From positions 310,001-374,000 of the forward strand of contig NZ_AP014548.1 in NCBI RefSeq assembly GCF_000831385.1: a DNA stretch of 64,000 nucleotides, in the 5' to 3' direction. Below are positions 1 through 64,000 of this stretch, piece by piece; position 1 is the stretch's first letter; each line of letters opens with the position of its first letter. The notes under the pieces are model-generated. The model did no database searches and was not told the DNA's origin. It saw only the letters and a program-made list of their open reading frames with translations. This DNA is from Nonlabens marinus S1-08 (GTDB lineage: Bacteria > Bacteroidota > Bacteroidia > Flavobacteriales > Flavobacteriaceae). The position numbers and the translations under genes were made by a program.

Positions 1-1008
1 CTTATCCGGAACTTGCACTGGTGGACCGTGGAATATGGGCTGGTAGGTACACTAGAAGATCCTAAACTCTATGGTGCTGGATTGCTTTCCAGTATAGGAG
101 AAAGCAAAAGCTGTCTGGATCCTTCAGTTATAAAACGACCTTACACCATTGACGCGGCGTATCAAGATTTCGACATCACCCAAAAGCAACCACATTTATA
201 TGTGACACCAGACTTCGCTCACTTGAGCGAGGTTTTAGAAGAATTTGCTAATACTATGGCAGTGCGTAAAGGTGGTCATCGTGGTCTTCAAAAATTGATT
301 AATTCAAAAAGCTTAGGGACAATCGAACTTAGTACAGGTCTTCAAGTTTCTGGAATTTTTACGCGCATGATTAAGAATGAAGATAACGAGGTGGTGTTTT
401 TTGAAACTCAAGGAAAAACAGCCTTAGCCTACCGTGAAAAAGAATTGATAGGACATGGTACTAGTAAACACAAGAAAGGTTTTCTATCACCTATTGGAAA
501 GTTAAAGGGTATCAATCTAGCCATTGAGGATATGGGGCCTCGAGATTTACAAGCCTATAACTTTTACGACAACGAGCGCATTGAATTTACTTATGAAAGT
601 GGCATACGGGTGGAAGGATTGAATGTGACAGGGATGCGCAACGTCAACGGTAAATTAATGTTGATTCAGTTTACGGACTGCACAGTCACGTATAAAGGTG
701 AAGTACTCTTCTCCCCAGCAGATGGATTGTTGCATCTTGCTGTGGGTAAGGAAATAGTAAGTGCCTATGCAGGTCCAGCTGATTATCACAGTTTTGATAT
801 GGTATATCATGAAAGTGAAACCAAAACAGTAAAACCTGAGCGTTCTACAAGAGAAGTTGCTGTGAATGGTCTATATCAAAAAGTTAGGAACTATAGGGAA
901 GAAGATAAAATCAACAAACCGCTGCTAGAGAAAATTAAAGCTCAAGTGCAGCAAGATTACTTAGATCAATGGTTATTGCTATTTGAAATTGATGAATTAC
1001 TTGCCTAA
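1..1008 (+). CDS. Aromatic amino acid hydroxylase (phenylalanine 4-monooxygenase-like), C-terminal part
   Basis: This is the 3' part of a biopterin- and iron-dependent aromatic amino acid hydroxylase, which would convert phenylalanine to tyrosine in the cytoplasm. The frame is open at the left edge, so the true start lies upstream; the TTG at 13 falls inside the conserved stretch and is not a start. The visible WWTVEYGL matches the family's WFTVEFGL, whose Glu is the third iron ligand, and it is followed by the conserved YGAGLLSSIGES. The two His iron ligands lie upstream of the window. The roughly 250-residue C-terminal extension after the catalytic core is like the long (about 580-residue) Bacteroidetes form. 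The family call is firm; the exact substrate (Phe, Tyr or Trp) is inferred. Confidence 0.85.
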   Translation, partial: LIRNLHWWTVEYGLVGTLEDPKLYGAGLLSSIGESKSCLDPSVIKRPYTIDAAYQDFDITQKQPHLYVTPDFAHLSEVLEEFANTMAVRKGGHRGLQKLINSKSLGTIELSTGLQVSGIFTRMIKNEDNEVVFFETQGKTALAYREKELIGHGTSKHKKGFLSPIGKLKGINLAIEDMGPRDLQAYNFYDNERIEFTYESGIRVEGLNVTGMRNVNGKLMLIQFTDCTVTYKGEVLFSPADGLLHLAVGKEIVSAYAGPADYHSFDMVYHESETKTVKPERSTREVAVNGLYQKVRNYREEDKINKPLLEKIKAQVQQDYLDQWLLLFEIDELLA

Positions 1009-1068
1009 AGTTTACAGCCTAATTTGCAATGGAAACAATGTAATTTCGACTTCAATTTAAAAACAAAC

Positions 1069-1371
1069 ATGTTCGGACTTTTTAGAAAAAGAAATGAGGG
1101 TAAAATAAAAGAGTATCTTAAAAAAGGTGCAACCCTACTAGACGTTCGTACCTCGTCAGAGTATAACAATTCAAATATTATTGGATCTGTAAATATTCCA
1201 GTGCAGTCAATGGATCAACAAATCAACAGTTTAGACAAATCCAAACCCATCATCACCTATTGCGCTATGGGTGGTCGCAGCACTATGGCGGCCGCAAAAC
1301 TCAAATCCATGGGCTATCATGTTGTAGATGCTGGTAGTATTAAAAACATGAGAAAGCAATTGAAATCATAG
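1069..1371 (+). CDS. Rhodanese-like domain protein
   Basis: A single-domain rhodanese of 100 residues, probably a cytoplasmic sulfurtransferase or sulfur carrier. The active-site loop CAMGGR (Cys65 to Arg70) has the catalytic Cys and the usual six-residue loop, and LLDVRTSSEY (near residue 23) is the conserved substrate-side motif. I chose the ATG at 1069 because the upstream TTG at 1024 would add a tail (QWKQCNFDFNLKTN) with no family character. It starts 60 bases after the hydroxylase stop and may be co-transcribed with it. Nothing in the sequence identifies the sulfur donor or acceptor. Confidence 0.85.
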   Translation: MFGLFRKRNEGKIKEYLKKGATLLDVRTSSEYNNSNIIGSVNIPVQSMDQQINSLDKSKPIITYCAMGGRSTMAAAKLKSMGYHVVDAGSIKNMRKQLKS

Positions 1372-1406
1372 ATATAATAAATCTATTATTAACCTACTTT
1401 TAGGTC

Positions 1407-2234
1407 ATGAGAGCAGTATATCCAGAGAATGAAAATGAAAGCAACTTCATTTTTACTGGTTTTCAATCTCCCACATCGCGCCACTTACTTCGTGAGCGAA
1501 AACTGTTCAAAATCATATGGTGTACTGATCTTAGCCAGGAGCTCATCGTTGATGGAGGCCTAGTCAATTTACAACGGTATCAGTTACTATTTTGCACACC
1601 TGAAAATATCATAGAAATTCCCGAAACTAGTCCAGAACTTTTAGGATACCTATTTCCTGCTGAATTCTACAACTTGCAGAATCAAAAGTCAGACAATGGT
1701 GCTAACGGCATTTTATTCTATGGACTTGACAATGCTCCTGTAATTCAATTAGAAAAAAGACAGCAGAAAATTATAGAAGCGATCCATATTTTGATACAAG
1801 AAGAGTTTCGGCAAAAAGATGATCTACAAGGTGAAATGTTGTGCCTGCTTCTACAGAGAATCCTTTTTACCGCAACCCGAGTGTTACAAATGAACCAGGG
1901 TCAACATCTATGGAGCAATAAGCAAGTGGATCTGGTAAAAAGATTCAATTTATTGGTGGAACTTCATTTTAAGGAAAAGCACCAGGTAGCCGACTATGCC
2001 GAACTTCTTTCTAGGTCGCCTAAAACCCTATCCAATCTTTTCAAGAAGCACGACATTCCATCACCGCTCAAGATTATTAATGGGCGAATCATGTTAGAGG
2101 CTAAAAGATTACTCCATTTTTCAAACCTCACAGCGGAAGAAATAGGGCAGAAATTAGGCTACAGCGAGCCCAGCCATTTTTCTAAATTCTTCAAAAAGCA
2201 AACAGGTACATCGCCTTTGAGTTTTCGGAAGTGA
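1407..2234 (+). CDS. AraC-family transcriptional regulator
   Basis: A 275-residue DNA-binding regulator. The last 90 residues form the double helix-turn-helix of the AraC/XylS family: ADYAELLSRSPKTLSNLFKK is the first helix pair, and TAEEIGQKLGYSEPSHFSKF with FKKQTGTSPLSFRK is the second pair and signature end. The N-terminal 180 residues would be the sensing domain; I do not recognise a ligand-binding family there. A near-consensus -7 element (TACTTTTA, 1395-1402) sits exactly four bases before the ATG, hinting at a leaderless transcript. Possible targets are the neighbouring rhodanese/hydroxylase or the Asp-box exoprotein, but this is only positional inference. Confidence 0.85.
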   Translation: MRAVYPENENESNFIFTGFQSPTSRHLLRERKLFKIIWCTDLSQELIVDGGLVNLQRYQLLFCTPENIIEIPETSPELLGYLFPAEFYNLQNQKSDNGANGILFYGLDNAPVIQLEKRQQKIIEAIHILIQEEFRQKDDLQGEMLCLLLQRILFTATRVLQMNQGQHLWSNKQVDLVKRFNLLVELHFKEKHQVADYAELLSRSPKTLSNLFKKHDIPSPLKIINGRIMLEAKRLLHFSNLTAEEIGQKLGYSEPSHFSKFFKKQTGTSPLSFRK

Positions 2235-2333
2235 GAATAGCATTTGTCCATTGCACAATTTTGTGATAAAGATTTCGTGCTTTGGATGATTCAATCGCCA
2301 TTTACTATCTTTAAAGACCAAATTTGTGTATTT

Positions 2334-5300
2334 ATGAAAATCAATTACTTGATAGCCGTTCTATGTTTTTTCGCTTTCGCGAAAGCGAACTCACAACAAC
2401 TTCCCGATCCACCAGAAGCTCAAAAATATTACGAGTCTCAAGAATTCCGCTTATTGGGCCCATTCCGTGGTGGGAGAAGTGCGGCGGTGACTGGAGTGCC
2501 AGGAAAACCAAATCTATTTTATTTTGGTAGTACAGGCGGTGGCGTGTGGAAAACGACAGACGGCGGCCGTACCTGGAGCAATATTTCTGATGGGTATTTT
2601 GGTGGTAGTATTGGTGCCGTGAGCGTTGCACCTAGCGATCATAATGTGATCTACGTAGGCGGTGGTGAAAAAACCGTGAGAGGAAATGTCTCAAGTGGTT
2701 ATGGTATATGGAAATCTGTAGATGCTGGTAAGTCCTGGAAGCCAGCAGGTTTGCCTAATAGTCGACATGTGCCACGCATTTCAATAGACCCCAATGATCA
2801 CAACATCGTTTATGCCGCTGTACTAGGAAACATCTATAAGGAGTCTAAAGATAGAGGTGTCTATAAATCTACAGATGGAGGTAAAAGCTGGAAAAAGACG
2901 TTATTCGCAAATGATCTCGCTGGAGCGGTAGATCTTATCATTGATCCTTCCAATCCTCGCAACTTATATGCCTCTACCTGGCGCATTCAACGTACTCCTT
3001 ATAGCTTAAGTAGTGGTGGTGACGGCAGCGCGCTATGGAAAAGTACAGATTATGGTGAGACTTGGTCTGAAATTTCTAAAAATGGAGGCTTTGCTAAGGG
3101 GACATTAGGGATTATGGGAATCACCGTTTCTCCAGTGAATTCAGACAAACTCTATGCTATTGTAGAAAACAAAGATCAAGGTGGTGTGTATCGCAGTAAT
3201 GATGCAGGGATGACTTGGACTAAAACCAATGACGACCGCAACTTGCGACAACGCGCCTGGTACTACACTCGTATTTATGCAGATACCCAGGATGAAGACG
3301 CGGTATATGTTGTCAATGTTTCCTACCACAAGTCTACAGACGGTGGTCATAATTTCTCAAGTAATAGAGCACCCCATGGCGATCACCACGATTTATGGAT
3401 CGCACCAGAAGATCCAAAACGTATGATCATGGGAGATGATGGTGGCGCACAAGTCACGTATGATGGCGGTGAAACCTGGTCAACCTACTACAATCAGCCT
3501 ACCGCACAATACTATAGAGTAACTACTGACAATTCATTCCCATATAGAATTTATGTGGCGCAGCAGGATAATGGAACGATCAGGATTCCTCATAGAACCA
3601 CTGGAGGATCGATAACCGAGACCGACTGGGAAGGAACCGCAGGTGGAGAAAGCGCTCATATTGCTGTGGATCCTAATGATAACGATATTGTGTACGGTGG
3701 TAGTTATGGGGGTTTCCTCACCCGTTACAATCATAAAACAAAATCCCAACGTGGGATTAATGTATGGCCAGACAATCCTATGGGACATGGTGCTGAGGAC
3801 ATGAAATACAGGTTCCAGTGGAATTTCCCCATCTTTATTTCTAGCCATGGTGACAATAAACTATACTCTTTCTCAAATCATGTACATGTGACCAGCAATG
3901 AAGGTCAAAGCTGGGAAACGATTTCTCCAGACCTAACCCGTAACGATCCCACTAAATTAGTTTCCAGTGGGGGACCTATCACTCAAGACAATACTAGTGT
4001 GGAGTATTATGGAACCATTTTCGCAGCTGCAGAGTCTCCACTCAATGAAGGAGAATTATGGGTAGGTAGTGATGATGGTTTAGTACACCTATCAAGAGAC
4101 AGTGGGAAAAACTGGAGTGATATAACTCCTATGGACCTTCCAGAATGGGCTCAAATCAATAGTATAGAAGCAAGTAGGTTTGACCCAGCTGTAGCTTATC
4201 TAGCAGCTACTAGGTACAAATTAGGAGACTTTGCTCCCTATTTATACAGGACTACAGATTACGGAAAATCATGGAAGAAAATAGTATCTGGCATACCTGA
4301 TGAGCATTTCACAAGAGTCGTGAGAGAAGATGAAGAGCAGAAAGGTTTGCTATATGCAGGAACTGAAACAGGGCTTTATATAAGCAATGATGATGGAGCC
4401 ACCTGGAAATCCTTCCAAATGAATTTGCCTATAGTACCTATAACAGATCTTGCTGTAAAGCAGAATAATCTAGTCATTGCAACCCAAGGACGCAGCTTAT
4501 GGATTCACGATGATTTATCTATGGTAAGACAAGGCTTGAAAGCAGCTGCTGCTTATCCGAAATCTAAAAAGGGAGCGTCCACTGAGAAAGTGATGTTGTT
4601 TCAACCTAAGGAATCTTATCGCATGGAAGGCCGCGGTGGTCGCAGTTCATTAACAGCAGGAACTAATCACCCGTCAGGTGTGCAAATCAATTATTTCCTA
4701 CCAGAATTGAAAGAGAAAGATAGTGTCGCACTACGATTCATGGATAACAGTAATAAGTTGATCAAGGAATATGCTACTTATTCTAAAAAGGACATACTAA
4801 AGCCTGAGGCAGGAGCAAACTCATTCAGCTGGGACACTAGTTATGAAGGTGCAGAAGAATTGGATGGTATGATCCTTTGGTGGGCAGATCTTTCAGGACC
4901 TAAAGCAGTTCCTGGATCCTACACTGTAGAGTTGGAAGTTAATGGAGTGAAGCAAACACAGCCTATTACTATTAAAAGAACTCCTATAAGTGAAGCTACT
5001 GAAGCGGACATGAAGTCTCAATTTGAATTTGTGACTGACGTTAATAGTACAGTAGATAAAGCACATGCTTCGATTAAAAACATTCGAGATTTCAATAAGA
5101 AATTGACAGCTTTCAAATCGGTTTATGGAGATCGTAAAGAAGATGGAATCAAGGAAATGCTTGTCCTGGCAGACAGCATGAAAACTAAGTTTAGTGAAGT
5201 GGAAAAAGCATTGTACCAAACTCAAAACCGCAGCGGTCAAGATCCTTTAAACTTCCCCATTAAATTGACGAATAAATTGGCTCACCTTAATGCGTTGGTT

Positions 5301-5477
5301 ACTATGGGTGATTTTGGGCCTACAGCACAGGATATAGCTGTTAAAAACGAATTGACAGCCCAAATTAATCAGGAGCTTAGCAAATTCAATCAGGTTCTTG
5401 ACACAGACATCAAGGAATTCAACAACAAGTTTAATGCTCTAAAACTGGACTACCTGGTTATTGAAACAGAAGATTAA
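2334..5477 (+). CDS. Secreted Asp-box (BNR/VPS10-type) beta-propeller protein
   Basis: A 1047-residue exported protein of the type usually annotated as glycosyl hydrolase or VPS10/sortilin-like in Bacteroidetes. An N-terminal signal peptide (residues 1-20, ending FAKANSQQ) is followed by at least ten Asp-boxes of the form S/T-x-D-x-G-x-T/S-W, for example STDGGRTW, SVDAGKSW, STDGGKSW, STDYGETW, SNDAGMTW, TYDGGETW, SRDSGKNW, TTDYGKSW and SNDDGATW. These mark one or two beta-propellers over roughly residues 40-740; the last 300 residues are a distinct beta-rich and helical tail. No catalytic residues can be assigned by eye, so hydrolase activity is unproven. The start is the ATG at 2334, because the signal peptide begins there; a TTG at 2244 is in frame but would bury it. 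A genome palindrome (2370-2389) encodes the signal-peptide FAFAKAN. Confidence 0.88.
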   Translation: MKINYLIAVLCFFAFAKANSQQLPDPPEAQKYYESQEFRLLGPFRGGRSAAVTGVPGKPNLFYFGSTGGGVWKTTDGGRTWSNISDGYFGGSIGAVSVAPSDHNVIYVGGGEKTVRGNVSSGYGIWKSVDAGKSWKPAGLPNSRHVPRISIDPNDHNIVYAAVLGNIYKESKDRGVYKSTDGGKSWKKTLFANDLAGAVDLIIDPSNPRNLYASTWRIQRTPYSLSSGGDGSALWKSTDYGETWSEISKNGGFAKGTLGIMGITVSPVNSDKLYAIVENKDQGGVYRSNDAGMTWTKTNDDRNLRQRAWYYTRIYADTQDEDAVYVVNVSYHKSTDGGHNFSSNRAPHGDHHDLWIAPEDPKRMIMGDDGGAQVTYDGGETWSTYYNQPTAQYYRVTTDNSFPYRIYVAQQDNGTIRIPHRTTGGSITETDWEGTAGGESAHIAVDPNDNDIVYGGSYGGFLTRYNHKTKSQRGINVWPDNPMGHGAEDMKYRFQWNFPIFISSHGDNKLYSFSNHVHVTSNEGQSWETISPDLTRNDPTKLVSSGGPITQDNTSVEYYGTIFAAAESPLNEGELWVGSDDGLVHLSRDSGKNWSDITPMDLPEWAQINSIEASRFDPAVAYLAATRYKLGDFAPYLYRTTDYGKSWKKIVSGIPDEHFTRVVREDEEQKGLLYAGTETGLYISNDDGATWKSFQMNLPIVPITDLAVKQNNLVIATQGRSLWIHDDLSMVRQGLKAAAAYPKSKKGASTEKVMLFQPKESYRMEGRGGRSSLTAGTNHPSGVQINYFLPELKEKDSVALRFMDNSNKLIKEYATYSKKDILKPEAGANSFSWDTSYEGAEELDGMILWWADLSGPKAVPGSYTVELEVNGVKQTQPITIKRTPISEATEADMKSQFEFVTDVNSTVDKAHASIKNIRDFNKKLTAFKSVYGDRKEDGIKEMLVLADSMKTKFSEVEKALYQTQNRSGQDPLNFPIKLTNKLAHLNALVTMGDFGPTAQDIAVKNELTAQINQELSKFNQVLDTDIKEFNNKFNALKLDYLVIETED
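2370..2389. repeat. Genome palindrome, copy 1 (in signal peptide)
   Basis: Exact TTCGCTTTCGCGAAAGCGAA. Read in frame as FAFAKAN in the Asp-box exoprotein signal peptide. Confidence 0.95.
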
Positions 5478-5495
5478 TTGCAACTTTGTAAATGT

Positions 5496-5531
5496 AAAAA
5501 CCGCTATTCTATAAAAGGATAGCGGTTTTTT
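5496..5531. terminator. Bidirectional terminator between convergent genes
   Basis: AAAAACCGCTAT (5496-5507) pairs with ATAGCGGTTTTT (5519-5530), with A and T tracts on both sides, between the Asp-box gene and the convergent small hypothetical gene. Confidence 0.85.
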
Positions 5532-5551
5532 AATTTATGTTGTTGTCCACA

Positions 5552-5944
5552 TCAGATAGTCAACACATCAGCGCTAGAGATAAGTTCTGTTGCCCATACG
5601 ATGGCTTCATCCATAGTCTGAAATATTTCAAAATGTTTGTGATAAAAAACTTTTTCAAAATTTGCGTTTTGAATGTTTAACCTTGAATTTGTAACGATGG
5701 CCATTCCTTCAAGATTGCGTATACGCCCTACTAATGGATATACTAATGGGTTAACTGAATAAGAATTGGTACGGTTGCTTATGTAAACCATTTTGCGATT
5801 CCCAAAATGTTCTGTAATCATATCCCGCAACACCTCAACGTGTTCCATACCCACATTTACCCCATCATTAATTTGATTGATCAAATAATTTTGAAAGATA
5901 TACACTTGGGCATATCCTAAATCGTGGTTAGAAATTGCACTCAT
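5552..5944 (-). CDS. Hypothetical protein, possibly STAS/SpoIIAA-like
   Basis: A 130-residue soluble protein without signal peptide or membrane segment. The alternating pattern (VGRIRNLEGMAIVTNS, then FYHKHFEIFQTMDEAIVWATELI near the end) resembles small SpoIIAA/STAS-fold proteins common in flavobacteria, in which the last helix follows an FxxxDEAxxW-type motif. I do not recognise a specific family, and no function can be assigned. It converges with the Asp-box gene, and the hairpin at 5496-5531 can terminate both. Codon use looks like its neighbours. Confidence 0.6.
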   Translation of the reverse strand: MSAISNHDLGYAQVYIFQNYLINQINDGVNVGMEHVEVLRDMITEHFGNRKMVYISNRTNSYSVNPLVYPLVGRIRNLEGMAIVTNSRLNIQNANFEKVFYHKHFEIFQTMDEAIVWATELISSADVLTI

Positions 5945-6064
5945 AAGGAAAAATTCTACCTAAATTTAAGAAAATAGGAGTTGAAAAAGAAATTAAAGAG
6001 GGATATATCAGAATCCAGTAAAATCCTTAAGAACTAATATATATGAGGAATTTAATGGGGGAAT

Positions 6065-6084
6065 TTCGCTTTCGCGAAAGCGAA
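6065..6084. repeat. Genome palindrome, copy 2 (intergenic)
   Basis: Exact 20-mer, 13 bases past the MarC stop. Confidence 0.95.
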
Positions 6085-6096
6085 CATCTACAACAA

Positions 6097-6714
6097 TTAT
6101 GCTTGCTCGATCACCAATTTGATACCATCGATAACCATGGTGGTACCGATTATAGCAATGATCAGCCCCATAATTTTTCCAATGACAGTGATCACATTAT
6201 TCCCAATGCGATCTACAATAAATGTGCTATAACGAAATGCCAAATAATTCATCCAGCAAATCAATCCTGCGATAGCAACTACAATACCTATGTAGAGATA
6301 AGAGGCATCAGTCACAAAATTCATGGTGGTGACGATCGTTCCAGGGCCCGCAATAAGAGGAATGGCTAGTGGGGATATGGCAATATTTTCATCTACATCT
6401 ACTGTGTCTAATGTTTTAAGGTTGGACTTTTTAGATTGCAACATGCGGAATCCTGCATAAAATATGAGCAGTCCACCTGTTATCTTAAAGGCAGGAATTG
6501 TAATTCCAAAAAAATCAAAAATGAATTTGCCCAGTAAGGTAAACAGCATAATAATTAAAAAAGCAGTCGTGGTTGCCTTTTTATTGATGCGATTCTTCTC
6601 TACGTTTCCTGCACCTTCAGTAAGGCCTAGAAAAACAGGGACATTAGCAATCGGGTTGGTGATCGCAAAAAGTCCAGTAAATACAGTAATGGCAAATGTC
6701 CAGTATTGCTCCAT
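6097..6714 (-). CDS. MarC-family integral membrane protein
   Basis: A 205-residue inner-membrane protein of the MarC (UPF0056) family. Six hydrophobic segments are visible, and the diagnostic ITNPIANVPVFLGLTEG near residue 18 and SPLAIPLIAGPGTIVTTM near residue 113 match the family's two conserved loops. The molecular role of MarC proteins is not established; an older link to multiple antibiotic resistance was not upheld. The TATCTTTG box at 6740-6747 gives it its own promoter. A genome palindrome lies 13 bases past its stop codon. Confidence 0.9.
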   Translation of the reverse strand: MEQYWTFAITVFTGLFAITNPIANVPVFLGLTEGAGNVEKNRINKKATTTAFLIIMLFTLLGKFIFDFFGITIPAFKITGGLLIFYAGFRMLQSKKSNLKTLDTVDVDENIAISPLAIPLIAGPGTIVTTMNFVTDASYLYIGIVVAIAGLICWMNYLAFRYSTFIVDRIGNNVITVIGKIMGLIIAIIGTTMVIDGIKLVIEQA

Positions 6715-6739
6715 AGCTACAGCTCGTTTTAAAGCGGTG

Positions 6740-6747
6740 CAAAGATA
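6740..6747 (-). promoter_or_regulatory. Promoter -7 box of the MarC gene (TATCTTTG)
   Basis: TANNTTTG match on the minus strand, 25 bases before the ATG at 6714. Confidence 0.65.
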
Positions 6748-6933
6748 GTATTATGTTGATGTCTTGAATGGTACACTAGTATAATGTTAACAAAGAGCAC
6801 GAAAACCTACCTGATTTAAATAGAACCTATTAGGGGGGTGAATGTAAAGACAGTCGCTAAATGGTCAAAGAGTTGAAATGAAATCTCTCTGCAAAATTCT
6901 TATCTTAACCCTCTGGAACGTAAATAAGTTTTA

Positions 6934-9297
6934 ATGACCACTGAATCTACCCAAAACTCTTTCTTGTCTAAAGGAAAAGATTTTCTTCACTATATAAAAA
7001 AACATCCTTTTAAATCTTTTGGGTTTGCAGTGCTTGCAGGGTTTGCATTTGTTCTGCTACTTTTTATAGGAACATGGGCAGGTCTATTTGGACATGTCCC
7101 TAATAGTAAGGAATTAGCTAAACTGGAGAACCCGATTACATCTACCGCTTATGGCAGCGATAAAAAACCTATTGCCACTTATTATCTTCAAAATAGAAGC
7201 AACATTGAGGCTGAAGAATTGAACCCATACTTAGTACAAGCTCTCGTAGCGACGGAGGATGTTCGATTTTACGAGCATTCTGGAATTGACTACAGAAGCT
7301 ACGCACGTGTTTTTATAAAATCTATACTCATGCAACAAGGTAAAGGTGGCGGTAGTACGGTAACACAGCAAATTGCTAAAAACGTTTTCGGTCGGAAGGA
7401 TTTATGGTTCTTAAGCACTCCTATTAATAAAATGCGCGAAGTCATCATTGCAAAGCGCCTAGAGTCTATTTATTCTAAAGAGGAACTCTTGCTGCTGTAT
7501 TTCAATACGGTTTCCTTTGGTGAGAATTTGTATGGTATTGAGATGGCTTCTCAACGATTCTTTAGCAAGACCCCCAGTGAATTAAGCCTTTCAGAATCTG
7601 CTACTTTGGTAGGGGTTCTCAAAGCTCCTTCCTATTACAATCCTAGAAAGAACCCAATAAACTCAACTAACCGCCGCAATGTTGTGCTCCAGCAAATGGT
7701 AAAAAACAATGCTATTACTCAAGAAGAGGCTGATGCTGCTAAGACACCTATCGAACTCAAATACAGTACGCCTGAGAAAAACTCTTCGCTTTCTGGATAT
7801 TATAAAGAATACATAAGACAAGAATTTAATGAATGGGCTGCAGAAAATCCGGGTCCTGATGGTGAGACTTACGATCTAGAACTAGACGGACTTCAAATAT
7901 ACACTACTCTACAGCCCAATATACAGCGCTATGCTGAGCAGACCATGGAGCGCAATATGGTACGCTTGCAAACATTGATGGATAAACACTGGACCAGCAA
8001 AACCACAGAAGGTGGTAAAGAAGCATTTATAGCTGATCTGATGGCAAAGCAACCTATCATTAAAAAGATGAAGCAAGAAGGTGCGACTGATGCGCAAATT
8101 GCAAATTATTTGAGTAAAACTAAGGATCGTAAATATTGGGAGATAGGAAAAGGATTCGAACCCAGGCCACAGTCCGTTCAAGACAGTATCATCAACTCGA
8201 TTATTAGATTACACACAGGTATTCTGGCTATGAACAGTCGCAGTGGTGCTATTTTAGGATATTTAGGTGGGATTGATTACGGGTTTTCTCAAATAGATAA
8301 TGTGAAAGGTAAAAACCAGGTAGGTTCTACCTTTAAGCCTATCACCTATTTGACCGCTTTAGATCAAGGAATAGATCCTTGTCGATTCTATGACAACTCT
8401 CTACGCACGTATAGCAAGTATGAGGACTGGCAACCTAAAAACAGCAACGGCAAGTATGGTGGCAGCTACAGTCTCCATGGAGCTTTAGCAAATTCAGTAA
8501 ATACCGTTTCAGCTGCATTGCAATTACAAGTGGGTGTATCAAATACCATCGATAAGGCTAGGAGGATGGGAATCACTTCAGACATTCCAGAAGTCCCTTC
8601 CATCGTCCTCGGCACTGCCAACATCAGCCTGATGGAAATGGTGACCGCTTATGCAAGTATTTCGAATGGAGGTAATAAAGTATCTCCTTTTATGATTCAA
8701 GAAATTCAAGATCAAGAGGGAAACATCTTATATCAAGCCAAACCTCAATACGATGGTCGGGTTGCCTCAGGTGAGAGTATTAGAGAATTGCAGCAAATGA
8801 TGGGCGAGGTATTGACAAATGGTACTGGAGCTGGATTTAGCAATTGGAATATTCCTTACAATATTATAGGTAAGACTGGGACCACTCAAAATAATGGCGA
8901 CGGTTGGTTCATTGCTGCGTCACCCCAGGTGGTAATTGGCTCGTGGGTAGGTGCTCGCGACAAACGCGTGCATTTTGAAAGCACCTATATGGGTAGTGGT
9001 GCCAATACCGCAATGCCTATGGTAGCTTCTATGTTTAAAAGCCTAAGCAGTTGGTCTAGGCCTATGCTGACCAACTTTGAATATGACTCTCCCTACTTTC
9101 CCTGTCCAGACTTTGCAGAGCAGCCAGCAGCAGAGGCAACTGACTTTTTCAAAAGCGATAGTACCTACCTAGAAACCTTAAGAATTAAAGATTCTTTATT
9201 TAGAAACCCTCCAGTAGTGGTGGATAGCGTGATGATCGATAGTTTACAAAACATTCTCAATACGATAAAAGAAGAGACTCCCGTGACGGAAAATTAA
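6934..9297 (+). CDS. mrcA: Penicillin-binding protein 1A (bifunctional transglycosylase/transpeptidase)
   Basis: A 787-residue class A penicillin-binding protein that polymerises lipid II and cross-links peptidoglycan at the outer face of the inner membrane. One membrane anchor spans residues 27-50. The GT51 domain has ATEDVRFYEHSGID with catalytic Glu108, and GGSTVTQQIAKN (138-150). The transpeptidase domain has STFK with Ser465, the SVN triad residue set, and KTGT at 647-650. There is an acidic low-complexity C-terminal tail. Length and motifs are normal for the family. It stands alone, with 219 bases upstream in which I see no convincing TANNTTTG box. Confidence 0.95.
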   Translation: MTTESTQNSFLSKGKDFLHYIKKHPFKSFGFAVLAGFAFVLLLFIGTWAGLFGHVPNSKELAKLENPITSTAYGSDKKPIATYYLQNRSNIEAEELNPYLVQALVATEDVRFYEHSGIDYRSYARVFIKSILMQQGKGGGSTVTQQIAKNVFGRKDLWFLSTPINKMREVIIAKRLESIYSKEELLLLYFNTVSFGENLYGIEMASQRFFSKTPSELSLSESATLVGVLKAPSYYNPRKNPINSTNRRNVVLQQMVKNNAITQEEADAAKTPIELKYSTPEKNSSLSGYYKEYIRQEFNEWAAENPGPDGETYDLELDGLQIYTTLQPNIQRYAEQTMERNMVRLQTLMDKHWTSKTTEGGKEAFIADLMAKQPIIKKMKQEGATDAQIANYLSKTKDRKYWEIGKGFEPRPQSVQDSIINSIIRLHTGILAMNSRSGAILGYLGGIDYGFSQIDNVKGKNQVGSTFKPITYLTALDQGIDPCRFYDNSLRTYSKYEDWQPKNSNGKYGGSYSLHGALANSVNTVSAALQLQVGVSNTIDKARRMGITSDIPEVPSIVLGTANISLMEMVTAYASISNGGNKVSPFMIQEIQDQEGNILYQAKPQYDGRVASGESIRELQQMMGEVLTNGTGAGFSNWNIPYNIIGKTGTTQNNGDGWFIAASPQVVIGSWVGARDKRVHFESTYMGSGANTAMPMVASMFKSLSSWSRPMLTNFEYDSPYFPCPDFAEQPAAEATDFFKSDSTYLETLRIKDSLFRNPPVVVDSVMIDSLQNILNTIKEETPVTEN

Positions 9298-9304
9298 GTT
9301 GTTT

Positions 9305-9326
9305 TTTCGCTTTCGCGAAAGCGAAA
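9305..9326. repeat. Genome palindrome, copy 3 (intergenic)
   Basis: 22-bp perfect palindrome, 8 bases past the PBP1A stop. Confidence 0.95.
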
Positions 9327-9529
9327 TTATTCCTGCTCAACGCAATGTTCAAGCCTGTTTATCCATTGACAACAATGCCTCTTAGTCTGAGATTCAATTC
9401 TCTGCTTGAATTCTAATTTACCTCTCAATAGCGGCGGTATGCCCATCGTCCGCTATTAATTTTATCACAAAGTGCCAACATAGCTTAATACATAGCCCAC
9501 AGAATAAGTACTTTGCTCGCTTAAAAAAC

Positions 9530-10702
9530 TTGCGAAATATTAAAACTTCTCGATCTACGTTAATGTTGCTGTTGGTTCTGGCAGTATACTTAATACCCTA
9601 CCCTGCTTTCTCTCAAAATATTGATGCCCTACAAGAATTTTTCACGTTCTATCCTAATAGAAAATCTGTAGCGTTAGACTCCTCCATTTACCCATCAAAA
9701 TTTATTGCAGCGCCAGTAATCAGTTATTCTCCTGAAACAAATTTTGCTTTTGGTATAGGCGCAAAGTACCTTTTTAAATTTGCAGGAAGCGGTGAAGAAA
9801 CAAGAGTTTCTAATATGCCTATTACCTTTCAATACACCTTGAATAATCAATACTTTTTATATTCTGGTTTTGAAATATTTACCAATCAAGAAAAATGGGT
9901 CATTGAAGGTAATATTTTACTACAGAACTATCCTAGACTCTATTACGGGACCGGTAATCGAACCGAAGAATCTGCGGAAGAGGTGTATGAATACAATCAA
10001 CTCCTTATAGAACCCATTTTTCTCAAACAGATGTTCTTAGAACACTTGTTTATTGGTGGTGGGTTCAGATTCAATCACATCTATAACACTGAGATAGAAG
10101 AGGATGGGTTATTAGCGATAAACAGGCCGGATGGTTTTGAAGGATCCACATCAGTAGGTGCTGAAGTTGCCGCTTTATACGACAGTAGAGATATAATCCT
10201 GAATGCCTCTACAGGATGGTATCTCGAGTTTACTCACGGCAAGTACGGTGAAGTCTTAGGTGGAACTAATAATTTCAACCTGACTCGTATGGACCTCAGG
10301 CACTTTTTGAGAGTTTCTAAAAATAATGAGGATGTTTTAGCATTTCAATTTGTAGGTCGTGCTGTTAGAGGTAAATCGCCCTTTTCAGAATTCTCTCTTC
10401 TAGGTAGCAGTGAAATCATGCGTGGCTATAGAGAAGGAAGATTTCTTGATCGAGACTTTCTTGCTACTCAAGTTGAGTATCGTAAGAACTTTAAAAATTC
10501 TAGAATAGGTGCCGTGGCCTTCCTAGGAACAGGAGATGTGTATAATAATATCGACGAGTTCCAATTCAGTGGACTCAAGCCAAATTATGGTGTAGGCGTT
10601 CGTTTTAAAATTGATAAAGAGGAAAATTTAAATCTCAGATTGGATTTCGGTTTCGGTCGTGGGACGAATGAAATTTACTTAAGCATCGCTGAGGCTTTTT
10701 AG
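9530..10702 (+). CDS. Omp85/BamA-type outer-membrane barrel without POTRA domains
   Basis: A 390-residue exported protein whose body matches the surface-antigen (D15/BamA/TamA) barrel: beta-strand alternation, and LLGSSEIMRGYREGRFLDRDF, which is the conserved barrel lid motif (G-x-x-x-x-RGY-x-x-G-R-F/Y-D). No POTRA repeats precede it, so it is a barrel-only member like patatin-linked or short Omp85 proteins. The start is likely the TTG at 9530, which supplies a charged signal-peptide n-region (RNIKTSR); the ATG at 9563 would leave none. Cleavage is likely after AFS (residue 28). Substrate or export role is unknown. Confidence 0.75.
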   Translation: MRNIKTSRSTLMLLLVLAVYLIPYPAFSQNIDALQEFFTFYPNRKSVALDSSIYPSKFIAAPVISYSPETNFAFGIGAKYLFKFAGSGEETRVSNMPITFQYTLNNQYFLYSGFEIFTNQEKWVIEGNILLQNYPRLYYGTGNRTEESAEEVYEYNQLLIEPIFLKQMFLEHLFIGGGFRFNHIYNTEIEEDGLLAINRPDGFEGSTSVGAEVAALYDSRDIILNASTGWYLEFTHGKYGEVLGGTNNFNLTRMDLRHFLRVSKNNEDVLAFQFVGRAVRGKSPFSEFSLLGSSEIMRGYREGRFLDRDFLATQVEYRKNFKNSRIGAVAFLGTGDVYNNIDEFQFSGLKPNYGVGVRFKIDKEENLNLRLDFGFGRGTNEIYLSIAEAF

Positions 10703-10980
10703 TCTAATCTAGCTCTTACTAGAATTTATAACCACTCCATATTGTTAAAAATAATGGATGTGATACAGCTCAAATGCGACTGTGAAAACCTATTTATATT
10801 CTTTCAATTAACTAAACCCCAACGTTTTATTAAGAAATATCTATCTGACAAACTACTCAATTGATTGGTTTAATTGCATGGGATTATTTCAAATTTGACT
10901 TTAAACTAAACATCTGGTACTTTGTAGAAAATTTATTTTGTCTAAGAGATAGAGTTGTACCTTGATCTAAAATAAACAAG

Positions 10981-12144
10981 ATGAAAAAGATAGTTACTAT
11001 AAGCAAACTGCTATGTGTAGCAGCTTTTGTTCTGGCTACTTCATGTAGTGAGAACGAATCAGAAGTCGACATGCAACAGGAACCTAATTTTACGGTTATT
11101 CCCCAAGATGCAGCTCGAGTAACCTATAAATTAGAAGAAGCAGATGTTCCTGGAATTCAAGGTGAAATCACCATGAGAGATGCAGGTGACATGGGTGTTG
11201 AAGCTTACATTAAGTTAGAGAATACGATAGAAGGTATTATGCACCCAGTTCATATTCATGAAGGCCTTTTTGGTCAAGGAGGAGATCGTAAGAAAACTTT
11301 AAACCCAGTAGACGGTAACACTGGAATAAGTCAAACATTTTTCAAATTCATGGACAATGGTGATGTAGCGGGTTATGATGAACTTGTAAACAATCACGAA
11401 TATTATGTGGGTCCTCATTATAGTATGGACCGATTAGAAACTATTATCGCAAAAGGAAACATAGGCATAAACAACCCACCGATACCTTGTGGTCCTTGTG
11501 ATGGTAAAGTCGATCGATTAACTTTTAGATATACTGGATCTGAAACTGTATTAGTTACGGTCATTCAGAAGAAAGACAATGTGATGTTATACCATAACAG
11601 AATAGGTGAAGGAACACAATTTACAGTTGAAGGAAAAGACAAGAAAGGGACGTTAAGTACTGAGGTTTACATTCTTGTAAACGGAACTCAAGTAGCTCAA
11701 ATTCACACCAGCTGTAGTGTGCCTATTGGAATAGGTTACGCCGTCGATGATTTCATTATTGTAGATGGTAGCAGTCGCAATGGCGGGCCATTGTGCGATA
11801 TTTCAATTGATGATGTGCCTCCAGGGTGTAACACTTGTGATGGCAAAGTTGATTATTTAGCTCTAGAATATGCAGGTGAAAATGGTGTCAACCTAAAGCT
11901 AGTACAGGCTAAAAACAATGTGGAACTTTTCAATGGAACTGTTGATGATGGTGATGTTGTAAACATCACAGGTCAAGACAACCAAGGAACTCTGTCTAGT
12001 AAAGTTTATGTCTATATTAATGGTGTACAGCAAAAAGAAATACACACCAGCTGCAGCCAGCCTATAGGGATTGGATCTATATTCGGTAAACTGGAAGTAG
12101 TAGATGGTAGCAGTCGCAACGGTGGGCCGTTATGTCCACTCTAG
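10981..12144 (+). CDS. Lipoprotein with a CHRD/SOD-like domain and two tandem DUF7467-like repeats
   Basis: A 387-residue lipoprotein: the signal ends LATSC, with lipidated Cys22. Residues 40-165 contain MHPVHIHEG (His91, His93), which resembles the His motif of CHRD or Cu/Zn-SOD-like domains; that is a tentative reading. Two repeats of exactly 103 residues follow (170-272 and 283-385), each starting C-x-x-CDGKVD, passing HTSCS-x-PIGIG, and ending VVDGSSRNGGPLC. Four conserved Cys per repeat suggest disulfides or metal sites. The repeat type resembles the DUF7467 family seen in secreted Bacteroidetes proteins. A strong terminator follows at 12164. Function unknown. Confidence 0.8.
   Translation: MKKIVTISKLLCVAAFVLATSCSENESEVDMQQEPNFTVIPQDAARVTYKLEEADVPGIQGEITMRDAGDMGVEAYIKLENTIEGIMHPVHIHEGLFGQGGDRKKTLNPVDGNTGISQTFFKFMDNGDVAGYDELVNNHEYYVGPHYSMDRLETIIAKGNIGINNPPIPCGPCDGKVDRLTFRYTGSETVLVTVIQKKDNVMLYHNRIGEGTQFTVEGKDKKGTLSTEVYILVNGTQVAQIHTSCSVPIGIGYAVDDFIIVDGSSRNGGPLCDISIDDVPPGCNTCDGKVDYLALEYAGENGVNLKLVQAKNNVELFNGTVDDGDVVNITGQDNQGTLSSKVYVYINGVQQKEIHTSCSQPIGIGSIFGKLEVVDGSSRNGGPLCPL
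11488..11796 (+). repeat. Tandem protein-coding repeat, unit 1 (309 bp)
   Basis: Encodes residues 170-272 of the lipoprotein. It aligns without length change to unit 2 at 11827-12135; the start CxxCDGKVD and end VVDGSSRNGGPLC are shared. Confidence 0.85.
11827..12135 (+). repeat. Tandem protein-coding repeat, unit 2 (309 bp)
   Basis: Encodes residues 283-385. It diverges from unit 1 in the middle but has nearly identical ends at DNA level, pointing to duplication followed by drift. Confidence 0.85.
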
Positions 12145-12163
12145 TAAAAAACTATAGTATTAG

Positions 12164-12194
12164 AAACCGCTTCTCAATGAAGCGGTTTTTTTTT
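12164..12194 (+). terminator. Terminator of the repeat lipoprotein gene
   Basis: AAACCGCTT pairs with AAGCGGTTT around a 7-base loop, then a run of nine or more T. Confidence 0.88.
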
Positions 12195-12327
12195 GACTAT
12201 CGTTAGATTTCTGGGTCTTAAAAAGACTTAACCAATAAAAAGTCGAGTTTACAGATTCAGGTAAGCTTGATCTGATGATAAAAAAGGATTGCTGTGCGAT
12301 CCCTCAGAGCTCCGCTCTGAAAACAGA

Positions 12328-12373
12328 AATGCCTTGAAAATACTTGAGCGAGCTCAGACATTTTCAAGGCATT
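12328..12373 (-). terminator. Long hairpin downstream of tRNA-Arg
   Basis: Perfect 14-bp inverted repeat (12328-12341 with 12360-12373) around an 18-base loop, 12 bases after the tRNA end. A second small hairpin (CAGAGC-TCC-GCTCTG) follows. There is only a weak T-tract, so it could be a terminator, a processing site or part of a mobile element. Confidence 0.5.
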
Positions 12374-12385
12374 CCTATTTATTCG

Positions 12386-12459
12386 TGACCTCGAAGGGAT
12401 TCAAACCCCCAACCCTCAGAGCCGAAATCTGATGCGCTATTCAGTTGCGCCACGAGGCC
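12386..12459 (-). tRNA. tRNA-Arg (anticodon TCG)
   Basis: On the minus strand the sequence folds as a full cloverleaf: the acceptor stem GGCCTCG pairs with CGAGGTC (one G-T), the D arm is GCGC...GCGC, the anticodon arm is TCAGA-TTTCGGC-TCTGA with anticodon TCG (reads CGA), and the T arm is GGGGG-TTTGAAT-CCCTT-like. The discriminator is A; CCA is not encoded. Its first 23 bases also encode the C-terminus of the upstream GIY-YIG gene. Confidence 0.93.
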
Positions 12460-12697
12460 ATATTTTTGTTTTCAGAAATTCTCTTCCAATTCCTGATTTA
12501 AGGTAAACTCCCCTTTTTCTTGCTTCTGCAAATGTCTTAAATTCTTCACTGTAAACCAACGACCACGGCCTATAGGGTTTTGTAGAGGGCGTCCTTCCAG
12601 AGTTATGTTCAATCAACCTACTTGAAATCGATTTTGTAACGCCTTTATACCATCTCCCGTCCTTCTGACTCTCAATTACATAGGCATGATAACTCAT
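12437..12697 (-). CDS. GIY-YIG nuclease family protein overlapping tRNA-Arg
   Basis: An 86-residue single-domain GIY-YIG endonuclease-like protein. YHAYVIES and WYKGVTKSISSRLIEHNSG correspond to the GIY and YIG halves with the following Arg, and FAEARKRGVYLKSG carries the conserved Glu region. Its last codons (PRGATE and stop) are read from the first 23 bases of the tRNA-Arg gene on the same strand, and a 24-bp copy of that tRNA end lies upstream at 12739-12762. This placement suggests a small mobile nuclease that inserted in the tRNA gene and rebuilt its 5' end. Whether it cleaves DNA is not shown. Confidence 0.75.
   Translation of the reverse strand: MSYHAYVIESQKDGRWYKGVTKSISSRLIEHNSGRTPSTKPYRPWSLVYSEEFKTFAEARKRGVYLKSGIGREFLKTKIWPRGATE
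12438..12461 (-). repeat. 24-bp direct repeat, copy within the tRNA-Arg 5' end
   Basis: This 24-bp segment (tRNA 5' end through the D loop plus two flanking bases) is identical to 12739-12762. The pair is 301 bp apart and encloses the GIY-YIG gene, like a target-site copy made during insertion. Confidence 0.9.
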
Positions 12698-12714
12698 ATC
12701 TGATTAATTTGCGC

Positions 12715-12738
12715 CCTGCCTGCCGGCAGGCAGGCAGG
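12715..12738. repeat. GC-rich palindrome CCTGCCTGCCGGCAGGCAGG (REP-like)
   Basis: A perfect 20-bp palindrome (12715-12734) with one extra CAGG unit, much richer in GC than its surroundings. It lies between the orphan tRNA fragment and the GIY-YIG start, and so seems part of the inserted element. Confidence 0.8.
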
Positions 12739-12762
12739 TATTCAGTTGCGCCACGAGGCCAT
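12739..12762 (-). repeat. 24-bp direct repeat: orphan copy of the tRNA-Arg 5' end
   Basis: A perfect duplicate of 12438-12461 with no matching 3' half beside it, so it is a tRNA fragment and not a gene. It probably marks the original position of the tRNA 5' end before the GIY-YIG element entered. Confidence 0.88.
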
Positions 12763-12787
12763 TAATTCGTTAAACGAAGTTACAAAC

Positions 12788-13234
12788 TTAAGACAATTTT
12801 GCCTTTACAAGGGTACTAATTGTTCTTCCATCTGCCTTTCCTGCTAGCTGTGTATTTGCCATTCCCATAACTTTACCCATGTCTTTCATACCACTAGCTT
12901 CTGTTCTAACAATAATTTCAGCTACCACGGCTTCAATCTCCTCCTCGCTCAATTGAGCTGGTAAGAATTGTTCCAATACTTGAGCTTGTGCCAACTCTGG
13001 CTCCGCTAGATCTTCTCTGTTTTGCTCTGAATAGATGCGAGCACTGTCCTTGCGCTGCTTTACTAGTTTTTGAACCAGTTTTACCTCTTCGTCTTCAGTC
13101 AAGCCGTTAGCATCTCCAGATGTTTTAGCTAATAGCAGTTCGCTTTTGACAGCACGTAGTGCCGCCAGTGCAGTTTGATCTTTAGCTTTCATCGCCTCCT
13201 TCATGGCTGTCATCACCTTAGTTTCTAAACTCAT
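12788..13234 (-). CDS. GatB/YqeY domain-containing protein
   Basis: A 148-residue helical protein of the YqeY family, related to the tail domain of the GatB amidotransferase subunit that contacts tRNA. The start MSLETKVMTAMKEAMKAKD and the central LTEDEEVKLVQKLVKQRKDS are typical, as is GMKDMGKVMGMANTQLAGKADG near the end. It is the last protein gene before the tRNA-Arg/GIY-YIG locus on this strand. A TATTTTTG box at 13253-13260 gives a separate promoter from ftsZ, whose own terminator lies between. Its role in tRNA-dependent amidation is inferred only from the family. Confidence 0.9.
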   Translation of the reverse strand: MSLETKVMTAMKEAMKAKDQTALAALRAVKSELLLAKTSGDANGLTEDEEVKLVQKLVKQRKDSARIYSEQNREDLAEPELAQAQVLEQFLPAQLSEEEIEAVVAEIIVRTEASGMKDMGKVMGMANTQLAGKADGRTISTLVKAKLS

Positions 13235-13252
13235 AATTCACATTTTGAAATA

Positions 13253-13260
13253 CAAAAATA
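13253..13260 (-). promoter_or_regulatory. Promoter -7 box of the YqeY gene (TATTTTTG)
   Basis: TANNTTTG match 18 bases before the ATG at 13234, located after the ftsZ terminator and so specific to yqeY. Confidence 0.6.
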
Positions 13261-13317
13261 CAGAATACCCAGTCAATAGAATAACCCTCTAACAGATCGT
13301 TATAGAATTATCAAACA

Positions 13318-13352
13318 CAAAAAAAAACCCGAAATCTAAAAGACATCGGGCT
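13318..13352 (-). terminator. Terminator of the dcw cluster after ftsZ
   Basis: On the minus strand CCCGATGTCT pairs with AGATTTCGGG (one mismatch, one wobble) around TTT, followed by about ten T. It lies 26 bases past the ftsZ stop. Confidence 0.85.
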
Positions 13353-13377
13353 CATCTACAAGGGGACACTAGGGTAA

Positions 13378-15381
13378 TTAATCTACGTTATCGTGCAGGA
13401 AAGAATTGTTAGATCTTAATTGAACGTCGTTATTTTCATCAGTGGACAAGGTGGTTCTGGAACGGTCACTGTCTGAAGGATTTTTATCCAGCTCGATACC
13501 TTGACGCAGGTAGGCTGGTTTCTTTTCTATCTCATCCAGACGATGGCTGCTTTTAAACTTGAAGTTATAGGCATGCATCTTGAGCTTACGCTCTTCAGCT
13601 CGCATTTTCAATACTTCATTTATAGGTAAATCAGTCGGATCCAGGTTTTCTAGCACCTCTTTCTTTACTGTCTCTTGCTTAGGTTCTTCTAATGTAGAAA
13701 CATGAACCTCATTCACCACGGGCTTCTTAGCTGCTGGAGCTGCGTTATTTAGCTGCTTTTCTACTTCCATATAGTCGTCTAAAGAATATTTCTTGATACC
13801 TTCATTGGAAACTTCTGTAACTGGAATCACATTGATAGGATCATTTACCTCTATGTCTTCCAACTGGTAGGTGATCTTTTCTTCTTTAGGCTCTTGTGAT
13901 CTCGTTAATGGCAGATCAAAATCTAATAGAAACTGGTCTTTTTCCTCTTCTTGCTCTGGAGTGGTTGTTTTTGAGACAGGCTCAAAGAACTCTTCCTGTA
14001 CCTTAGGAACTTCAACTTGTGGCGTAACAATAAGCGTTGGCTCTTGATCTAGAACTTCTTCAAAAACTACATTTAAGTTCTTGATAAATTCCGTTGTTGG
14101 AATTATTGGGTTCTCAGATTTTGGTACGATCATCTCTTCAGGATCCTCATCTCCTAATTCATGCATAATGATGACGGGTTCTGAAGGCTCTACAACTGGT
14201 TCAGGAGTTTGTGGGGTTTCCGCTTTCGCGAAAGCGAACTCATTATCAACCTTCTGCTCCACTTCATCATCCTTATCCATGATTAAGGTTCCAGCAACAA
14301 CTCTATCGTTAGTCTCGTCCAATACCTTAGTCGCACGCTGATCTTCCTCCAAAGTATGGATGATGCGAGTTCCCTCAGTATTTGAGATTTCATTTTGCTG
14401 CTCTGCGTTAAATCCCGTGGCAATTACAGTAACGGCAATCGCGTCGCCAAGAGATTCGTCCTCGCCCACTCCCATGATGATGTTTGCGCCACCGCCTGCC
14501 TCGCTCTGGATGTGCTCGTTGATCTCTCCTATCTCATCAATTGTAATCTCCTCAGCACCTGAAACGATAAGTAGCAATACGTTTTTAGCACCGGTAATCT
14601 TGTTGTCATTCAGCAATGGACTATCTAATGCTTTCAATATTCCTTCCTGAGCACGATTAGAGCCTGTTGCTTGTGCACTACCCATGATCGCGGTACCTGA
14701 ATTTGATAAAACAGTCTTTGCGTCACGCAAGTCAATGTTTTGCGTGTAGTGGTTTGTAATAACTTCAGCAATTCCACGAGAGGCTGTAGCAAGTACCTCA
14801 TCTGCTTTACTGAAACCGGCTTTGAAACCTAAGTTTCCATATACATCACGCAGTTTATTGTTGTTAATGATTACCAGAGAGTCAACGTTCTTGCGGAATT
14901 TCTCTATTCCTTTTTGAGCCTGCTCGTTACGTACTTTTCCTTCAAAATGAAAAGGCGTAGTGACGATTCCCACAGTCAAAATTTCCATCTCGCGAGCCAC
15001 TTGAGCAATTACCGGTGCAGCACCTGTACCCGTACCACCACCCATTCCTGCGGTAATGAAAACCATTTTAGTCCTGCTATCCAGCATGGCACGTACGTCT
15101 TCAATGCTCTCCTGGGCAGCACGCTCTCCTACCTCAGGATTTGCTCCTGCACCTAGACCTTCAGTCAAGGAAACTCCTAACTGAATTTTGTTAGGAACTG
15201 GGCTATTTTCTAGGGCTTGTGAATCTGTATTACAAATCACAAAATCAACCCCTTTGATGCCCTGCTGGAACATGTGCTTGATGGCATTGCTACCACCGCC
15301 ACCTACACCTATCACCTTGATCACGTTAGATTGGTTCTTAGGGAGGTCAAATGCTATGCTGTTAAAATCGTCGTTGCTCAT
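13378..15381 (-). CDS. ftsZ: Cell division GTPase FtsZ with extended C-terminal linker
   Basis: Tubulin-like GTPase that forms the division ring. The GTPase core (about residues 18-330) has [12 protein letters not shown] and the tubulin signature GGGTGTG at 114-120. The protein is 667 residues, against about 380-400 in E. coli, because of an acidic, Pro/Glu-rich linker of about 250 residues. The end has [13 protein letters not shown], the flavobacterial version of the conserved partner-binding tail, followed by about 30 more residues. The linker carries FAFAKAE, encoded by the genome palindrome at 14221. It is the last gene of the dcw cluster, with a strong terminator at 13318-13352. Confidence 0.97.
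14221..14236. repeat. Genome palindrome, copy 4 (in ftsZ linker)
   Basis: 16-bp core CGCTTTCGCGAAAGCG; gives FAFAKAE in the variable FtsZ linker. Confidence 0.95.
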
Positions 15382-15451
15382 ATGCTGCTACTTTTACTAC
15401 TTATATATTTATGACGGTCTGGTGAACACGTCTTGCTTCTTTTTCTTTTTT

Positions 15452-16813
15452 TTATTCCGCTTTATCAAGGAAGTCTTTGAACTTATTTGCCCAGGTTTCA
15501 AAAATCCCTTTAGTTTTCTTAGGTTGAGTCACGGAAGGTTGGTCTTCAATTGGCTCTTCTATTTCTTCAACTTCTTTAGCTGGTTGCGATGTCGCAGAAC
15601 TGTTAGGCGATACCGGTTGAACGGTTGATTTCTTCTCAGCCATTTCTAGTTCCTGTGCTTGTAATCCCTTCAGTACTAATCCAACGGCTGTTGCAAATAG
15701 TGGACTGGTACTTTCTGTATCGCTGTCGCCTGCGAGATGCTCATTAGGATAACCTATTCGGCTAGGCATTCCAGTCACATATTCTGCTAACTGTTTGATA
15801 TGTTTCAACTGGCTACCACCACCTGTAAGCACTACACCTGCTATCAATTGCTTTTTAGGCTCGTCGTGACCGTAGTTTTTGATCTCTACAAATACGGTTT
15901 CTAGTATCTCGATCACTCGAGCATGAATGATCTTGCTCAAGTTCTTAAGCGTAATTTCTTTGGGCTCACGTCCACGCAATCCTGGTATGGAAACGATCTC
16001 GTTTTCTTTATTTTCTCCAGGCCAGGCACTACCAAATTTTGTCTTCAGCAGTTCCGCTTGCTTTTCTATGATCGAGCAACCTTCTTTAATATCTTGTGTA
16101 ATGATGTTTCCACCTTGTGGGATTACCGCAGTATGACGTATGATACCATCTTTAAAAATGGCAAGATCTGTAGTTCCACCACCTATATCGATAAGGGCAA
16201 CACCCGCTTCTTTTTCTTCTTGACTTAGCACAGCTTCTGCACTGGCAAGAGGTTCCAGTGTGATATCACTCAAGTTAAGATCTGCACTTTTCACACAGCG
16301 ATAAATATTGCGTATGGATGCCACCTGGCCTACCACCACATGGAAATTTGCCTCTAGTCGACCGCCGTACATTCCAACAGGTTCCTTGATCTCTGATTGA
16401 CCGTCAATTTTGTATTCTTGAGGTAAAACGTGTATGATCTCTTCTCCAGGAAGCATTACCAGTTTAAATACTTGATTACAAAGTTTTGTGATATCCTCCT
16501 GATTGATCACAGTTTCACTGTCTCCACGAGTAATGTAGTCGCTGTGCTGTAAGCTACGTATATGCTGCCCAGCAATACCAACAGTCACTTCTTTGATCTG
16601 CATACCACTAACTGTTTCTGCTTGCGCAACAGCTTGCTGTATGGAAGTGATGGTTTGAGTGATGTTATTCACCACACCACGGTGTACGCCTAAACTTTTA
16701 GATCGCCCTACTCCCAGGATCTCCAGCTTGCCATACTCATTCTTGCGACCTATCATGGCTACGATCTTAGTCGTCCCTATGTCGAGTCCTACTGCGTATT
16801 CTTGTGGTTCCAT
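15452..16813 (-). CDS. ftsA: Cell division protein FtsA
   Basis: Actin-like ATPase that anchors FtsZ filaments to the membrane. The N-terminus YAVGLDIGTTKIVAMIGR is the phosphate-1 loop of the actin/Hsp70 fold, ALIDIGGGTTDLAIF is phosphate-2, and VVLTGGGSQLKHIKQL is the adenosine motif. After the core there is a 70-residue low-complexity stretch, then an amphipathic end (GIFETWANKFKDFLDKAE), which fits the membrane-targeting helix. It lies 3 bases after ftsQ and 70 before ftsZ; the 70-base gap contains no obvious promoter. Confidence 0.95.
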   Translation of the reverse strand: MEPQEYAVGLDIGTTKIVAMIGRKNEYGKLEILGVGRSKSLGVHRGVVNNITQTITSIQQAVAQAETVSGMQIKEVTVGIAGQHIRSLQHSDYITRGDSETVINQEDITKLCNQVFKLVMLPGEEIIHVLPQEYKIDGQSEIKEPVGMYGGRLEANFHVVVGQVASIRNIYRCVKSADLNLSDITLEPLASAEAVLSQEEKEAGVALIDIGGGTTDLAIFKDGIIRHTAVIPQGGNIITQDIKEGCSIIEKQAELLKTKFGSAWPGENKENEIVSIPGLRGREPKEITLKNLSKIIHARVIEILETVFVEIKNYGHDEPKKQLIAGVVLTGGGSQLKHIKQLAEYVTGMPSRIGYPNEHLAGDSDTESTSPLFATAVGLVLKGLQAQELEMAEKKSTVQPVSPNSSATSQPAKEVEEIEEPIEDQPSVTQPKKTKGIFETWANKFKDFLDKAE

Positions 16814-16816
16814 CTT

Positions 16817-17536
16817 CTAACTCTTTTTAACTACAATTACTTGATGATTAAATCTCAAGTCAATTTTTTCTACTTGATCGACCGTTTTGTCCTTCTCCAT
16901 TTTGGCTAGCATCGCTTTAAAGTTTTGCAACTTCCAGTCATAGCCTTCTATTTTTCCCAGTTGTATTTTCAAATCATGCGCACGCAATCTCAAGGTTACG
17001 TTACCATTTTTATCAAAACCAACTTGTGTAATCGCCATATCTAGCAATGGGTCTTCATTTATATCTGAAAGGAATGCATATAACTCTTCTTGATATGCTT
17101 CCTTAAATCCTGTAACAATGGGTACTAAAACAGAGTGTTCGCTTGACAAAGGCATGATCTTATTATCCTTATCCAAATAGACGTCAGTAGTACCCAGTAT
17201 TCTGGCAATAGGCACTCGTGGCTCCACCAATACATCTAAGCGACCATTCAAATCAACAGAAACCTCTGCGGTTCTAATCATTGGGTGGGCGTCTAGGCGC
17301 ATTTCACTCTTATTCAAATCTAAATTTTCTACATACGGCTTCCCTAGTGTATCTTCTTTTTGTATCAACAATTTATTAACGTTTATTTCTGAGACAAGAG
17401 GGTCGCTGTAATCTGTAAATGAGATATTTATATCAGTCAAATTTCTTTGCATATGACGTGCTCCAGCAAAGGCGTAGAGTCCTAAAACGCATAAGCTTAT
17501 AAGCATCAAAATCAAGATGTCTTTTAATCCTTTCAT
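16817..17536 (-). CDS. ftsQ: Cell division protein FtsQ/DivIB
   Basis: A 239-residue single-pass inner-membrane protein with a short cytoplasmic tail, a membrane segment (residues 5-24) and a periplasmic POTRA-like region (about 35-115, with the NLDLNKSEMRLDAHPMIRTAEVSVD pattern of a FtsQ-type POTRA split around HPMIRTA). It links FtsA/FtsZ-side and FtsI/FtsW-side division proteins. Sequence conservation in this family is low; the call rests on topology and on position between murC and ftsA, with a 4-base overlap with murC. Confidence 0.88.
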   Translation of the reverse strand: MKGLKDILILMLISLCVLGLYAFAGARHMQRNLTDINISFTDYSDPLVSEINVNKLLIQKEDTLGKPYVENLDLNKSEMRLDAHPMIRTAEVSVDLNGRLDVLVEPRVPIARILGTTDVYLDKDNKIMPLSSEHSVLVPIVTGFKEAYQEELYAFLSDINEDPLLDMAITQVGFDKNGNVTLRLRAHDLKIQLGKIEGYDWKLQNFKAMLAKMEKDKTVDQVEKIDLRFNHQVIVVKKS

Positions 17537-18891
17537 TGACTTAATTTTTCTTTAACTCGTTCCACTTCTACTCCTATATCTCCAGCTCCTAACATCAAAA
17601 CAATTCGGTTGTCCATTTCTTCAATAAACTCGGCGAGATCTGTTTTTTGCACTACTGTACTCACCACTGGTGCATTTTCTTGCTCCCCAATGCGCTGGCA
17701 TAGCACAGCAGAGTCCACGCCTTCCATAGGCTCTTCTCTGGCTGCATATATATCTAAGATGCCCACGCAGTCAAATTGACTTAAGCTCCTTGCAAAGTCT
17801 TCCATAAAATCGTTAGTTCTAGAATACAAATGCGGTTGAAAAATTACCGTGTATTTCTCACCTGGATACATTTCTGCCACCGCATGGTACACAGCATCGA
17901 TTTCAGTTGGGTGGTGGGCATAATCATCAATAAGCACTCTTTCTAAAGTATCAATACGATAACTGAATCGTCTTTCTACACCCTGAAAACTAGCTAGTGC
18001 TGTTCGTAACTTTTCAATAGCAACACCATATTGATGTGCTATGGAAAGTGCGAGTAAGGCATTAGCTAAATTGTGACGTCCTGGAAGTTTGAGATAAAAG
18101 TTTTTTACTATGGAATCTGGCGTATGAAAATCAAAGTGATACGCACCATCAACGATGGTCAAATGCTCTGCATGAAAATCGCCATTCTCCACACCTACCG
18201 TGGCGGCTTCCCACTTTATAGCAGTATTGACAAAAAGCTTGTCTTTAGAAACTAGTCCAGCAAATTCTTTAAAAGATTCTTCAAAGGCTTCAGCACTTCC
18301 ATAAATATCTAGATGGTCTGGATCTATTGCTGTAATTCCAGCATAATCAGGCTGCAATTGTAAAAAAGATCTATCGAACTCATCTGCCTCCACGACCATA
18401 ACGTCTGTTCCAGAATTCAGATAGTTGGTCTGATATCCTTCTAGAATCCCACCTAAAAAGGCGGTCATTTTTACCTCACTATTATACAACAGGTGAGCAA
18501 GAATTGCACTAGTTGTTGTCTTACCGTGGGTACCGGCAATAGCTAGACAGGTCATTGTTTTAGAAATCTGACCTAGCAATTGCGCACGTTTAGTGATGGG
18601 AATTCCGCTTTCGCGAAAGCGAACCATCTCACCAAATCCTTGCGGCACAGCGGGTGTATAAACCACCTGAGCGGTGTCTGGATTCTTAAATTCTGCTGGA
18701 ATAACCTCGTAATTGTCATCGTAATGAATAGTAATCCCTTCTGTTTCCAGCTTTTTAGACAAGGATGTAATCACGCGATCGTAGCCTGAAACGGTTTTAC
18801 CCTGGGCATGCAAATATCTTGCTAGCGCACTCATACCTATACCGCCGATGCCGACGAAATAAAAATGGGTTATGTCTTTCAAATCACGCAT
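17533..18891 (-). CDS. murC: UDP-N-acetylmuramate--L-alanine ligase MurC
   Basis: ATP-dependent cytoplasmic ligase adding L-Ala to UDP-MurNAc, the first step of the peptide stem. The start [15 protein letters not shown] is the UDP-binding Rossmann loop, [11 protein letters not shown] is the ATP P-loop, [10 protein letters not shown] and [11 protein letters not shown] are the conserved Mur ligase and ligase C-terminal motifs. The length of 452 residues is normal. RFRESG near residue 90 is encoded by a genome palindrome (18606-18621) in a surface-loop region. It overlaps murG by 8 bases and ftsQ by 4. Confidence 0.97.
18606..18621. repeat. Genome palindrome, copy 5 (in murC)
   Basis: 16-bp core; read in the alternative frame as RFRESG. 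Confidence 0.95.
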
Positions 18892-19978
18892 GTAGCAGTT
18901 GTTCTATATGATTTACAATGTCAATTGTTGCTTTAGGTTTAGCGAGTTTCGAAATGTTTGCTGACAATTTTTCTCGCAAAGGCTGGTCTGAAATAAGTTG
19001 TTTCCAGATGACTGGGAAATTATCTTCCAATTCTTGCTCACGTATCATTAATGCCGCATCCTCGTCCTGAATTGCTAAGGCGTTTTTAGTTTGATGATCT
19101 TCGGCCACATGAGGTGATGGAATGAAAAGAACGGGTTTACCTGCCAGCGCTAACTCTGATATTGTCCCGGCACCTGCTCGAGAAATGATCACATCTGCAG
19201 CAGCGTAGGCGAGATCCATACGGTCTACAAATTCCAACACCTTCACGGTTTCAGAATTGTAATTCTTATACTGCTCGTAATAAAGCTTCCCGCATTGCCA
19301 TAAGATTTGCACATCTTGCTCTAGATTTTGTAACTGGGATTCTATCAGCTGATTCACTCTTCTAGCTCCTAGGCTGCCGCCTAACACAAGAAGGACTTTT
19401 CTACTCTTATCTGTCTGTAACCCAAAATGAGACAAAGCATCTTTTTTATTCACTGGAATATCAATCAGATCTTGACGCACTGGATTACCGGTGAGCTCTA
19501 TTTTATTTTTAGGGAAGAAACGTTCCATGTGATCGCTTGCTACACAAATCTTTTGGACGCTTTTTGCCAATAGTTTATTTGTGATTCCGGGATAAGAATT
19601 TTGTTCTTGTATTAAGGTTGGAATACGGTTGCGGTGCGCCATATAAAGCAATGGCCCGCTGGCATAACCACCCGTTCCAATAGCCACATCTGGCTGGAAG
19701 TCGTTGATAATTTTTCTGGCGTCTAATAAACTCTTTACCACCTTGAAGGGAAATGCCAAATTCTTAGCAGATAAACTGCGCTGCAGTCCGCTTATCCACA
19801 GACCTCTAATCTCATAACCAGCCGCAGGAACTTTCTCCATCTCCATACGATCTTGAGCTCCCACAAAAAGGATCTCACAATCGCTCCATCGTCGACGGCA
19901 TTCATTTGCAATCGAGATCGCTGGGTAAATGTGACCACCAGTGCCACCACCTGATATGATGATTCTATAAGGCTTCAC
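18884..19978 (-). CDS. murG: Lipid II synthase MurG
   Basis: GT28-family glycosyltransferase that transfers GlcNAc from UDP-GlcNAc to lipid I at the inner face of the membrane. [17 protein letters not shown] is the first G-loop, [12 protein letters not shown] the second, and [25 protein letters not shown] the UDP-GlcNAc pocket, including the conserved Glu. The length of 364 residues is typical. It overlaps ftsW by 14 bases and murC by 8, showing tight translational coupling with its substrate pathway. Confidence 0.97.
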
Positions 19979-21164
19979 TGAGAACGTCTAAGGGGTTCAA
20001 CTCTTCCTCAGGAGTTTCCTGAGCTTTAATAGCTTGTCTTTTTGCACTGACGCTTAAAATAATTCCGATAGCGAGGCATGTCATCCAGATGGAAGTTCCC
20101 CCACTGGAGATGAGCGGCAAGGTCTGACCGGTAACTGGAAATAGATTTACAGCCACTGCCATGTTGATAAGCGCCTGTAAAACGATAGGAAAACCAACAC
20201 CAATGACTAGCAGAGTACCAAAAATTGTATCTGCTTTATTTGCAATAACGACTACCCTAAACAATACGAGCATATAAACTAACAAGACTATACCGCCGCC
20301 TATCAAACCAAATTCCTCGATGATGATGGCATAAATAAAGTCACTGCTGGATTGTGGTAAAAAGTGTTTTTGCTGGCTCTTGCCTGGTCCTACACCACTG
20401 ATGTATCCTGTGGCAATCGCAGTTTTTGCTTTATCTACTTGATATACAGAATCAGAATCTCCATCCCCTGCAAAGCTTTCAATACGACTCGCCCAAGTAT
20501 CTACCCGATTAGGGAATACACCAGGCATGGCCTTCGCTAACAAAATGAAAAATGCAAGGGCTAGTAATCCAGCTCCAACGATTCCTAGTAAGTACTTCCA
20601 CGGATAACCTCCTATAAAACAAATCAACAACACCATCAAAAAGATGATAGCCGTGGTTGAGAAGTTAGATGGCAAGATCAACATCAAGACTAAGCCTACC
20701 GGAAGCCAAAGTGGCAAGAGCGATTTTTTAAATTCGATCACTTTATCCTTCATAGAATTCAGGTAGCGCGCTACCCAAACCATCAGCACTACAGCGGCAA
20801 GAGTGCTGGTCTGAAAGCCAACACCCACTACTGGTATTTGAATCCACCTGCTTGCATTTGCACCACCCATCTGTGTACCTTGAAAGGCAGTAAAAATGAG
20901 CAGCACTACAACAATGGGCAACATAATAAAGCTTAGGCCCTTGAAGTAGTTGTAAGGTATTTTATGTACCGCATAGGCAATACCTAGGCCTAAGACTAAA
21001 TGTGCAAAATGCTTGACTATATATTTCAAAGTATTCCCCTCGCCACCATTGAGGTATGCAAGGTTGCTGCTCGCACTGTACACAGGCAAGAACGAGAAGA
21101 TCGCAAGCATTACTACTAATGCCCACAGGAATAAATCTCCAGATATGTAATCTTTAATTTTCAA
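19965..21164 (-). CDS. ftsW: Peptidoglycan glycosyltransferase FtsW
   Basis: A SEDS-family polytopic inner-membrane protein that polymerises lipid II at the septum with FtsI. About ten hydrophobic segments are visible over 399 residues. The family loop ending [18 protein letters not shown] is present near residue 340, and SRIESFAG lies in the large periplasmic loop, where the catalytic Asp normally sits close by. It is placed one base after murD and overlaps murG. The assignment to FtsW and not RodA follows from dcw position. Confidence 0.94.
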
Positions 21165-21165
21165 C

Positions 21166-22527
21166 TTATAATCCTCTTACGGCGTCTTTAAATTGGCGGC
21201 CTCTGTCTTCATAATTTTTAAATAAATCAAAACTGGCACAAGCTGGACTTAGTAATACATTGTCCCCAGCATCCGCTAGCTTATAAGCTACGCGTACTGC
21301 ATCTTCCATTGAATTTGTTTCTACCATTTGATCCACACACCCACTAAATGCATTTACAATTTTAGAGTTGTCTGTTCCCAAACACACAATAGCTTTTACA
21401 TGCTTATTAACTAGACCAAAGAGCTGGGAATAATCATTCCCTTTATCCACACCACCTACAATCCAGACAGTAGGATGCTCCATGCTATCAAGTGCATAGA
21501 AAGTGGCATTGACATTTGTGGCTTTAGAATCATTGATGTACTGCACTTTGTTAATCTTAAGCACCTGTTCTAGGCGGTGTTCTACACCTTGAAAGGATTG
21601 CATGCTCTGCCGGATCGTTTCCTTACGAATTTTTAAAAGTTTAGCGGTGGTTGCTGCTGCCATAGCATTGGCAGTGTTGTGTTGTCCCTTGAGGGAAAGT
21701 TGTTCAATCGGCATAGTGAATGGAGTTTGGTCAATCGCGACCTTTATTGTGTTGTTTGAAAGTGATGCACCGTATTCCAGTTCTCTTGTCATCGAGAAAG
21801 GAACTAGTGTAGATTTTGGTTTGTTTTTTTCTATTGCGCTGGTAATCGCCTCATCGTCTGCATTATAAACTAGGAAGTCATTTTCATCCTGATTCATAGC
21901 GATGCGCATTTTAGAGTCTATGTAGTTTTCAAATTTGTAATCGTAGCGGTCCAGGTGATCTGGAGTCACATTAAGCAATACAGCAATGTGAGGTTTGAAG
22001 TTTAAGATCCCGTCTAGCTGAAAACTACTTACTTCCAGCAATCGGTGTTCGGCAGGTCCTTCTACCAGTTGCTGGGCAAAGCTTTTACCTATGTTTCCTC
22101 CCATGGTATAATCCAATTCGGCTACCTGGAAAACGTGTCCTAATAAACTGGTGGTTGTGGTTTTACCATTGCTACCGGTAACAGCAACGATGGTCTCCGC
22201 TGTATGCGAGGCAGCAAATTCGATTTCCGAAATAACGGGTATACCTGCTTCAGTTACCTGTACAATAAGCGGTGCCGTATCAGGAATGCCTGGACTTTTC
22301 ACAATCAGGCTTGCCTTAAGAATTCGGTCAATGGAATGAGTTCCTGTCTCGTAGGGAATGTTTTGGGTTTGTAACGCTTTCGCGAAAGCGGAATCCAACT
22401 CATCTCTATTGCTCAAAAACACCTCATAACCACGGTCAGATGCCAGCAAGGCTGCACCAACGCCACTGATACCACCACCGAGGACGACCACGTTTGAAAA
22501 ATTATATGTGAATTTTTCCTGGCTCAT
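21166..22527 (-). CDS. murD: UDP-N-acetylmuramoylalanine--D-glutamate ligase MurD
   Basis: Cytoplasmic ligase adding D-Glu to UDP-MurNAc-L-Ala. VVLGGGISGVGAALLA is the UDP-binding loop, [14 protein letters not shown] the P-loop, and INDSKATNVNATFYAL and LLSPACASFDLFKNYEDRG are the MurD-specific C-terminal motifs. The length of 453 residues is normal. SAFAKAL near residue 47 comes from a genome palindrome at 22375-22390. Its start codon shares one base with the mraY stop. Confidence 0.97.
   Translation of the reverse strand: MSQEKFTYNFSNVVVLGGGISGVGAALLASDRGYEVFLSNRDELDSAFAKALQTQNIPYETGTHSIDRILKASLIVKSPGIPDTAPLIVQVTEAGIPVISEIEFAASHTAETIVAVTGSNGKTTTTSLLGHVFQVAELDYTMGGNIGKSFAQQLVEGPAEHRLLEVSSFQLDGILNFKPHIAVLLNVTPDHLDRYDYKFENYIDSKMRIAMNQDENDFLVYNADDEAITSAIEKNKPKSTLVPFSMTRELEYGASLSNNTIKVAIDQTPFTMPIEQLSLKGQHNTANAMAAATTAKLLKIRKETIRQSMQSFQGVEHRLEQVLKINKVQYINDSKATNVNATFYALDSMEHPTVWIVGGVDKGNDYSQLFGLVNKHVKAIVCLGTDNSKIVNAFSGCVDQMVETNSMEDAVRVAYKLADAGDNVLLSPACASFDLFKNYEDRGRQFKDAVRGL
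22375..22390. repeat. Genome palindrome, copy 6 (in murD)
   Basis: 16-bp core; read as SAFAKAL. Confidence 0.95.
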
Positions 22528-23759
22528 TAGCGTACTTTAAGTGTTACGATGGATATGATAGCGAGTAAAATTCCTACAATCCAGAAGCGAACTACTATTT
22601 TACTCTCGTGAAAACCACGTTTTTGGTAATGATGGTGCAATGGCGACATCAAAAAGATGCGACGGCCTTCACCTGAAACTTTTCGGGTGTATTTGAACCA
22701 ACTCACTTGCATAACCACAGATAAATTTTCCATGATGAATACACCGCAAAGGATGGGAATCAATAGCTCCTTGCGTGTAGCGATAGCTAATACTGCGATG
22801 ATTCCACCTATGGTTAGACTTCCTGTATCGCCCATAAACACCTGAGCTGGGAACGTATTGTACCATAAAAATCCAACCAAAGCACCTGCAAAGGCAGTGA
22901 CAAATACCACCATCTCGCCAGAGTTGGGTATGTACATCACATTGAGGTAATCTGAGAAAATGATGTTTCCTGAAATCCATGCAAAAAGCGCTAGCGTGAT
23001 GACAACGATGGTACTGGTTCCCGCGGCGAGTCCATCGATCCCGTCTGTGAGGTTGGCACCGTTGGAGACTGCAGTTACAATGAATATGACGATAGGGATA
23101 AAAATGAGCCAGGCATATTTAGCCAGGTCTGGATTGATCCATGTCAGTAAGGATGCATAATCAAACTCGTTTTCTTTTACGAATGGAATGGTTGTCTTAG
23201 TAGATTGTTCTGCTGGGCCAAATTCTACTGGAGAATTTTGAGTACTGAGTTCCTGTGAGGCCTGAGGATTTACAATTTCTTCCTTGATGGTAACGTCCTC
23301 ATGAAAATACATCGTGGCACCGATAATACACCCTAGTACTACCTGACCTATCACCTTGAACCAGCCTTTCAAACCGCCTTTATCTTTTTTAAAGATCTTG
23401 ATGTAATCATCAGCAAAACCTATCAAACCCATCCATACAGTTGTGACTATAAGCATGATAACATAAATATTATCCAATTGGGACAATAACAAAACAGGAA
23501 TTAGAGTCGCCAGAATGATGATTACCCCACCCATTGTAGGAGTTCCTGCTTTTTGAGCTTGACCTTCTAAACCTAGATCACGTACACTTTCACCTACTTG
23601 CTTGCGCTGCAGATAATTAATAATGCGCTTCCCATAAATAGTTGAAAATCCTAAAGAAAAAACAAAGGCTATCGCAGACCTGAAGGTGATAAACTCAAAC
23701 AATGAGGCCCCAGGTATTTGAAACTCGCTTTCCAGATATTGAAATAGGTAATAGAGCAT
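22527..23759 (-). CDS. mraY: Phospho-N-acetylmuramoyl-pentapeptide-transferase MraY
   Basis: Inner-membrane enzyme that makes lipid I by transferring phospho-MurNAc-pentapeptide to undecaprenyl phosphate. [22 protein letters not shown] (the Asp-Asp pair) and [12 protein letters not shown] are diagnostic, and [11 protein letters not shown] is the family's C-terminal His motif. At 410 residues it is about 50 longer than E. coli MraY: an insertion of hydrophilic residues (roughly 150-200, rich in Glu, Ser and Thr) lies between membrane segments, as is common in Bacteroidetes. Confidence 0.97.
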
Positions 23760-23760
23760 G

Positions 23761-25227
23761 TTATTTTTCTAGTTGGTTGAGTATGGTGGTAATCTTTAAG
23801 CGGTCGTCAAAATCGTGACGTATGCCATTGATCTCTTGATAGGTTTCATGGCCTTTCCCAGCTATGAGAATGATATCTTTTTCGCCAGCCATGTTGGCTG
23901 CCGTTTTTATTGCTTGTTCTCGATCTGCAATCGTAATGGACTTTTTAAAATTTTGAGGCTCGACACCAGACTCCATTTCTTTCAATATTGTAAGTGGATC
24001 CTCAGTTCTTGGATTATCGCTGGTCAGGATCACCTTATCGCTTAACGAGGTGGCTATGTTTGCCATGATAGGGCGCTTGGTATTGTCCCGATCACCGCCA
24101 CAGCCTACTACGGTAATCAGGTTTTCATTTTTTGTACGAATGCTATTGATAGTTTCCAATACGTTTTTAAGTGCATCCGGTGTATGGGCATAATCTATAA
24201 TAGCGGTAATGTGACTTTTAGCGGTAGTGAAGTATTGAAATCGTCCTGCCACACCGTCGAGTTTAGAAATTGTTTCCAAAACTTCAAGTTCTGTCAAACC
24301 TAATTCCATAGCACAGGCATAAATGGCTAGTACATTATAGGCATTGAACTCCCCTATCATTTTAGTCCACAACTCGTGACCGTTTACTTTCAAGAGCAAT
24401 CCGCCAAATTGGTTTTCTAAAATTTGCGCTTGATAATCCGTATAGGTTTTTAATGCATAACCTAATTTTATAGCTTTCGTATTCTGAACCATGACTGGTC
24501 CGTTTTTATCGTCTTTATTGTAGATAGCAAAAGCAGTAGCTGGCAATTCATCAAAGAATCGTTTTTTCACATCTCGATACTCTGCGAAAGTGGCGTGGTA
24601 ATCCAAGTGGTCATGAGAAAGGTTTGTGAAAATTCCACCGGCAAAATGCAAACCAGTGACTCTTTCTTGAGCAATACCGTGACTGCTGACTTCCATGAAA
24701 CAATAATCTACACCTGCGCCTCTCATAGCGTCAAGATGTTCATTGATGGTCATAGGATCTGGAGTGGTATGCTTTGTAGCAATGGATTTACCATCAATTA
24801 AGATCTCAACAGTAGAAATAAGACCTGTTTTATATCCTAAGTTTTTGAAAAGCTGATATAATAAACTTGTAGTGGTGGTTTTCCCATTCGTACCAGTAAC
24901 TCCTACGAGCTTCATGTCGCGGGAAGGATTCTCATAAAAATTTGCTGCCATAAGTGCCAGCGCTTTATGAGAGTTTTCAACTACTACATATGTTACATCG
25001 CTGTTCTGGTCAGTAGGTAACTCTTCTACTACCATGGCACGCGCTCCTAATTCTATAGCTTTCTCTATATATTCATGCCCATCACTAGCTGTTCCTTTGA
25101 TAGCCACAAAAACATCATCAGTTGCTACCGCTCTAGAGTCAAAGACAATTTTTTCTACGTTTACATCAGTAACACCAACGACTTTATCGATGCTTACTTT
25201 GTATAATAAATCTCTCAGTTTTTTCAT
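23761..25227 (-). CDS. murE: UDP-MurNAc-tripeptide synthetase MurE (meso-DAP type)
   Basis: Cytoplasmic ligase adding the third stem residue. The P-loop [10 protein letters not shown] is at 111-120, and [13 protein letters not shown] carries the conserved Ser-His. DNPR at 404-407 is the motif associated with meso-diaminopimelate specificity, as against lysine, so this organism should have DAP-type peptidoglycan. The length of 488 residues is normal. It overlaps ftsI by four bases (ATGA-type coupling) and precedes mraY by one base. Confidence 0.96.
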
Positions 25228-27203
25228 GATAGAGTAAGAATAACTTGATGTGACTTATTGATTTCAGTCCCAGGCTTGATGCTTTGGCTGGATACTTTCC
25301 CTGAACCTACAATCTTGACCTTTGCCCCCATGTTTTCAATGATGGTAATGGCATCCATAACTTCCATACCTCGCAAGTCGGGTAGGTTTTTAGTGGCTTT
25401 TCTAGCTTTTGTATAATAGACCTCCTTGTTTTTGATAATTTCAGAAGGAACTTCTTTGGGTAGATTGATCTCGTCTGCACGTGGGTTACTAGCGTATATT
25501 TTTTGAGCAATCTTTTTAAAAACTGGTCCCGCCACGATGTTGCCATAGTATCCTTTAGCGGTATTAGGCTTGTGGATTACGACAATACAACTGTACTTAG
25601 GCTTATCTGCTGGGAAATAACCTGCGAAAGAAGCGATGTAGTTTCCTGCACTCTTCCAATATTCCGTTTGACAAGTACCTGTTTTTCCTGCCATACTAAA
25701 ATTCTCACTGTACAAATTTTGTGCGGTGCCACGACGCACCACATTTTCCATCATCACTTTTACCTTGTCAATAGTTTCTTGACTGCAAATGGATGGGTTG
25801 ATGATCTGGCGATCGTATTTTTCTATTAATTTATTTTTTGAACGAACCTCTTTGATCAATCGTGGCTTCACCATCACGCCATTATTTGCAACGGCATTAT
25901 AAAATGTCAATGTTTGTAAGGGTGTCATTTGAACCCCATAACCGAATCCCATCCACGGTAAGGAAAGACCGCTCCAGTTTGCATCGTCTGGATGTGGTAT
26001 CAGTGGAGCTCCTTCTCCTATAATAGGAAGCCCCAATTTATTTTGAATGTTCATGCTGTAAAGTCGATCCACATAGCGCTCTGGATCGTCAGCATAATTT
26101 TCTTGTACCATTTGGACAAGTGCAGTGTTGGAACTAAGCTCAAAGGCTTTGGCAACGCTTATTTTGCCATAACCTCCATATTTTGAATCTCGTACATTCC
26201 TTCCGTAATAAGATATTTTCCCGTTTTGAGTATCGAATACTGTGCTCGTATCTATCACCTTATCCTCTAATGCTGCAATCACACTCATTAACTTGAAGGT
26301 GGAACCCGGCTCGTGAGACTCCCACAAGGCATAGTTGCGCTTTTCAAAGTATTTACCATCACTGGAGCGGCCCAGATTAGACAAGGCTTTGATCTCTCCA
26401 GTTGCGACTTCCATCACCACAGCAGTACCATGGTCTGCTTCAAAATATTCTAATTGTTCTAACAACGCATGATGCGCTACATCTTGCATGTTCACATCTA
26501 TAGTAGTGTACACATCGCGCCCATCTCTAGGCTCAATCTCATTGACATTATTTATAGGGCGCCATTCATTACCTGAAATCTTTTGTTCTAATCTAGAACC
26601 GTCATCACCTTTCAAAAATGCACGGTAAGCGCCTTCCAGACCAACACTTGGTTTACCCGGCTCGTCATACCCAACCAGTCGTTCGGCCATTTTACCTAGC
26701 GGGTATTCTCTTTCAACATGAGGCTCAACAATCAAACCTCCTCTGTAAGCTCCACGCTTGAATAATGGAAATTGCTTGATTTCTTGTAAATCAGTAAAGC
26801 TTATATTTTTGGCAATCTCTAAATACCTTGAATTGTTCGTCCTTGCCTTTTGAAACTTTTTAAGCAATTCTGATTTGGGGACGTTCAGCTTTCGCGAAAG
26901 CGAACTTGCCAGAGGTTCAATTTCTTTATTGAAATCATCTTGACCAGGAGCCACTGCATCAAAGCGTATGTCATATTTAGTTATCGACGTCGCGAGCAAC
27001 TGACCGTTAGCATCGTAAAGGTTTCCACGATTCGCATCTACAATTTGATTGCGGAAGATGCGCTGCTCTGCTTTGGCTCGATACTCTTTTCCTTCCCAAA
27101 ACTGGATATGCACGATCTGCGCCACGATAGCGATCGCCACCACGGCAAAGAAAATAGACACGCCATAGATGCGGTACAAGATGTTCTTATCTGTGGTTGC
27201 CAT
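25224..27203 (-). CDS. ftsI: Septal transpeptidase FtsI (PBP3) with C-terminal PASTA domain
   Basis: A 659-residue class B penicillin-binding protein that cross-links septal peptidoglycan. One membrane anchor (residues 12-34), a dimerisation domain, then transpeptidase motifs STFK with Ser301, SSN in FELSSNTALVQM, and KTGT in AGKTGTCQTEYW. A single PASTA domain (LPDLRGMEVMDAITIIENMG onward) ends the protein, as in SpoVD-like and Bacteroidetes FtsI. The genome palindrome at 26887-26902 encodes SLSRKL (101-106) in a non-catalytic region. It overlaps ftsL by one base. Confidence 0.95.
   Translation of the reverse strand: MATTDKNILYRIYGVSIFFAVVAIAIVAQIVHIQFWEGKEYRAKAEQRIFRNQIVDANRGNLYDANGQLLATSITKYDIRFDAVAPGQDDFNKEIEPLASSLSRKLNVPKSELLKKFQKARTNNSRYLEIAKNISFTDLQEIKQFPLFKRGAYRGGLIVEPHVEREYPLGKMAERLVGYDEPGKPSVGLEGAYRAFLKGDDGSRLEQKISGNEWRPINNVNEIEPRDGRDVYTTIDVNMQDVAHHALLEQLEYFEADHGTAVVMEVATGEIKALSNLGRSSDGKYFEKRNYALWESHEPGSTFKLMSVIAALEDKVIDTSTVFDTQNGKISYYGRNVRDSKYGGYGKISVAKAFELSSNTALVQMVQENYADDPERYVDRLYSMNIQNKLGLPIIGEGAPLIPHPDDANWSGLSLPWMGFGYGVQMTPLQTLTFYNAVANNGVMVKPRLIKEVRSKNKLIEKYDRQIINPSICSQETIDKVKVMMENVVRRGTAQNLYSENFSMAGKTGTCQTEYWKSAGNYIASFAGYFPADKPKYSCIVVIHKPNTAKGYYGNIVAGPVFKKIAQKIYASNPRADEINLPKEVPSEIIKNKEVYYTKARKATKNLPDLRGMEVMDAITIIENMGAKVKIVGSGKVSSQSIKPGTEINKSHQVILTLS
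26887..26902. repeat. Genome palindrome, copy 7 (in ftsI)
   Basis: Core with one left-end change (AGCTTTCGCGAAAGCG); read in the third frame as SLSRKL. Confidence 0.9.
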
Positions 27204-27520
27204 TAATTAGTGCGATTAACTATGATTTTATAAGGCGGCTCTTTAGGCGGAGCGATGCCTGTTTCTTTAAGTCGACTGGCTACAGTACTCTCCATTTGCA
27301 GGAACATCAATTGTCGCTGGCCATCGACATACTCACTTCTCAATTCATTCACCTCATCGCTAAGCTGTCCCATGTAATGAACCTTGCTTTCAAAACGATG
27401 ACCAGTCCAGATCATAAATAAAGCAAGACCTGTGACAAACAGCATGAACTTCCAATTTTTGAAAGCATCTTGATTGGTCAGGAAACCACCTCGTAAAAAG
27501 TCATAGAATTTGGCTGCCAT
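27203..27520 (-). CDS. ftsL: FtsL-like cell division protein
   Basis: A 105-residue bitopic protein: a short cytoplasmic start, one membrane segment (residues 26-42, FMLFVTGLALFMIWTGH) and a periplasmic coiled-coil stretch (about 50-85: QLSDEVNELRSEYVDGQRQLMFLQMESTV). Size, topology and position between rsmH and ftsI identify it as the FtsL equivalent, which scaffolds FtsQ-FtsB-FtsI-FtsW. Sequence identity across the family is very low, so position carries much of the weight. Confidence 0.85.
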   Translation of the reverse strand: MAAKFYDFLRGGFLTNQDAFKNWKFMLFVTGLALFMIWTGHRFESKVHYMGQLSDEVNELRSEYVDGQRQLMFLQMESTVASRLKETGIAPPKEPPYKIIVNRTN

Positions 27521-27521
27521 A

Positions 27522-28439
27522 TTATTCTTGCTCTAACCGTTCAGCGATGCGCAATTTTGCACTGCGAGCGCGACTGTTTTCTTTCAACTCTTCCTTACTA
27601 GGAACGATAAGCCCTCCTACTTTTTTGAAGGGAACGCTAACTCTTCCAAACACATCTTTTTCTGGTTCGCCTTCAAATAACCCATTGCGAATAAATCGTT
27701 TTACCGGACGATCTTCTAAGGAGTGGTATGAGATCACGCTCAAGCGACCATCTACTTTCAGTAAATCTCTAGCCTGTTCTAGAAATTCATACAAGGCCTC
27801 CATTTCTCTATTTACTTCTATACGTATGGCTTGAAAAACTTGAGCCATTTGCTTGTTCTCAATACGTGCTGGCACTAGTGGAGCACATATCTTCTTGAGA
27901 TCTTCTACGGTCTGTACGGGTGTATTTTGTCTACTAGCAACAATACTTTTAGCAATTCGTGGCGCGTTGCGCAACTCACCGTACTCCTTAAATATTCTAC
28001 GTAAATCAGATTCATCATATTGATTGAGCACCTTCACGGCGTCCAGCTCTGATTTTTGATTCATCCTCATATCAAGTCGTGACTCAAACCTGGTGGAGAA
28101 CCCACGAGACGGCTCGTTAAATTGATGGGAGCTCACTCCTAAATCTGCTAGGATACCATCAACTTGCTTGACCCCATAAAGCCGTAAAAAACGCTTGATG
28201 TATCTAAAGTTTTCAGGTATTAAATCAAACCTATCGTCCTCAATGATGTTGCGTTGTGCATCTGGGTCCTGATCAAAAGCATACAATTTACCTTGCGGGC
28301 CTAGTCTACTTAAGATCTCTCGAGAATGGCCACCACCACCATAGGTAACATCGACATAAATACCGTCAGGTTTTATGTCGAGCCCATCTACAGATTCCTT
28401 AAGCAGGACTGGATTATGATAAGAGGTCTGTTGTGTCAT
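27522..28439 (-). CDS. rsmH: 16S rRNA m4C1402 methyltransferase RsmH (MraW)
   Basis: SAM-dependent methyltransferase that N4-methylates C1402 of 16S rRNA. YHNPVLLKESVDGL is the usual start, DVTYGGGGHSREIL the SAM-binding glycine loop, ILADLGVSSHQFNEPSRGFS the family signature, and ISYHSLEDRPVKRFIR the substrate-side motif. The length of 305 residues is normal. Its start overlaps the mraZ 3' end by 26 bases, so the two are translationally coupled as in most dcw clusters. Confidence 0.97.
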   Translation of the reverse strand: MTQQTSYHNPVLLKESVDGLDIKPDGIYVDVTYGGGGHSREILSRLGPQGKLYAFDQDPDAQRNIIEDDRFDLIPENFRYIKRFLRLYGVKQVDGILADLGVSSHQFNEPSRGFSTRFESRLDMRMNQKSELDAVKVLNQYDESDLRRIFKEYGELRNAPRIAKSIVASRQNTPVQTVEDLKKICAPLVPARIENKQMAQVFQAIRIEVNREMEALYEFLEQARDLLKVDGRLSVISYHSLEDRPVKRFIRNGLFEGEPEKDVFGRVSVPFKKVGGLIVPSKEELKENSRARSAKLRIAERLEQE

Positions 28440-28881
28440 TTCCCATTACTTCTTGAGCGAGGTCTGCAAAGTCTGCCGCACTGGCACCAACAGCTTCCTC
28501 GTATTTGTCTTTATCCCAGATTTCAATAATATTGATAGCACTAGCCACTGTAAGCTCCTTAGATATTCCAGCAAAACCAATTAAATCCCTAGGGATGAGC
28601 AGTCTTCCATTTGCATCTACCTCAACGGTTTTTACACCTGCAGTGAAAAGGCGTATGAAGTCGTTATGATTTTTTTTAAACCGGTTAAGCTTGCCTATTT
28701 TTTCCATCACTGCATTCCATTCCTTCATAGGATACAACTCTAAACAAGGCTGGAATATGGAACGGCGAATCACAAAACCTTCCTCGATCATAGGAAGCAA
28801 CTGCTTCTTGATTGCGGCGGGCATCATAAAGCGACCTTTTGCGTCTGCTTTACACTCGTATGTTCCTATGAAATTGGTCAT
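28414..28881 (-). CDS. mraZ: Transcriptional regulator/division protein MraZ
   Basis: A 155-residue protein with two SpoVT/AbrB-like half-domains: GTYECKADAKGRFMMPAAIKKQL near the start and TVEVDANGRLLIPRDLIGFAG near residue 90. MraZ is a nucleoid-bound regulator that binds direct repeats upstream of its own gene and controls the dcw cluster. Three such repeats with 10-bp spacing lie at 28931-28954, just upstream of its -7 box (28911-28918), supporting autoregulation here. Confidence 0.96.
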   Translation of the reverse strand: MTNFIGTYECKADAKGRFMMPAAIKKQLLPMIEEGFVIRRSIFQPCLELYPMKEWNAVMEKIGKLNRFKKNHNDFIRLFTAGVKTVEVDANGRLLIPRDLIGFAGISKELTVASAINIIEIWDKDKYEEAVGASAADFADLAQEVMGNDTTDLLS

Positions 28882-28910
28882 TAAAAATGGGCCTAATCGA
28901 CTGTTATAGT

Positions 28911-28918
28911 CAAATATA
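28911..28918 (-). promoter_or_regulatory. Promoter -7 box of mraZ/dcw cluster (TATATTTG)
   Basis: Exact match to the Bacteroidetes -7 consensus TANNTTTG, 29 bases before the mraZ ATG. No clear -33 TTTG is visible; the MraZ repeats occupy that region. Confidence 0.65.
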
Positions 28919-28930
28919 GAAAACTCTTAC

Positions 28931-28954
28931 CCACTTTTTACCACTTTTTACCAC
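28931..28954 (-). promoter_or_regulatory. MraZ operator (three direct repeats, 10-bp period)
   Basis: On the minus strand this reads as GTGGTAAAAA repeated, with GTGG at 28954, 28944 and 28934. Known MraZ sites are three or four TGGGN or AAAGTGG-type repeats with 10-bp spacing upstream of mraZ, which this matches in position, phase and core. It lies directly upstream of the -7 box, so binding should block or tune dcw transcription. Confidence 0.75.
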
Positions 28955-29074
28955 ATTGTTGATAAAAGCAGCCTTTTCTGAATAAGTACGAGACTTATGA
29001 ACAATGTCGATGATCGATCATCGCACACTGCATCGTGTCCTTGAAGAATTCGTAATGTGGGAAATTTTTGTTGT

Positions 29075-29096
29075 TTTCGCTTTCGCGAAAGCGAAA
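29075..29096. repeat. Genome palindrome, copy 8 (intergenic, mraZ/hydrolase divergent region)
   Basis: 22-bp perfect palindrome between the two divergent promoters. Confidence 0.95.
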
Positions 29097-29148
29097 TAAA
29101 CTCAAATATTGCCTTACCAAATGGCTGATTTCATTAAACCAAATCAAC

Positions 29149-29156
29149 TATATTTG
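29149..29156 (+). promoter_or_regulatory. Promoter -7 box of the hydrolase-engB unit (TATATTTG)
   Basis: TANNTTTG match 19 bases before the ATG at 29176, divergent from the mraZ promoter. Confidence 0.65.
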
Positions 29157-29175
29157 TCTTTGACACTACCCATAT

Positions 29176-29940
29176 ATGGCGCAAGATTTAATTAAGGATG
29201 GCAAGTTTGAATACTTCACGGAAGGTGAAGGAACCCCAATAATCATCCTGCATGGCTTGATGGGCGGCTTGAGTAATTTTCAGGGCGTCATTGATTATTT
29301 TCCCAAACTAGGATATCAAGTAGTTGTACCTTCCTTGCCTTTGTATACCATGCCATTGATTAAAACCAGCGTGGGCACATTTGCAAAACACATCAACAGT
29401 TTTATTGAACACATGGGCTGGGAAGAGGTGATTCTTTTAGGAAACTCTCTAGGAGGTCATATAGGTTTAGTAACTACAAAACTGTACCCTAAAAAAATCA
29501 AAGCGCTGATCATCACTGGAAGCTCTGGGCTTTATGAAAGTGCCATGGGAGAAAGTTACCCTAAACGCGGTGATTATGAGTACATCAAGAAAAAAAGTGA
29601 GGATGTTTTTTACGATCCTGCGGTAGCGACTAAAGAGATTGTAGATGAAGTTTTTGGGGTGGTGAATGACCGCAAAAAGCTGATCAAAACTCTTGCTATC
29701 GCAAAAAGTGCCATACGCCACAATATGGCTAATGACTTGCCTAAAATGACCACGCCTACTTGCATCATATGGGGAAAACAAGATGGTGTTACCCCACCTA
29801 ACGTGGCGGAAGAATTTCACGAAAAACTTCCGGACAGTGATTTATTCTGGATCGACAAATGCGGCCACGCTGCCATGATGGAACACCCAAGAGAATTCAA
29901 TGAGGTCTTACACCAATGGCTTAAAGAACGTCAGTTCTAA
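29176..29940 (+). CDS. Alpha/beta-hydrolase fold protein
   Basis: A 254-residue cytoplasmic hydrolase. [10 protein letters not shown] is the oxyanion-hole loop, LLGNSLGGH the nucleophile elbow with Ser91, and [12 protein letters not shown] supplies the catalytic His; the Asp is probably in WGKQDGVTP. This composition matches C-C hydrolases and esterases equally well, so the substrate is unknown. A TATATTTG promoter lies at 29149-29156. engB follows after 11 bases, suggesting co-transcription, an arrangement I recall in several flavobacteria. Confidence 0.88.
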
Positions 29941-29951
29941 AAACCCATTTT

Positions 29952-30563
29952 ATGAAAATCAATAGTGCTGAGTTTATCATCTCTAATCAGGATGTATCTA
30001 AATGTCCATCCAACAGATTGCCAGAATACGCCTTTATAGGTCGTTCCAACGTTGGTAAGTCATCGCTTATCAATATGCTAACCGATTTTAAAAGCTTGGC
30101 TAAAACCTCTGGCCGTCCTGGTAAAACCCAATTGATCAATCACTTTTTGATTAATAAAAACTGGTATCTAGTGGATTTGCCTGGCTATGGATATGCCAGA
30201 GTTTCTAAAAGTAGCAAGGCAAAGTTCCAGAAATTCATTACCAAATATTTCGAGCAACGAGAGCAGTTGGTTTGTGGTTTTGTACTGGTAGATGTGCGTC
30301 ATGAGCCTCAAAAAATAGATCTAGAATTCATGGAATATCTAGGAGAAAGCGGCATACCATTCAGCATCATATTTACTAAGGCTGATAAGTTGAAACCAAA
30401 TGCGCTAGAGCGCAACGTGGAACATTATAAAAAAGTGATGCTTGATGGACTGTGGGAAGAAATACCACCTTATTTTGTAACCAGTTCTACCAATAAAGCG
30501 GGTAGAGATGAAGTACTTGCTTATATCGATGAGATCAACCAGAACATGTCTAGTGATCGTTAA
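29952..30563 (+). CDS. engB: Ribosome biogenesis GTPase EngB/YsxC
   Basis: A 203-residue TrmE-Era-EngA-EngB family GTPase involved in assembling the large ribosomal subunit. The P-loop GRSNVGKS is at 30-37, [12 protein letters not shown] is the G3 region, TKADKL is G4 and SSTNKAG is G5. Length and motif order are normal. It converges with the DUF3820 gene, overlapping it by 14 bases at the 3' ends. Confidence 0.97.
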
Positions 30564-30792
30564 TCGTATTCATACGTATTTCTTTTAACATCGCCTCGAT
30601 CCCGTTGACCTTCATATCACAAACGGTCTGCATATAGTTACCTAATTTCCCCTGCGGAAACCCTTGCCTGCGGAACCATATATAATAAGACTCTGGCAAC
30701 TCACTTAGGAATTTCCCCTTGTGTGCGCCGAATGGCATCTTGTACCAAGCCAGTTCTATGAGTTGTTTATGATCAAAGGGAAGTTCAGACAA
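30550..30792 (-). CDS. DUF3820 family protein
   Basis: An 80-residue protein with the DUF3820 pattern: [29 protein letters not shown], that is, the FGKYKGxxLxxLPxxYxxW-type motif. The family has no agreed function; some members are labelled virulence or quorum related without strong evidence. It is preceded on this strand by gldC, 96 bases away, and its end overlaps that of engB by 14 bases. Confidence 0.82.
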
Positions 30793-30888
30793 GGGTTTTG
30801 TGATTTATTGGATATTCTAATATAGATCTAACAATCTCCCTGTTTACTTATCCGATGCGCAGTGACAATTGATTTTGTGATCGGTCTA

Positions 30889-31230
30889 TTAATCTTCCTT
30901 CTTCAACTCCAACTTTTCCGCAAAATAATCGCAAAAATCTAACATCGTATCTCTCATTTTCTCATCGTTAGTAGCACGATGATAGGTGTCTGCCATGCTG
31001 ACTAATGTTTGATGAAAAAATACGCGCATTTCATCTACAGGCATATCTTTTGTCCACAGGTCAATACGGAAGCTTTCTTTATCCTTAGGATCCCACATGG
31101 AAACCATCATAGCTTTTGACACCGCACTTTCCACACCGCCATCTGGGGCGCTCCAGACGATGTTCTCTGGCACACGATTCTCGTCTAACTCGATTCCTAT
31201 ACGTATTTCTGAACGTTTACTATTTGCCAT
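30889..31230 (-). CDS. gldC: Gliding motility protein GldC
   Basis: A 113-residue soluble protein matching GldC (SEIRIGIELDENRVPENIVWSAPDGG at the start, and FFHQTLVSMADTYHRATNDEKMR near residue 70). In Flavobacterium johnsoniae GldC is an accessory gliding protein: loss weakens but does not abolish motility. It follows gldB immediately, with the start codon abutting the gldB stop, so the pair is co-translated. Confidence 0.9.
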   Translation of the reverse strand: MANSKRSEIRIGIELDENRVPENIVWSAPDGGVESAVSKAMMVSMWDPKDKESFRIDLWTKDMPVDEMRVFFHQTLVSMADTYHRATNDEKMRDTMLDFCDYFAEKLELKKED

Positions 31231-32208
31231 TTAAGATCTGGGTTTATATCTGGATTTATTAAAAATATCAGTGGCTGAGGTACGTATGATCTCATCCACC
31301 GCTGCATTGTTTGTTGCTGCATAACTAGACACGATCTGGTAGCCTATGTATTGAGCGATGCCTCCTGGCGTATCTTGATCGATCTCTAAATAAAATTTTG
31401 AAAAAGGTGCCGGCAGTAAAAATCGTGAAATCAATTGTTGGTCTGATTTGTAAAGCAATTCTTTATCTACAAAATACCGGTACACGTACTCCTCATTTTC
31501 TTGTGCGAACTGCATCTTGTTTTCTGGATACCCCATCAGCTGTGCAGGCGTGGATGCTGGTGCAAATAACTGCTGCACATAATGAAGCTTGCCGTAATAA
31601 ATCATCTGGTCTAAAAAACCGCGACTGGATACGGGTGGTACAAAAAGCTTTGCATAGGCTAGAGCTACGTCAGCTGCTAAGCGGTCTCTATCCAGTGTGA
31701 CTGATTTGTACTTACTAATTCCTTTATATAATTGATGGTCTGGCCCTAAGTAATTGTCAATACCTATTAATAAAAATTGAGGAGTTGGCACCACTTTCAA
31801 ATCATCATCCACTTCACTCAAAACGGTAATAACAGGCACAGGCTCAAATTCTGGAAAATAATACTCCACATGTTTCATCACCAGTTCTACTTCTTTCTGG
31901 ATGTTTTGATAGTCAAAATCAGCAGATGCCACGGCCTTTTCCAGCACGTTTTGAATAGTGTCTTGCCCAGCAATTTTAGCCTTCCAAATACTATCAGAGA
32001 CCACTGTGGGAAAGAATTGAGGAAACTGCTCTTTTAACCTAGGTAAGTCACTGAGTTGTGCGTTTGCAAATTCTTCATGAAAACGCACGAGTTCCACCTG
32101 CAACGGTATCGCTTGAATTTCCTGTTCTAACTTAGGCTCCTGGGTGCAGGAGATTATCGCTTTCGCGAAAGCGAACACTAATAAAATTGTTGTTATCTTG
32201 TTATACAT
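31231..32208 (-). CDS. gldB: Gliding motility lipoprotein GldB
   Basis: A 325-residue lipoprotein required for gliding and type IX secretion-linked functions in flavobacteria. The start is the ATG at 32208, because it begins the lipoprotein signal (lipobox ending IISC, Cys21); an upstream in-frame start at 32265 adds 19 non-signal residues. The body matches GldB (FPQFFPTVVSDSIWKAKIAGQDTIQ, ADVALAYAKLFVPPVSSRG). A genome palindrome (32158-32173) encodes FAFAKA within the hydrophobic part of the signal peptide, placing a Lys there. It is divergent from nadE, 51 bases away. Confidence 0.92.
   Translation of the reverse strand: MYNKITTILLVFAFAKAIISCTQEPKLEQEIQAIPLQVELVRFHEEFANAQLSDLPRLKEQFPQFFPTVVSDSIWKAKIAGQDTIQNVLEKAVASADFDYQNIQKEVELVMKHVEYYFPEFEPVPVITVLSEVDDDLKVVPTPQFLLIGIDNYLGPDHQLYKGISKYKSVTLDRDRLAADVALAYAKLFVPPVSSRGFLDQMIYYGKLHYVQQLFAPASTPAQLMGYPENKMQFAQENEEYVYRYFVDKELLYKSDQQLISRFLLPAPFSKFYLEIDQDTPGGIAQYIGYQIVSSYAATNNAAVDEIIRTSATDIFNKSRYKPRS
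32158..32173. repeat. Genome palindrome, copy 9 (in gldB signal peptide)
   Basis: 16-bp core; read as FAFAKAI just before the lipobox. Confidence 0.95.
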
Positions 32209-32232
32209 TTGATCCTTCTGCGAACTAATGAA

Positions 32233-32240
32233 TAGTTTTG
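32233..32240 (+). promoter_or_regulatory. Promoter -7 box of nadE (TAGTTTTG)
   Basis: TANNTTTG match 19 bases before the ATG at 32260, inside the short gldB/nadE divergent spacer. Confidence 0.6.
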
Positions 32241-32259
32241 AGTTGGTAAAAATACGATT

Positions 32260-33048
32260 ATGCAAGTAGAAAGAGTGTCAGAATCAATTACAAAATGGCT
32301 AAAAGACTACGCCCAAAACGCAGGAATGAAAGGATATGTTGTAGGGATAAGTGGTGGTATTGACAGTGCCGTAACTTCCACTTTATGCGCAGCTACAGGA
32401 CTCGATACGTTATGTGTAGAAATGCCTATCCATCAACATCTTGATCACGTAACTCGCGCTCAGGAGCATATCAAAAGTCTAAAGGCACGATTTAACAACG
32501 TGAGCGATGTGCGCAGTGATTTGACACCTGTTTTTGACACGTTTATAAAGACCATGCCTGATGCTGACCCTAGTCCATTAAAAGAATTGACTGAAGGAAA
32601 TACTAGAGCACGTTTGCGTATGACGACTCTTTATTACCATGGGGGCATGAACAGCCTTCTTGTTGCAGGGACTGGGAATAAAGTGGAGGACTTTGGGGTA
32701 GGATTTTATACTAAATATGGGGATGGTGGCGTTGATGTAAGTCCCATAGCAGATTTGCTAAAAAGTGAAGTCTATAAATTGGGAAAATACTTGTCTGTAC
32801 AGCAATCGATCCTAAAAGCTGCTCCTAGTGATGGATTATACGGAGCAGAAAAAACCGATGAAGAACAAATAGGAGCGACGTATGACGAACTCGAGTGGGC
32901 GATGGAGGAAATAGAAAAGGGAAAAACGGCAGAATCCTTTGTAGGTAGAGAGAAGGAAGTTATGCACATTTATTTGAGTTATAACTCTAGAAATCAGCAC
33001 AAAATGAACCCAATACCCTTGTGGGAATTTCCTGGTAATTTGAGATAA
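32260..33048 (+). CDS. nadE: NAD synthetase (ammonia-dependent type)
   Basis: A 262-residue enzyme that makes NAD from deamido-NAD, ATP and ammonia. SGGIDS at 31-36 is the PP-loop, ARLRMTTLYYH and VAGTGNKVEDFGVGFYTKYGDGGVDVSPIADLLKSEVYKL are family signatures. There is no N-terminal glutaminase domain, so ammonia is the nitrogen source. TAGTTTTG at 32233-32240 fits the -7 consensus. Its place beside gldB and gldC is conserved in flavobacteria. Confidence 0.95.
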   Translation: MQVERVSESITKWLKDYAQNAGMKGYVVGISGGIDSAVTSTLCAATGLDTLCVEMPIHQHLDHVTRAQEHIKSLKARFNNVSDVRSDLTPVFDTFIKTMPDADPSPLKELTEGNTRARLRMTTLYYHGGMNSLLVAGTGNKVEDFGVGFYTKYGDGGVDVSPIADLLKSEVYKLGKYLSVQQSILKAAPSDGLYGAEKTDEEQIGATYDELEWAMEEIEKGKTAESFVGREKEVMHIYLSYNSRNQHKMNPIPLWEFPGNLR

Positions 33049-33127
33049 TAACCAGTATTAACCGAAGTGAAATTACACGTAAGGTTTTACCTACAATCCT
33101 AATAGTGAAACATATACGTCTTACTCC

Positions 33128-33135
33128 TATCTTTG
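33128..33135 (+). promoter_or_regulatory. Promoter -7 box of the response regulator (TATCTTTG)
   Basis: TANNTTTG match 31 bases before the ATG at 33167. Confidence 0.6.
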
Positions 33136-33166
33136 GAAGAATGGGAAAAATGAAAGAGCGAAGCCA

Positions 33167-33793
33167 ATGAATATTCTTATAGCTGATCACCATCCGGTAT
33201 TTCGTCGAGGATTAAAATGCATGTTGAAGGGTGATAAAAACTTCAACTTTAAAGGTAAAGTAGAAGATGGTAGATTTCTTATCAATGAAATTCAAAAGCA
33301 CCATCCTGATATTATCATTTTAGAAATTGACCTACCTAATTCTAATGGGGTAGGAACTTTAAGACAAATACGCAGTCATTTCCCAGAGGTAAAGATTCTC
33401 GTTGTAAGCTGTCATCCTGAAGAGATCTATGCGATATCTGCAGTTAAAGCAGGAGCAAATGGTTTTATCGCTAAAACTCGAACAGTAAAAGAGATTAAAA
33501 GCGCGTTATTCACTATTTGTAAAGGGGACAACTTCCTATCTGACAACATTAAGAAAAAAGAAAGCAGTGATTCTCGAAAAGCCGAGATCTTAAAATTCAA
33601 AACTTTATCTACTCGTGAGATTGAAGTATTGAATCTTCTATCCCGTGGAAAGCGTAACAAAGAGATTGCTCAAGATCTTTCCATTAACGAGAAAACAGTC
33701 AGCACTTACAAAACAAGGTTGCTCAAAAAGCTAAATGTGGATAACATAGCAGACTTGATCCACCAATCTCGATTACTACAAATTACAGATTAA
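33167..33793 (+). CDS. LuxR/NarL-type response regulator with atypical receiver
   Basis: A 208-residue two-domain regulator. The receiver (1-120) keeps Asp7 and the Lys of GFIAKT, but the second acidic residue is His8 (ADHHPVF where ADDHPLF is usual) and the phospho-acceptor position is Glu53 in ILEIDLP, where Asp is expected. The C-terminal LuxR helix-turn-helix is intact: LSTREIEVLNLLSRGKRNKEIA and KTVSTYKTRLLKKL. No sensor kinase gene is adjacent. It may be phosphorylation-independent. A TATCTTTG box lies at 33128-33135. Its end overlaps that of dnaG by 4 bases. Confidence 0.88.
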   Translation: MNILIADHHPVFRRGLKCMLKGDKNFNFKGKVEDGRFLINEIQKHHPDIIILEIDLPNSNGVGTLRQIRSHFPEVKILVVSCHPEEIYAISAVKAGANGFIAKTRTVKEIKSALFTICKGDNFLSDNIKKKESSDSRKAEILKFKTLSTREIEVLNLLSRGKRNKEIAQDLSINEKTVSTYKTRLLKKLNVDNIADLIHQSRLLQITD

Positions 33794-35748
33794 ACGACTC
33801 TATTCAATCGTTTTCCTAAATAACGGTGAAGGACTAAATTGTCTTTTATCTGAGACATTATTTCCAAGCGTTCTACCTCATCATCAGTCATTTGAGCCAT
33901 CATCGATTGAATTTTTGTATCAATCATCAACCTACGGAAATTCAATATCGTATCCATTAGATAAGTTGCCACCGTATCTTCCTTTTGTTTTACAAATATC
34001 TGTCGTTCATCCCAGCGGCTTAATTGATATCGATCTTCGTCCATAATAAGATCTGCTACTAACTGGGCTTCTTCATCACTCAATTCTGTCATCACCGTAT
34101 TCACATCAATTCTACCTTGCAATAAGAGAACGTCAATTAATTTAGGGTACAGCTTTTTAAAAGAATCGTTAGAAAATTCAATTTCATCATTTTGCAGATC
34201 GACATACACTTTTTCATAGACAAGCATCGTGTCTTTCTTTTTCTCAACTACCAGATCACCACCATCTGGTTCTTGTAGGTATTCTTCATCAAAAACCTCT
34301 TCACGTTCTCCGTAAAGTAGTAAGATTCTAATGATGTTGCGCTCTAGGACTTCCCGGCGATCCACAGCTTTTGTTGCCGGAGCATCTGCTACTTTTTGCA
34401 TTCCTTGAGACTCCTGCTCGCGTTTCTGCTTTTTGCGAACTTCTGTAATTTCAGAACTGCGCATTTGAGCAAGAGTGGAAAACAAAACGTCTTCCCCTAT
34501 TTCAAGAATAGCAGCACTTTCTCGTACATAGATTTCACGGGAAATATCATCTGGGATTTTAGCAATGCTTTGCACAATCTCCCGGATCATCCCTGCCTTC
34601 TTGATAGGGTCGCCAACCGCTTCTTTTTTCAAAAGACCGGACTTAAAGCGTATGAAGTCCACGGCATTATCTTTCAGAAACTCTTTGATCTCAGATTCCG
34701 TGTGGGATTTTGCGAAACTGTCTGGATCCTCACCTTCAGGAAAAGTGCAAACACGTACATTCATTCCAGCTTCTAGAATCAAATCAATCCCACGTATCGC
34801 AGCTCGCAATCCAGCGGCATCCCCATCGTAGAGGACGGTTATGTTTTTAGTTAGTCTACTGATCAATCGTATTTGCTCCGTGGTCAGAGCAGTTCCAGAA
34901 CTGGACACCACATTTTGAATTCCTGCCTGATAGAGCTGGATGACATCAGTATATCCTTCTACTAGATAGCACAAGTCTTCTTTAGCCATTTCTTGCTTGG
35001 CTTCATAGATACCGTACAGAACTTTTGACTTGTCATAAATCTCACTTTGCGGTGAGTTTAGATATTTTGCAGCTTTCTTTTCACTGTTTAGAATCCTACC
35101 TCCAAAGCCCAAAACTCTACCAGACATGCTGCGTATAGGGAACATTACCCGACCTTTGAATCGGTCGAACTGCTTGTCGTCTTTAACGATGGTCAAGCCA
35201 GTTTTTTCTAAAAACTCCAGCTTATAGCCTGCTTTAATAGCAGCATCTGTAAAAGCGCTCCACTGCTCTGGCGAATAGCCTAGCTGAAAATAATTGATGG
35301 TCTCTTCTGTGAAACCTCGCTCTTTGAAATAACTGTAACCTATACTGCGGCCTTCGTCAGTTTTGAGTTGGCCTGCAAACCATTCGGCTGCAAATTTAGA
35401 AACCAGAAACATGGACTCTTTCTCATCCTGCATTTGCTTCTGCTCGTCGGACTGCTCCGTTTCTTCCACTTCAATCCCATATTTCTTAGCGATGTATTTG
35501 ATCGCTTCTGGAAAAGTAAAATGCTCGTGCTCCATGATGAAGGTCACTGCATTCCCCCCTTTACCAGATGAGAAATCCTTCCAAATTTGTTTTACCGGCG
35601 ACACCATAAAACTGGGGGAGCGCTCGTCAGTAAAAGGACTAAGCCCCTTGAAATTACTTCCTGATTTTTTAAGTTGTACAAAATCACCAATGACTTCTTC
35701 TACCCTGGCGGCGTCGAAAACGGCATCAACTGTAGTACGTGAGATCAT
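33790..35748 (-). CDS. dnaG: DNA primase DnaG with degenerate zinc-ribbon
   Basis: Primase that lays RNA primers for replication, 652 residues from the ATG at 35748, where homologues begin (MISRTTVDAVFDAARVEEVIGDF). An in-frame TTG at 35793 lies 5 bases past a -7-like box (35799-35806) and cannot be excluded as start. The TOPRIM core is intact: LVEGYTDVIQL and LYDGDAAGLRAAIRG. The N-terminal CHC2 zinc-ribbon fold is recognisable, but its ligands are replaced (Ser37, Thr40, Asp58, Ser61 where Cys, His, Cys, Cys are usual). Confidence 0.94.
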   Translation of the reverse strand: MISRTTVDAVFDAARVEEVIGDFVQLKKSGSNFKGLSPFTDERSPSFMVSPVKQIWKDFSSGKGGNAVTFIMEHEHFTFPEAIKYIAKKYGIEVEETEQSDEQKQMQDEKESMFLVSKFAAEWFAGQLKTDEGRSIGYSYFKERGFTEETINYFQLGYSPEQWSAFTDAAIKAGYKLEFLEKTGLTIVKDDKQFDRFKGRVMFPIRSMSGRVLGFGGRILNSEKKAAKYLNSPQSEIYDKSKVLYGIYEAKQEMAKEDLCYLVEGYTDVIQLYQAGIQNVVSSSGTALTTEQIRLISRLTKNITVLYDGDAAGLRAAIRGIDLILEAGMNVRVCTFPEGEDPDSFAKSHTESEIKEFLKDNAVDFIRFKSGLLKKEAVGDPIKKAGMIREIVQSIAKIPDDISREIYVRESAAILEIGEDVLFSTLAQMRSSEITEVRKKQKREQESQGMQKVADAPATKAVDRREVLERNIIRILLLYGEREEVFDEEYLQEPDGGDLVVEKKKDTMLVYEKVYVDLQNDEIEFSNDSFKKLYPKLIDVLLLQGRIDVNTVMTELSDEEAQLVADLIMDEDRYQLSRWDERQIFVKQKEDTVATYLMDTILNFRRLMIDTKIQSMMAQMTDDEVERLEIMSQIKDNLVLHRYLGKRLNRVV

Positions 35749-35821
35749 GGAATTTTCTGCTTGAAGAAGTTGCTGAAAATGGATCGCCAGCAATACTTCA
35801 AAAATAGGGAAAAGGATTGTT

Positions 35822-35851
35822 TTGAGTTCGCTTTCGCGAAAGCGAACTCAA
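35822..35851. repeat. Genome palindrome, copy 10 (intergenic, longest)
   Basis: Perfect over 30 bp: the 20-mer is flanked by TTGAG and CTCAA. It lies upstream of dnaG and after the small barrel gene's far side. Confidence 0.95.
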
Positions 35852-35882
35852 CAAAAAATACCAGAAACTATTCAAGCAGCTA

Positions 35883-36647
35883 CTACCTAAATCTGAAACC
35901 GATACTTACATGACGTTGATCTACAGGTGAGTCTTTGAAAATTGTATTCAAGCCATATTTTGCGAAAATCTGTAAATGGTGATTTCCAGCGTAAGCACTC
36001 AATCCATAAACAAATCTTTCCATCTCAAAGTCATTGTTAAGACTGGTAGAAATATCGCGTCCACTGCGTTCAAACTCCAATAACTGGCTTGTTGCGGTGT
36101 TTAAGCCTAGATAGCCGCCTATGCCAACTACAAAGGTTTCGGTTCGATCATATCTTGACACGCCGTTATCATATGTCTTCAACTCGCCGCGCCCTATTTC
36201 TAGATGCAATGGGACGATAAGTGTGGATTGAGCAAACTTTGATTTGTCCACATTAAATGGAACTGGTTCCAATGTTGTAATATCATCATTAGTTTCAAAC
36301 TGCCTATTACCGTTGATCCTAAGAGTCTGCCTTTGAACTGAAAGTCCATAATTAAAACGCAATAAGTCATCTTCCTTTTGAAGTCGCGTAGAGAAATCTA
36401 TTCCAAATTCAAATATGCCCGAACCCCAAAAGCGATAATCATCACCAATTCCATTGCCATCACCTAAGGCTTGATTCCAGCCTATTGCCACAACAAGATT
36501 AGTTGTGGTCATCACCTCGCGCTCTTTTCTTTCTTCATCAAAGAAGTTCAAAAAATCATAAGGTCCTTTTTCCACTTCTTCTTCAGATTCCTGCGCAAAT
36601 GTGATCACACTAAATAAGAACGATAATAACAAAATGAGATGTTTCAT
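35883..36647 (-). CDS. Outer-membrane beta-barrel protein (paralogue of the next upstream gene)
   Basis: A 254-residue exported protein: signal peptide (residues 1-18, ending FAQ), an acidic stretch, then alternating strands with aromatic girdles and a terminal FRFR, typical of a small porin-like barrel. It is clearly paralogous to the 379-residue protein upstream: both carry an NGNR-F segment, then V/A-D-K-x-KF-x-Q, then PLH-x-EIG and a glycine-rich GIGGYLGLN or GLGGYAGFN. Likely in the same transcription unit as the sigma/anti-sigma pair, though a strong hairpin (36674-36703) separates the two barrels. Function unknown. Confidence 0.75.
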   Translation of the reverse strand: MKHLILLLSFLFSVITFAQESEEEVEKGPYDFLNFFDEERKEREVMTTTNLVVAIGWNQALGDGNGIGDDYRFWGSGIFEFGIDFSTRLQKEDDLLRFNYGLSVQRQTLRINGNRQFETNDDITTLEPVPFNVDKSKFAQSTLIVPLHLEIGRGELKTYDNGVSRYDRTETFVVGIGGYLGLNTATSQLLEFERSGRDISTSLNNDFEMERFVYGLSAYAGNHHLQIFAKYGLNTIFKDSPVDQRHVSIGFRFR

Positions 36648-36669
36648 GAGAGATTAGTTTTTATAAATA

Positions 36670-36703
36670 TAAAACAACCCTTGTAATTCCTTACAAGGGT
36701 TGT
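36670..36703 (-). terminator. Hairpin between the two barrel genes
   Basis: Perfect 13-bp stem (36674-36686 with 36691-36703) and 4-base loop, with a short T-tract on the minus strand. It would terminate or attenuate transcription between the 379- and 254-residue barrel genes. Confidence 0.7.
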
Positions 36704-36726
36704 CTTGGGCTAATCGATCATGTAAT

Positions 36727-37866
36727 TTACCAATTCCAACGGACTCCAAATGCCATATACTGTCCATCTACTGACCCTGTGTCAAATATATCATTAAGTG
36801 CCATTCGACCGAATATGCTGAAATCATCAATCCCCACATAGGCATCTACACCGTATAGCAACACGTTATTATCAAATGCATTAATAGTGGTTTGCTTGAT
36901 ATCGTCACCAGACAATTCATATTTATATTTTAATCTAGAACTCATGTTAAAACCTGCGTACCCACCCAATCCAATTTTGAATTTCTTGTAATTATCAAAA
37001 CGCACACGTCCATCTTCATACTCTTTGCGATTAGTTCCTCCTATTTCAAAATGTAAGGGAAAAACCAATTGATCTTGACGAAATTTTGCTTTATCTGCAT
37101 CAAAACTCAGTCGCTGAATCTGTGTGTTATCTGGGTCACTAATCGTGAACGCTCTGTTACCGTTGAGCTCAGTGCCCTGGCTTTGATATTCGATACCATA
37201 CTTGAACCTTACGGTTTGACTTTTATTAAGGGCTGTTAGCCAATAAACACCTACCGAGAAATAGTTATTATTTGCATAGCTAAAATCATCAATGCCTAAA
37301 TCATCGCCATTAATAAAGTTATACCCGAAACCTAAAGAAAGTCCAGAGGTGGTATTGACGTTCTTATCTGCCTCTTTATTGCGATTTTTAATGCGAATAT
37401 TCACTCCGTCTCCAAAATCTGCAACCACAGCGTTGCCTTCTCCATTAGACAGTTTAGTGGTCACCTTTTCAAATTCTATTTGAGCGTCAATTAATCGATT
37501 GTGCTTATTTATTCTTTCGGCAAATTGTTCTGCAGTACCTTCTTTGTCTCTTTGAGCCATTTCCTGCGTATAGGCATCTATTTTATTAACTCTTTCATCT
37601 ATTTCCTCTATTCGTTCAGCAAGTTGTGTCCTTTGATTAGATTCATAAATCCTCTTTTTCTCTACTAATGCATCTATATTTTTACGCTTTGTTGCTTGAA
37701 TACTTTCATATATCTTTTCTGATTCATAGTAAATAGTTCTTGGTTCTCCGTTTATCGTATCGGTTACTTTATATAGGTCGTCTAGCGTCGATTTATTCTG
37801 CGCGTAAGCTGCAAGCGTGCCAGCCAGCATTAAAATGATAGTTATAAAGTGTAATTGCTTTTTCAT
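36727..37866 (-). CDS. Outer-membrane beta-barrel protein with N-terminal coiled coil
   Basis: A 379-residue exported protein: signal peptide (1-22, ending AYAQ), a charged helical region of about residues 45-145 (EKKRIYESNQRTQLAERIEE and similar) that should form a coiled coil, then a barrel of about 220 residues ending GVRWNW. The barrel is paralogous to the downstream 254-residue protein. It lies 82 bases after the anti-sigma gene. The coiled coil may reach through the periplasm towards the peptidoglycan; this is inference. No family name can be given. Confidence 0.72.
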   Translation of the reverse strand: MKKQLHFITIILMLAGTLAAYAQNKSTLDDLYKVTDTINGEPRTIYYESEKIYESIQATKRKNIDALVEKKRIYESNQRTQLAERIEEIDERVNKIDAYTQEMAQRDKEGTAEQFAERINKHNRLIDAQIEFEKVTTKLSNGEGNAVVADFGDGVNIRIKNRNKEADKNVNTTSGLSLGFGYNFINGDDLGIDDFSYANNNYFSVGVYWLTALNKSQTVRFKYGIEYQSQGTELNGNRAFTISDPDNTQIQRLSFDADKAKFRQDQLVFPLHFEIGGTNRKEYEDGRVRFDNYKKFKIGLGGYAGFNMSSRLKYKYELSGDDIKQTTINAFDNNVLLYGVDAYVGIDDFSIFGRMALNDIFDTGSVDGQYMAFGVRWNW

Positions 37867-37948
37867 GATAGTTGATTTTAAAGTGAGTGATTCCTGTCTG
37901 CTATACCTAAATAGCTGATTATTGTTATTTATATTTTTTTTTGATTTA

Positions 37949-38668
37949 CTAGTTTCTATCGATCAACGCGACGGCCTCTCGTTTGAGTCTTCCCAGGCCA
38001 TCGAGCAAAGTATTCTCTAGCCTGTTGTGTTTTTTATCCATTAGATCCCATTCGGTTTCTCGTAAAAGTTTTTCGGGATTGATCGTGGTTGCCGTCGCTT
38101 CTTTCAATTGGATTTTTTGCAAGGCTTTATTTAATAAGGCATCCGCTTCATTGATAGGTGTTTCTGGATTTTTATCCTCTTCAATACCTGGAGCTACTTG
38201 CGCCACACCCGTTTGTGTGTCAGTTGAAATTGCCATCGCTTTTTTAGGCTGTTCTAAAATGATGTCCTGGTTTTGAAATTTTGTTGCTGATGGTGTTTTC
38301 GTTGTTTTTTGAGTGGCTTTTTTTGTGTTTTCTACTGTTGCAATGGCTTCTTGTTCTCTGTACACCTCTGGAATCGTTTGGTTCTCCGTTTCTACCTCCA
38401 TTGATTCATGAGTTTCTGGAATCTCTACTTCTGGAGTTTCCTGCACCATTTGATTATCTATAGGAGTTACCTCAGTATTGAAAAACAAGGAAGGAACTAC
38501 TGTTAATCCTAAAACCAATATCGCTGCTGCTGCAGCCAACCATAACAGGATCGGCTTTTTACTATTCTTGTCATTGTTATCCAATCGTTTAGACAATCGA
38601 TCCCAAGACCCAGCACTAGGCTGTATTTCTCGATCTTCAAACTTGTTTTTTATATCATTAAGCTTCAT
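37949..38668 (-). CDS. Putative membrane anti-sigma factor
   Basis: A 239-residue protein with a cytoplasmic N-terminus (residues 1-38, including SAGSWDRLSKRLD, a pattern common in flavobacterial anti-sigma proteins), one membrane segment (41-63) and a low-complexity Glu/Thr-rich periplasmic region. It overlaps the ECF sigma gene by 11 bases, the classic arrangement of a sigma factor and its inhibitor. No zinc anti-sigma (HxxxCxxC) motif is present. The call is from topology and coupling. Confidence 0.7.
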   Translation of the reverse strand: MKLNDIKNKFEDREIQPSAGSWDRLSKRLDNNDKNSKKPILLWLAAAAAILVLGLTVVPSLFFNTEVTPIDNQMVQETPEVEIPETHESMEVETENQTIPEVYREQEAIATVENTKKATQKTTKTPSATKFQNQDIILEQPKKAMAISTDTQTGVAQVAPGIEEDKNPETPINEADALLNKALQKIQLKEATATTINPEKLLRETEWDLMDKKHNRLENTLLDGLGRLKREAVALIDRN

Positions 38669-39221
38669 AGCGCTTCTTTTTTAAATCTATTAACTGTTCC
38701 TGTAACATCAATCTCGCTTTACGGAACTGTGACTTGCTCGTATTCTCACTTATGTCCAGCATCATCGCAATCTCCCTGTGTTTCAATCCATCAATGGCAT
38801 ACATCACAAAAACGCTTTTGTAGCCATCTGGCAATTGATCGATGCATTCTTGAATGGTATCTAACGGGACATCGTCATCGTCATCAACAGGTTCTTCTTC
38901 TAATTTTTCCTCGTCAATGGCGGCACTCCATTTGAAGGGATCTTTTTTACGCAAAGAATTTAAACATTCTCTTATCATGATACGTCTTACCCAACCTTCA
39001 AAACTTCCCTCGTGCTGGAATGATTCCAATTTTGTAAAGACTTTAAAAAAACCGTTGAGCATGATCTCTTCTGCACTCTCAAGAGGAGAGACGTATTGCC
39101 TGCAAACGCTCAACATTTTACCAGCGTGCTTATCGTAAAGTCTGCGTTGCGATTTGCGATCGCCTTGCGCAGCTTTTTCAATCAGCTTTTTTTCGTTGGT
39201 ATAAAGTTGAATCACTTTCAC
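38658..39221 (-). CDS. ECF-type RNA polymerase sigma factor
   Basis: A 187-residue sigma-70-family protein with region 2 (KSQRRLYDKHAGKMLSVCRQY and EGWVRRIMIRECLNSLRK) and region 4 (LPDGYKSVFVMYAIDGLKHREIAMMLDISENTSKSQFRKAR), separated by an acidic linker. It is followed by an overlapping putative anti-sigma gene and two barrel genes, so it probably controls envelope composition. The trigger is unknown. No TANNTTTG box is seen just upstream, so it may use another promoter class, possibly its own. Confidence 0.9.
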   Translation of the reverse strand: MKVIQLYTNEKKLIEKAAQGDRKSQRRLYDKHAGKMLSVCRQYVSPLESAEEIMLNGFFKVFTKLESFQHEGSFEGWVRRIMIRECLNSLRKKDPFKWSAAIDEEKLEEEPVDDDDDVPLDTIQECIDQLPDGYKSVFVMYAIDGLKHREIAMMLDISENTSKSQFRKARLMLQEQLIDLKKKRYEA

Positions 39222-39376
39222 GTTTTAGATGCTTTCTATTAACATAGACACAGCAGTTTTGAAATGGTTGCCTGAATTTCAAAAGATTTTCAGATCAAAT
39301 GTAATTTACGATTTAGAAACTAGAGCATATGTAGAAACCGCTGTATCCTCTAGTTTGTAAAGCTAATGGAGGAAAA

Positions 39377-39396
39377 TTCGCTTTCGCGAAAGCGAA
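39377..39396. repeat. Genome palindrome, copy 11 (intergenic)
   Basis: Exact 20-mer upstream of the SnoaL-like gene. Confidence 0.95.
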
Positions 39397-39469
39397 ATAA
39401 CGATACTCAATTGAGTATCAGATAAAAAGAAATCGTATCTTAGAGTACTAATCTTTAAATCCTACCATT

Positions 39470-39994
39470 ATGAAACTATGGAATACCACCGCAGCGATCT
39501 TAATTGTAGCATTCTTCATTTCTTGTGACCAAAAGGTTGAAGAGAAAGAAACTACAACAAATAACCTGGAAGAAACGATACGAGAGACTAATGAAATTAG
39601 GTATCAAGCCTGGAACACTGGCAATCCTGATTTAATGGAGGCACAACTGAGCGATGACTTTGTGCGTTATGCAAATGGTGATATTGAGTTTGAAGGTAAA
39701 TCTGGTTATACAAATTTGATGAACATGTACCTGACCGGATTTCCAGACCTACACTTTGAGTACGAGCTCGTGGCTGTAAAGAACAATAAAAGCTTTACCA
39801 AATGGACTGCCACAGGTACAAATGCGGGAATGTTTAATGGAGCACCGGCTACGGGTAACCAGATCATGGTTCATGGCTTTTCTGTCATTACCTATAATGA
39901 TGAAGGTAAAATTATTAAGGAAGAAGCCTATATGGACAACTTAAAAGCTTATACCAGCATCGGTTACTCTCTAGCGCCACCTAACGTTGATTGA
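39470..39994 (+). CDS. SnoaL-like (NTF2-fold) lipoprotein
   Basis: A 174-residue lipoprotein (lipobox FISC, Cys19) with a SnoaL/ester-cyclase-type NTF2 fold: NEIRYQAWNTGNPDLMEAQLSDDFVRY at the start of the domain, then FPDLHFEYELVAV and TKWTATGTNAGMFNG. NTF2-fold proteins bind small hydrophobic ligands; no catalytic residues can be assigned. A TATCTTAG sequence at 39436-39443 is near the -7 consensus. It is followed by a hairpin (40012-40036) shared with the convergent era gene. Confidence 0.8.
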   Translation: MKLWNTTAAILIVAFFISCDQKVEEKETTTNNLEETIRETNEIRYQAWNTGNPDLMEAQLSDDFVRYANGDIEFEGKSGYTNLMNMYLTGFPDLHFEYELVAVKNNKSFTKWTATGTNAGMFNGAPATGNQIMVHGFSVITYNDEGKIIKEEAYMDNLKAYTSIGYSLAPPNVD

Positions 39995-40011
39995 CTTTCT
40001 ATTTTAAAGAC

Positions 40012-40036
40012 AAAAAGCCGCTTATAGCGGCTTTTT
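40012..40036. terminator. Bidirectional terminator between the SnoaL-like gene and era
   Basis: AAAAAGCCGCT pairs perfectly with AGCGGCTTTTT around a 3-base loop, between convergent genes. Confidence 0.88.
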
Positions 40037-40057
40037 ATTTATAGGATATACTGACGT

Positions 40058-40948
40058 TTATTTGTTCTCTCCCTTGTAACCAAACCTCTTTAACTGCTTC
40101 TCGTCGCTGCGCCAGTTCTTGTTTACTTTGACATATAATTCTAAGTGCACCTGTTTACCGAAGAATTTTTCTAAATCTTTTCTTGCTTCTACTCCTACCC
40201 TTTTAATAGCAGTTCCCTTGTGCCCTATGATGATCCCTTTTTGGGTTTCCCGCTCGACCATAATCACAGACCGGATGCGTATGATAGTTTCATCCTCAAA
40301 AAACTCCTCTGTATCAATCTCTACGGAATATGGTATTTCTTTTTTGTAATGAATCAATATTTTTTCACGAATGCTCTCATTGACAAAAAAGCGTTCTGGT
40401 TTATCTGTGAGAACATCTTTAGGATAATAAGCTGGAGAAACGGGTAAAATCTCAATGATGCGATTCAGCAATTGTGGTACTCCAAAGTTTTCTAGCGCAC
40501 TTATTGCAAAAATTTCAGCTTTAGGAAGTCGCTGTTTCCAGTGTTCCAGTGCCTCAGTCAACTGCTCTTCATTCCCCTTGTCAATTTTATTGATCAATAC
40601 AATTACAGGAACCTCTGCAAAAGTCAGTCGCTTCTCAAACTCTTCATTTTTTAACTCCTTCTCGCCTAGCTCTACCATGTAAAGAATACAATCTGCATCT
40701 TCAAAAGCATTCTTGACAAAATCCATCATACTTTCTTGAAGCTTGTAGGCCGGCTTCATGATTCCAGGAGTATCACTCAAGACCATCTGAAAATCCTCAC
40801 CATTAACAATGCCCAGAATACGGTGTCTGGTTGTTTGTGCTTTACTAGTAATGATTGACAAACGCTCGCCTACTAGCGCATTCATCAATGTACTTTTACC
40901 CACATTAGGGTTTCCTACGATGTTTACAAATCCTGCTTTATGCTCCAT
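40058..40948 (-). CDS. era: Ribosome-associated GTPase Era
   Basis: A 296-residue GTPase with a C-terminal KH domain that binds the 3' end of 16S rRNA during small-subunit maturation. The P-loop GNPNVGKST is at 12-20, DTPGIMKP is G3, NKID is G4, and GIIIGHKGTAIKRVGVEARKDLEKF is the KH motif with its GxxG. The length is normal. The -7 box TATCTTTG ends four bases before the ATG, so the message may be leaderless. Confidence 0.97.
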   Translation of the reverse strand: MEHKAGFVNIVGNPNVGKSTLMNALVGERLSIITSKAQTTRHRILGIVNGEDFQMVLSDTPGIMKPAYKLQESMMDFVKNAFEDADCILYMVELGEKELKNEEFEKRLTFAEVPVIVLINKIDKGNEEQLTEALEHWKQRLPKAEIFAISALENFGVPQLLNRIIEILPVSPAYYPKDVLTDKPERFFVNESIREKILIHYKKEIPYSVEIDTEEFFEDETIIRIRSVIMVERETQKGIIIGHKGTAIKRVGVEARKDLEKFFGKQVHLELYVKVNKNWRSDEKQLKRFGYKGENK

Positions 40949-40952
40949 GCTA

Positions 40953-40960
40953 CAAAGATA
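40953..40960 (-). promoter_or_regulatory. Promoter -7 box of era, four bases from ATG
   Basis: TATCTTTG on the minus strand, then TAGC, then ATG. With the usual distance to the transcription start, the message would begin at or within a few bases of the start codon. Confidence 0.65.
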
Positions 40961-41124
40961 CTGGGAATTGTGGTGGCAGCATCTTAAAAATAGCTCAACA
41001 CCGGTTGTGATATGCTGTCATACCATAAGTCCTGAAAGTTCTCTATTAGATACAATCATCCTATATTGTTAATGCTAGAATCGTTAAAACCTGTTAAGGA
41101 TCAAGGTTTCCGTTTACAAAAAGA

Positions 41125-41132
41125 TATTTTTG
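41125..41132 (+). promoter_or_regulatory. Promoter -7 box of mscS, four bases from ATG
   Basis: TATTTTTG, then AAGG, then ATG at 41137. Same four-base geometry as era, the UbiA gene and the polyprenyl synthase. Confidence 0.6.
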
Positions 41133-41136
41133 AAGG

Positions 41137-42078
41137 ATGATGACATTTTTACAAGAAGCAGCACAACAAACTTCAAAGACTGCCCAAACTGGCACTGAAA
41201 TTAAAGATAGCGGCGAATTGATCTGGGATCAATTGGCTGGATGGTACAACTCCTTCATAGCTCACTTACCTAATATAGGTATTGCAATCGTTGTATTACT
41301 CCTTGCCTATTTTACCTCAAAGTATATTGATAAGGGTATTCAACGGTTGCTACAAGGGCGTGTGTCGCAGGCAAGCGTGCGCAGACTTGCCGGTAAGGCT
41401 GTTGCCATAGTGGTAGTGATCGCCGGGATATTTATTGCCATGAGTGTCCTAGATCTCAATGATGTCGTTCAAGGTATTATTGCTGGTGCTGGTATCTCTG
41501 GACTGGTAATAGGCTTGGCGCTTCAAGGCTCGATGTCTAATGTTATTAGTGGTATCATATTGTCTTTCCGAAAGGAGGTACGTGTAGGCGACTGGATAGA
41601 AACCTCTGATTTTTCAGGTGAGGTGATGGAAATCCAATTGGATAAATTTCTTATCAAACAAGCCGATAATAATATGGTCGTCATTCCTAACAAGACCATT
41701 ATTGATAATCCATTAAAGAACTTTACACTTACCCCTAGAATGCGTGTGGTGGTAAGCTGTGGTGTAGGTTATAAAATGGATCTTGAGTTTTGTAAAAAAC
41801 TAGCAATAGACGCCATAACAGAGAAATTTGAACAGAAAGATGGTGAAGAGGTGGAATTTTTCTATCAGGAATTCGGCGATAGTAGCATCAATTTCATCAT
41901 AAGATTCTGGGTGGATGCCACTAAGAAAAAACAGAATTTACAAGCACAAAGCGATGCGATACTTGCCATCAAGAAAGTGTATGATGCAAACGATATCAAT
42001 ATTCCTTTCCCTATCCGCACTTTGGAATTCAATAATAAGTTGCAGATGGACGGCACCGCGCCTACAGAAGGTGAGTAA
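41137..42078 (+). CDS. Small-conductance mechanosensitive channel (MscS family)
   Basis: A 313-residue inner-membrane channel that would release solutes on hypo-osmotic shock. Membrane segments lie at about 48-67, 88-107 and 113-135, the last being the Gly/Ala-rich pore helix (GIIAGAGISGLVIGLALQGSMSNVISGI), followed by the beta domain (FRKEVRVGDWIETSDFSGEVMEI). The N-terminal 45 residues are polar and Gln/Thr-rich. TATTTTTG at 41125-41132 ends four bases before the ATG. A strong terminator follows. Confidence 0.92.
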   Translation: MMTFLQEAAQQTSKTAQTGTEIKDSGELIWDQLAGWYNSFIAHLPNIGIAIVVLLLAYFTSKYIDKGIQRLLQGRVSQASVRRLAGKAVAIVVVIAGIFIAMSVLDLNDVVQGIIAGAGISGLVIGLALQGSMSNVISGIILSFRKEVRVGDWIETSDFSGEVMEIQLDKFLIKQADNNMVVIPNKTIIDNPLKNFTLTPRMRVVVSCGVGYKMDLEFCKKLAIDAITEKFEQKDGEEVEFFYQEFGDSSINFIIRFWVDATKKKQNLQAQSDAILAIKKVYDANDINIPFPIRTLEFNNKLQMDGTAPTEGE

Positions 42079-42101
42079 AACAGTTGCAATACTATAAATA
42101 C

Positions 42102-42136
42102 AATCCCGAGATTCAAAATCTCGGGATTTTTTTTTG
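42102..42136 (+). terminator. Terminator of mscS
   Basis: AATCCCGAGA pairs with TCTCGGGATT around a 7-base loop, followed by nine T. A genome palindrome lies 9 bases further on. Confidence 0.88.
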
Positions 42137-42142
42137 TGGTAA

Positions 42143-42166
42143 AGTTCGCTTTCGCGAAAGCGAACT
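42143..42166. repeat. Genome palindrome, copy 12 (intergenic)
   Basis: 24-bp perfect palindrome just past the mscS terminator. Confidence 0.95.
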
Positions 42167-42308
42167 CCTTACCAGCATAGAGCGACTTCAGGGCAATTTA
42201 TTTCCAGCTCTTTTAGTTTTTATTTGAACTCTTTAACAAAACTCTAATACACTCCAGATACTAGAACTGCAATTGGGGGGTTTTCTAGGCAACCTAAAAA
42301 CCCTAAAT

Positions 42309-43178
42309 ATGAATAACAAGTTAACAAAGGCTGTTGGTACCCTAACCATTGCAGCCGTTCTCGTAAGTTGTGTCTCTAAAAAGAAATACAACGAATTAGA
42401 AATCGATTACAACAACACTAGATCAGAGTTGCTCAAAACTCGAGTCGAAAAAGAAGATCTAGAAGCAAAGTTTGCTGCGATTGAAACTAGAGTAGATCGC
42501 TACAATTCTAAAATTGCTTCTTTACAAAGTGAGAAAGAAGGAATGCTCGTAACCTCCAACAATGGAGAGTTTGCTGTTTCAGAGAAAAACAAGCAAGCGA
42601 TGCGTCGCACCCTTCAAAATGTGCCAGCGGAGCAACTAGCAACTGCTACTACATTAAAAGACAGTCTTAATCTGGCTATCAGTTACAAGATGTCGCAACG
42701 ATTACAAGGTGAAAACGCCGGTAAGAATGTCGACATGAGAATCGAGAATACCGTCGTAATGATAGAGATTGCTGACAATCTTCTATTCAATGACAGTAGT
42801 TATAAAGTAGGAAATAAAGCAGACGACATTCTTTCTAAGATCGCGGCCGTTGTTAATTCTGAACCATCTCTAGAAATCCTAGTGGAAGGTCATACAGATA
42901 GCCGTACGGTAAAAGAGGGCAGTTATGTAAAAGATAACTGGGATCTAAGTACCGAAAGAGCTGCGGCTATAGCTCGTAGATTAAGTTCTAAATTCAATGT
43001 GCCAGAAGAGCAATTAATTGTTGCTGGTAGATCTAGTTTTGATCCACTTGTGGCTAATGATAGTAGAGAGAACAGAGCCAAAAACCGACGTACTCAAATC
43101 GTTATCATGCCTAATCTAGACAAGTTTTTTGCGATGCTGGATAGCGACCTAGCCGTTTTAGACGCTTCACAGCAATAA
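42309..43178 (+). CDS. OmpA-family lipoprotein
   Basis: A 289-residue lipoprotein (lipobox LVSC, Cys21) with a coiled-coil segment at about 27-80 and a C-terminal OmpA domain (about 165-275: LEILVEGHTDSRTVKEG, then DLSTERAAAIARRL and NRAKNRRTQIVIMP), which binds diaminopimelate in peptidoglycan. I chose the ATG at 42309 since the lipoprotein signal starts there; the TTG at 42273 would add 12 unlikely residues. It probably ties the outer membrane to the cell wall. Followed by a terminator at 43201. Confidence 0.9.
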   Translation: MNNKLTKAVGTLTIAAVLVSCVSKKKYNELEIDYNNTRSELLKTRVEKEDLEAKFAAIETRVDRYNSKIASLQSEKEGMLVTSNNGEFAVSEKNKQAMRRTLQNVPAEQLATATTLKDSLNLAISYKMSQRLQGENAGKNVDMRIENTVVMIEIADNLLFNDSSYKVGNKADDILSKIAAVVNSEPSLEILVEGHTDSRTVKEGSYVKDNWDLSTERAAAIARRLSSKFNVPEEQLIVAGRSSFDPLVANDSRENRAKNRRTQIVIMPNLDKFFAMLDSDLAVLDASQQ

Positions 43179-43200
43179 AACAGGATAAAAAATTGTAAGA

Positions 43201-43234
43201 AAACCACCTGTATTCTAATTCAGGTGGTTTTTAT
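43201..43234 (+). terminator. Terminator of the OmpA lipoprotein gene
   Basis: AAACCACCTG pairs with CAGGTGGTTT around a 10-base loop, then TTTT. Confidence 0.85.
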
Positions 43235-43373
43235 ATGCCTGAATTTTAGCATATTATACAGACGAATGTATCTAGATTGTTAAATATTACCTAATCAATT
43301 GATAAACATACGTTAGACGTAGTTTGATATATCATTCCCACAATATATTTACACCTCAATTAAATCAACAATT

Positions 43374-44027
43374 ATGAAATTTACACAAGTATTAAGTTTT
43401 GCTCTTATTGCAGGAACGTTAACACTAACATCCTGTAAAGATGAGGAAAAAGAACAAATGGAAGCTGAAAAACTAGAGATGGAGCAACGTACTGCTGACT
43501 CTTTAGCTATGGAAGAAGAAAAAATGATGGAACGTGATGCTATGGCTGTTACTGTAGGTGGTGCAAAAATGTACCCAGACATGACGATCGTAGAAAATGC
43601 ATCAAAAGCTGATAACCTTACTACACTAGTTGCTGCTGTACAAGCTGCAGGTCTTGTAGAAACGTTGAACAGTGAAGGACCATTTACTGTATTCGCTCCT
43701 ACTAATGACGCTTTTGCTGCACTTCCAGCTGGAACTGTAGACACTCTATTGAAGCCAGAAAATAAAGAAACTCTTTCTGGAATCTTAACTTACCACGTAG
43801 TTAGTGGAAATGTAGATGCAGCTTCATTGATCCAAATGATCGAAGAGAACAATGGTAAAGCTACTTTAACCACTGTAAATGGTGGAGCTTTAACTGCAGC
43901 TGTAGTTGATGGACAAGTAGTACTTACTGACGCTAAAGGTGGTAAATCTACTGTAGTAATCGCAGATGTTAAGCAATCAAATGGTGTAGTACACGCAGTA
44001 AATGCTGTATTGATGCCAGCGAAGTAA
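43374..44027 (+). CDS. Fasciclin (FAS1) domain lipoprotein
   Basis: A 217-residue lipoprotein (lipobox TLTSC, Cys21). After an acidic, methionine- and glutamate-rich linker (residues 22-60) comes one FAS1 domain with FTVFAPTNDAFAALP, LTYHVVSGNVDA and the terminal GVVHAVNAVLMPA. FAS1 domains mediate adhesion in many organisms; whether it does so here is not shown. A TTTG/TATATTTA pair (43323-43326, 43344-43351) upstream is a near-consensus promoter. A terminator follows at 44051. Confidence 0.92.
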   Translation: MKFTQVLSFALIAGTLTLTSCKDEEKEQMEAEKLEMEQRTADSLAMEEEKMMERDAMAVTVGGAKMYPDMTIVENASKADNLTTLVAAVQAAGLVETLNSEGPFTVFAPTNDAFAALPAGTVDTLLKPENKETLSGILTYHVVSGNVDAASLIQMIEENNGKATLTTVNGGALTAAVVDGQVVLTDAKGGKSTVVIADVKQSNGVVHAVNAVLMPAK

Positions 44028-44050
44028 TTAGAACTTCCTAAAAATTTGAA

Positions 44051-44081
44051 AAGCCTGAAACTTTTGTTTCAGGCTTTTTTT
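44051..44081 (+). terminator. Terminator of the fasciclin gene
   Basis: AAGCCTGAAAC pairs with GTTTCAGGCTT around TTTT, then seven T in total. Confidence 0.88.
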
Positions 44082-44184
44082 ATGTCTGAAATACAGGTCG
44101 TATTTTACTACACAGATAACTTATTTCATTTTTTACAGATGGTCAATCTTGATCGATATAAGATTTTAGAGAAACAATAATCGC

Positions 44185-44192
44185 TAACTTTG
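44185..44192 (+). promoter_or_regulatory. Promoter -7 box of the UbiA-family gene, four bases from ATG
   Basis: TAACTTTG, then ATTC, then ATG at 44197; suggests a leaderless transcript. Confidence 0.65.
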
Positions 44193-44196
44193 ATTC

Positions 44197-45135
44197 ATGC
44201 CTGCAACTACCACTATGAACGGTAACAAAAGTAAACTCAAGCCACTTGCTATCAAGGTATTGAGTTTGTTCTCTAGTGTACGTTTGTATAACGTAGCCTT
44301 AGTGGCACTCGCACAGATTCTAGCCGTTATTTTTATTATTGCTCCCAGCCGTTCCGTACGTGAGATTGTTACAGATTATAAGTTATGGTTAATCATTGTC
44401 GCATCTGCCGCTGCGATTGCAGGTGGATATATTATTAATAATTTTTACGATAGAGAAAAAGACCTCATCAACAGGCCCCAAAAAACCTTGTTAGAAAATC
44501 AGGTGAAGCGCTCCACCTTATGGTCGGTCTATTTTTTGCTTAATGGGATTGCCTTTGGTTTTGGATTGATAATTTCTTGGCGCGCAGGATTATTCTATGC
44601 CGTTTACATTACCACCATGTGGTTCTATTCCCATAAACTTAAAAAGGTCTTGTTTATCGGGAATTTGATTGCCGCTGCACTAGCCATCATGCCGTTCTTT
44701 GTACTGTTTATGTACTATAAAAATTTCTATCTAGTTGTCCTGGTTCATGGGTTGTTCCTATTTTTAATCATAGGTATGAGAGAACTGATCAAGGATTTAG
44801 AGAATTTGAGAGGGGATCTAGCCCATAACTATCATACAGTGCCAGTGGTACTGGGCGAGAAGACTACAAAGAAGTTTTATACGGTATTAACGGTAGTGAC
44901 CATTTTACCAGTAGCTGCATTGATCCTGTTTTTTGAAACAGGATATATGAATTACTATTTTGCCTTTATCACAGGCGCATTGTTAGTTTGTTTACCACTG
45001 CTGTGGTCTTCTCGTAGAAAACGCGAGTATTTATTGATTCATTTTATCCTCAAAATCATTATCGTTTTAGGTGTATTTTCTATTCTACTCATCGATTTGC
45101 CAGGAATTTTAGAACGTTTAAATACCATACTATAA
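44197..45135 (+). CDS. UbiA-family prenyltransferase
   Basis: A 312-residue polytopic membrane enzyme with about eight hydrophobic segments. The two Asp-rich motifs of the UbiA family are NNFYDREKD (81-89) and ELIKDLENLRGD, which bind the prenyl diphosphate through Mg2+. Flavobacterial members are often labelled geranylgeranylglycerol-phosphate geranylgeranyltransferase; the true acceptor is unclear. TAACTTTG at 44185-44192 ends four bases before the ATG. It overlaps the nitrilase gene by one base. Confidence 0.85.
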   Translation: MPATTTMNGNKSKLKPLAIKVLSLFSSVRLYNVALVALAQILAVIFIIAPSRSVREIVTDYKLWLIIVASAAAIAGGYIINNFYDREKDLINRPQKTLLENQVKRSTLWSVYFLLNGIAFGFGLIISWRAGLFYAVYITTMWFYSHKLKKVLFIGNLIAAALAIMPFFVLFMYYKNFYLVVLVHGLFLFLIIGMRELIKDLENLRGDLAHNYHTVPVVLGEKTTKKFYTVLTVVTILPVAALILFFETGYMNYYFAFITGALLVCLPLLWSSRRKREYLLIHFILKIIIVLGVFSILLIDLPGILERLNTIL

Positions 45136-46085
45136 TGAATTCGAACATCAAGGTAGCACTAGCTCAAATCGCACCCGTATGGCTGGATCGTGAAGCGACT
45201 CTTGAAAAGATATTGCAAAGCCTAGAGCAGGCAAAAAATGAAAATGCAGAATTAGTAGTTTTCGGTGAAGCCTTGTTACCTGGTTACCCGTTTTGGTTAG
45301 CGCTTACAGATGGTGCTGCTTGGAATAAAAAGGTGGTGAAAGAATTACACCGGCATTATTGCTTAAATGCCGTGGACATAGAAGCAGGAGATCTTGAGGT
45401 GGTTTGCGCTTTCGCGAAAGCGAACTCCATAGCCATCTATCTAGGAATCATAGAGCGCCCCAGCGATCGAGGTGGTCATAGCTTGTACGCCAGCCTGGTT
45501 TACATTGACCAAAATGGCTTGATTCAAAGTGTGCATCGCAAACTACAACCTACTTATGATGAACGACTTACTTGGTCACCAGGCGATGGAAACGGATTAG
45601 TAACTCATCACCTTAAAGGCTTTACAGTAAGTGGTCTCAATTGCTGGGAAAACTGGATGTCGTTACCTAGAGCTGCTATGTATGCTCAAGGTACTAATTT
45701 GCATGTGGCAGCCTGGCCAGGTAGCGATTACAATACTAAAGATATTACCAGATTCATAGCTAGAGAAGGACGCACCTTTGTTTTGTCTGTTTCTAGCCTT
45801 ATGTTGAAAGAGCATTTCCCAAAAGGCACACCACATTTAGAAGAACTGCTAGAAAATGCACCTGCAGTTTTAGCAAATGGTGGCAGTTGTATAGCTGGCC
45901 CAGATGGCGAGTGGATTATCGAGCCGCAAATAGGGAAAGAAGAGCTGATCACCGCAACTTTAGATTTAAATAGAGTATTTGAAGAACGTCAGAATTTTGA
46001 TCCAGCTGGACATTATTCCAGGCCTGATGTGACTCAATTAAACGTCAACAGAAAGCGACAGTCGACTGTTAAATTTGAAGATTAG
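45135..46085 (+). CDS. Nitrilase-superfamily carbon-nitrogen hydrolase
   Basis: A 316-residue cytoplasmic hydrolase with the full catalytic triad Glu45 (VVFGEALLPGYP), Lys136 (VHRKLQPTY) and Cys170 (GLNCWENW). The CWENW context matches the nitrilase branch (nitrile to acid and ammonia) better than amidases, but the substrate is unknown. CAFAKAN (91-97) is encoded by a genome palindrome at 45407-45422, between the Glu and Lys motifs. It is coupled by one-base overlap with the prenyltransferase. Confidence 0.9.
   Translation: MNSNIKVALAQIAPVWLDREATLEKILQSLEQAKNENAELVVFGEALLPGYPFWLALTDGAAWNKKVVKELHRHYCLNAVDIEAGDLEVVCAFAKANSIAIYLGIIERPSDRGGHSLYASLVYIDQNGLIQSVHRKLQPTYDERLTWSPGDGNGLVTHHLKGFTVSGLNCWENWMSLPRAAMYAQGTNLHVAAWPGSDYNTKDITRFIAREGRTFVLSVSSLMLKEHFPKGTPHLEELLENAPAVLANGGSCIAGPDGEWIIEPQIGKEELITATLDLNRVFEERQNFDPAGHYSRPDVTQLNVNRKRQSTVKFED
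45407..45422. repeat. Genome palindrome, copy 13 (in nitrilase)
   Basis: 16-bp core; read as CAFAKAN. Confidence 0.95.
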
Positions 46086-46207
46086 TTATTTCTATCCTGT
46101 AATCAGCAAACGAAAACAGCAGATATAGGTCGTATCATATTACAGTCAAATATCTGGAATGAAGTATTTGTGAATTACGATTTTTCGTGTAGCATTTACC
46201 AAAAAGT

Positions 46208-46215
46208 TATCTTTG
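46208..46215 (+). promoter_or_regulatory. Promoter -7 box of the RsuA-like gene (TATCTTTG)
   Basis: TANNTTTG match 15 bases before the ATG at 46231. It overlaps the alternative TTG start at 46213, which argues against that start. Confidence 0.65.
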
Positions 46216-46230
46216 CAAAAAATTGAAGTG

Positions 46231-47211
46231 ATGAGTAGAGGAAATGAAGGTTCTAAAGGAAAAGGCAGTGGTCGTCAAGGCGGTAGCGGTAGCTCAACTG
46301 GAAAAGGTGGTAATCGAAGAAACGCTGGATCCCAAGAGCATACTAGCAACACCTCTGGGCGTGGGAGTGCCTCTACAAAAAATACCCGCGGTGGAAAAAA
46401 TCAAGTAGTAGGAACCTCCAGATCTGGAAATCCTGTTACTAAAAAAGAATACATCAACCGTAAGAAAAAAGAAACGACAGCCACGGCTAAATCAGATGCT
46501 AAAGGAATACGCTTGAACAAATACATCGCTAATAGCGGTATTTGCAGCCGTCGAGATGCAGATATTTATATTGCCGCTGGAAGTGTTACCGTTAATGACA
46601 AACCCGTTATTGAAATGGGTTATAGAGTTCAACCGTCTGACGAGGTGAAATTTGATGGCCGCTCTATTGAGCCTAAATTAAAAGAGTACTTTTTGCTTAA
46701 TAAACCTAAAGGATTTATTACTCCGCGTTCAGGAGAGAAGGCTTCAAAAACCGTTATGGATTTGATGGCTAACGCCAGTACCTCTAAACTTCACTACGTA
46801 GGTAGATTAGGAAGAAAATCCGTAGGGTTGATGCTATTTACAAGTGATTTAGAACTGGCAAATTCAATGAACAACCCTAACAAGAAAGTGCGCCAAATTT
46901 ATCACGTTGCACTGGACCGTAGTTTTAAGCATGAAGACTTGATGAAAATCCGCAATGGAATTTCTATTGAAGGTGAGGAAATTAAGGTGGAAGAAATCAG
47001 CTATGTAGAAGGTGGAAGAAACAATGAGGTAGGAATTGAAATACATAGCAATCAGGACAACATTGTACAAAGAATATTTGATCACGTAAACTATGAAGTA
47101 GTCGTATTAGACCGCGTTGTTTTAGGTGGTTTGACTAAAAAAGATTTACCTAGGGGTAATTACCGCTTTTTGACCAAGCAAGAAGTCATCAATTTGAAGA
47201 TGAGTTTTTAA
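46231..47211 (+). CDS. RsuA/RluB-family pseudouridine synthase-like protein, catalytic Asp missing
   Basis: A 326-residue protein: a Gly/Ser/Lys-rich basic tail (1-90), an S4 RNA-binding domain (93-150, RLNKYIANSGICSRRDAD) and an RsuA/RluB-type domain. The catalytic motif reads GRLG (191-194) where the family has GRLD, so the nucleophilic Asp is Gly (codon GGA at 46810-46812). The second signature SGKNRQVRR is also changed, to SNQDNIVQR. It may bind RNA without isomerising uridine. The ATG at 46231 is chosen because the TTG at 46213 lies inside the TATCTTTG promoter box (46208-46215). Confidence 0.85.
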   Translation: MSRGNEGSKGKGSGRQGGSGSSTGKGGNRRNAGSQEHTSNTSGRGSASTKNTRGGKNQVVGTSRSGNPVTKKEYINRKKKETTATAKSDAKGIRLNKYIANSGICSRRDADIYIAAGSVTVNDKPVIEMGYRVQPSDEVKFDGRSIEPKLKEYFLLNKPKGFITPRSGEKASKTVMDLMANASTSKLHYVGRLGRKSVGLMLFTSDLELANSMNNPNKKVRQIYHVALDRSFKHEDLMKIRNGISIEGEEIKVEEISYVEGGRNNEVGIEIHSNQDNIVQRIFDHVNYEVVVLDRVVLGGLTKKDLPRGNYRFLTKQEVINLKMSF

Positions 47212-47291
47212 ATTTAATATTTGTCTAACATACATATAGCCGACAATACGGAACTTAGTTAGTTTATTAGTAATTATTATAAATCAACGTA

Positions 47292-48683
47292 TTGAATACC
47301 AAATACATAGATCTTATTGATCAAACCTATCATTTTCCGTCAGAGGAATTTGATCTCGTGGACCGACAATTACAATTTCATGGCATAGACCTTATGTCAT
47401 TGGTTCAGGAATATGGTAGCCCATTGAAGTTCACCTACTTACCTAAGATTTCAGAAAACATCAATCGTGCAAAAGGTTGGTTTGAAACCGCTTTCGCGAA
47501 AGCGGACTACCAAGCCACCTATAGGTATTGCTATTGTACCAAGAGCTCTCATTTCAAGCATGTGCTGGATGAAGCGCTCAAAAACGATATACATATCGAG
47601 ACCAGTAGTGCTTTTGACATCAACATTGTAAAGAGCCTCAAAGCAAGCGGTAAAATCACTAAGGATACTTATGTGGTGTGTAATGGTTTCAAGCGCGATT
47701 TGTATATAGAAAACATTGCTGATCTGATCAACAGCGGTCAACACAATTGCATTCCCGTCATTGATAATCTAGAGGAGTTGCCGCTTTTACAACAGGCAAC
47801 AGAGAAAAAATTCAAAGTTGGGATTCGGATTGCCAGTGAAGAAGAACCTAAGTTTGAATTCTATACCAGTAGATTAGGTATAGGTTATAAAAATATCCAA
47901 GCCTTTTACAAAAACCAGATTGAAGGTAACGATCAAGTGGAACTTAAGATGTTGCACTTTTTCATCAACACCGGTATACGCGACACCGCTTATTACTGGA
48001 ACGAATTACACAAATGCCTGAAGGTGTACATTCAGCTCAAAAAGATGTGCCCTTCATTAGATAGCTTAAACATAGGTGGTGGCTTTCCTATTAAGAACAG
48101 CCTCGCTTATGAGTTTGACTATCAATACATGGTGGAAGAAATCGTAAGCCAAATCAAATTAGTTTGTGAAGACTCTGGAGTTGAGGTTCCTCATTTGTTT
48201 ACGGAATTTGGTTCTTTTACAGTGGGAGAAAGCGGCGGAGCGATTTATAAAATCTTGCACCAAAAACAACAAAACGATCGTGAAAAATGGAGCATGATCA
48301 ACAGCTCATTTATCACTACACTGCCCGATTCTTGGGCTATAAGCAAGCGTTTCATATTACTCCCACTCAATAGGTGGCATGATGAATACGAGCGTGTTTT
48401 GTTGGGCGGATTGACCTGTGATAGCGACGACTATTACAACAGCGAGCAAAACGTAAATGCTATTTACTTGCCTAAATACCATAAAGACAAACCGTTGTAC
48501 ATAGGTTTCTTTAATACAGGAGCTTATCAAGAAAGTATAGGAGGTTATGGCGGGCTTCAACATTGTTTGATCCCTAATCCTAAACACGTCTTGATCGAGA
48601 GAGATGAAAATGGCGAAATACAAACGAGGATTTTCAGAGAGCAACAAACATCAGAGCAGATGCTGAATATATTAGGCTATTAA
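47292..48683 (+). CDS. speA: Arginine decarboxylase (fold III, PLP-dependent)
   Basis: A 463-residue PLP enzyme of the alanine-racemase-like fold that should convert arginine to agmatine. YCTKSSHFKHV carries the PLP Lys, LNIGGGFPI the phosphate loop, and LTCDSDDYY the catalytic Cys-Asp region. A TTG start at 47292 is preferred since NTKYIDLIDQTYHFP is, from memory, the usual start of flavobacterial homologues and no upstream ATG exists. TAFAKAD is encoded by a genome palindrome at 47489. The following agmatinase gene supports arginine, over diaminopimelate or carboxynorspermidine, as the substrate. Confidence 0.82.
   Translation: MNTKYIDLIDQTYHFPSEEFDLVDRQLQFHGIDLMSLVQEYGSPLKFTYLPKISENINRAKGWFETAFAKADYQATYRYCYCTKSSHFKHVLDEALKNDIHIETSSAFDINIVKSLKASGKITKDTYVVCNGFKRDLYIENIADLINSGQHNCIPVIDNLEELPLLQQATEKKFKVGIRIASEEEPKFEFYTSRLGIGYKNIQAFYKNQIEGNDQVELKMLHFFINTGIRDTAYYWNELHKCLKVYIQLKKMCPSLDSLNIGGGFPIKNSLAYEFDYQYMVEEIVSQIKLVCEDSGVEVPHLFTEFGSFTVGESGGAIYKILHQKQQNDREKWSMINSSFITTLPDSWAISKRFILLPLNRWHDEYERVLLGGLTCDSDDYYNSEQNVNAIYLPKYHKDKPLYIGFFNTGAYQESIGGYGGLQHCLIPNPKHVLIERDENGEIQTRIFREQQTSEQMLNILGY
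47489..47504. repeat. Genome palindrome, copy 14 (in speA)
   Basis: 16-bp core; read as TAFAKAD. Confidence 0.95.
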
Positions 48684-48734
48684 TCTGCCTTTGATATTTA
48701 TTATATTTATCCACTTGACACTAAACATTTTATC

Positions 48735-49673
48735 ATGAGTACTACTAACTACGCTGGCATAGAAGATCAATATGCTGGTTTGGACAATGCATCCATAGTT
48801 CTAATTCCAGTTCCTTATGATGGAACGAGCACGTGGCAAAAAGGAGCCGATAAGGGTCCTGAAGCTTTTCTAGACGCTAGTCGCAATATGGAATTGTACG
48901 ATATAGAAACAGATACTGAAGTGTATCAACACGGCGTGTATCTTGCAGACCCTGTGGCAGAGCGTGGCTCACCAGAAGCTATGGTGGATGCGGTACACGC
49001 AACGACAAAGAAATATATTAAGAAGAATAAATTTGTAACCCTTTTTGGAGGAGAACATTCCATTTCTATAGGAAGTATACGAGCCTTCAATGAGATGTTT
49101 GAAAACTTGAGTGTCTTACAAATCGACGCGCATGCAGACTTGAGAAAAGAATACGATGGCAGCACTTGCAATCATGCATGTGCGGTTTATGAAGCCAGCC
49201 AAACGACCAATCTCGTTCAGGTAGGAATACGCAGTATGGACAGCGTGGAATTAGGCATCAACGATGAGGAAAAAGTATTCTACGCTCATGAGATGGCACA
49301 AGACGACTACTGGGCCGAAAAGGCTACAGAAGCGCTGACTGAAAACGTATTCATTACCATCGACCTTGATGGTTTTGACCCTTCTATTTGTCCCTCGACG
49401 GGCACTCCAGAGCCTGGCGGCTTGTTTTGGTACGAGACCTTAGACTTTTTAAGAGGCGTTTTTGAAGAGAAAAACGTGGTAGGGTTTGACATCGTTGAAT
49501 TATGCCCTAATCCAAATGAAAAGTCATCCGACTTCCTTGCAGCTAAGTTGTACTACAAAATGCTGAGCTACAAATTCAAGGACATTGCCCTTGAAGGAGA
49601 AGAAGGATATGATTCTGATAAAGCTTTCGCGAAAGCGGGATTAAAGAAAATGAAAAACATCAACGAAGACTAG
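48735..49673 (+). CDS. speB: Agmatinase (ureohydrolase family)
   Basis: A 312-residue dimanganese enzyme that cleaves agmatine to putrescine and urea. The metal ligands are visible: GGEHS with His108, DAHAD (131-135) and DLDGFDPS (Asp210, Asp212). The length is normal. It follows arginine decarboxylase by 51 bases. The C-terminal AFAKAG is encoded by the genome palindrome at 49622-49637, just before the stop, where added residues are tolerated. Confidence 0.93.
   Translation: MSTTNYAGIEDQYAGLDNASIVLIPVPYDGTSTWQKGADKGPEAFLDASRNMELYDIETDTEVYQHGVYLADPVAERGSPEAMVDAVHATTKKYIKKNKFVTLFGGEHSISIGSIRAFNEMFENLSVLQIDAHADLRKEYDGSTCNHACAVYEASQTTNLVQVGIRSMDSVELGINDEEKVFYAHEMAQDDYWAEKATEALTENVFITIDLDGFDPSICPSTGTPEPGGLFWYETLDFLRGVFEEKNVVGFDIVELCPNPNEKSSDFLAAKLYYKMLSYKFKDIALEGEEGYDSDKAFAKAGLKKMKNINED
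49622..49637. repeat. Genome palindrome, copy 15 (speB 3' end)
   Basis: Core with one left-end change; read as KAFAKAG near the C-terminus. Confidence 0.9.
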
Positions 49674-49690
49674 TCTTCAAAAACAAACTC

Positions 49691-50659
49691 ATGAGTAAAC
49701 CTATTACAGATTTCATAGAAAAATATTTCCTTCACTTTAACGGTGCCGCACTAGTCGACGCTGCTAAAGGTTATGAAGCCCAACTGAACCAAGGTTCCAA
49801 AATGCTAGTTTCACTGGCTGGAGCAATGAGTACGGCAGAGATTGGGAAGATTTTTGGTGAAATGATACGTCAGGATAAAGTACAAATCGTCTCCTGTACA
49901 GGTGCTAATCTAGAAGAAGATTTAATGAATCTAGTGGCGCACTCTCACTACAAGAGAGTTCCTAACTACCGTGACTTGACACCACAAGACGAGTGGGATT
50001 TGCTAGAAAAAGGATTGAATAGGGTTACGGATACTTGTATTCCTGAAGAAGAAGCATTTAGAAGATTACAAGAGCACATCGTAAAGATTTGGAAAGATGC
50101 GGAAGCTAAAGGCGAGCGTTACTTTCCACATGAGTACATGTACAAATTGTTATTAAGTGGCGTACTGGAGCAATACTATGAGATTCCAATCGAAAACTCC
50201 TGGATGTACGCAGCAGCTAAAGCTAATTTACCTATAGTCGTTCCAGGATGGGAAGACAGTACCATGGGGAATATATTTGCGAGCTATGTAATGAAAGGCG
50301 AGCTTAAAGCAAGCACCGTTAAGAGCGGGATTGAATACATGACCTATCTGGCAGACTGGTACACAGACAACAGCCAGAACGGTATTGGTTTCTTCCAGAT
50401 AGGTGGTGGTATCGCAGGAGATTTCCCTATTTGCGTGGTACCAATGTTGTATCAAGACATGGAACGCACGGACACGCCATTTTGGAGTTATTTCTGTCAG
50501 ATTTCAGATTCCACAACCAGTTACGGTAGTTATTCAGGAGCTGTGCCTAACGAGAAAATTACCTGGGGAAAACTAGATATGGACACCCCTAAATTTATAG
50601 TAGAAAGCGATGCTACGATTGTGGCTCCATTGATATTTGCGTATCTTCTAGATATGTAA
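49691..50659 (+). CDS. Deoxyhypusine synthase-family protein
   Basis: A 322-residue NAD-dependent enzyme of the deoxyhypusine synthase family. The active-site Lys is kept (ITWGKLDMD, Lys294), with SCTGANLEEDLMNLV and GGIAGDFPICVVPML as further signatures. Bacteria lack eIF5A, so bacterial members are thought to act on free polyamines, for example in homospermidine formation. Its place 17 bases after agmatinase puts it in putrescine metabolism. The precise product cannot be told from sequence. Confidence 0.9.
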   Translation: MSKPITDFIEKYFLHFNGAALVDAAKGYEAQLNQGSKMLVSLAGAMSTAEIGKIFGEMIRQDKVQIVSCTGANLEEDLMNLVAHSHYKRVPNYRDLTPQDEWDLLEKGLNRVTDTCIPEEEAFRRLQEHIVKIWKDAEAKGERYFPHEYMYKLLLSGVLEQYYEIPIENSWMYAAAKANLPIVVPGWEDSTMGNIFASYVMKGELKASTVKSGIEYMTYLADWYTDNSQNGIGFFQIGGGIAGDFPICVVPMLYQDMERTDTPFWSYFCQISDSTTSYGSYSGAVPNEKITWGKLDMDTPKFIVESDATIVAPLIFAYLLDM

Positions 50660-50691
50660 AATCTCACTGTAAAACCCTTAAAATAAGCATT

Positions 50692-51099
50692 ATGAAAAAT
50701 ATATTTCTTATACTATTTATCGCGGCAGCAACCATTTCTTGTGGTTCTAATAAAGATAAAAACAGAGTGTCTCAAGATTTTAAGATCAAATTCGTTTCAC
50801 TTAAAGATGCGATCGTAAAACTGGAGTGTACAGAAGGTTGTGCCTGGAAGGAATTATCCTGGTCAAAGAATAACAATCGCCCACAAGCGATAAATGCTTA
50901 CGGAATGATAAGTCAGGATGAACCTATTAATACAAAGGATAAACTTCCAGATTTTAAAATTCTTATAGAGCCTACCGACAATGGAGCTACACTACAAAGC
51001 TTGAATGGAACGGCGTGGAAGAAACTTTCCTTCTCCTGTGTTGATTTGAGTGACTGCAATCAGTTTGTTGACTTCAACGGAGTGACACAACAAAAGTAA
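50692..51099 (+). CDS. Small lipoprotein of unknown function
   Basis: A 135-residue lipoprotein (lipobox TISC, Cys17). The mature part has two similar Cys-containing halves (KLECTEGCAWKELSWSKNN and LNGTAWKKLSFSCVDLSDC), each with a AWKxLS-type core, suggesting a small duplicated beta domain with disulfides. No family is recognised. It follows the deoxyhypusine synthase-like gene by 32 bases and may be read with the polyamine operon. A decayed genome palindrome (51115-51135) lies 15 bases past its stop. Confidence 0.65.
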   Translation: MKNIFLILFIAAATISCGSNKDKNRVSQDFKIKFVSLKDAIVKLECTEGCAWKELSWSKNNNRPQAINAYGMISQDEPINTKDKLPDFKILIEPTDNGATLQSLNGTAWKKLSFSCVDLSDCNQFVDFNGVTQQK

Positions 51100-51114
51100 A
51101 CTTTCTGAGATAAG

Positions 51115-51135
51115 TTCGCTTTCGCGAAGGCGGAA
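51115..51135. repeat. Genome palindrome, copy 16 (intergenic, decayed)
   Basis: The left half is exact; the right half reads CGAAGGCGGAA, breaking the symmetry at two positions. Confidence 0.8.
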
Positions 51136-51229
51136 CAACCAACCACCTGCATTGCCTAATTATAGACTATGCAGGTTTTTTGATATATAGAATTAACAGC
51201 AATTAGGCAGTGAAAAACGTTGGTACGAC

Positions 51230-51237
51230 TACCTTTG
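51230..51237 (+). promoter_or_regulatory. Promoter -7 box of the GNAT-nitrilase gene (TACCTTTG)
   Basis: TANNTTTG match 22 bases before the ATG at 51260. Confidence 0.65.
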
Positions 51238-51259
51238 CACAGAAATTAACACCCACTAA

Positions 51260-52825
51260 ATGAGTACAGTAAACATAGACAAAATAGATAATTTGAATTT
51301 GGAGTTCCTAAACGTGGCTGACTATGAGCAGTTGAAACACGCGATGATTGACTCCTATTCTAACTTGCCAGATTCTATATGGAGCAAGCAACAAATCAAG
51401 ACATTAGTCGATAAATTCCCGGAGGGCCAGGTGGTTCTAAAAGTGAACGATGAGATTGTCGCCTGTGCGTTATCTATTATCGTGAACTATGACGACTTCC
51501 GTGGGCATTATACGTATGAAGAAGTGACGGGCAGTTACAAGTTTGACACCCATGATGATGAAGGGGACGTACTGTATGGGATTGAAGTATTTATAAAGCC
51601 ACAATACCGCGGGATGCGATTGGGTCGTCGTTTGTACGATTACCGTAAAGAGTTGGTTGAGAATTTGAACTTGAGAGGTATTGCCTTTGGTGGGCGTATT
51701 CCTGGGTATCATAATTATTCTAAGGACCACACACCTAAACAATACATCGAGAAGGTGCGTATGAAGGAAATCAACGATCCTGTCTTGAATTTCCAATTGA
51801 GTAACGACTTTCATGTGACTCGTGTGCTAAAGAATTACCTAGATGAAGACGCAGCTTCTAAGCAATATGCAGTATTGTTAGAATGGGATAATATTTATTA
51901 TACAGCGCCTTTAAAAGCAGACGATACAAAGACGGTGAAAAGCACTGTTCGACTTGGTTTGATTCAATGGCAAATGCGCCCTTATGCGGGCATTGAGGAG
52001 CTGATGCAGCAAGTAGAGTACTTTGTGGACAGTCTAGCTGCTTACAGGTCTGATTTCGCTTTATTCCCGGAATATTTCAACGCGCCATTGATGGCAGCAT
52101 ATAATGACAAAAGCGTTAGCGAGGCGATACGTGAATTGGCTAAGTACACCGGAATGATTAGGGATCGATTTTCTGAACTTTCCATCAAATACAATATCAA
52201 TATCATCACAGGTTCCATGCCTGAAATCATCGATGGGCATTTATACAACATAGGAAACCTGTGTCGTCGCGATGGAACTATTGAGCAATACGAAAAGATC
52301 CATGTAACTCCAGACGAGCAGAAGGTCTGGGGATTGAGCAACGGGAATAAAATTCAGACCTTCGATACCGACTGTGGGAAAATCGGGATTCTTATTTGTT
52401 ACGACAGTGAATTCCCTGAATTGAGCCGCATTATGGCAGAAGATGGGATGCAAATGCTGTTTGTTCCTTTCTTGACAGACACTCAAAATGCGTATGCACG
52501 AGTACGTTTATGTTGTCAGGCCCGAGCGGTAGAGAATGAATGTTATGTAGCTATTGCTGGTAGCGTGGGTAACCTACCTGCGGTTGAAAACATGGACATT
52601 TCTTATGCTCAAAGTGCGGTATTTACCCCATGTGATTTTGCCTTCCCATCTAACGGAGTAAAAGCAGAAACAACGCCTAATACAGAGATGATCCTCATTG
52701 CTGATGTAGACCTAGATCTTCTAAAAGAATTGCACCATAATGGCGCTGTGAAAAACTTGAAGGACCGCCGTCATGATTTGTACAGCGTTTCAAAAAAGAA
52801 AGAACACGAGTCGCTTAAGAAGTAG
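51260..52825 (+). CDS. GNAT acetyltransferase-nitrilase fusion protein
   Basis: A 521-residue two-domain protein. Residues 1-210 form a GNAT N-acyltransferase with the acyl-CoA loop QYRGMRLGRRL (115-125). Residues 230-510 are a nitrilase-superfamily amidohydrolase with triad Glu271 (LFPEYFNAPL), Lys346 (YEKIHVTPDE) and Cys380 (GILICYDSEFPE). This fused architecture is known in bacteria, but its substrate is not. Neighbouring polyamine genes make an N-acetyl- or N-carbamoyl-polyamine substrate worth considering. TACCTTTG at 51230-51237 is its promoter. Confidence 0.88.
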   Translation: MSTVNIDKIDNLNLEFLNVADYEQLKHAMIDSYSNLPDSIWSKQQIKTLVDKFPEGQVVLKVNDEIVACALSIIVNYDDFRGHYTYEEVTGSYKFDTHDDEGDVLYGIEVFIKPQYRGMRLGRRLYDYRKELVENLNLRGIAFGGRIPGYHNYSKDHTPKQYIEKVRMKEINDPVLNFQLSNDFHVTRVLKNYLDEDAASKQYAVLLEWDNIYYTAPLKADDTKTVKSTVRLGLIQWQMRPYAGIEELMQQVEYFVDSLAAYRSDFALFPEYFNAPLMAAYNDKSVSEAIRELAKYTGMIRDRFSELSIKYNINIITGSMPEIIDGHLYNIGNLCRRDGTIEQYEKIHVTPDEQKVWGLSNGNKIQTFDTDCGKIGILICYDSEFPELSRIMAEDGMQMLFVPFLTDTQNAYARVRLCCQARAVENECYVAIAGSVGNLPAVENMDISYAQSAVFTPCDFAFPSNGVKAETTPNTEMILIADVDLDLLKELHHNGAVKNLKDRRHDLYSVSKKKEHESLKK

Positions 52826-52836
52826 GTTTCTTTGAG

Positions 52837-52862
52837 AGTTCAAAGTTCAAAGTTCAAAGTTC
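52837..52862 (+). repeat. 7-bp tandem repeat (AGTTCAA)
   Basis: Three full units and one partial unit in a row just after the GNAT-nitrilase stop. Short AACTTTG arrays like this are common in Bacteroidetes intergenic DNA and vary in number. Confidence 0.85.
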
Positions 52863-52905
52863 TGTAAGATTTGGGTTTTTTCTTTATTATTCAATTTAAT
52901 TCCCT

Positions 52906-52946
52906 AAAAAGAGTGTCTGAAACTGCGTTTCAGACACTCTTTTTTT
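52906..52946. terminator. Strong terminator after the GNAT-nitrilase gene
   Basis: Perfect 18-bp stem (52906-52923 with 52927-52944) with loop TGC and A/T tracts on both sides; it can serve both this gene and the convergent XRE gene. Confidence 0.88.
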
Positions 52947-53070
52947 GATGCAGGCGATCCTTTCTAAGTAATTTATCTTTTATCTATGACTAAAATCGAA
53001 TCATCACTGATTTCAGAATTACCTTCTCACTCCTTCTCGACTTTCACCCGCTAACGCTTAGAAAGATAAA

Positions 53071-53658
53071 CTACTTGATCATCGGGATAATACTGGGATA
53101 AGTTATCTGTTTGTCGCGGTAATTTAAAATGGCAAAAACAACCGCTAACGCATAATTGATAAAACTAAATCCTCCAAAACTATAGATGATCGAATTAAAG
53201 GTGGGTATGTTATCGACAAATTGAAAATATGGCTCTAGATCCGATCCAAAAAACATGATAACTATCGGCAAGGAATAGGAAAGTATGGTCCAGACTATTT
53301 GAAAGTTTAGTAATCTAGCTCCCACTCTATTGAGCCCGATTATTTTATCTCTTTTAGTCAGCCAGAGAATCATAGGGAGAATGATGTTTCCTGCGGGAAT
53401 AAATACACCACAAATGACTGATAGGTGGAAGAACATCAGAAACTGTCGGTCTTCCTTCTTCCCATAATCTAATAGATCTTCAATATTGATTTGCAATGTA
53501 TCGCATATCAATTGCAAGGTTTTCCCGCGAGGTTCGTTCTGCTCATTCTCGATGCGTTGAACAGTGCGCAGGCTAATTTGAGACTGGTCTGCGAGTTCTT
53601 CTTGAGACATGCCTTTCCTTATACGGGCTTGTTTTATTTTAGAAGCAATGGATTCCAT
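53071..53658 (-). CDS. XRE-family regulator with membrane domain (DUF4870-like)
   Basis: A 195-residue protein with an N-terminal Cro/CI helix-turn-helix (IKQARIRKGMSQEELADQSQISLRTVQRIENEQNEPRG) and a C-terminal part with three or four hydrophobic segments like DUF4870 proteins. A membrane-tethered regulator is likely. The start is the ATG at 53658: the -7 box TACTTTTG (53682-53689) lies upstream of it, whereas an in-frame start at 53706 would sit before the promoter. The target is unknown. Confidence 0.82.
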   Translation of the reverse strand: MESIASKIKQARIRKGMSQEELADQSQISLRTVQRIENEQNEPRGKTLQLICDTLQINIEDLLDYGKKEDRQFLMFFHLSVICGVFIPAGNIILPMILWLTKRDKIIGLNRVGARLLNFQIVWTILSYSLPIVIMFFGSDLEPYFQFVDNIPTFNSIIYSFGGFSFINYALAVVFAILNYRDKQITYPSIIPMIK

Positions 53659-53681
53659 GGTTTTATTTTTAAAGTTGGATC

Positions 53682-53689
53682 CAAAAGTA
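53682..53689 (-). promoter_or_regulatory. Promoter -7 box of the XRE regulator (TACTTTTG)
   Basis: TANNTTTG match on the minus strand, 23 bases before the ATG at 53658; decides the start in favour of 53658. Confidence 0.6.
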
Positions 53690-53789
53690 GCTGAGAGAAA
53701 TACCAACTCTGGAATTTAAGTCTTGACTTATCTGTGACACTCTTGCGACAATCCTGTCAATAGGCTGTTATATAGCTACTTAATTTAAT

Positions 53790-55187
53790 CTATTTATATC
53801 TCGTGTTGGGCATCCATCGAGATTGAACCCATAATTCATAGGTTAGAAAAGCTATGACCATCGAATATTCTATTCCAATCCACCACATATTTTCTTGAAA
53901 CAAGGCGTTCGAGTATGCTGAATAACTCACGAAAACCAAGCCACTCCAAATAACCATGTAACGGTATTTTGTGAAAATTGAGAATAATAAAGGTATGGTC
54001 AAATACCAAGGATGCACGGTGGTGGAGAACAACAGGTAAATTGTAAAAGAGAACAGAATGCTGGTTAGTAGGATTTCTGGAAATTGATTTTTGCGAATTA
54101 CAGCAAGCAATAGAATAGACATCAATGTAATTACAGGCAAAATTTTACCTACCGTGCCTATAATGTTATAACCAGTGATCTGGAACCCTATCTCTCGAAT
54201 GATATAATATACACTTGCATTAAATTCAAATGTTCCAAACCAAAGCCCTACAGAAGACCCATAGTTTTCAATCAAATCTGCTGAAATAAATGGAGCGAAT
54301 CCGAGTGAAACTGTAGCAGCTAAAATGCCGAAGTATAAAAACCACCTTTTCCATTTCATACCTTTCAACAACAACGGCAAAATCATGACTGGCAATAGCT
54401 TTAATAAGATGCTAAAACCTATAAAAACAGGACTCTTCAAACGCTGGTAGGTGATAAAATAATACACTCCCATAAGCATCAAACATGCCATCACTCCTTC
54501 CCAGTGCAAGTTTGCAGTCAACTCAATAATTACAAATGGATTCAAAAAGTAAAGCAAGATCAAATAATCAGGTTTGCCTATCAAGCGCAGCAACCTGAGC
54601 CCATAGAAAAACACCACTACATCTGCAGCAATAATGAACACCCGCATCCATACGACCGTCATCAATAAATTATCACCTCCTAAGTAAGCCGCAGCTGCAA
54701 AGAAAAGTTGATTGAGTGGTGGGTAGTTCGTATAATGACCGCTAGAAAGTTCTCCCATGGAGGAATGCAGCAGCTGTGCATTTGGCACAACCTCAACGCC
54801 AGCAGCTATTAAATCATCTGGTAGATATATGTAAGGATTCAGACCGTTGAGCAGCAAATGACCGTCCCAGATAAACCGAAAGAAATCTTGTGATAATGTG
54901 GGCGTGTTCCATAAAAAAACCAGTCGCAATACGATACCCGCAATTAACCAAACCAAAATATGAGGAGGCCGCTGCCACAAACGTCCTAGCTTAAAAGAAA
55001 ATAGCTGAATTTCTCGGGATTGAGCCGTTTTGAAAATCCAGTAAAATCCACCGAAAAACACAAATAGTGTGGTGTAGCAGATGAGACTGTCGAGAAACTG
55101 CTTTCGCGGAAGCGAACTAAAGACAGCACACTCTAAAAAACTGAGGATCAGCAAGATTCCAAAACCGTTTTGCAACCGCGCTTTCAT
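53790..55187 (-). CDS. Polytopic GT-C type glycosyltransferase (GT87-like)
   Basis: A 465-residue inner-membrane protein with about eleven hydrophobic segments. FRFIWDGHLLLNGLNPYIYLPDD in the first large loop is the pattern of GT-C mannosyltransferase-like enzymes (D-G and NPY), which use polyprenyl-phosphate sugars as donors. It follows the cellulose-synthase-like gene with no gap, and a polyprenyl-phosphate sugar synthase-like gene heads the cluster, giving a plausible donor supply. SLPRKQ comes from a decayed genome palindrome at 55099-55116. Confidence 0.78.
   Translation of the reverse strand: MKARLQNGFGILLILSFLECAVFSSLPRKQFLDSLICYTTLFVFFGGFYWIFKTAQSREIQLFSFKLGRLWQRPPHILVWLIAGIVLRLVFLWNTPTLSQDFFRFIWDGHLLLNGLNPYIYLPDDLIAAGVEVVPNAQLLHSSMGELSSGHYTNYPPLNQLFFAAAAYLGGDNLLMTVVWMRVFIIAADVVVFFYGLRLLRLIGKPDYLILLYFLNPFVIIELTANLHWEGVMACLMLMGVYYFITYQRLKSPVFIGFSILLKLLPVMILPLLLKGMKWKRWFLYFGILAATVSLGFAPFISADLIENYGSSVGLWFGTFEFNASVYYIIREIGFQITGYNIIGTVGKILPVITLMSILLLAVIRKNQFPEILLTSILFSFTIYLLFSTTVHPWYLTIPLLFSIFTKYRYMVIWSGLVFVSYSAYSNALFQENMWWIGIEYSMVIAFLTYELWVQSRWMPNTRYK
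55099..55116. repeat. Genome palindrome, copy 17 (in GT-C gene, decayed)
   Basis: TGCTTTCGCGGAAGCGAA, with changes in the left end and centre-right; read as SLPRKQ. Confidence 0.75.
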
Positions 55188-56675
55188 CTATTGCTTGTCC
55201 GTTAGACTGCGAATAAATACAAACCCAAAACCGATGACCAGCATTAAATGAAAAGGAAATAGTCCAAAATCGCCGCCTTGATCACCTACTATAAAGGCAG
55301 AGTATAAACCGAAGATAAAATAGAGCGTCAATAAGCCTTCAATAACAACATTGGGGCTCAGCTTTTTGCGTAAGTATTTATTGGCTTTCCAATTGCTACC
55401 CACGGCGGTTAAATTGAACTTAGGCGTGCGCACAAACTCACTGCGCTTTCCTATATGACCTTCTATTACCGCAATCGAATTATGTAAAGAAAATCCCATC
55501 GCAATAGAAAAGAAAGTGAAAAACATACCAATGTAAGTGACGAAATTTTTGAAACCACCGCCATAGATGTTGCGATACATGTACCAATAACACACAAAAA
55601 AGATGAGTGTACTGATCACGAAAAAGCTCATCACTATAAAGTAAACTTTCAAATGCTCGTACTCGTTTTTAATATACAGCATAGGAATGCTTAGTACAGC
55701 AACAATCAGCACATTGAGAAACATGGTGCTGTTTAATAAATGTAAAATCCCATGAAACTTTGTTTTGGCTGAAATGGTCTTGCTGCTCAAAACACGTTTG
55801 AACATCTTTTGAAAATTCTCTGCGCCACCTTTATTCCATCTGAACTGCTGGGAACGAGCAGCACTGATGACGATGGGCAATTCCGCTGGAGTGGTGACGT
55901 CTTCTAGGTATTTGAACTTCCATTGCTTGAGTTGGGCGCGGTAACTTAGGTCTAGGTCCTCAGTCAAGGTGTCGCCCTGCCAGTTTCCAGCGTCGTATAT
56001 GGTTTGTTTGCGCCATATTCCTGCAGTGCCGTTGAAGTTTATAAAATGACCTTTTGAATTACGGCCTACTTGTTCTAGGGTGAAATGCGCATCTAGTGCA
56101 AATGCTTGGATCTGCGTCAGTATACTGTAGTTTCTGTTCAAATGGGACCATCGGGTTTGTACAACGCCTATATCTGGATCCTGAAAATATCCTACCGTTT
56201 TAAGAAGCCAGTCTGGTTGTGGAAGGAAATCAGCATCAAATATGGCGATGAATTCTCCTTTGGCGGTTTTGAGACCTTCTTTAAGTGCACCGGCTTTATA
56301 ACCGCTGCGATCAGTCCTCATGATGTGCTGAATGTCGAATCCCAGATTTTGAAGTTTATCTACCTCCATAGAGGTGATCTCTAGTGATTCATCTGTGCTA
56401 TCATCTAGCACTTGGATTTCTAGTTTGTCTTTGGGGTAATCAATGAGGGCGATGTTTTCTAATAACCGCTCTATAACATACAACTCATTAAAAACGGGCA
56501 GTTGTATAGTTACATAGGGCAAATCTGCCTTAGTAGGGACTTGGTAGTTAGTGGCGGAGGCTTTTCTATTTGCCTGCAGGTAATTCACCAATAAATTCAA
56601 TTGGGAAAGTGCATAAAACAGGATCATAATTAATGATGCTGAATAGATAATGATACAAATCCACTCCAGTATCAT
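55188..56675 (-). CDS. Processive GT2 glycosyltransferase (cellulose/mannan synthase-like)
   Basis: A 495-residue membrane enzyme. The GT2 domain shows DAD (147-149), TED (238-240) and QQFRW (276-280), the processive-synthase set, with one membrane segment before (about 5-28) and four after it. The order and size match beta-glucomannan/mannan synthase-like proteins of Bacteroidetes, also annotated as cellulose synthase family. It has no PilZ domain. The start overlaps the upstream GT2 gene by four bases. The polymer is unknown. Confidence 0.88.
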   Translation of the reverse strand: MILEWICIIIYSASLIMILFYALSQLNLLVNYLQANRKASATNYQVPTKADLPYVTIQLPVFNELYVIERLLENIALIDYPKDKLEIQVLDDSTDESLEITSMEVDKLQNLGFDIQHIMRTDRSGYKAGALKEGLKTAKGEFIAIFDADFLPQPDWLLKTVGYFQDPDIGVVQTRWSHLNRNYSILTQIQAFALDAHFTLEQVGRNSKGHFINFNGTAGIWRKQTIYDAGNWQGDTLTEDLDLSYRAQLKQWKFKYLEDVTTPAELPIVISAARSQQFRWNKGGAENFQKMFKRVLSSKTISAKTKFHGILHLLNSTMFLNVLIVAVLSIPMLYIKNEYEHLKVYFIVMSFFVISTLIFFVCYWYMYRNIYGGGFKNFVTYIGMFFTFFSIAMGFSLHNSIAVIEGHIGKRSEFVRTPKFNLTAVGSNWKANKYLRKKLSPNVVIEGLLTLYFIFGLYSAFIVGDQGGDFGLFPFHLMLVIGFGFVFIRSLTDKQ

Positions 56676-57373
56676 TTTTTAAGCCCGTATTTGAAGATCC
56701 ATGTCAATATCTTAACGCCTGCAAAGATAGCACCTTTGAATGTTCCTGACACTTTGGACACGCCTATTCTATTACGGTAGCGTACAGGAACCTCTTCATA
56801 AGTGTAGTTTTTCTTCAACGCTTTCAATTGCATTTCTACGGTCCAACCGTAGGTTTGATCTTGCATTTGTAACGCAACTAACTTTTCATATTTGATCGCT
56901 CTAAATGGGCCTAAATCAGTAAACCTTGAATTAAAAAATAACTTCATCAGGTTAGTGGCCAGCCAATTGCCAAAAATCTGAGGACCTGTCATCGATCCTG
57001 TTTCTCGTAATTTTTTATCACGAGCTCCTATAACAAAATCGATATCTCGCTCGATAATAGGCGCAGTAAGCAAAGGCAACTGTTCTGGATAATCGCTGTA
57101 GTCGCCATCAATAAACACGAGAATATCTGGTTGTCGTTCTAGGCCTGCGATGTAATCCATGCCTTTTAAACAAGCAAACCCATAACCACGCCTAGACTCC
57201 TGGAGTACTGTGGCTCCAGCCGCCATGGCATTTGCGACGGTTTGATCTGTAGAATTGTTACTGACTACAATTACTTCATCAATATATTTTGGTAAATCCT
57301 GTATCACAAGCCCAACAGAACCTGCCTCATTGAATGCAGGAATCAGGACTTTAATGATGGGCTGTTGTGTCAA
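56672..57373 (-). CDS. GT2 glycosyltransferase, dolichol-phosphate mannose synthase-like
   Basis: A 233-residue GT-A fold enzyme. IKVLIPAFNEAGSVGLVIQDL is the nucleotide-sugar fold start, VVSNNSTDQT the first Asp/Ser motif and VFIDGDYSDYPEQL the DxD region; a hydrophobic end (ILTWIFKYGLKK) may touch the membrane. Such enzymes make polyprenyl-phosphate hexoses. It is first in a three-gene cluster with a processive GT2 and a GT-C enzyme, so the three probably build a surface polysaccharide or glycolipid. Confidence 0.85.
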   Translation of the reverse strand: MTQQPIIKVLIPAFNEAGSVGLVIQDLPKYIDEVIVVSNNSTDQTVANAMAAGATVLQESRRGYGFACLKGMDYIAGLERQPDILVFIDGDYSDYPEQLPLLTAPIIERDIDFVIGARDKKLRETGSMTGPQIFGNWLATNLMKLFFNSRFTDLGPFRAIKYEKLVALQMQDQTYGWTVEMQLKALKKNYTYEEVPVRYRNRIGVSKVSGTFKGAIFAGVKILTWIFKYGLKK

Positions 57374-57526
57374 TTTAAATCTTTTGAAGGCGCAAGTTAT
57401 GCAATATGTAATGGCTACAAGAAGCTATTACCCATATCATGTACGGGACAATGCGCTTTTGGGTTGCTTAAAGTGCTAGAAATTGAGAACTAAATAGATG
57501 TAAAACCTTTGCAGTAGGTTGTTGAT

Positions 57527-57552
57527 GAGTTCGCTTTCGCGAAAGCGAACTC
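57527..57552. repeat. Genome palindrome, copy 18 (intergenic)
   Basis: 26-bp perfect palindrome one base past the TonB-receptor-like stop. Confidence 0.95.
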
Positions 57553-57553
57553 T

Positions 57554-60322
57554 CTAGAAAAATTTAGTTTTATTGTTATCCGGATCTGATCCACCAAATT
57601 TGGACAATTTATAGGTGAAGCTCAACATGAAATATTGTTGTAATACCAGGCTGCTTGTATCAAGTACGAAATCCTGGTTTACATTACGACGTGTTGCAAT
57701 CACCTGATCGAGTAAATCATAAGCCGTGACTTTTAAAATAGCCTTATCCTTTGCAAACTTGTAGCCTAGACTTCCTATCAAAACAAAGCTGTCATTATCA
57801 AATTCTGAAGAGACATTACCAAATCTGTTGTATTCTCCTCGCAATCCCATGGTTAAATTTTCTGGCCAAAAAGTAGTCAAATCAATGGCTGCTGTATGAT
57901 TAGTAAAACTTTGGTCTTCTATAGAAGCGATGTCGTATGCTGTTGAATTCAGGTTCAAACTGTAATCCAGTTCAATTTCAAACAGGTCACGAATACTGTA
58001 TTCAAAACTAGCTCCTGGCGTAATTCCTAAGGATTCACTGGCAAACTGAATACCATTAGTAAAGGAAACGAAACGGTTATAATTAGCATTTATGGAGATA
58101 TCTCCACCAATGTCACGCTTGTCTTTTTTCCATGTTTTGCTAAAACTAGAATACAAATATCCATTTCTATTCCCGTCAACATTTGTGTAGGTAGTTGTTC
58201 TAATCAAGTCATCATCAGTCGTGGTGATTGCAGCGACTGCATCTTTGTTAAAGGACATATTACCACCCATGTAAAATCCAGATCCTTTTTCCCAATCGTA
58301 ATTACTCCAATTGAGATTTACATTATGCCTGATCGTTGCGTCTAGATCAGGATTACCTACAACGATATTAGTAGGATTTGTACGGTCTTCTACAGGTTGT
58401 AACTCACGAACACTTGGTACGTCAACACTATTGTTGTAGTACAAATAAACTTGACCAAATTTTCCTATTTTCTGACGTAGGTTGGCTTGTAAAAACAGGT
58501 TGTTGAAATCCTTACTGAAGCTTACTTGTTGTAAAACATCCTCACTTTCTAAGGTTTGGAAGATATATCCAGTGCCTAATTCCATGCGGAATTCTCCCTT
58601 TTCATAGGAGACGCCAACTTCTGGACGTTGTTGCGTGCTTATTACATCAAAGTCATTGCTCAAGGTCGTATTGAAATCCCTGTTTCCACTATTAGGATCA
58701 ATATCAAAAACATTACGCTCACTACTTTGATCTCTATGCTGGTAATTATATTCTACCGAAGCACGCCAATTGCTATCCAATGCCTGACGATATCGCGGCC
58801 CAAAACTATAGGTGGTGTTTCTCGTATTTTGATTGATCAACTGGTTTTGAATATCAGTAGTCGTGGTGTTATTATTGAACGTATTACGTTCTGAATTAAA
58901 ACGATTGTCTGAATTGTTCTGATCTTCACTAAAATCTGCAGAGAGGCTTATAAAGCTTCCTTTAGTTTTCAAACGTCTACTAACATAAAGGTTAGCCCCC
59001 AGATTTCTGTTATCCGATATATTGTTACTGGTCGTAGTTACATCATTTATCAAGTTCCCGTCTTCATCTCGAGAAGCAGAGAACTGATTAGAATTACTGC
59101 TATTATCAGAAAGCGTTGCTCTAGGTCTAAAGTAGATGGAGGTGAGCGTATCTGGTTTTACAGTGATACGACTTCCAAACCTGTGATTGTTCCCTAGGCT
59201 ATTGCTATTGTTCGAACTAGTAGTAGTAAACGTACGATCTGGAAGGAAAGTCGTCCTTCTGGAATCAGTGGCCGATATGTTATCAGAGCGTCCATAAAAG
59301 TAGTTGGCATCTGCCTCTACTTTCTCACCGTACTCGTCGCTGTAATTGAAACCTGCAGATCTACTGCTTGTGATACCACTATTGCTACCAAAGTTGACTC
59401 CATTGATCCCAAAACTACCATTAGAACTGCGACTGATGGAATAAGCACTGCTCCCCATGGCGTCATAAATTTCATCAAAACTGAATCCTGGTGAATTGAT
59501 GTTATTGCTACTTCCTAGAACACTAACTCTCAATTCGTCCTTAAAATAATTAGCAATACCACTCATGGAGTACCTATCATCAGTTCCAGCTCCTGCGGTA
59601 AGCCTAGAAAACCAGCCTTTATTCTTGTCCTCATCAATGGTGATATTGATCTCACTGGCATTATCATCACCTGCATCACCACTTTGTTTTTGTTCTTCTG
59701 TTTTAGATTCGGTGACCTGAATTTTATCAATGATTTCTTTTGGTAGATTTTTTAAAGCAATTTGCGGGTCGTCACCAAAGAACTCTTTCCCGTTCACCAA
59801 AATCTTAGTCACCTGTTTTCCATTAACAGTGATATTACCGTCCTTATCCAATTCAACGCCAGGTAATTCTTTAATAACATCTTCTAATGTAGCGTCAGCT
59901 TTAGTATTGAACGACTTAGCATTAAACTCTAATGTATCTTGTTTTAAAGTAATAGGTGCCTTTCTCGCAGTAACAACTACATCCCCTAAGGATTCGATAT
60001 CGTTGCTCAACATTATATTCCCCATATCGATCTGACGGTTTTTACTCAAATCGAGTACTCGAGTAATTTCCTGATAGCCTTGAAACGAAGTATAAAAATT
60101 TAAAAGCTCATAGTTTGTATTCCCAGTCAAATTGAACTTTCCATCAATATCTGTGATGGAGTAAGTGATCAAGGTTGAATCCTCAACGGACTCTAGAAAA
60201 ACAGTTGCACTTAAGAGTTTTTGTTTAGTAACAGAATCAGTTACTGTCCCAGTAATAGTAAATTGTTGAGAATGGACGAACAGGCTACCTAAGAGTAGCG
60301 CTGCAATAACGAATTTATTCAT
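57554..60322 (-). CDS. TonB-dependent receptor-like outer-membrane protein
   Basis: A 922-residue exported protein: signal peptide (1-18), a carboxypeptidase-regulatory-like beta domain (22-105, ITGTVTDSVTKQKLLSATVFL), a TonB plug-like domain (about 120-220, TLEDVIKELPGVELDKDG and VNGKEFFGDDP) and a large Asn/Ser-rich barrel. The plug and barrel match the outer-membrane beta-barrel subgroup found alone without a SusD partner; no susD-like gene is adjacent. The substrate is unknown. The genome palindrome at 57527-57552 lies just past the stop. Confidence 0.88.
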   Translation of the reverse strand: MNKFVIAALLLGSLFVHSQQFTITGTVTDSVTKQKLLSATVFLESVEDSTLITYSITDIDGKFNLTGNTNYELLNFYTSFQGYQEITRVLDLSKNRQIDMGNIMLSNDIESLGDVVVTARKAPITLKQDTLEFNAKSFNTKADATLEDVIKELPGVELDKDGNITVNGKQVTKILVNGKEFFGDDPQIALKNLPKEIIDKIQVTESKTEEQKQSGDAGDDNASEINITIDEDKNKGWFSRLTAGAGTDDRYSMSGIANYFKDELRVSVLGSSNNINSPGFSFDEIYDAMGSSAYSISRSSNGSFGINGVNFGSNSGITSSRSAGFNYSDEYGEKVEADANYFYGRSDNISATDSRRTTFLPDRTFTTTSSNNSNSLGNNHRFGSRITVKPDTLTSIYFRPRATLSDNSSNSNQFSASRDEDGNLINDVTTTSNNISDNRNLGANLYVSRRLKTKGSFISLSADFSEDQNNSDNRFNSERNTFNNNTTTTDIQNQLINQNTRNTTYSFGPRYRQALDSNWRASVEYNYQHRDQSSERNVFDIDPNSGNRDFNTTLSNDFDVISTQQRPEVGVSYEKGEFRMELGTGYIFQTLESEDVLQQVSFSKDFNNLFLQANLRQKIGKFGQVYLYYNNSVDVPSVRELQPVEDRTNPTNIVVGNPDLDATIRHNVNLNWSNYDWEKGSGFYMGGNMSFNKDAVAAITTTDDDLIRTTTYTNVDGNRNGYLYSSFSKTWKKDKRDIGGDISINANYNRFVSFTNGIQFASESLGITPGASFEYSIRDLFEIELDYSLNLNSTAYDIASIEDQSFTNHTAAIDLTTFWPENLTMGLRGEYNRFGNVSSEFDNDSFVLIGSLGYKFAKDKAILKVTAYDLLDQVIATRRNVNQDFVLDTSSLVLQQYFMLSFTYKLSKFGGSDPDNNKTKFF

Positions 60323-60367
60323 AAATGGTTTGGTTGGTCAAAAAAGGTCATCAAGAACTATTCCTTT

Positions 60368-61669
60368 TTACTTTTTTCTCATATACACACTCACAGGGAC
60401 GCCGTGAAAATCAAAGTTCTCTCGCAATTTATTTTCTAAAAATCGCTTATAAGGGTCTCTCACATATTGAGGGAGATTACAGAAAAAAGCAAATTGCGGC
60501 TGCGGTGTAGGCAGCTGAGTAATAAACTTGATTTTTACAAACTTCCCTTTCAAAGATGGTGGCGGCGTGTGTTCTATAATAGGTAACAGCACCTCATTCA
60601 ACTTGCTGGTCTTAATTTTCTTACTGCGGTTTTTGTAAACTTCTACCGCTGTTTCTATAGCCTTGAAAATACGTTGCTTGTTAAGAACGGAGATAAAGAC
60701 AATAGGCACATCTGTAAATGGCTCCATCTCACGGCGTATTTGTGCTTCATAATCTCTAACAGAATTGGTTTCTTTTTCTACCAAGTCCCATTTATTCACC
60801 AGTATCACGATTCCTTTGCGGTTACGTTCTGCCAGCCAAAATATATTTTGTACCTGACCATCAAACCCACGGGTGGCGTCCATAACAATCAAACAAACAT
60901 CACAGTGCTCAATAGCGCGTACACTGCGCATTACACTGTAAAATTCTAGATCTTCTTTAACCTTTTTCTTACGACGTATACCAGCGGTATCCACTAGATT
61001 GAACTCAAATCCAAAACGATTGTATTTAGTATCAATGGAATCACGAGTGGTCCCTGCAATATCCGTAACAATATAGCGCTCCTCGCCTATCAATGAATTG
61101 ATAAAGGAAGATTTACCCGCATTAGGACGACCTACCACAGCAAATCGAGGCAAGTCCTCTTCTACCGTTTCAACATGCTCTGGTAAAGCTTCTACTACTG
61201 CATCTAGCAAATCACCCGTACCACTACCGCTAATGCTAGAAATAGAATGATAATCCCCTAAACCTAGATTATAAAACTCATAGGCATCTTGCTCTCTCGC
61301 CGGATTATCCACTTTATTGACCACCAATAAAACAGGTTTTTTAACCTTGCGCAATAAATTAGCCACATCCTCATCTTCTCTAGTAATCCCATCTGAGGCA
61401 TCTACCATAAAAAGGATCACATCAGCTTCATCTATTGCGAGCTCTACTTGCTTGTCAATTTCTTCTTCAAATACGTCATCACTACCTATGGCATAACCAC
61501 CCGTATCAATGACTGAAAAGTCACGGCCATTCCAGTCGCTTTTCCCATAATGCCTATCTCTTGTCACTCCACTGATAGCGTCGGTTATCGCCTCGCGGCG
61601 CTTGATCAAACGGTTAAAAAGGGTGCTTTTTCCAGTGTTGGGTCTACCAACGATTGCTACAATACTCAT
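60368..61669 (-). CDS. der: Ribosome biogenesis GTPase Der (EngA)
   Basis: A 433-residue protein with two tandem GTPase domains and a KH-like end; it acts in large-subunit assembly. P-loops are GRPNTGKST (8-16) and GRPNAGKS (180-187), with DTGGYA and [11 protein letters not shown] as the G3 regions and NKVD/NKWD as G4. The ending [13 protein letters not shown] and [13 protein letters not shown] is typical. TACCTTTG at 61689-61696 is its promoter. Confidence 0.97.
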
Positions 61670-61688
61670 AATCCTGCTTTTGCAGCTG

Positions 61689-61696
61689 CAAAGGTA
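61689..61696 (-). promoter_or_regulatory. Promoter -7 box of der (TACCTTTG)
   Basis: TANNTTTG match on the minus strand, 19 bases before the ATG at 61669. Confidence 0.65.
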
Positions 61697-61781
61697 CTTT
61701 TTTTAAGCGCGGTAGTTGAAGGAATTTATGGCGGAATAGCAATAGATTTCGCAAGCTGTTTTATGTAGAGATCTGGAAGAT

Positions 61782-61807
61782 TATTTCGCTTTCGCGAAAG
61801 CGAAATA
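61782..61807. repeat. Genome palindrome, copy 19 (intergenic)
   Basis: 26-bp perfect palindrome in the spacer between the polyprenyl synthase stop and der. Confidence 0.95.
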
Positions 61808-61820
61808 GCATCACAAATAA

Positions 61821-62798
61821 TCACTTCTTCCGGTCGATCACGTAATCTACCATCATCAGTAAAGAAGTCTTATACTCAGAATCTGGATAGGTGTTTAAGA
61901 TCTCTAACGCCCGGTTTTTGTAGTCATACATAGCATTGACGGCATAATCAAGTCCGCCATGATCTTTTACAAACTGTATTACTTCACGAACGCGTTTCTT
62001 ATCACGATTGTAACGCTTCACGGAATTGATGAGCCACTTCTTTTCTTTTTTAGAGACCGTGTTGAGCGTATGAATAAGCGGCAAGGTCATTTTTTGCTCT
62101 TTGATATCTATTCCTGTGGGCTTGCCTATACGTTGATTGCCATAATCAAAAAGGTCGTCCTTGATCTGAAAAGCGATTCCTATCAGTTCACCAAATTTTC
62201 TCATTTTCTCAACATCCGGACTTTCTGGTGCCATCGCACATGCGCCTAGACTGCAACATGCAGCTATGAGTGTTGCGGTTTTCTTAGTAATAATATCGTA
62301 ATAAACCTCTTCTGTAATATCGAGACGTCGCGCTTTTTCAATTTGCAATAATTCGCCCTCACTCATTTCTCGCACCGCCACACTGATGATTTGGAGTAGG
62401 TCGAAATCCTTATTATCAATCGACAGTAGAAGACCTTTAGACAGCAAATAATCCCCAACTAGCACAGCGATCTTATTTTTCCACAACGAGTTCACGGAAA
62501 AGAAGCCGCGTCGTTTGAAGCTTTCATCCACCACGTCGTCGTGAACTAAAGTGGCGGTATGAATCAACTCGATCACTGCAGCACCACGGTAGGTGCGGTC
62601 ATTGACCTGGCCATTACCTACCATTTTAGCAACTAGAAAGACAAACATAGGTCTCATTTGCTTCCCTTTACGATTCACAATGAAATAGGTGATCCTATTG
62701 AGTAGAGGTATACGAGAAGCCATAGAAAGCCTGAACTTCTCTTCAAAGAGTTCCATTTCATGGCTTATCGGGTTCTTAATCTGCTCTACGACTTTCAT
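61821..62798 (-). CDS. Trans-polyprenyl diphosphate synthase (octaprenyl type)
   Basis: A 325-residue isoprenoid chain elongase. The first Asp-rich motif DDVVD is at 87-91 and the second is KDDLFDYG near residue 215; GKQMRPMFVFLVAKMVG at 45-61 binds isopentenyl diphosphate. In this phylum such enzymes feed menaquinone side chains. The chain length (about 30-40 carbons) is inferred from family resemblance. The -7 box TATCTTTG ends four bases before the ATG, suggesting a leaderless message. Confidence 0.92.
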   Translation of the reverse strand: MKVVEQIKNPISHEMELFEEKFRLSMASRIPLLNRITYFIVNRKGKQMRPMFVFLVAKMVGNGQVNDRTYRGAAVIELIHTATLVHDDVVDESFKRRGFFSVNSLWKNKIAVLVGDYLLSKGLLLSIDNKDFDLLQIISVAVREMSEGELLQIEKARRLDITEEVYYDIITKKTATLIAACCSLGACAMAPESPDVEKMRKFGELIGIAFQIKDDLFDYGNQRIGKPTGIDIKEQKMTLPLIHTLNTVSKKEKKWLINSVKRYNRDKKRVREVIQFVKDHGGLDYAVNAMYDYKNRALEILNTYPDSEYKTSLLMMVDYVIDRKK

Positions 62799-62802
62799 GC
62801 TT

Positions 62803-62810
62803 CAAAGATA
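62803..62810 (-). promoter_or_regulatory. Promoter -7 box of the polyprenyl synthase, four bases from ATG
   Basis: TATCTTTG on the minus strand, then AAGC, then ATG at 62798; suggests a leaderless transcript. Confidence 0.65.
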
Positions 62811-62909
62811 AGGGGAAGGAATTAATGCAGCGATGAGAATCTGGTTTTGATAGATCTTATACCTGATTATCGAATTGAAATGTGAGTATCAATAACAATC
62901 TCAGTAGCT

Positions 62910-62917
62910 TATATTTG
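62910..62917 (+). promoter_or_regulatory. Promoter -7 box of the ASST-like gene (TATATTTG)
   Basis: TANNTTTG match 32 bases before the ATG at 62950. Confidence 0.6.
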
Positions 62918-62949
62918 TGAACCCGTTTTAATATTGTTTTATTACTTGT

Positions 62950-64000
62950 ATGAAAAATGTACCCTTATTTTTAATTTGCTTTTTATTTGCACTCGTAAGC
63001 TGTACGGACGATGATACTCTTGCGATTATTGATCCAGTTGAGCCTGTTGAATTTTCTCCTGCGGTGACTGTATCTATCACTGATAAGTATGAGGATGATT
63101 ATATTCTTGTAACTCCTATTTTCACTAAGGATACATACCTTCTGAATCGCCAGGGATTCCCTGTTAGAAAATGGACAAGTGAGCGCAATGGCTTAATGGC
63201 ATACTTGACTAACGATGGTAGTATTTACAGGCAAGCTACAGCACCTAACCCACCAGTAACCTTCGGCGGACAGACGGGTATTATTGAAAGGTTTGACGCA
63301 GCTGGTACTAAAACATGGGAATATTCTATTATCAATCCTGATCTAGTCATCCATCATGACCTCGCTTTATTACCTAATGGAAATTTATTAGCCACCTTAT
63401 GGGAACGTCGTGCAGCGAGTGATGCTATAGATAATGGTCGTGACCCTAACAATATCCCAAACGGGAACATCTGGCCAGACAAGATTATCGAATTGCGTCC
63501 TGTAGCTAATAATCAGGCAGAAATTGTTTGGGAATGGAGCTTGTGGGATCACCTTGTACAAGATTTTGACAGCACTAAGGCTAACTTTGGGGATGTAAGC
63601 GCAAGCCCAGAACGCATTGATGTCAATTACAGTGACGGCACTTCTAATTTTACTCACTTCAACAGCATCAGTTACATAGAGGAACTGGATCAAATTGTGG
63701 TGAGCAGCCGTGTCTTTAATGAGATATGGGTTATTGATCACAGTACCACTACTGCACAAGCGGCGACAAGCTCTGGAGGCAATTCTGGTAAAGGTGGGGA
63801 TTTACTCTACCGATGGGGAAATCCACAAGCTTATAAAGCTGGAAATGCCTCAGATCAAAAGCTTTTCGAACAACATGACGCCAGCTACATTGGAAATCTA
63901 CCAAATGCTGGAGGAAGTTTCTTAGTTTTTAACAACAACATCAGCGCTACAACATCAGCAGTGGTAGAAGTAGGCGTTCCTATCAATTCTAATGGCAGCT
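62950..64000 (+). CDS. Arylsulfotransferase (ASST)-like lipoprotein, 5' part
   Basis: The frame is open from the ATG at 62950 to the right edge (350 codons), so the gene is cut by the window. It begins with a lipoprotein signal (lipobox ALVSC, Cys18) followed by an Asp-rich stretch. HHDLALLPNGNLLATLWE is the blade motif of arylsulfotransferase-type beta-propellers, supported by TKTWEYSIINPD, IVWEWSLWDH and EQHDASYIGNLPNAGG. It may not be a sulfotransferase in vivo. TATATTTG at 62910-62917 is a good promoter box. Confidence 0.82.
   Translation, partial: MKNVPLFLICFLFALVSCTDDDTLAIIDPVEPVEFSPAVTVSITDKYEDDYILVTPIFTKDTYLLNRQGFPVRKWTSERNGLMAYLTNDGSIYRQATAPNPPVTFGGQTGIIERFDAAGTKTWEYSIINPDLVIHHDLALLPNGNLLATLWERRAASDAIDNGRDPNNIPNGNIWPDKIIELRPVANNQAEIVWEWSLWDHLVQDFDSTKANFGDVSASPERIDVNYSDGTSNFTHFNSISYIEELDQIVVSSRVFNEIWVIDHSTTTAQAATSSGGNSGKGGDLLYRWGNPQAYKAGNASDQKLFEQHDASYIGNLPNAGGSFLVFNNNISATTSAVVEVGVPINSNGS

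Follow-up and report, generated by a model that had tools for sequence, protein, structure and literature searches.

A palindromic sequence recurs throughout the 64-kb window (the whole stretch of Nonlabens marinus S1-08 DNA that was analysed), inside genes as well as between them and at distances that appear regular. What keeps such a sequence along the chromosome, and which protein could read it, are the questions addressed here. The initial annotation had proposed a signal read along the chromosome: a DNA-uptake sequence, a binding site for a nucleoid or segregation protein, or a site for a structure-specific enzyme.

The palindrome in the 64-kb window

The 16-bp core CGCTTTCGCGAAAGCG, a perfect palindrome of which a single strand could fold back into a hairpin with a stem of 8 bp or more, was found at 19 places in the window when up to three mismatches were allowed, against 0.07 expected. 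Fifteen of these cores were exact, three had one mismatch and one had two (Table 1). The earlier count of a 20-bp palindrome at 19 sites was right about the number of places, but the full 20-mer occurs exactly at only nine of them (none in 100 shuffles) and four of the 19 cores are imperfect. The gaps range from 1,495 to 4,913 bp, with a mean of 3,301, a standard deviation of 959 and a coefficient of variation (CV) of 0.28; the values first given (1,493 to 4,915 bp, mean about 3,300, standard deviation about 960) were correct to a few bases. In 20,000 random placements with the same ends the mean CV was 0.93 and the minimum 0.39. Our gene calls placed seven sites in genes and 12 between genes, instead of the ten and nine initially assigned, and several sites adjoin uncertain start codons. 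No Rfam family other than a tRNA was recognised in the window.

Table 1. Copies of the palindrome core in the 64-kb window (positions from the first nucleotide of the window)
Site	Position	Core	Location
1	2372..2387	exact	just within gene 2286-5477 + (start uncertain)
2	6067..6082	exact	intergenic
3	9308..9323	exact	intergenic
4	14221..14236	exact	within gene 13378-15381 -
5	18606..18621	exact	within gene 17533-18891 -
6	22375..22390	exact	within gene 21166-22527 -
7	26887..26902	one mismatch	within gene 25224-27203 -
8	29078..29093	exact	intergenic
9	32158..32173	exact	intergenic or at gene start
10	35829..35844	exact	intergenic
11	39379..39394	exact	intergenic
12	42147..42162	exact	intergenic
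13	45407..45422	exact	within gene 45135-46085 +
14	47489..47504	exact	intergenic or at gene start
15	49622..49637	one mismatch	within gene 48735-49673 +
16	51117..51132	one mismatch	intergenic
17	55099..55114	two mismatches	intergenic or at gene start
18	57532..57547	exact	intergenic
19	61787..61802	exact	intergenic

Genome-wide abundance and spacing

The 2.92-Mb genome to which the window belongs holds 728 exact copies of the 14-mer core, against none of the reversed control, and 857 matches with zero to two mismatches, against 18 for the control; the density is one site per 3.3-3.8 kb. Exponential spacing or counts explained by base composition, which had been named as grounds for dismissing a signal, were not what this genome showed.

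Spacing was analysed over 850 kb of the same genome (two arcs) and compared with that in Dokdonia, G004 and G234. The even spacing described for the window does not extend unchanged to the arcs, where the CV was 0.585 and gaps reached 16 kb, but randomness (CV 0.99) is still rejected. Windows of 64 kb within the 850 kb had CVs of 0.28-0.91, the analysed one being at the even end. The CV was 0.55 in Dokdonia and 0.59 in G004, and evenness was weak in G234, from a motif genus, where 45 sites in 240 kb gave 0.80 (random mean 0.97, minimum 0.62). The pair correlation rose from 0.09 through 0.21 and 0.33 to 0.51 over the first four 500-bp bins and was near 1 afterwards, and successive gaps were uncorrelated. 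The evenness in the 850 kb comes from an exclusion zone (about 2 kb) and not from a lattice, as nothing periodic was found past that zone. Such spacing, together with uncorrelated gaps, fits the saturating, one-site-per-fragment logic described for DUS and USS (PMC2397512, PMC7811141).

Distribution among flavobacteria and phages

The motif was strong in three of the 237 genera of the family that were sampled (that of the window, Dokdonia and g209), with weak excesses elsewhere, and these three genera and g163 fall in one clade. A search for dialects in about 40 kb from each of seven other genera revealed no dominant long palindrome. A genome of the sister genus g163 (G188) contained nine exact matches, 20 with one mismatch and 57 with two, which at first suggested the remains of a system since lost. 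Contig C15 holds three of the nine exact copies, and an RND efflux pump and a multicopper oxidase are encoded in its stretch L332. The paired spacings of the copies on this contig (933 and 2,446 bp) are seen again in other genera; part of the G188 copies is therefore explained by lateral transfer, and some may still be relics. The homologue of the L332 cluster in the genome of the window is part of a 41-kb block that also holds housekeeping genes, and the designation of conjugative element was dropped in favour of "laterally shared cluster". In another genome, G120, 16 exact copies were found within 78 kb and no others elsewhere. Eight phage records, chosen because each holds a site, contain 41 sites in 261 kb, and three of the eight are Mu-like. 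The two related isolated Nonlabens phages P12024S/L have none, and ERF and YqaJ recombination proteins are annotated in them.

Context, conservation and turnover of the sites

Intergenic DNA accounts for 12.7% of the bases and for 64 of 136 copies; the 72 copies in genes favour one reading frame, which encodes AFAKA. Convergent, divergent and tandem intergenic spaces held sites in proportion to their bases, with no clear preference. The flanks, about 20 bp long, are G/T-rich on the 5' side and A/C-rich on the 3' side, the G/T fraction of the strand 5' of the site being 0.678 against 0.500 (SD 0.009).

When a congener at 76% identity was compared, 41 of 42 alignable sites were kept, or 44 of 49 when position was judged less strictly, with five positions lacking a counterpart; identity was about 99% within the core versus 74% outside. 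In the congener G017 two of four sites were kept and two fell in gaps. The core is near-invariant and the footprint is sharp (16-18 bp), with deviations commonest at the outermost bases. Half-sites, TCGCGA and TTCGCGAA were not enriched outside full sites in the two arcs or in Dokdonia: TTCGCGAA occurred once against 5.7 and once against 4.6 expected in the arcs, and four times against 3.0 in Dokdonia. A few near-complete pieces exceeded expectation in Dokdonia (TTCGCGAAAGC, 3 versus 0.1) and were taken for eroded sites. Between genera the sites turn over. Inter-genus protein alignments with at least 40% identity and no site in the other genus (20 rows, not all independent) were ungapped at the corresponding place in 15 cases and gapped in five, which indicates that most sites arise by substitution, as described for USS (PMC1626085).

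Discussion

The palindrome looks like an undescribed "own DNA" signal of a small marine flavobacterial group. From the abundance, clade restriction, spacing, footprint, inter-genus turnover and flanks of the sites, their presence in phage records and the presence of ComEC, all observed directly, we tentatively favour a clade-specific signal that marks self DNA in homologous DNA exchange. It would most probably be a DNA-uptake sequence that works without a type IV pilus and that selection or conversion maintains; uptake, reader and drive are what we infer. On this view, double-stranded DNA with at least one copy would be bound, on the cell surface or in the periplasm, by a reader of dyad symmetry, and the fragments bearing copies would enter via ComEC and then recombine. 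Copies would build up until no recombining fragment of about 2-4 kb lacked one, and since further copies would bring no gain, an exclusion zone would form.

ComEC was detected in all nine motif genomes and in 20 of 21 comparison genomes (29 of 30 overall); therefore, it does not track the motif. A type IV pilus-type uptake ATPase was over the cut-off in two of the nine motif genomes and below it in the other seven, a result that led to the rejection of the type IV pilus as reader and is part of the reason for not classing the palindrome as a DUS. No receptor was recognised among the genes neighbouring comEC, and no reader was found among the ParB, pilus ATPase and comEC-neighbourhood candidates. 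In favour of the uptake reading, another flavobacterium, Riemerella, is reported to need for competence four proteins that do not resemble known machinery besides ComEC, DprA, ComF and RecA (PMC8459023), and R. columbina is described as preferring its own DNA (PMC7965970). The perfect palindrome counts against the uptake reading because published uptake sequences are described as non-palindromic (PMC1939737), and so may the phage records with sites, although these were chosen for holding one, in contrast to the DUS-poor acquired regions described for Neisseria. The five of 49 positions that lack a counterpart in the congener comparison and the two of four sites kept in G017 are further points against it. 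Uptake alone does not explain the strand-asymmetric 20-bp flanks. A possibility, although a somewhat doubtful one, is that the 16-bp dyad forms, together with G/T-rich flanks in mirror image, a new bidirectional mark of self DNA about 50-60 bp long in this one flavobacterial clade, read by a recombination or import machine unlike pilus/ComP or RecBCD-Chi and acquired by chromosome-resident DNA, including temperate phages.

The exclusion spacing, the near-invariant core and the sharp footprint would also fit if a chromosome-organising or segregation protein (a nucleoid-associated factor, an SMC loader or an anchor) placed one dimer every few kb, resident prophages included. A perfect 16-bp dyad would suit a dimeric helix-turn-helix-type protein, and sites are present in some phage records and absent from two isolated phages. 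We regard this explanation as doubtful, since eight of the nine motif genomes have a single ParB of about 300 aa and no clade-specific second one, by which a Noc-like paralogue is rejected. An extra ParB of 616 aa was found in G000 alone of the nine, and ParBs of 599-616 aa occur in five genera without a genome-wide motif. The search for canonical parS gave no clear site in the genome arcs examined. Stretches of as much as 16 kb without a site are tolerated, it is less evident why the three Mu-like phage records should need the site structurally, the G/T-A/C asymmetry of the flanks would be unexpected for simple duplex binding, and no reader emerged. Somewhat less probable is a Chi-like role, in which an AddAB/RecBCD-type break-processing enzyme would be switched at the site, sparing self DNA for repair while foreign DNA is degraded. 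Being palindromic, the site would act from both directions, the G/T-rich strand on each side providing the 3' tail for RecA, and the G/T excess 5' of the site agrees with this, as does a density near the one site per 5 kb reported for Chi of E. coli (PMC8022716). The absence of sites from P12024S/L, with their ERF and YqaJ, recalls the Chi avoidance described for phages that have their own recombinase and a RecBCD inhibitor (PMC3784561), the inhibitor being known from those other phages. The AddA/AddB-type nuclease domain PF12705 was over the cut-off in 30 of 30 genomes; AddAB-type genes are present but do not track the motif. Chi of the E. coli type is described as a word of 8 nt on one strand whose polarity is used in the search for it (PMC8022716), whereas a palindrome cannot be polar, and Mu-like phages, which make up three of the eight motif-bearing records, should not need Chi.

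A HIP1-like palindrome that an orphan methyltransferase produces together with mismatch repair would likewise be highly iterated within and between genes, with deviations mostly at the outermost bases, as reported for HIP1 (PMC4390886). However, that 8-bp sequence is described as having enriched inner sequences and ties to orphan methyltransferases (PMC4390886), and here the shorter words and half-sites lack enrichment; TCGCGA methylation as the driver, or any short word driven by a methyltransferase or mismatch repair, is thus disfavoured and this origin is very improbable. A REP-like mobile repeat or a transcription terminator, which would account for a hairpin-forming palindrome enriched between genes, is scarcely credible: over half of the copies are genic, no type of intergenic space is preferred, and the flanks (T-rich 5', A-rich 3') have the reverse of terminator polarity. 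The 15 ungapped empty places and spacing by exclusion instead of clustering argue against a mobile repeat, and a terminator, RNA element or mobile repeat was rejected also on the Rfam result.

The initial interpretation as a whole is partly supported. Clade restriction, positional conservation, the sharp 16-18-bp footprint and exclusion spacing give good support to a signal that is read along the chromosome, for which the three options proposed are candidates. Most features fit an uptake sequence, with the pilus ATPase result and the perfect palindrome against it; a nucleoid or segregation protein is possible, but no clade-specific extra ParB accompanies the motif; the structure-specific enzyme has in its favour the hairpin that a single strand can form and nothing beyond that. 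Should the palindrome prove to be an uptake signal, we know of no earlier sequence-specific example in Bacteroidota. It would be palindromic, and would occur in a group in which self-preference in transformation is described with no proven motif (R. columbina, PMC7965970). If its role is instead Chi-like or architectural, the search for a chromosome-wide reader would gain a well-delimited target. The sites may further serve as a marker of phages and gene clusters that have lived in this clade.

Comparison with known systems

The DUS and USS of Neisseria and Haemophilus, as described, resemble the palindrome in occurring hundreds of times, at fairly even distances of about one to a few kb, both within and between genes, and in being born by substitution. 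They differ in being shorter, directional words, whereas the sequence found here is a 16-bp perfect palindrome with G/T and then A/C flanks, at a lower density, in a Bacteroidota host mostly without the type IV pilus ATPase, and its uptake is what we infer. HIP1 of cyanobacteria is also a highly iterated palindrome within and outside genes whose function is unsettled; it is 8 bp long with enriched inner words and is denser, while in the present case enrichment is confined to the complete 16-mer. The sites of Noc/ParB, SlmA and MatP are palindromes dispersed along the chromosome and read by dimers, but the known sets comprise tens of sites with an ori-ter bias, compared with 857 matches here (14-mer, zero to two mismatches). 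Chi of RecBCD/AddAB shares the density, the self-marking logic, the G/T-rich strand and the existence of phages with or without the site; E. coli Chi is an 8-nt, one-stranded, polarised word, and the sequence described here is a 16-bp palindrome enriched between genes.

Abundance and spacing of the palindrome

The initial annotation described a 20-bp palindrome recurring 19 times in the window at strikingly even spacing, with ten copies inside genes. The recurrence was borne out: 19 sites match the 16-mer CGCTTTCGCGAAAGCG with 0–2 mismatches, against 0.07 expected with up to three mismatches allowed, although the core is exact in 15 and the full 20-mer is present at only nine. The gaps between sites (1,495–4,913 bp, mean 3,301, SD 959, coefficient of variation [CV] 0.28) are as even as described, a regularity reached by none of 20,000 random placements. 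Fewer sites than claimed were genic, 7 of 19 by new gene calls, with start codons uncertain for several. The sole RNA gene found in the window was tRNA-Arg (anticodon tcg), at 12385–12459.

The same annotation proposed scanning the genome and its relatives for the core and comparing its spacing with random placement. The N. marinus genome (G000; one contig, 2,915,920 bp) contains 728 exact copies of the 14-bp inner core and none of the reversed control, which is above chance; with up to two mismatches, the numbers were 857 and 18. Spacing was examined over 850 kb, in two arcs of 450 and 400 kb containing 136 and 102 sites, respectively. It was not random, since the CV was 0.585 in both arcs, while randomly placed sites averaged 0.99 and never fell below 0.79 and 0.75, respectively, in the simulations. 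Gaps shorter than 1 kb numbered 8 and 2, compared with 35 and 23 expected. From one 500-bp bin to the next, the pair correlation rose from 0.09 through 0.21 and 0.33 to 0.51 and was about 1 thereafter, and no correlation was found between successive gaps. These results indicated that the evenness comes from a soft exclusion zone, about 2 kb wide, and not from a lattice. In the stretches examined elsewhere, the CV was 0.55 in Dokdonia (G250), 0.59 and 0.36 in the congeners G004 and G017, and 0.80, a weaker evenness, in G234, from a third genus with the motif.

Three gaps in the N. marinus DNA examined exceed 15 kb. One is a ribosomal-protein region where L2, L4, SecY, and enolase were detected; the stretch in the table includes four degenerate matches (3–4 mismatches), and at one of them G004 has a better site. 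The second contains Wzt-type ABC transporter, asparagine synthase, and acetyltransferase genes and looks like a surface-polysaccharide cluster. In the third, of 16 kb, one very long open frame occupies most of the palindrome-free DNA.

Coordinates of features discussed in the text (G, genome; C, contig; L, sequence stretch)
Feature	Location	Remarks
Ribosomal-protein stretch, 16 kb	G000:C1:228303-244244	Outside the window; no site within two mismatches
Single 4,039-aa open frame with DUF7507 domain	L160:7792-19911 (N. marinus, about C1:1467792-1479911)	
Exact-core cluster	G120:C3:32331-110016	16 of 16 copies within 78 kb
Exact-core cluster	G352:C1:1247135-1316336	6 of 6 copies within 69 kb
Exact-core cluster	G117:C1:870032-912393	4 of 6 copies within 42 kb
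Cluster with paired sites, sister genus	L332 = G188:C15:20001-40000	
Full type II/IV secretion ATPase	G004:C4:336408-337520; G007:C8:126205-127296	2 of 7 Nonlabens genomes tested

Anatomy and conservation of the site

In the 450-kb arc, the inner positions were 95–100% invariant and the outermost pair 91%. Half-sites and inner words were not enriched outside full sites; therefore, the unit is the whole dyad. Extension by TT and AA to the 20-mer is common. In the roughly 20 bp 5′ of the core, C is scarce and G and T are abundant; the 3′ side mirrors this composition over a similar length, whether the site is genic or intergenic. The G+T share at bases 3–15 from the core was 0.678, compared with 0.500 (SD 0.009) at random places, and the bias was also found in Dokdonia and phage copies and, more weakly, in G234. 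Folding predicted that a single-strand hairpin of at least 8 bp could form at all eight sites modeled. In the same arc, 64 of the 136 sites were intergenic, a class comprising 12.7% of the bases, and the 63 that were typed (two tandem kinds, 24 and 18; divergent, 14; convergent, 7) track the bases available per type. Genic sites were divided among the reading frames as 42, 16, and 14, the preferred frame being AFAKA.

When compared with G004 (75.9% identity, 157 kb aligned), 41 of 42 fully aligned sites were kept and one fell in a gap; the reciprocal count from the G004 sites was also 41 of 42. Each of the 16 core positions had an identity of 0.95–1.00, averaging 0.99; outside the core it was about 0.74. 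When poorly aligned places were admitted under a looser rule, 44 of 49 sites had a counterpart within 400 bp and five had none; of the 63 sites across the span, another 14 fall within or next to blocks absent from the G004 stretch there. Four aligned sites were available in G017, two kept and two in gaps. Between genera, many genic sites are at different places: 151 ORF-contained sites yielded 37 alignments, of which 26 reached 40% protein identity or more, and a site was found within 15 bp in six of these 26. There was no gap at the place in 15 of the other 20. The sites thus arise mostly by substitution, persist within the genus to the extent examined, and turn over between genera.

Taxonomic distribution

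The 22 congeners sampled carry 288–857 exact cores each; in the same scan, one of 36 more distant relatives had exact cores, six on one contig. A survey of 329 genomes from 237 genera of the family, allowing up to two mismatches, showed strong enrichment in three genera: Nonlabens, that of G234 (732 vs. 48 reversed controls), and that of the Dokdonia genome G250 (1,281 vs. 21). Weaker excesses were observed elsewhere, among others in G360 (92 vs. 16), G188, from a sister genus (86 vs. 20), G086 (69 vs. 8), and G120 (41 vs. 5). A scan of 84,980 species gave at least 111 matching stretches, with about 60 expected by chance at even base composition; among the 80 listed, 67 belong to Nonlabens, Dokdonia, or strain BBFL7; the others, 13 in all, come from other taxa and hold a single copy each. 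DNA identity to the N. marinus genome was about 69–77% for Nonlabens stretches (73% for BBFL7) and 67–68% for Dokdonia. A GyrB tree built from 59 chosen rows placed the three motif genera and g163, the genus of G188, in one clade (support 88/82), within which g225, g209 (a motif genus), and g163 grouped (100/95). No other dominant long palindrome was found in about 40 kb from each of seven other genera.

Shared DNA and phages

Exact cores were checked in 30 family genomes selected for higher or mixed counts, and 25 had 1–19 copies, with about 0.01 expected per genome. G095 had 17. Copies were clustered in three genomes (see table), while the four in G360 lie on four contigs and the four in G317 are spread. 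Several genera share pairs of sites spaced 933 and 2,446 bp apart; in G188 the pairs belong to a cluster that includes an RND efflux pump and a multicopper oxidase, and an Aquimarina contig (L047, 68.5% identity) has sites at the same two places. The clustered copies are read as laterally shared DNA that would once have resided in the motif clade. Segments of L207–L211, from another genus (G033:C18:80001-180000), are 92–93% identical to G000:C1:1300001-1313522, which suggests an element shared not long ago. In G033, the gene for a 616-aa ParB is located at C18:76088, about 4 kb ahead of that stretch; N. marinus has another at C1:1269093.

The exact 16-mer was present in 41 IMG/VR stretches. 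Twenty-four records, all selected for having a site, were rescanned; the eight scanned whole, 261 kb in total, contain 41 sites when up to two mismatches are allowed, and four of the eight include an integrase or Mu-type transposase. Site positions are common to related phage contigs, and PHROG families for capsid, portal, terminase, tape-measure, and baseplate are represented among the proteins of several contigs. P12024S and P12024L (L313, L314), two isolated Nonlabens phages that are close relatives and therefore one independent case, carry no copy in their 70.7 kb even when three mismatches are allowed. Their annotation includes ERF and YqaJ recombination proteins, and no integrase is named among the 59 and 56 listed features. 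The phage data suggest that DNA resident in the chromosome may acquire the palindrome mark.

Possible functions

Candidate readers were sought in 30 genomes, nine of them with the motif. ComEC (29 of 30) and the AddAB-type nuclease domain PF12705 (30 of 30) do not track the motif. Each motif genome has one ParB of about 300 aa, and N. marinus alone among the nine has an extra one of 616 aa. A type IV pilus/secretion ATPase was above the cut-off in two of the nine. A role in chromosome architecture, with the site serving in nucleoid organization or segregation, would be compatible with much of the evidence, but it leaves the flanks and the tolerated 16-kb gaps unexplained, and we consider it rather unlikely. 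RecA prefers G/T-rich strands. A Chi-like signal is a still slimmer prospect: the G/T-rich flanks and the division between phages with and without the site recall Chi as described in earlier work (PMC3784561, PMC8022716), but the Mu-like phages carrying sites speak against a need for Chi. The remaining explanations are less probable again.

Our tentative preference, held at somewhat below even chances, is that the palindrome is a putative DNA uptake sequence. Competence in Riemerella depends on ComEC, DprA, ComF, and RecA plus four proteins that do not resemble known machinery (PMC8459023). R. columbina shows a preference for its own DNA; in that study, k-mers of up to 10 bp were counted and A/T-rich words were listed (PMC7965970). 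Uptake with self-preference and independent of a known pilus is thus plausible in this family. A full-text search of an open-access library matched the 11-mer TTTCGCGAAAG in one paper, on an enzyme structure; the palindrome may be described elsewhere, in subscription papers or preprints. The site differs from the Neisseria and Haemophilus uptake sequences in being a palindrome, in its strand-asymmetric flanks, and in its phage copies. It resembles them in its exclusion zone, in saturating at one copy per few kb, in originating by substitution, in holding its positions, and in being restricted to a clade (PMC2397512, PMC7811141, PMC1939737, PMC1626085).
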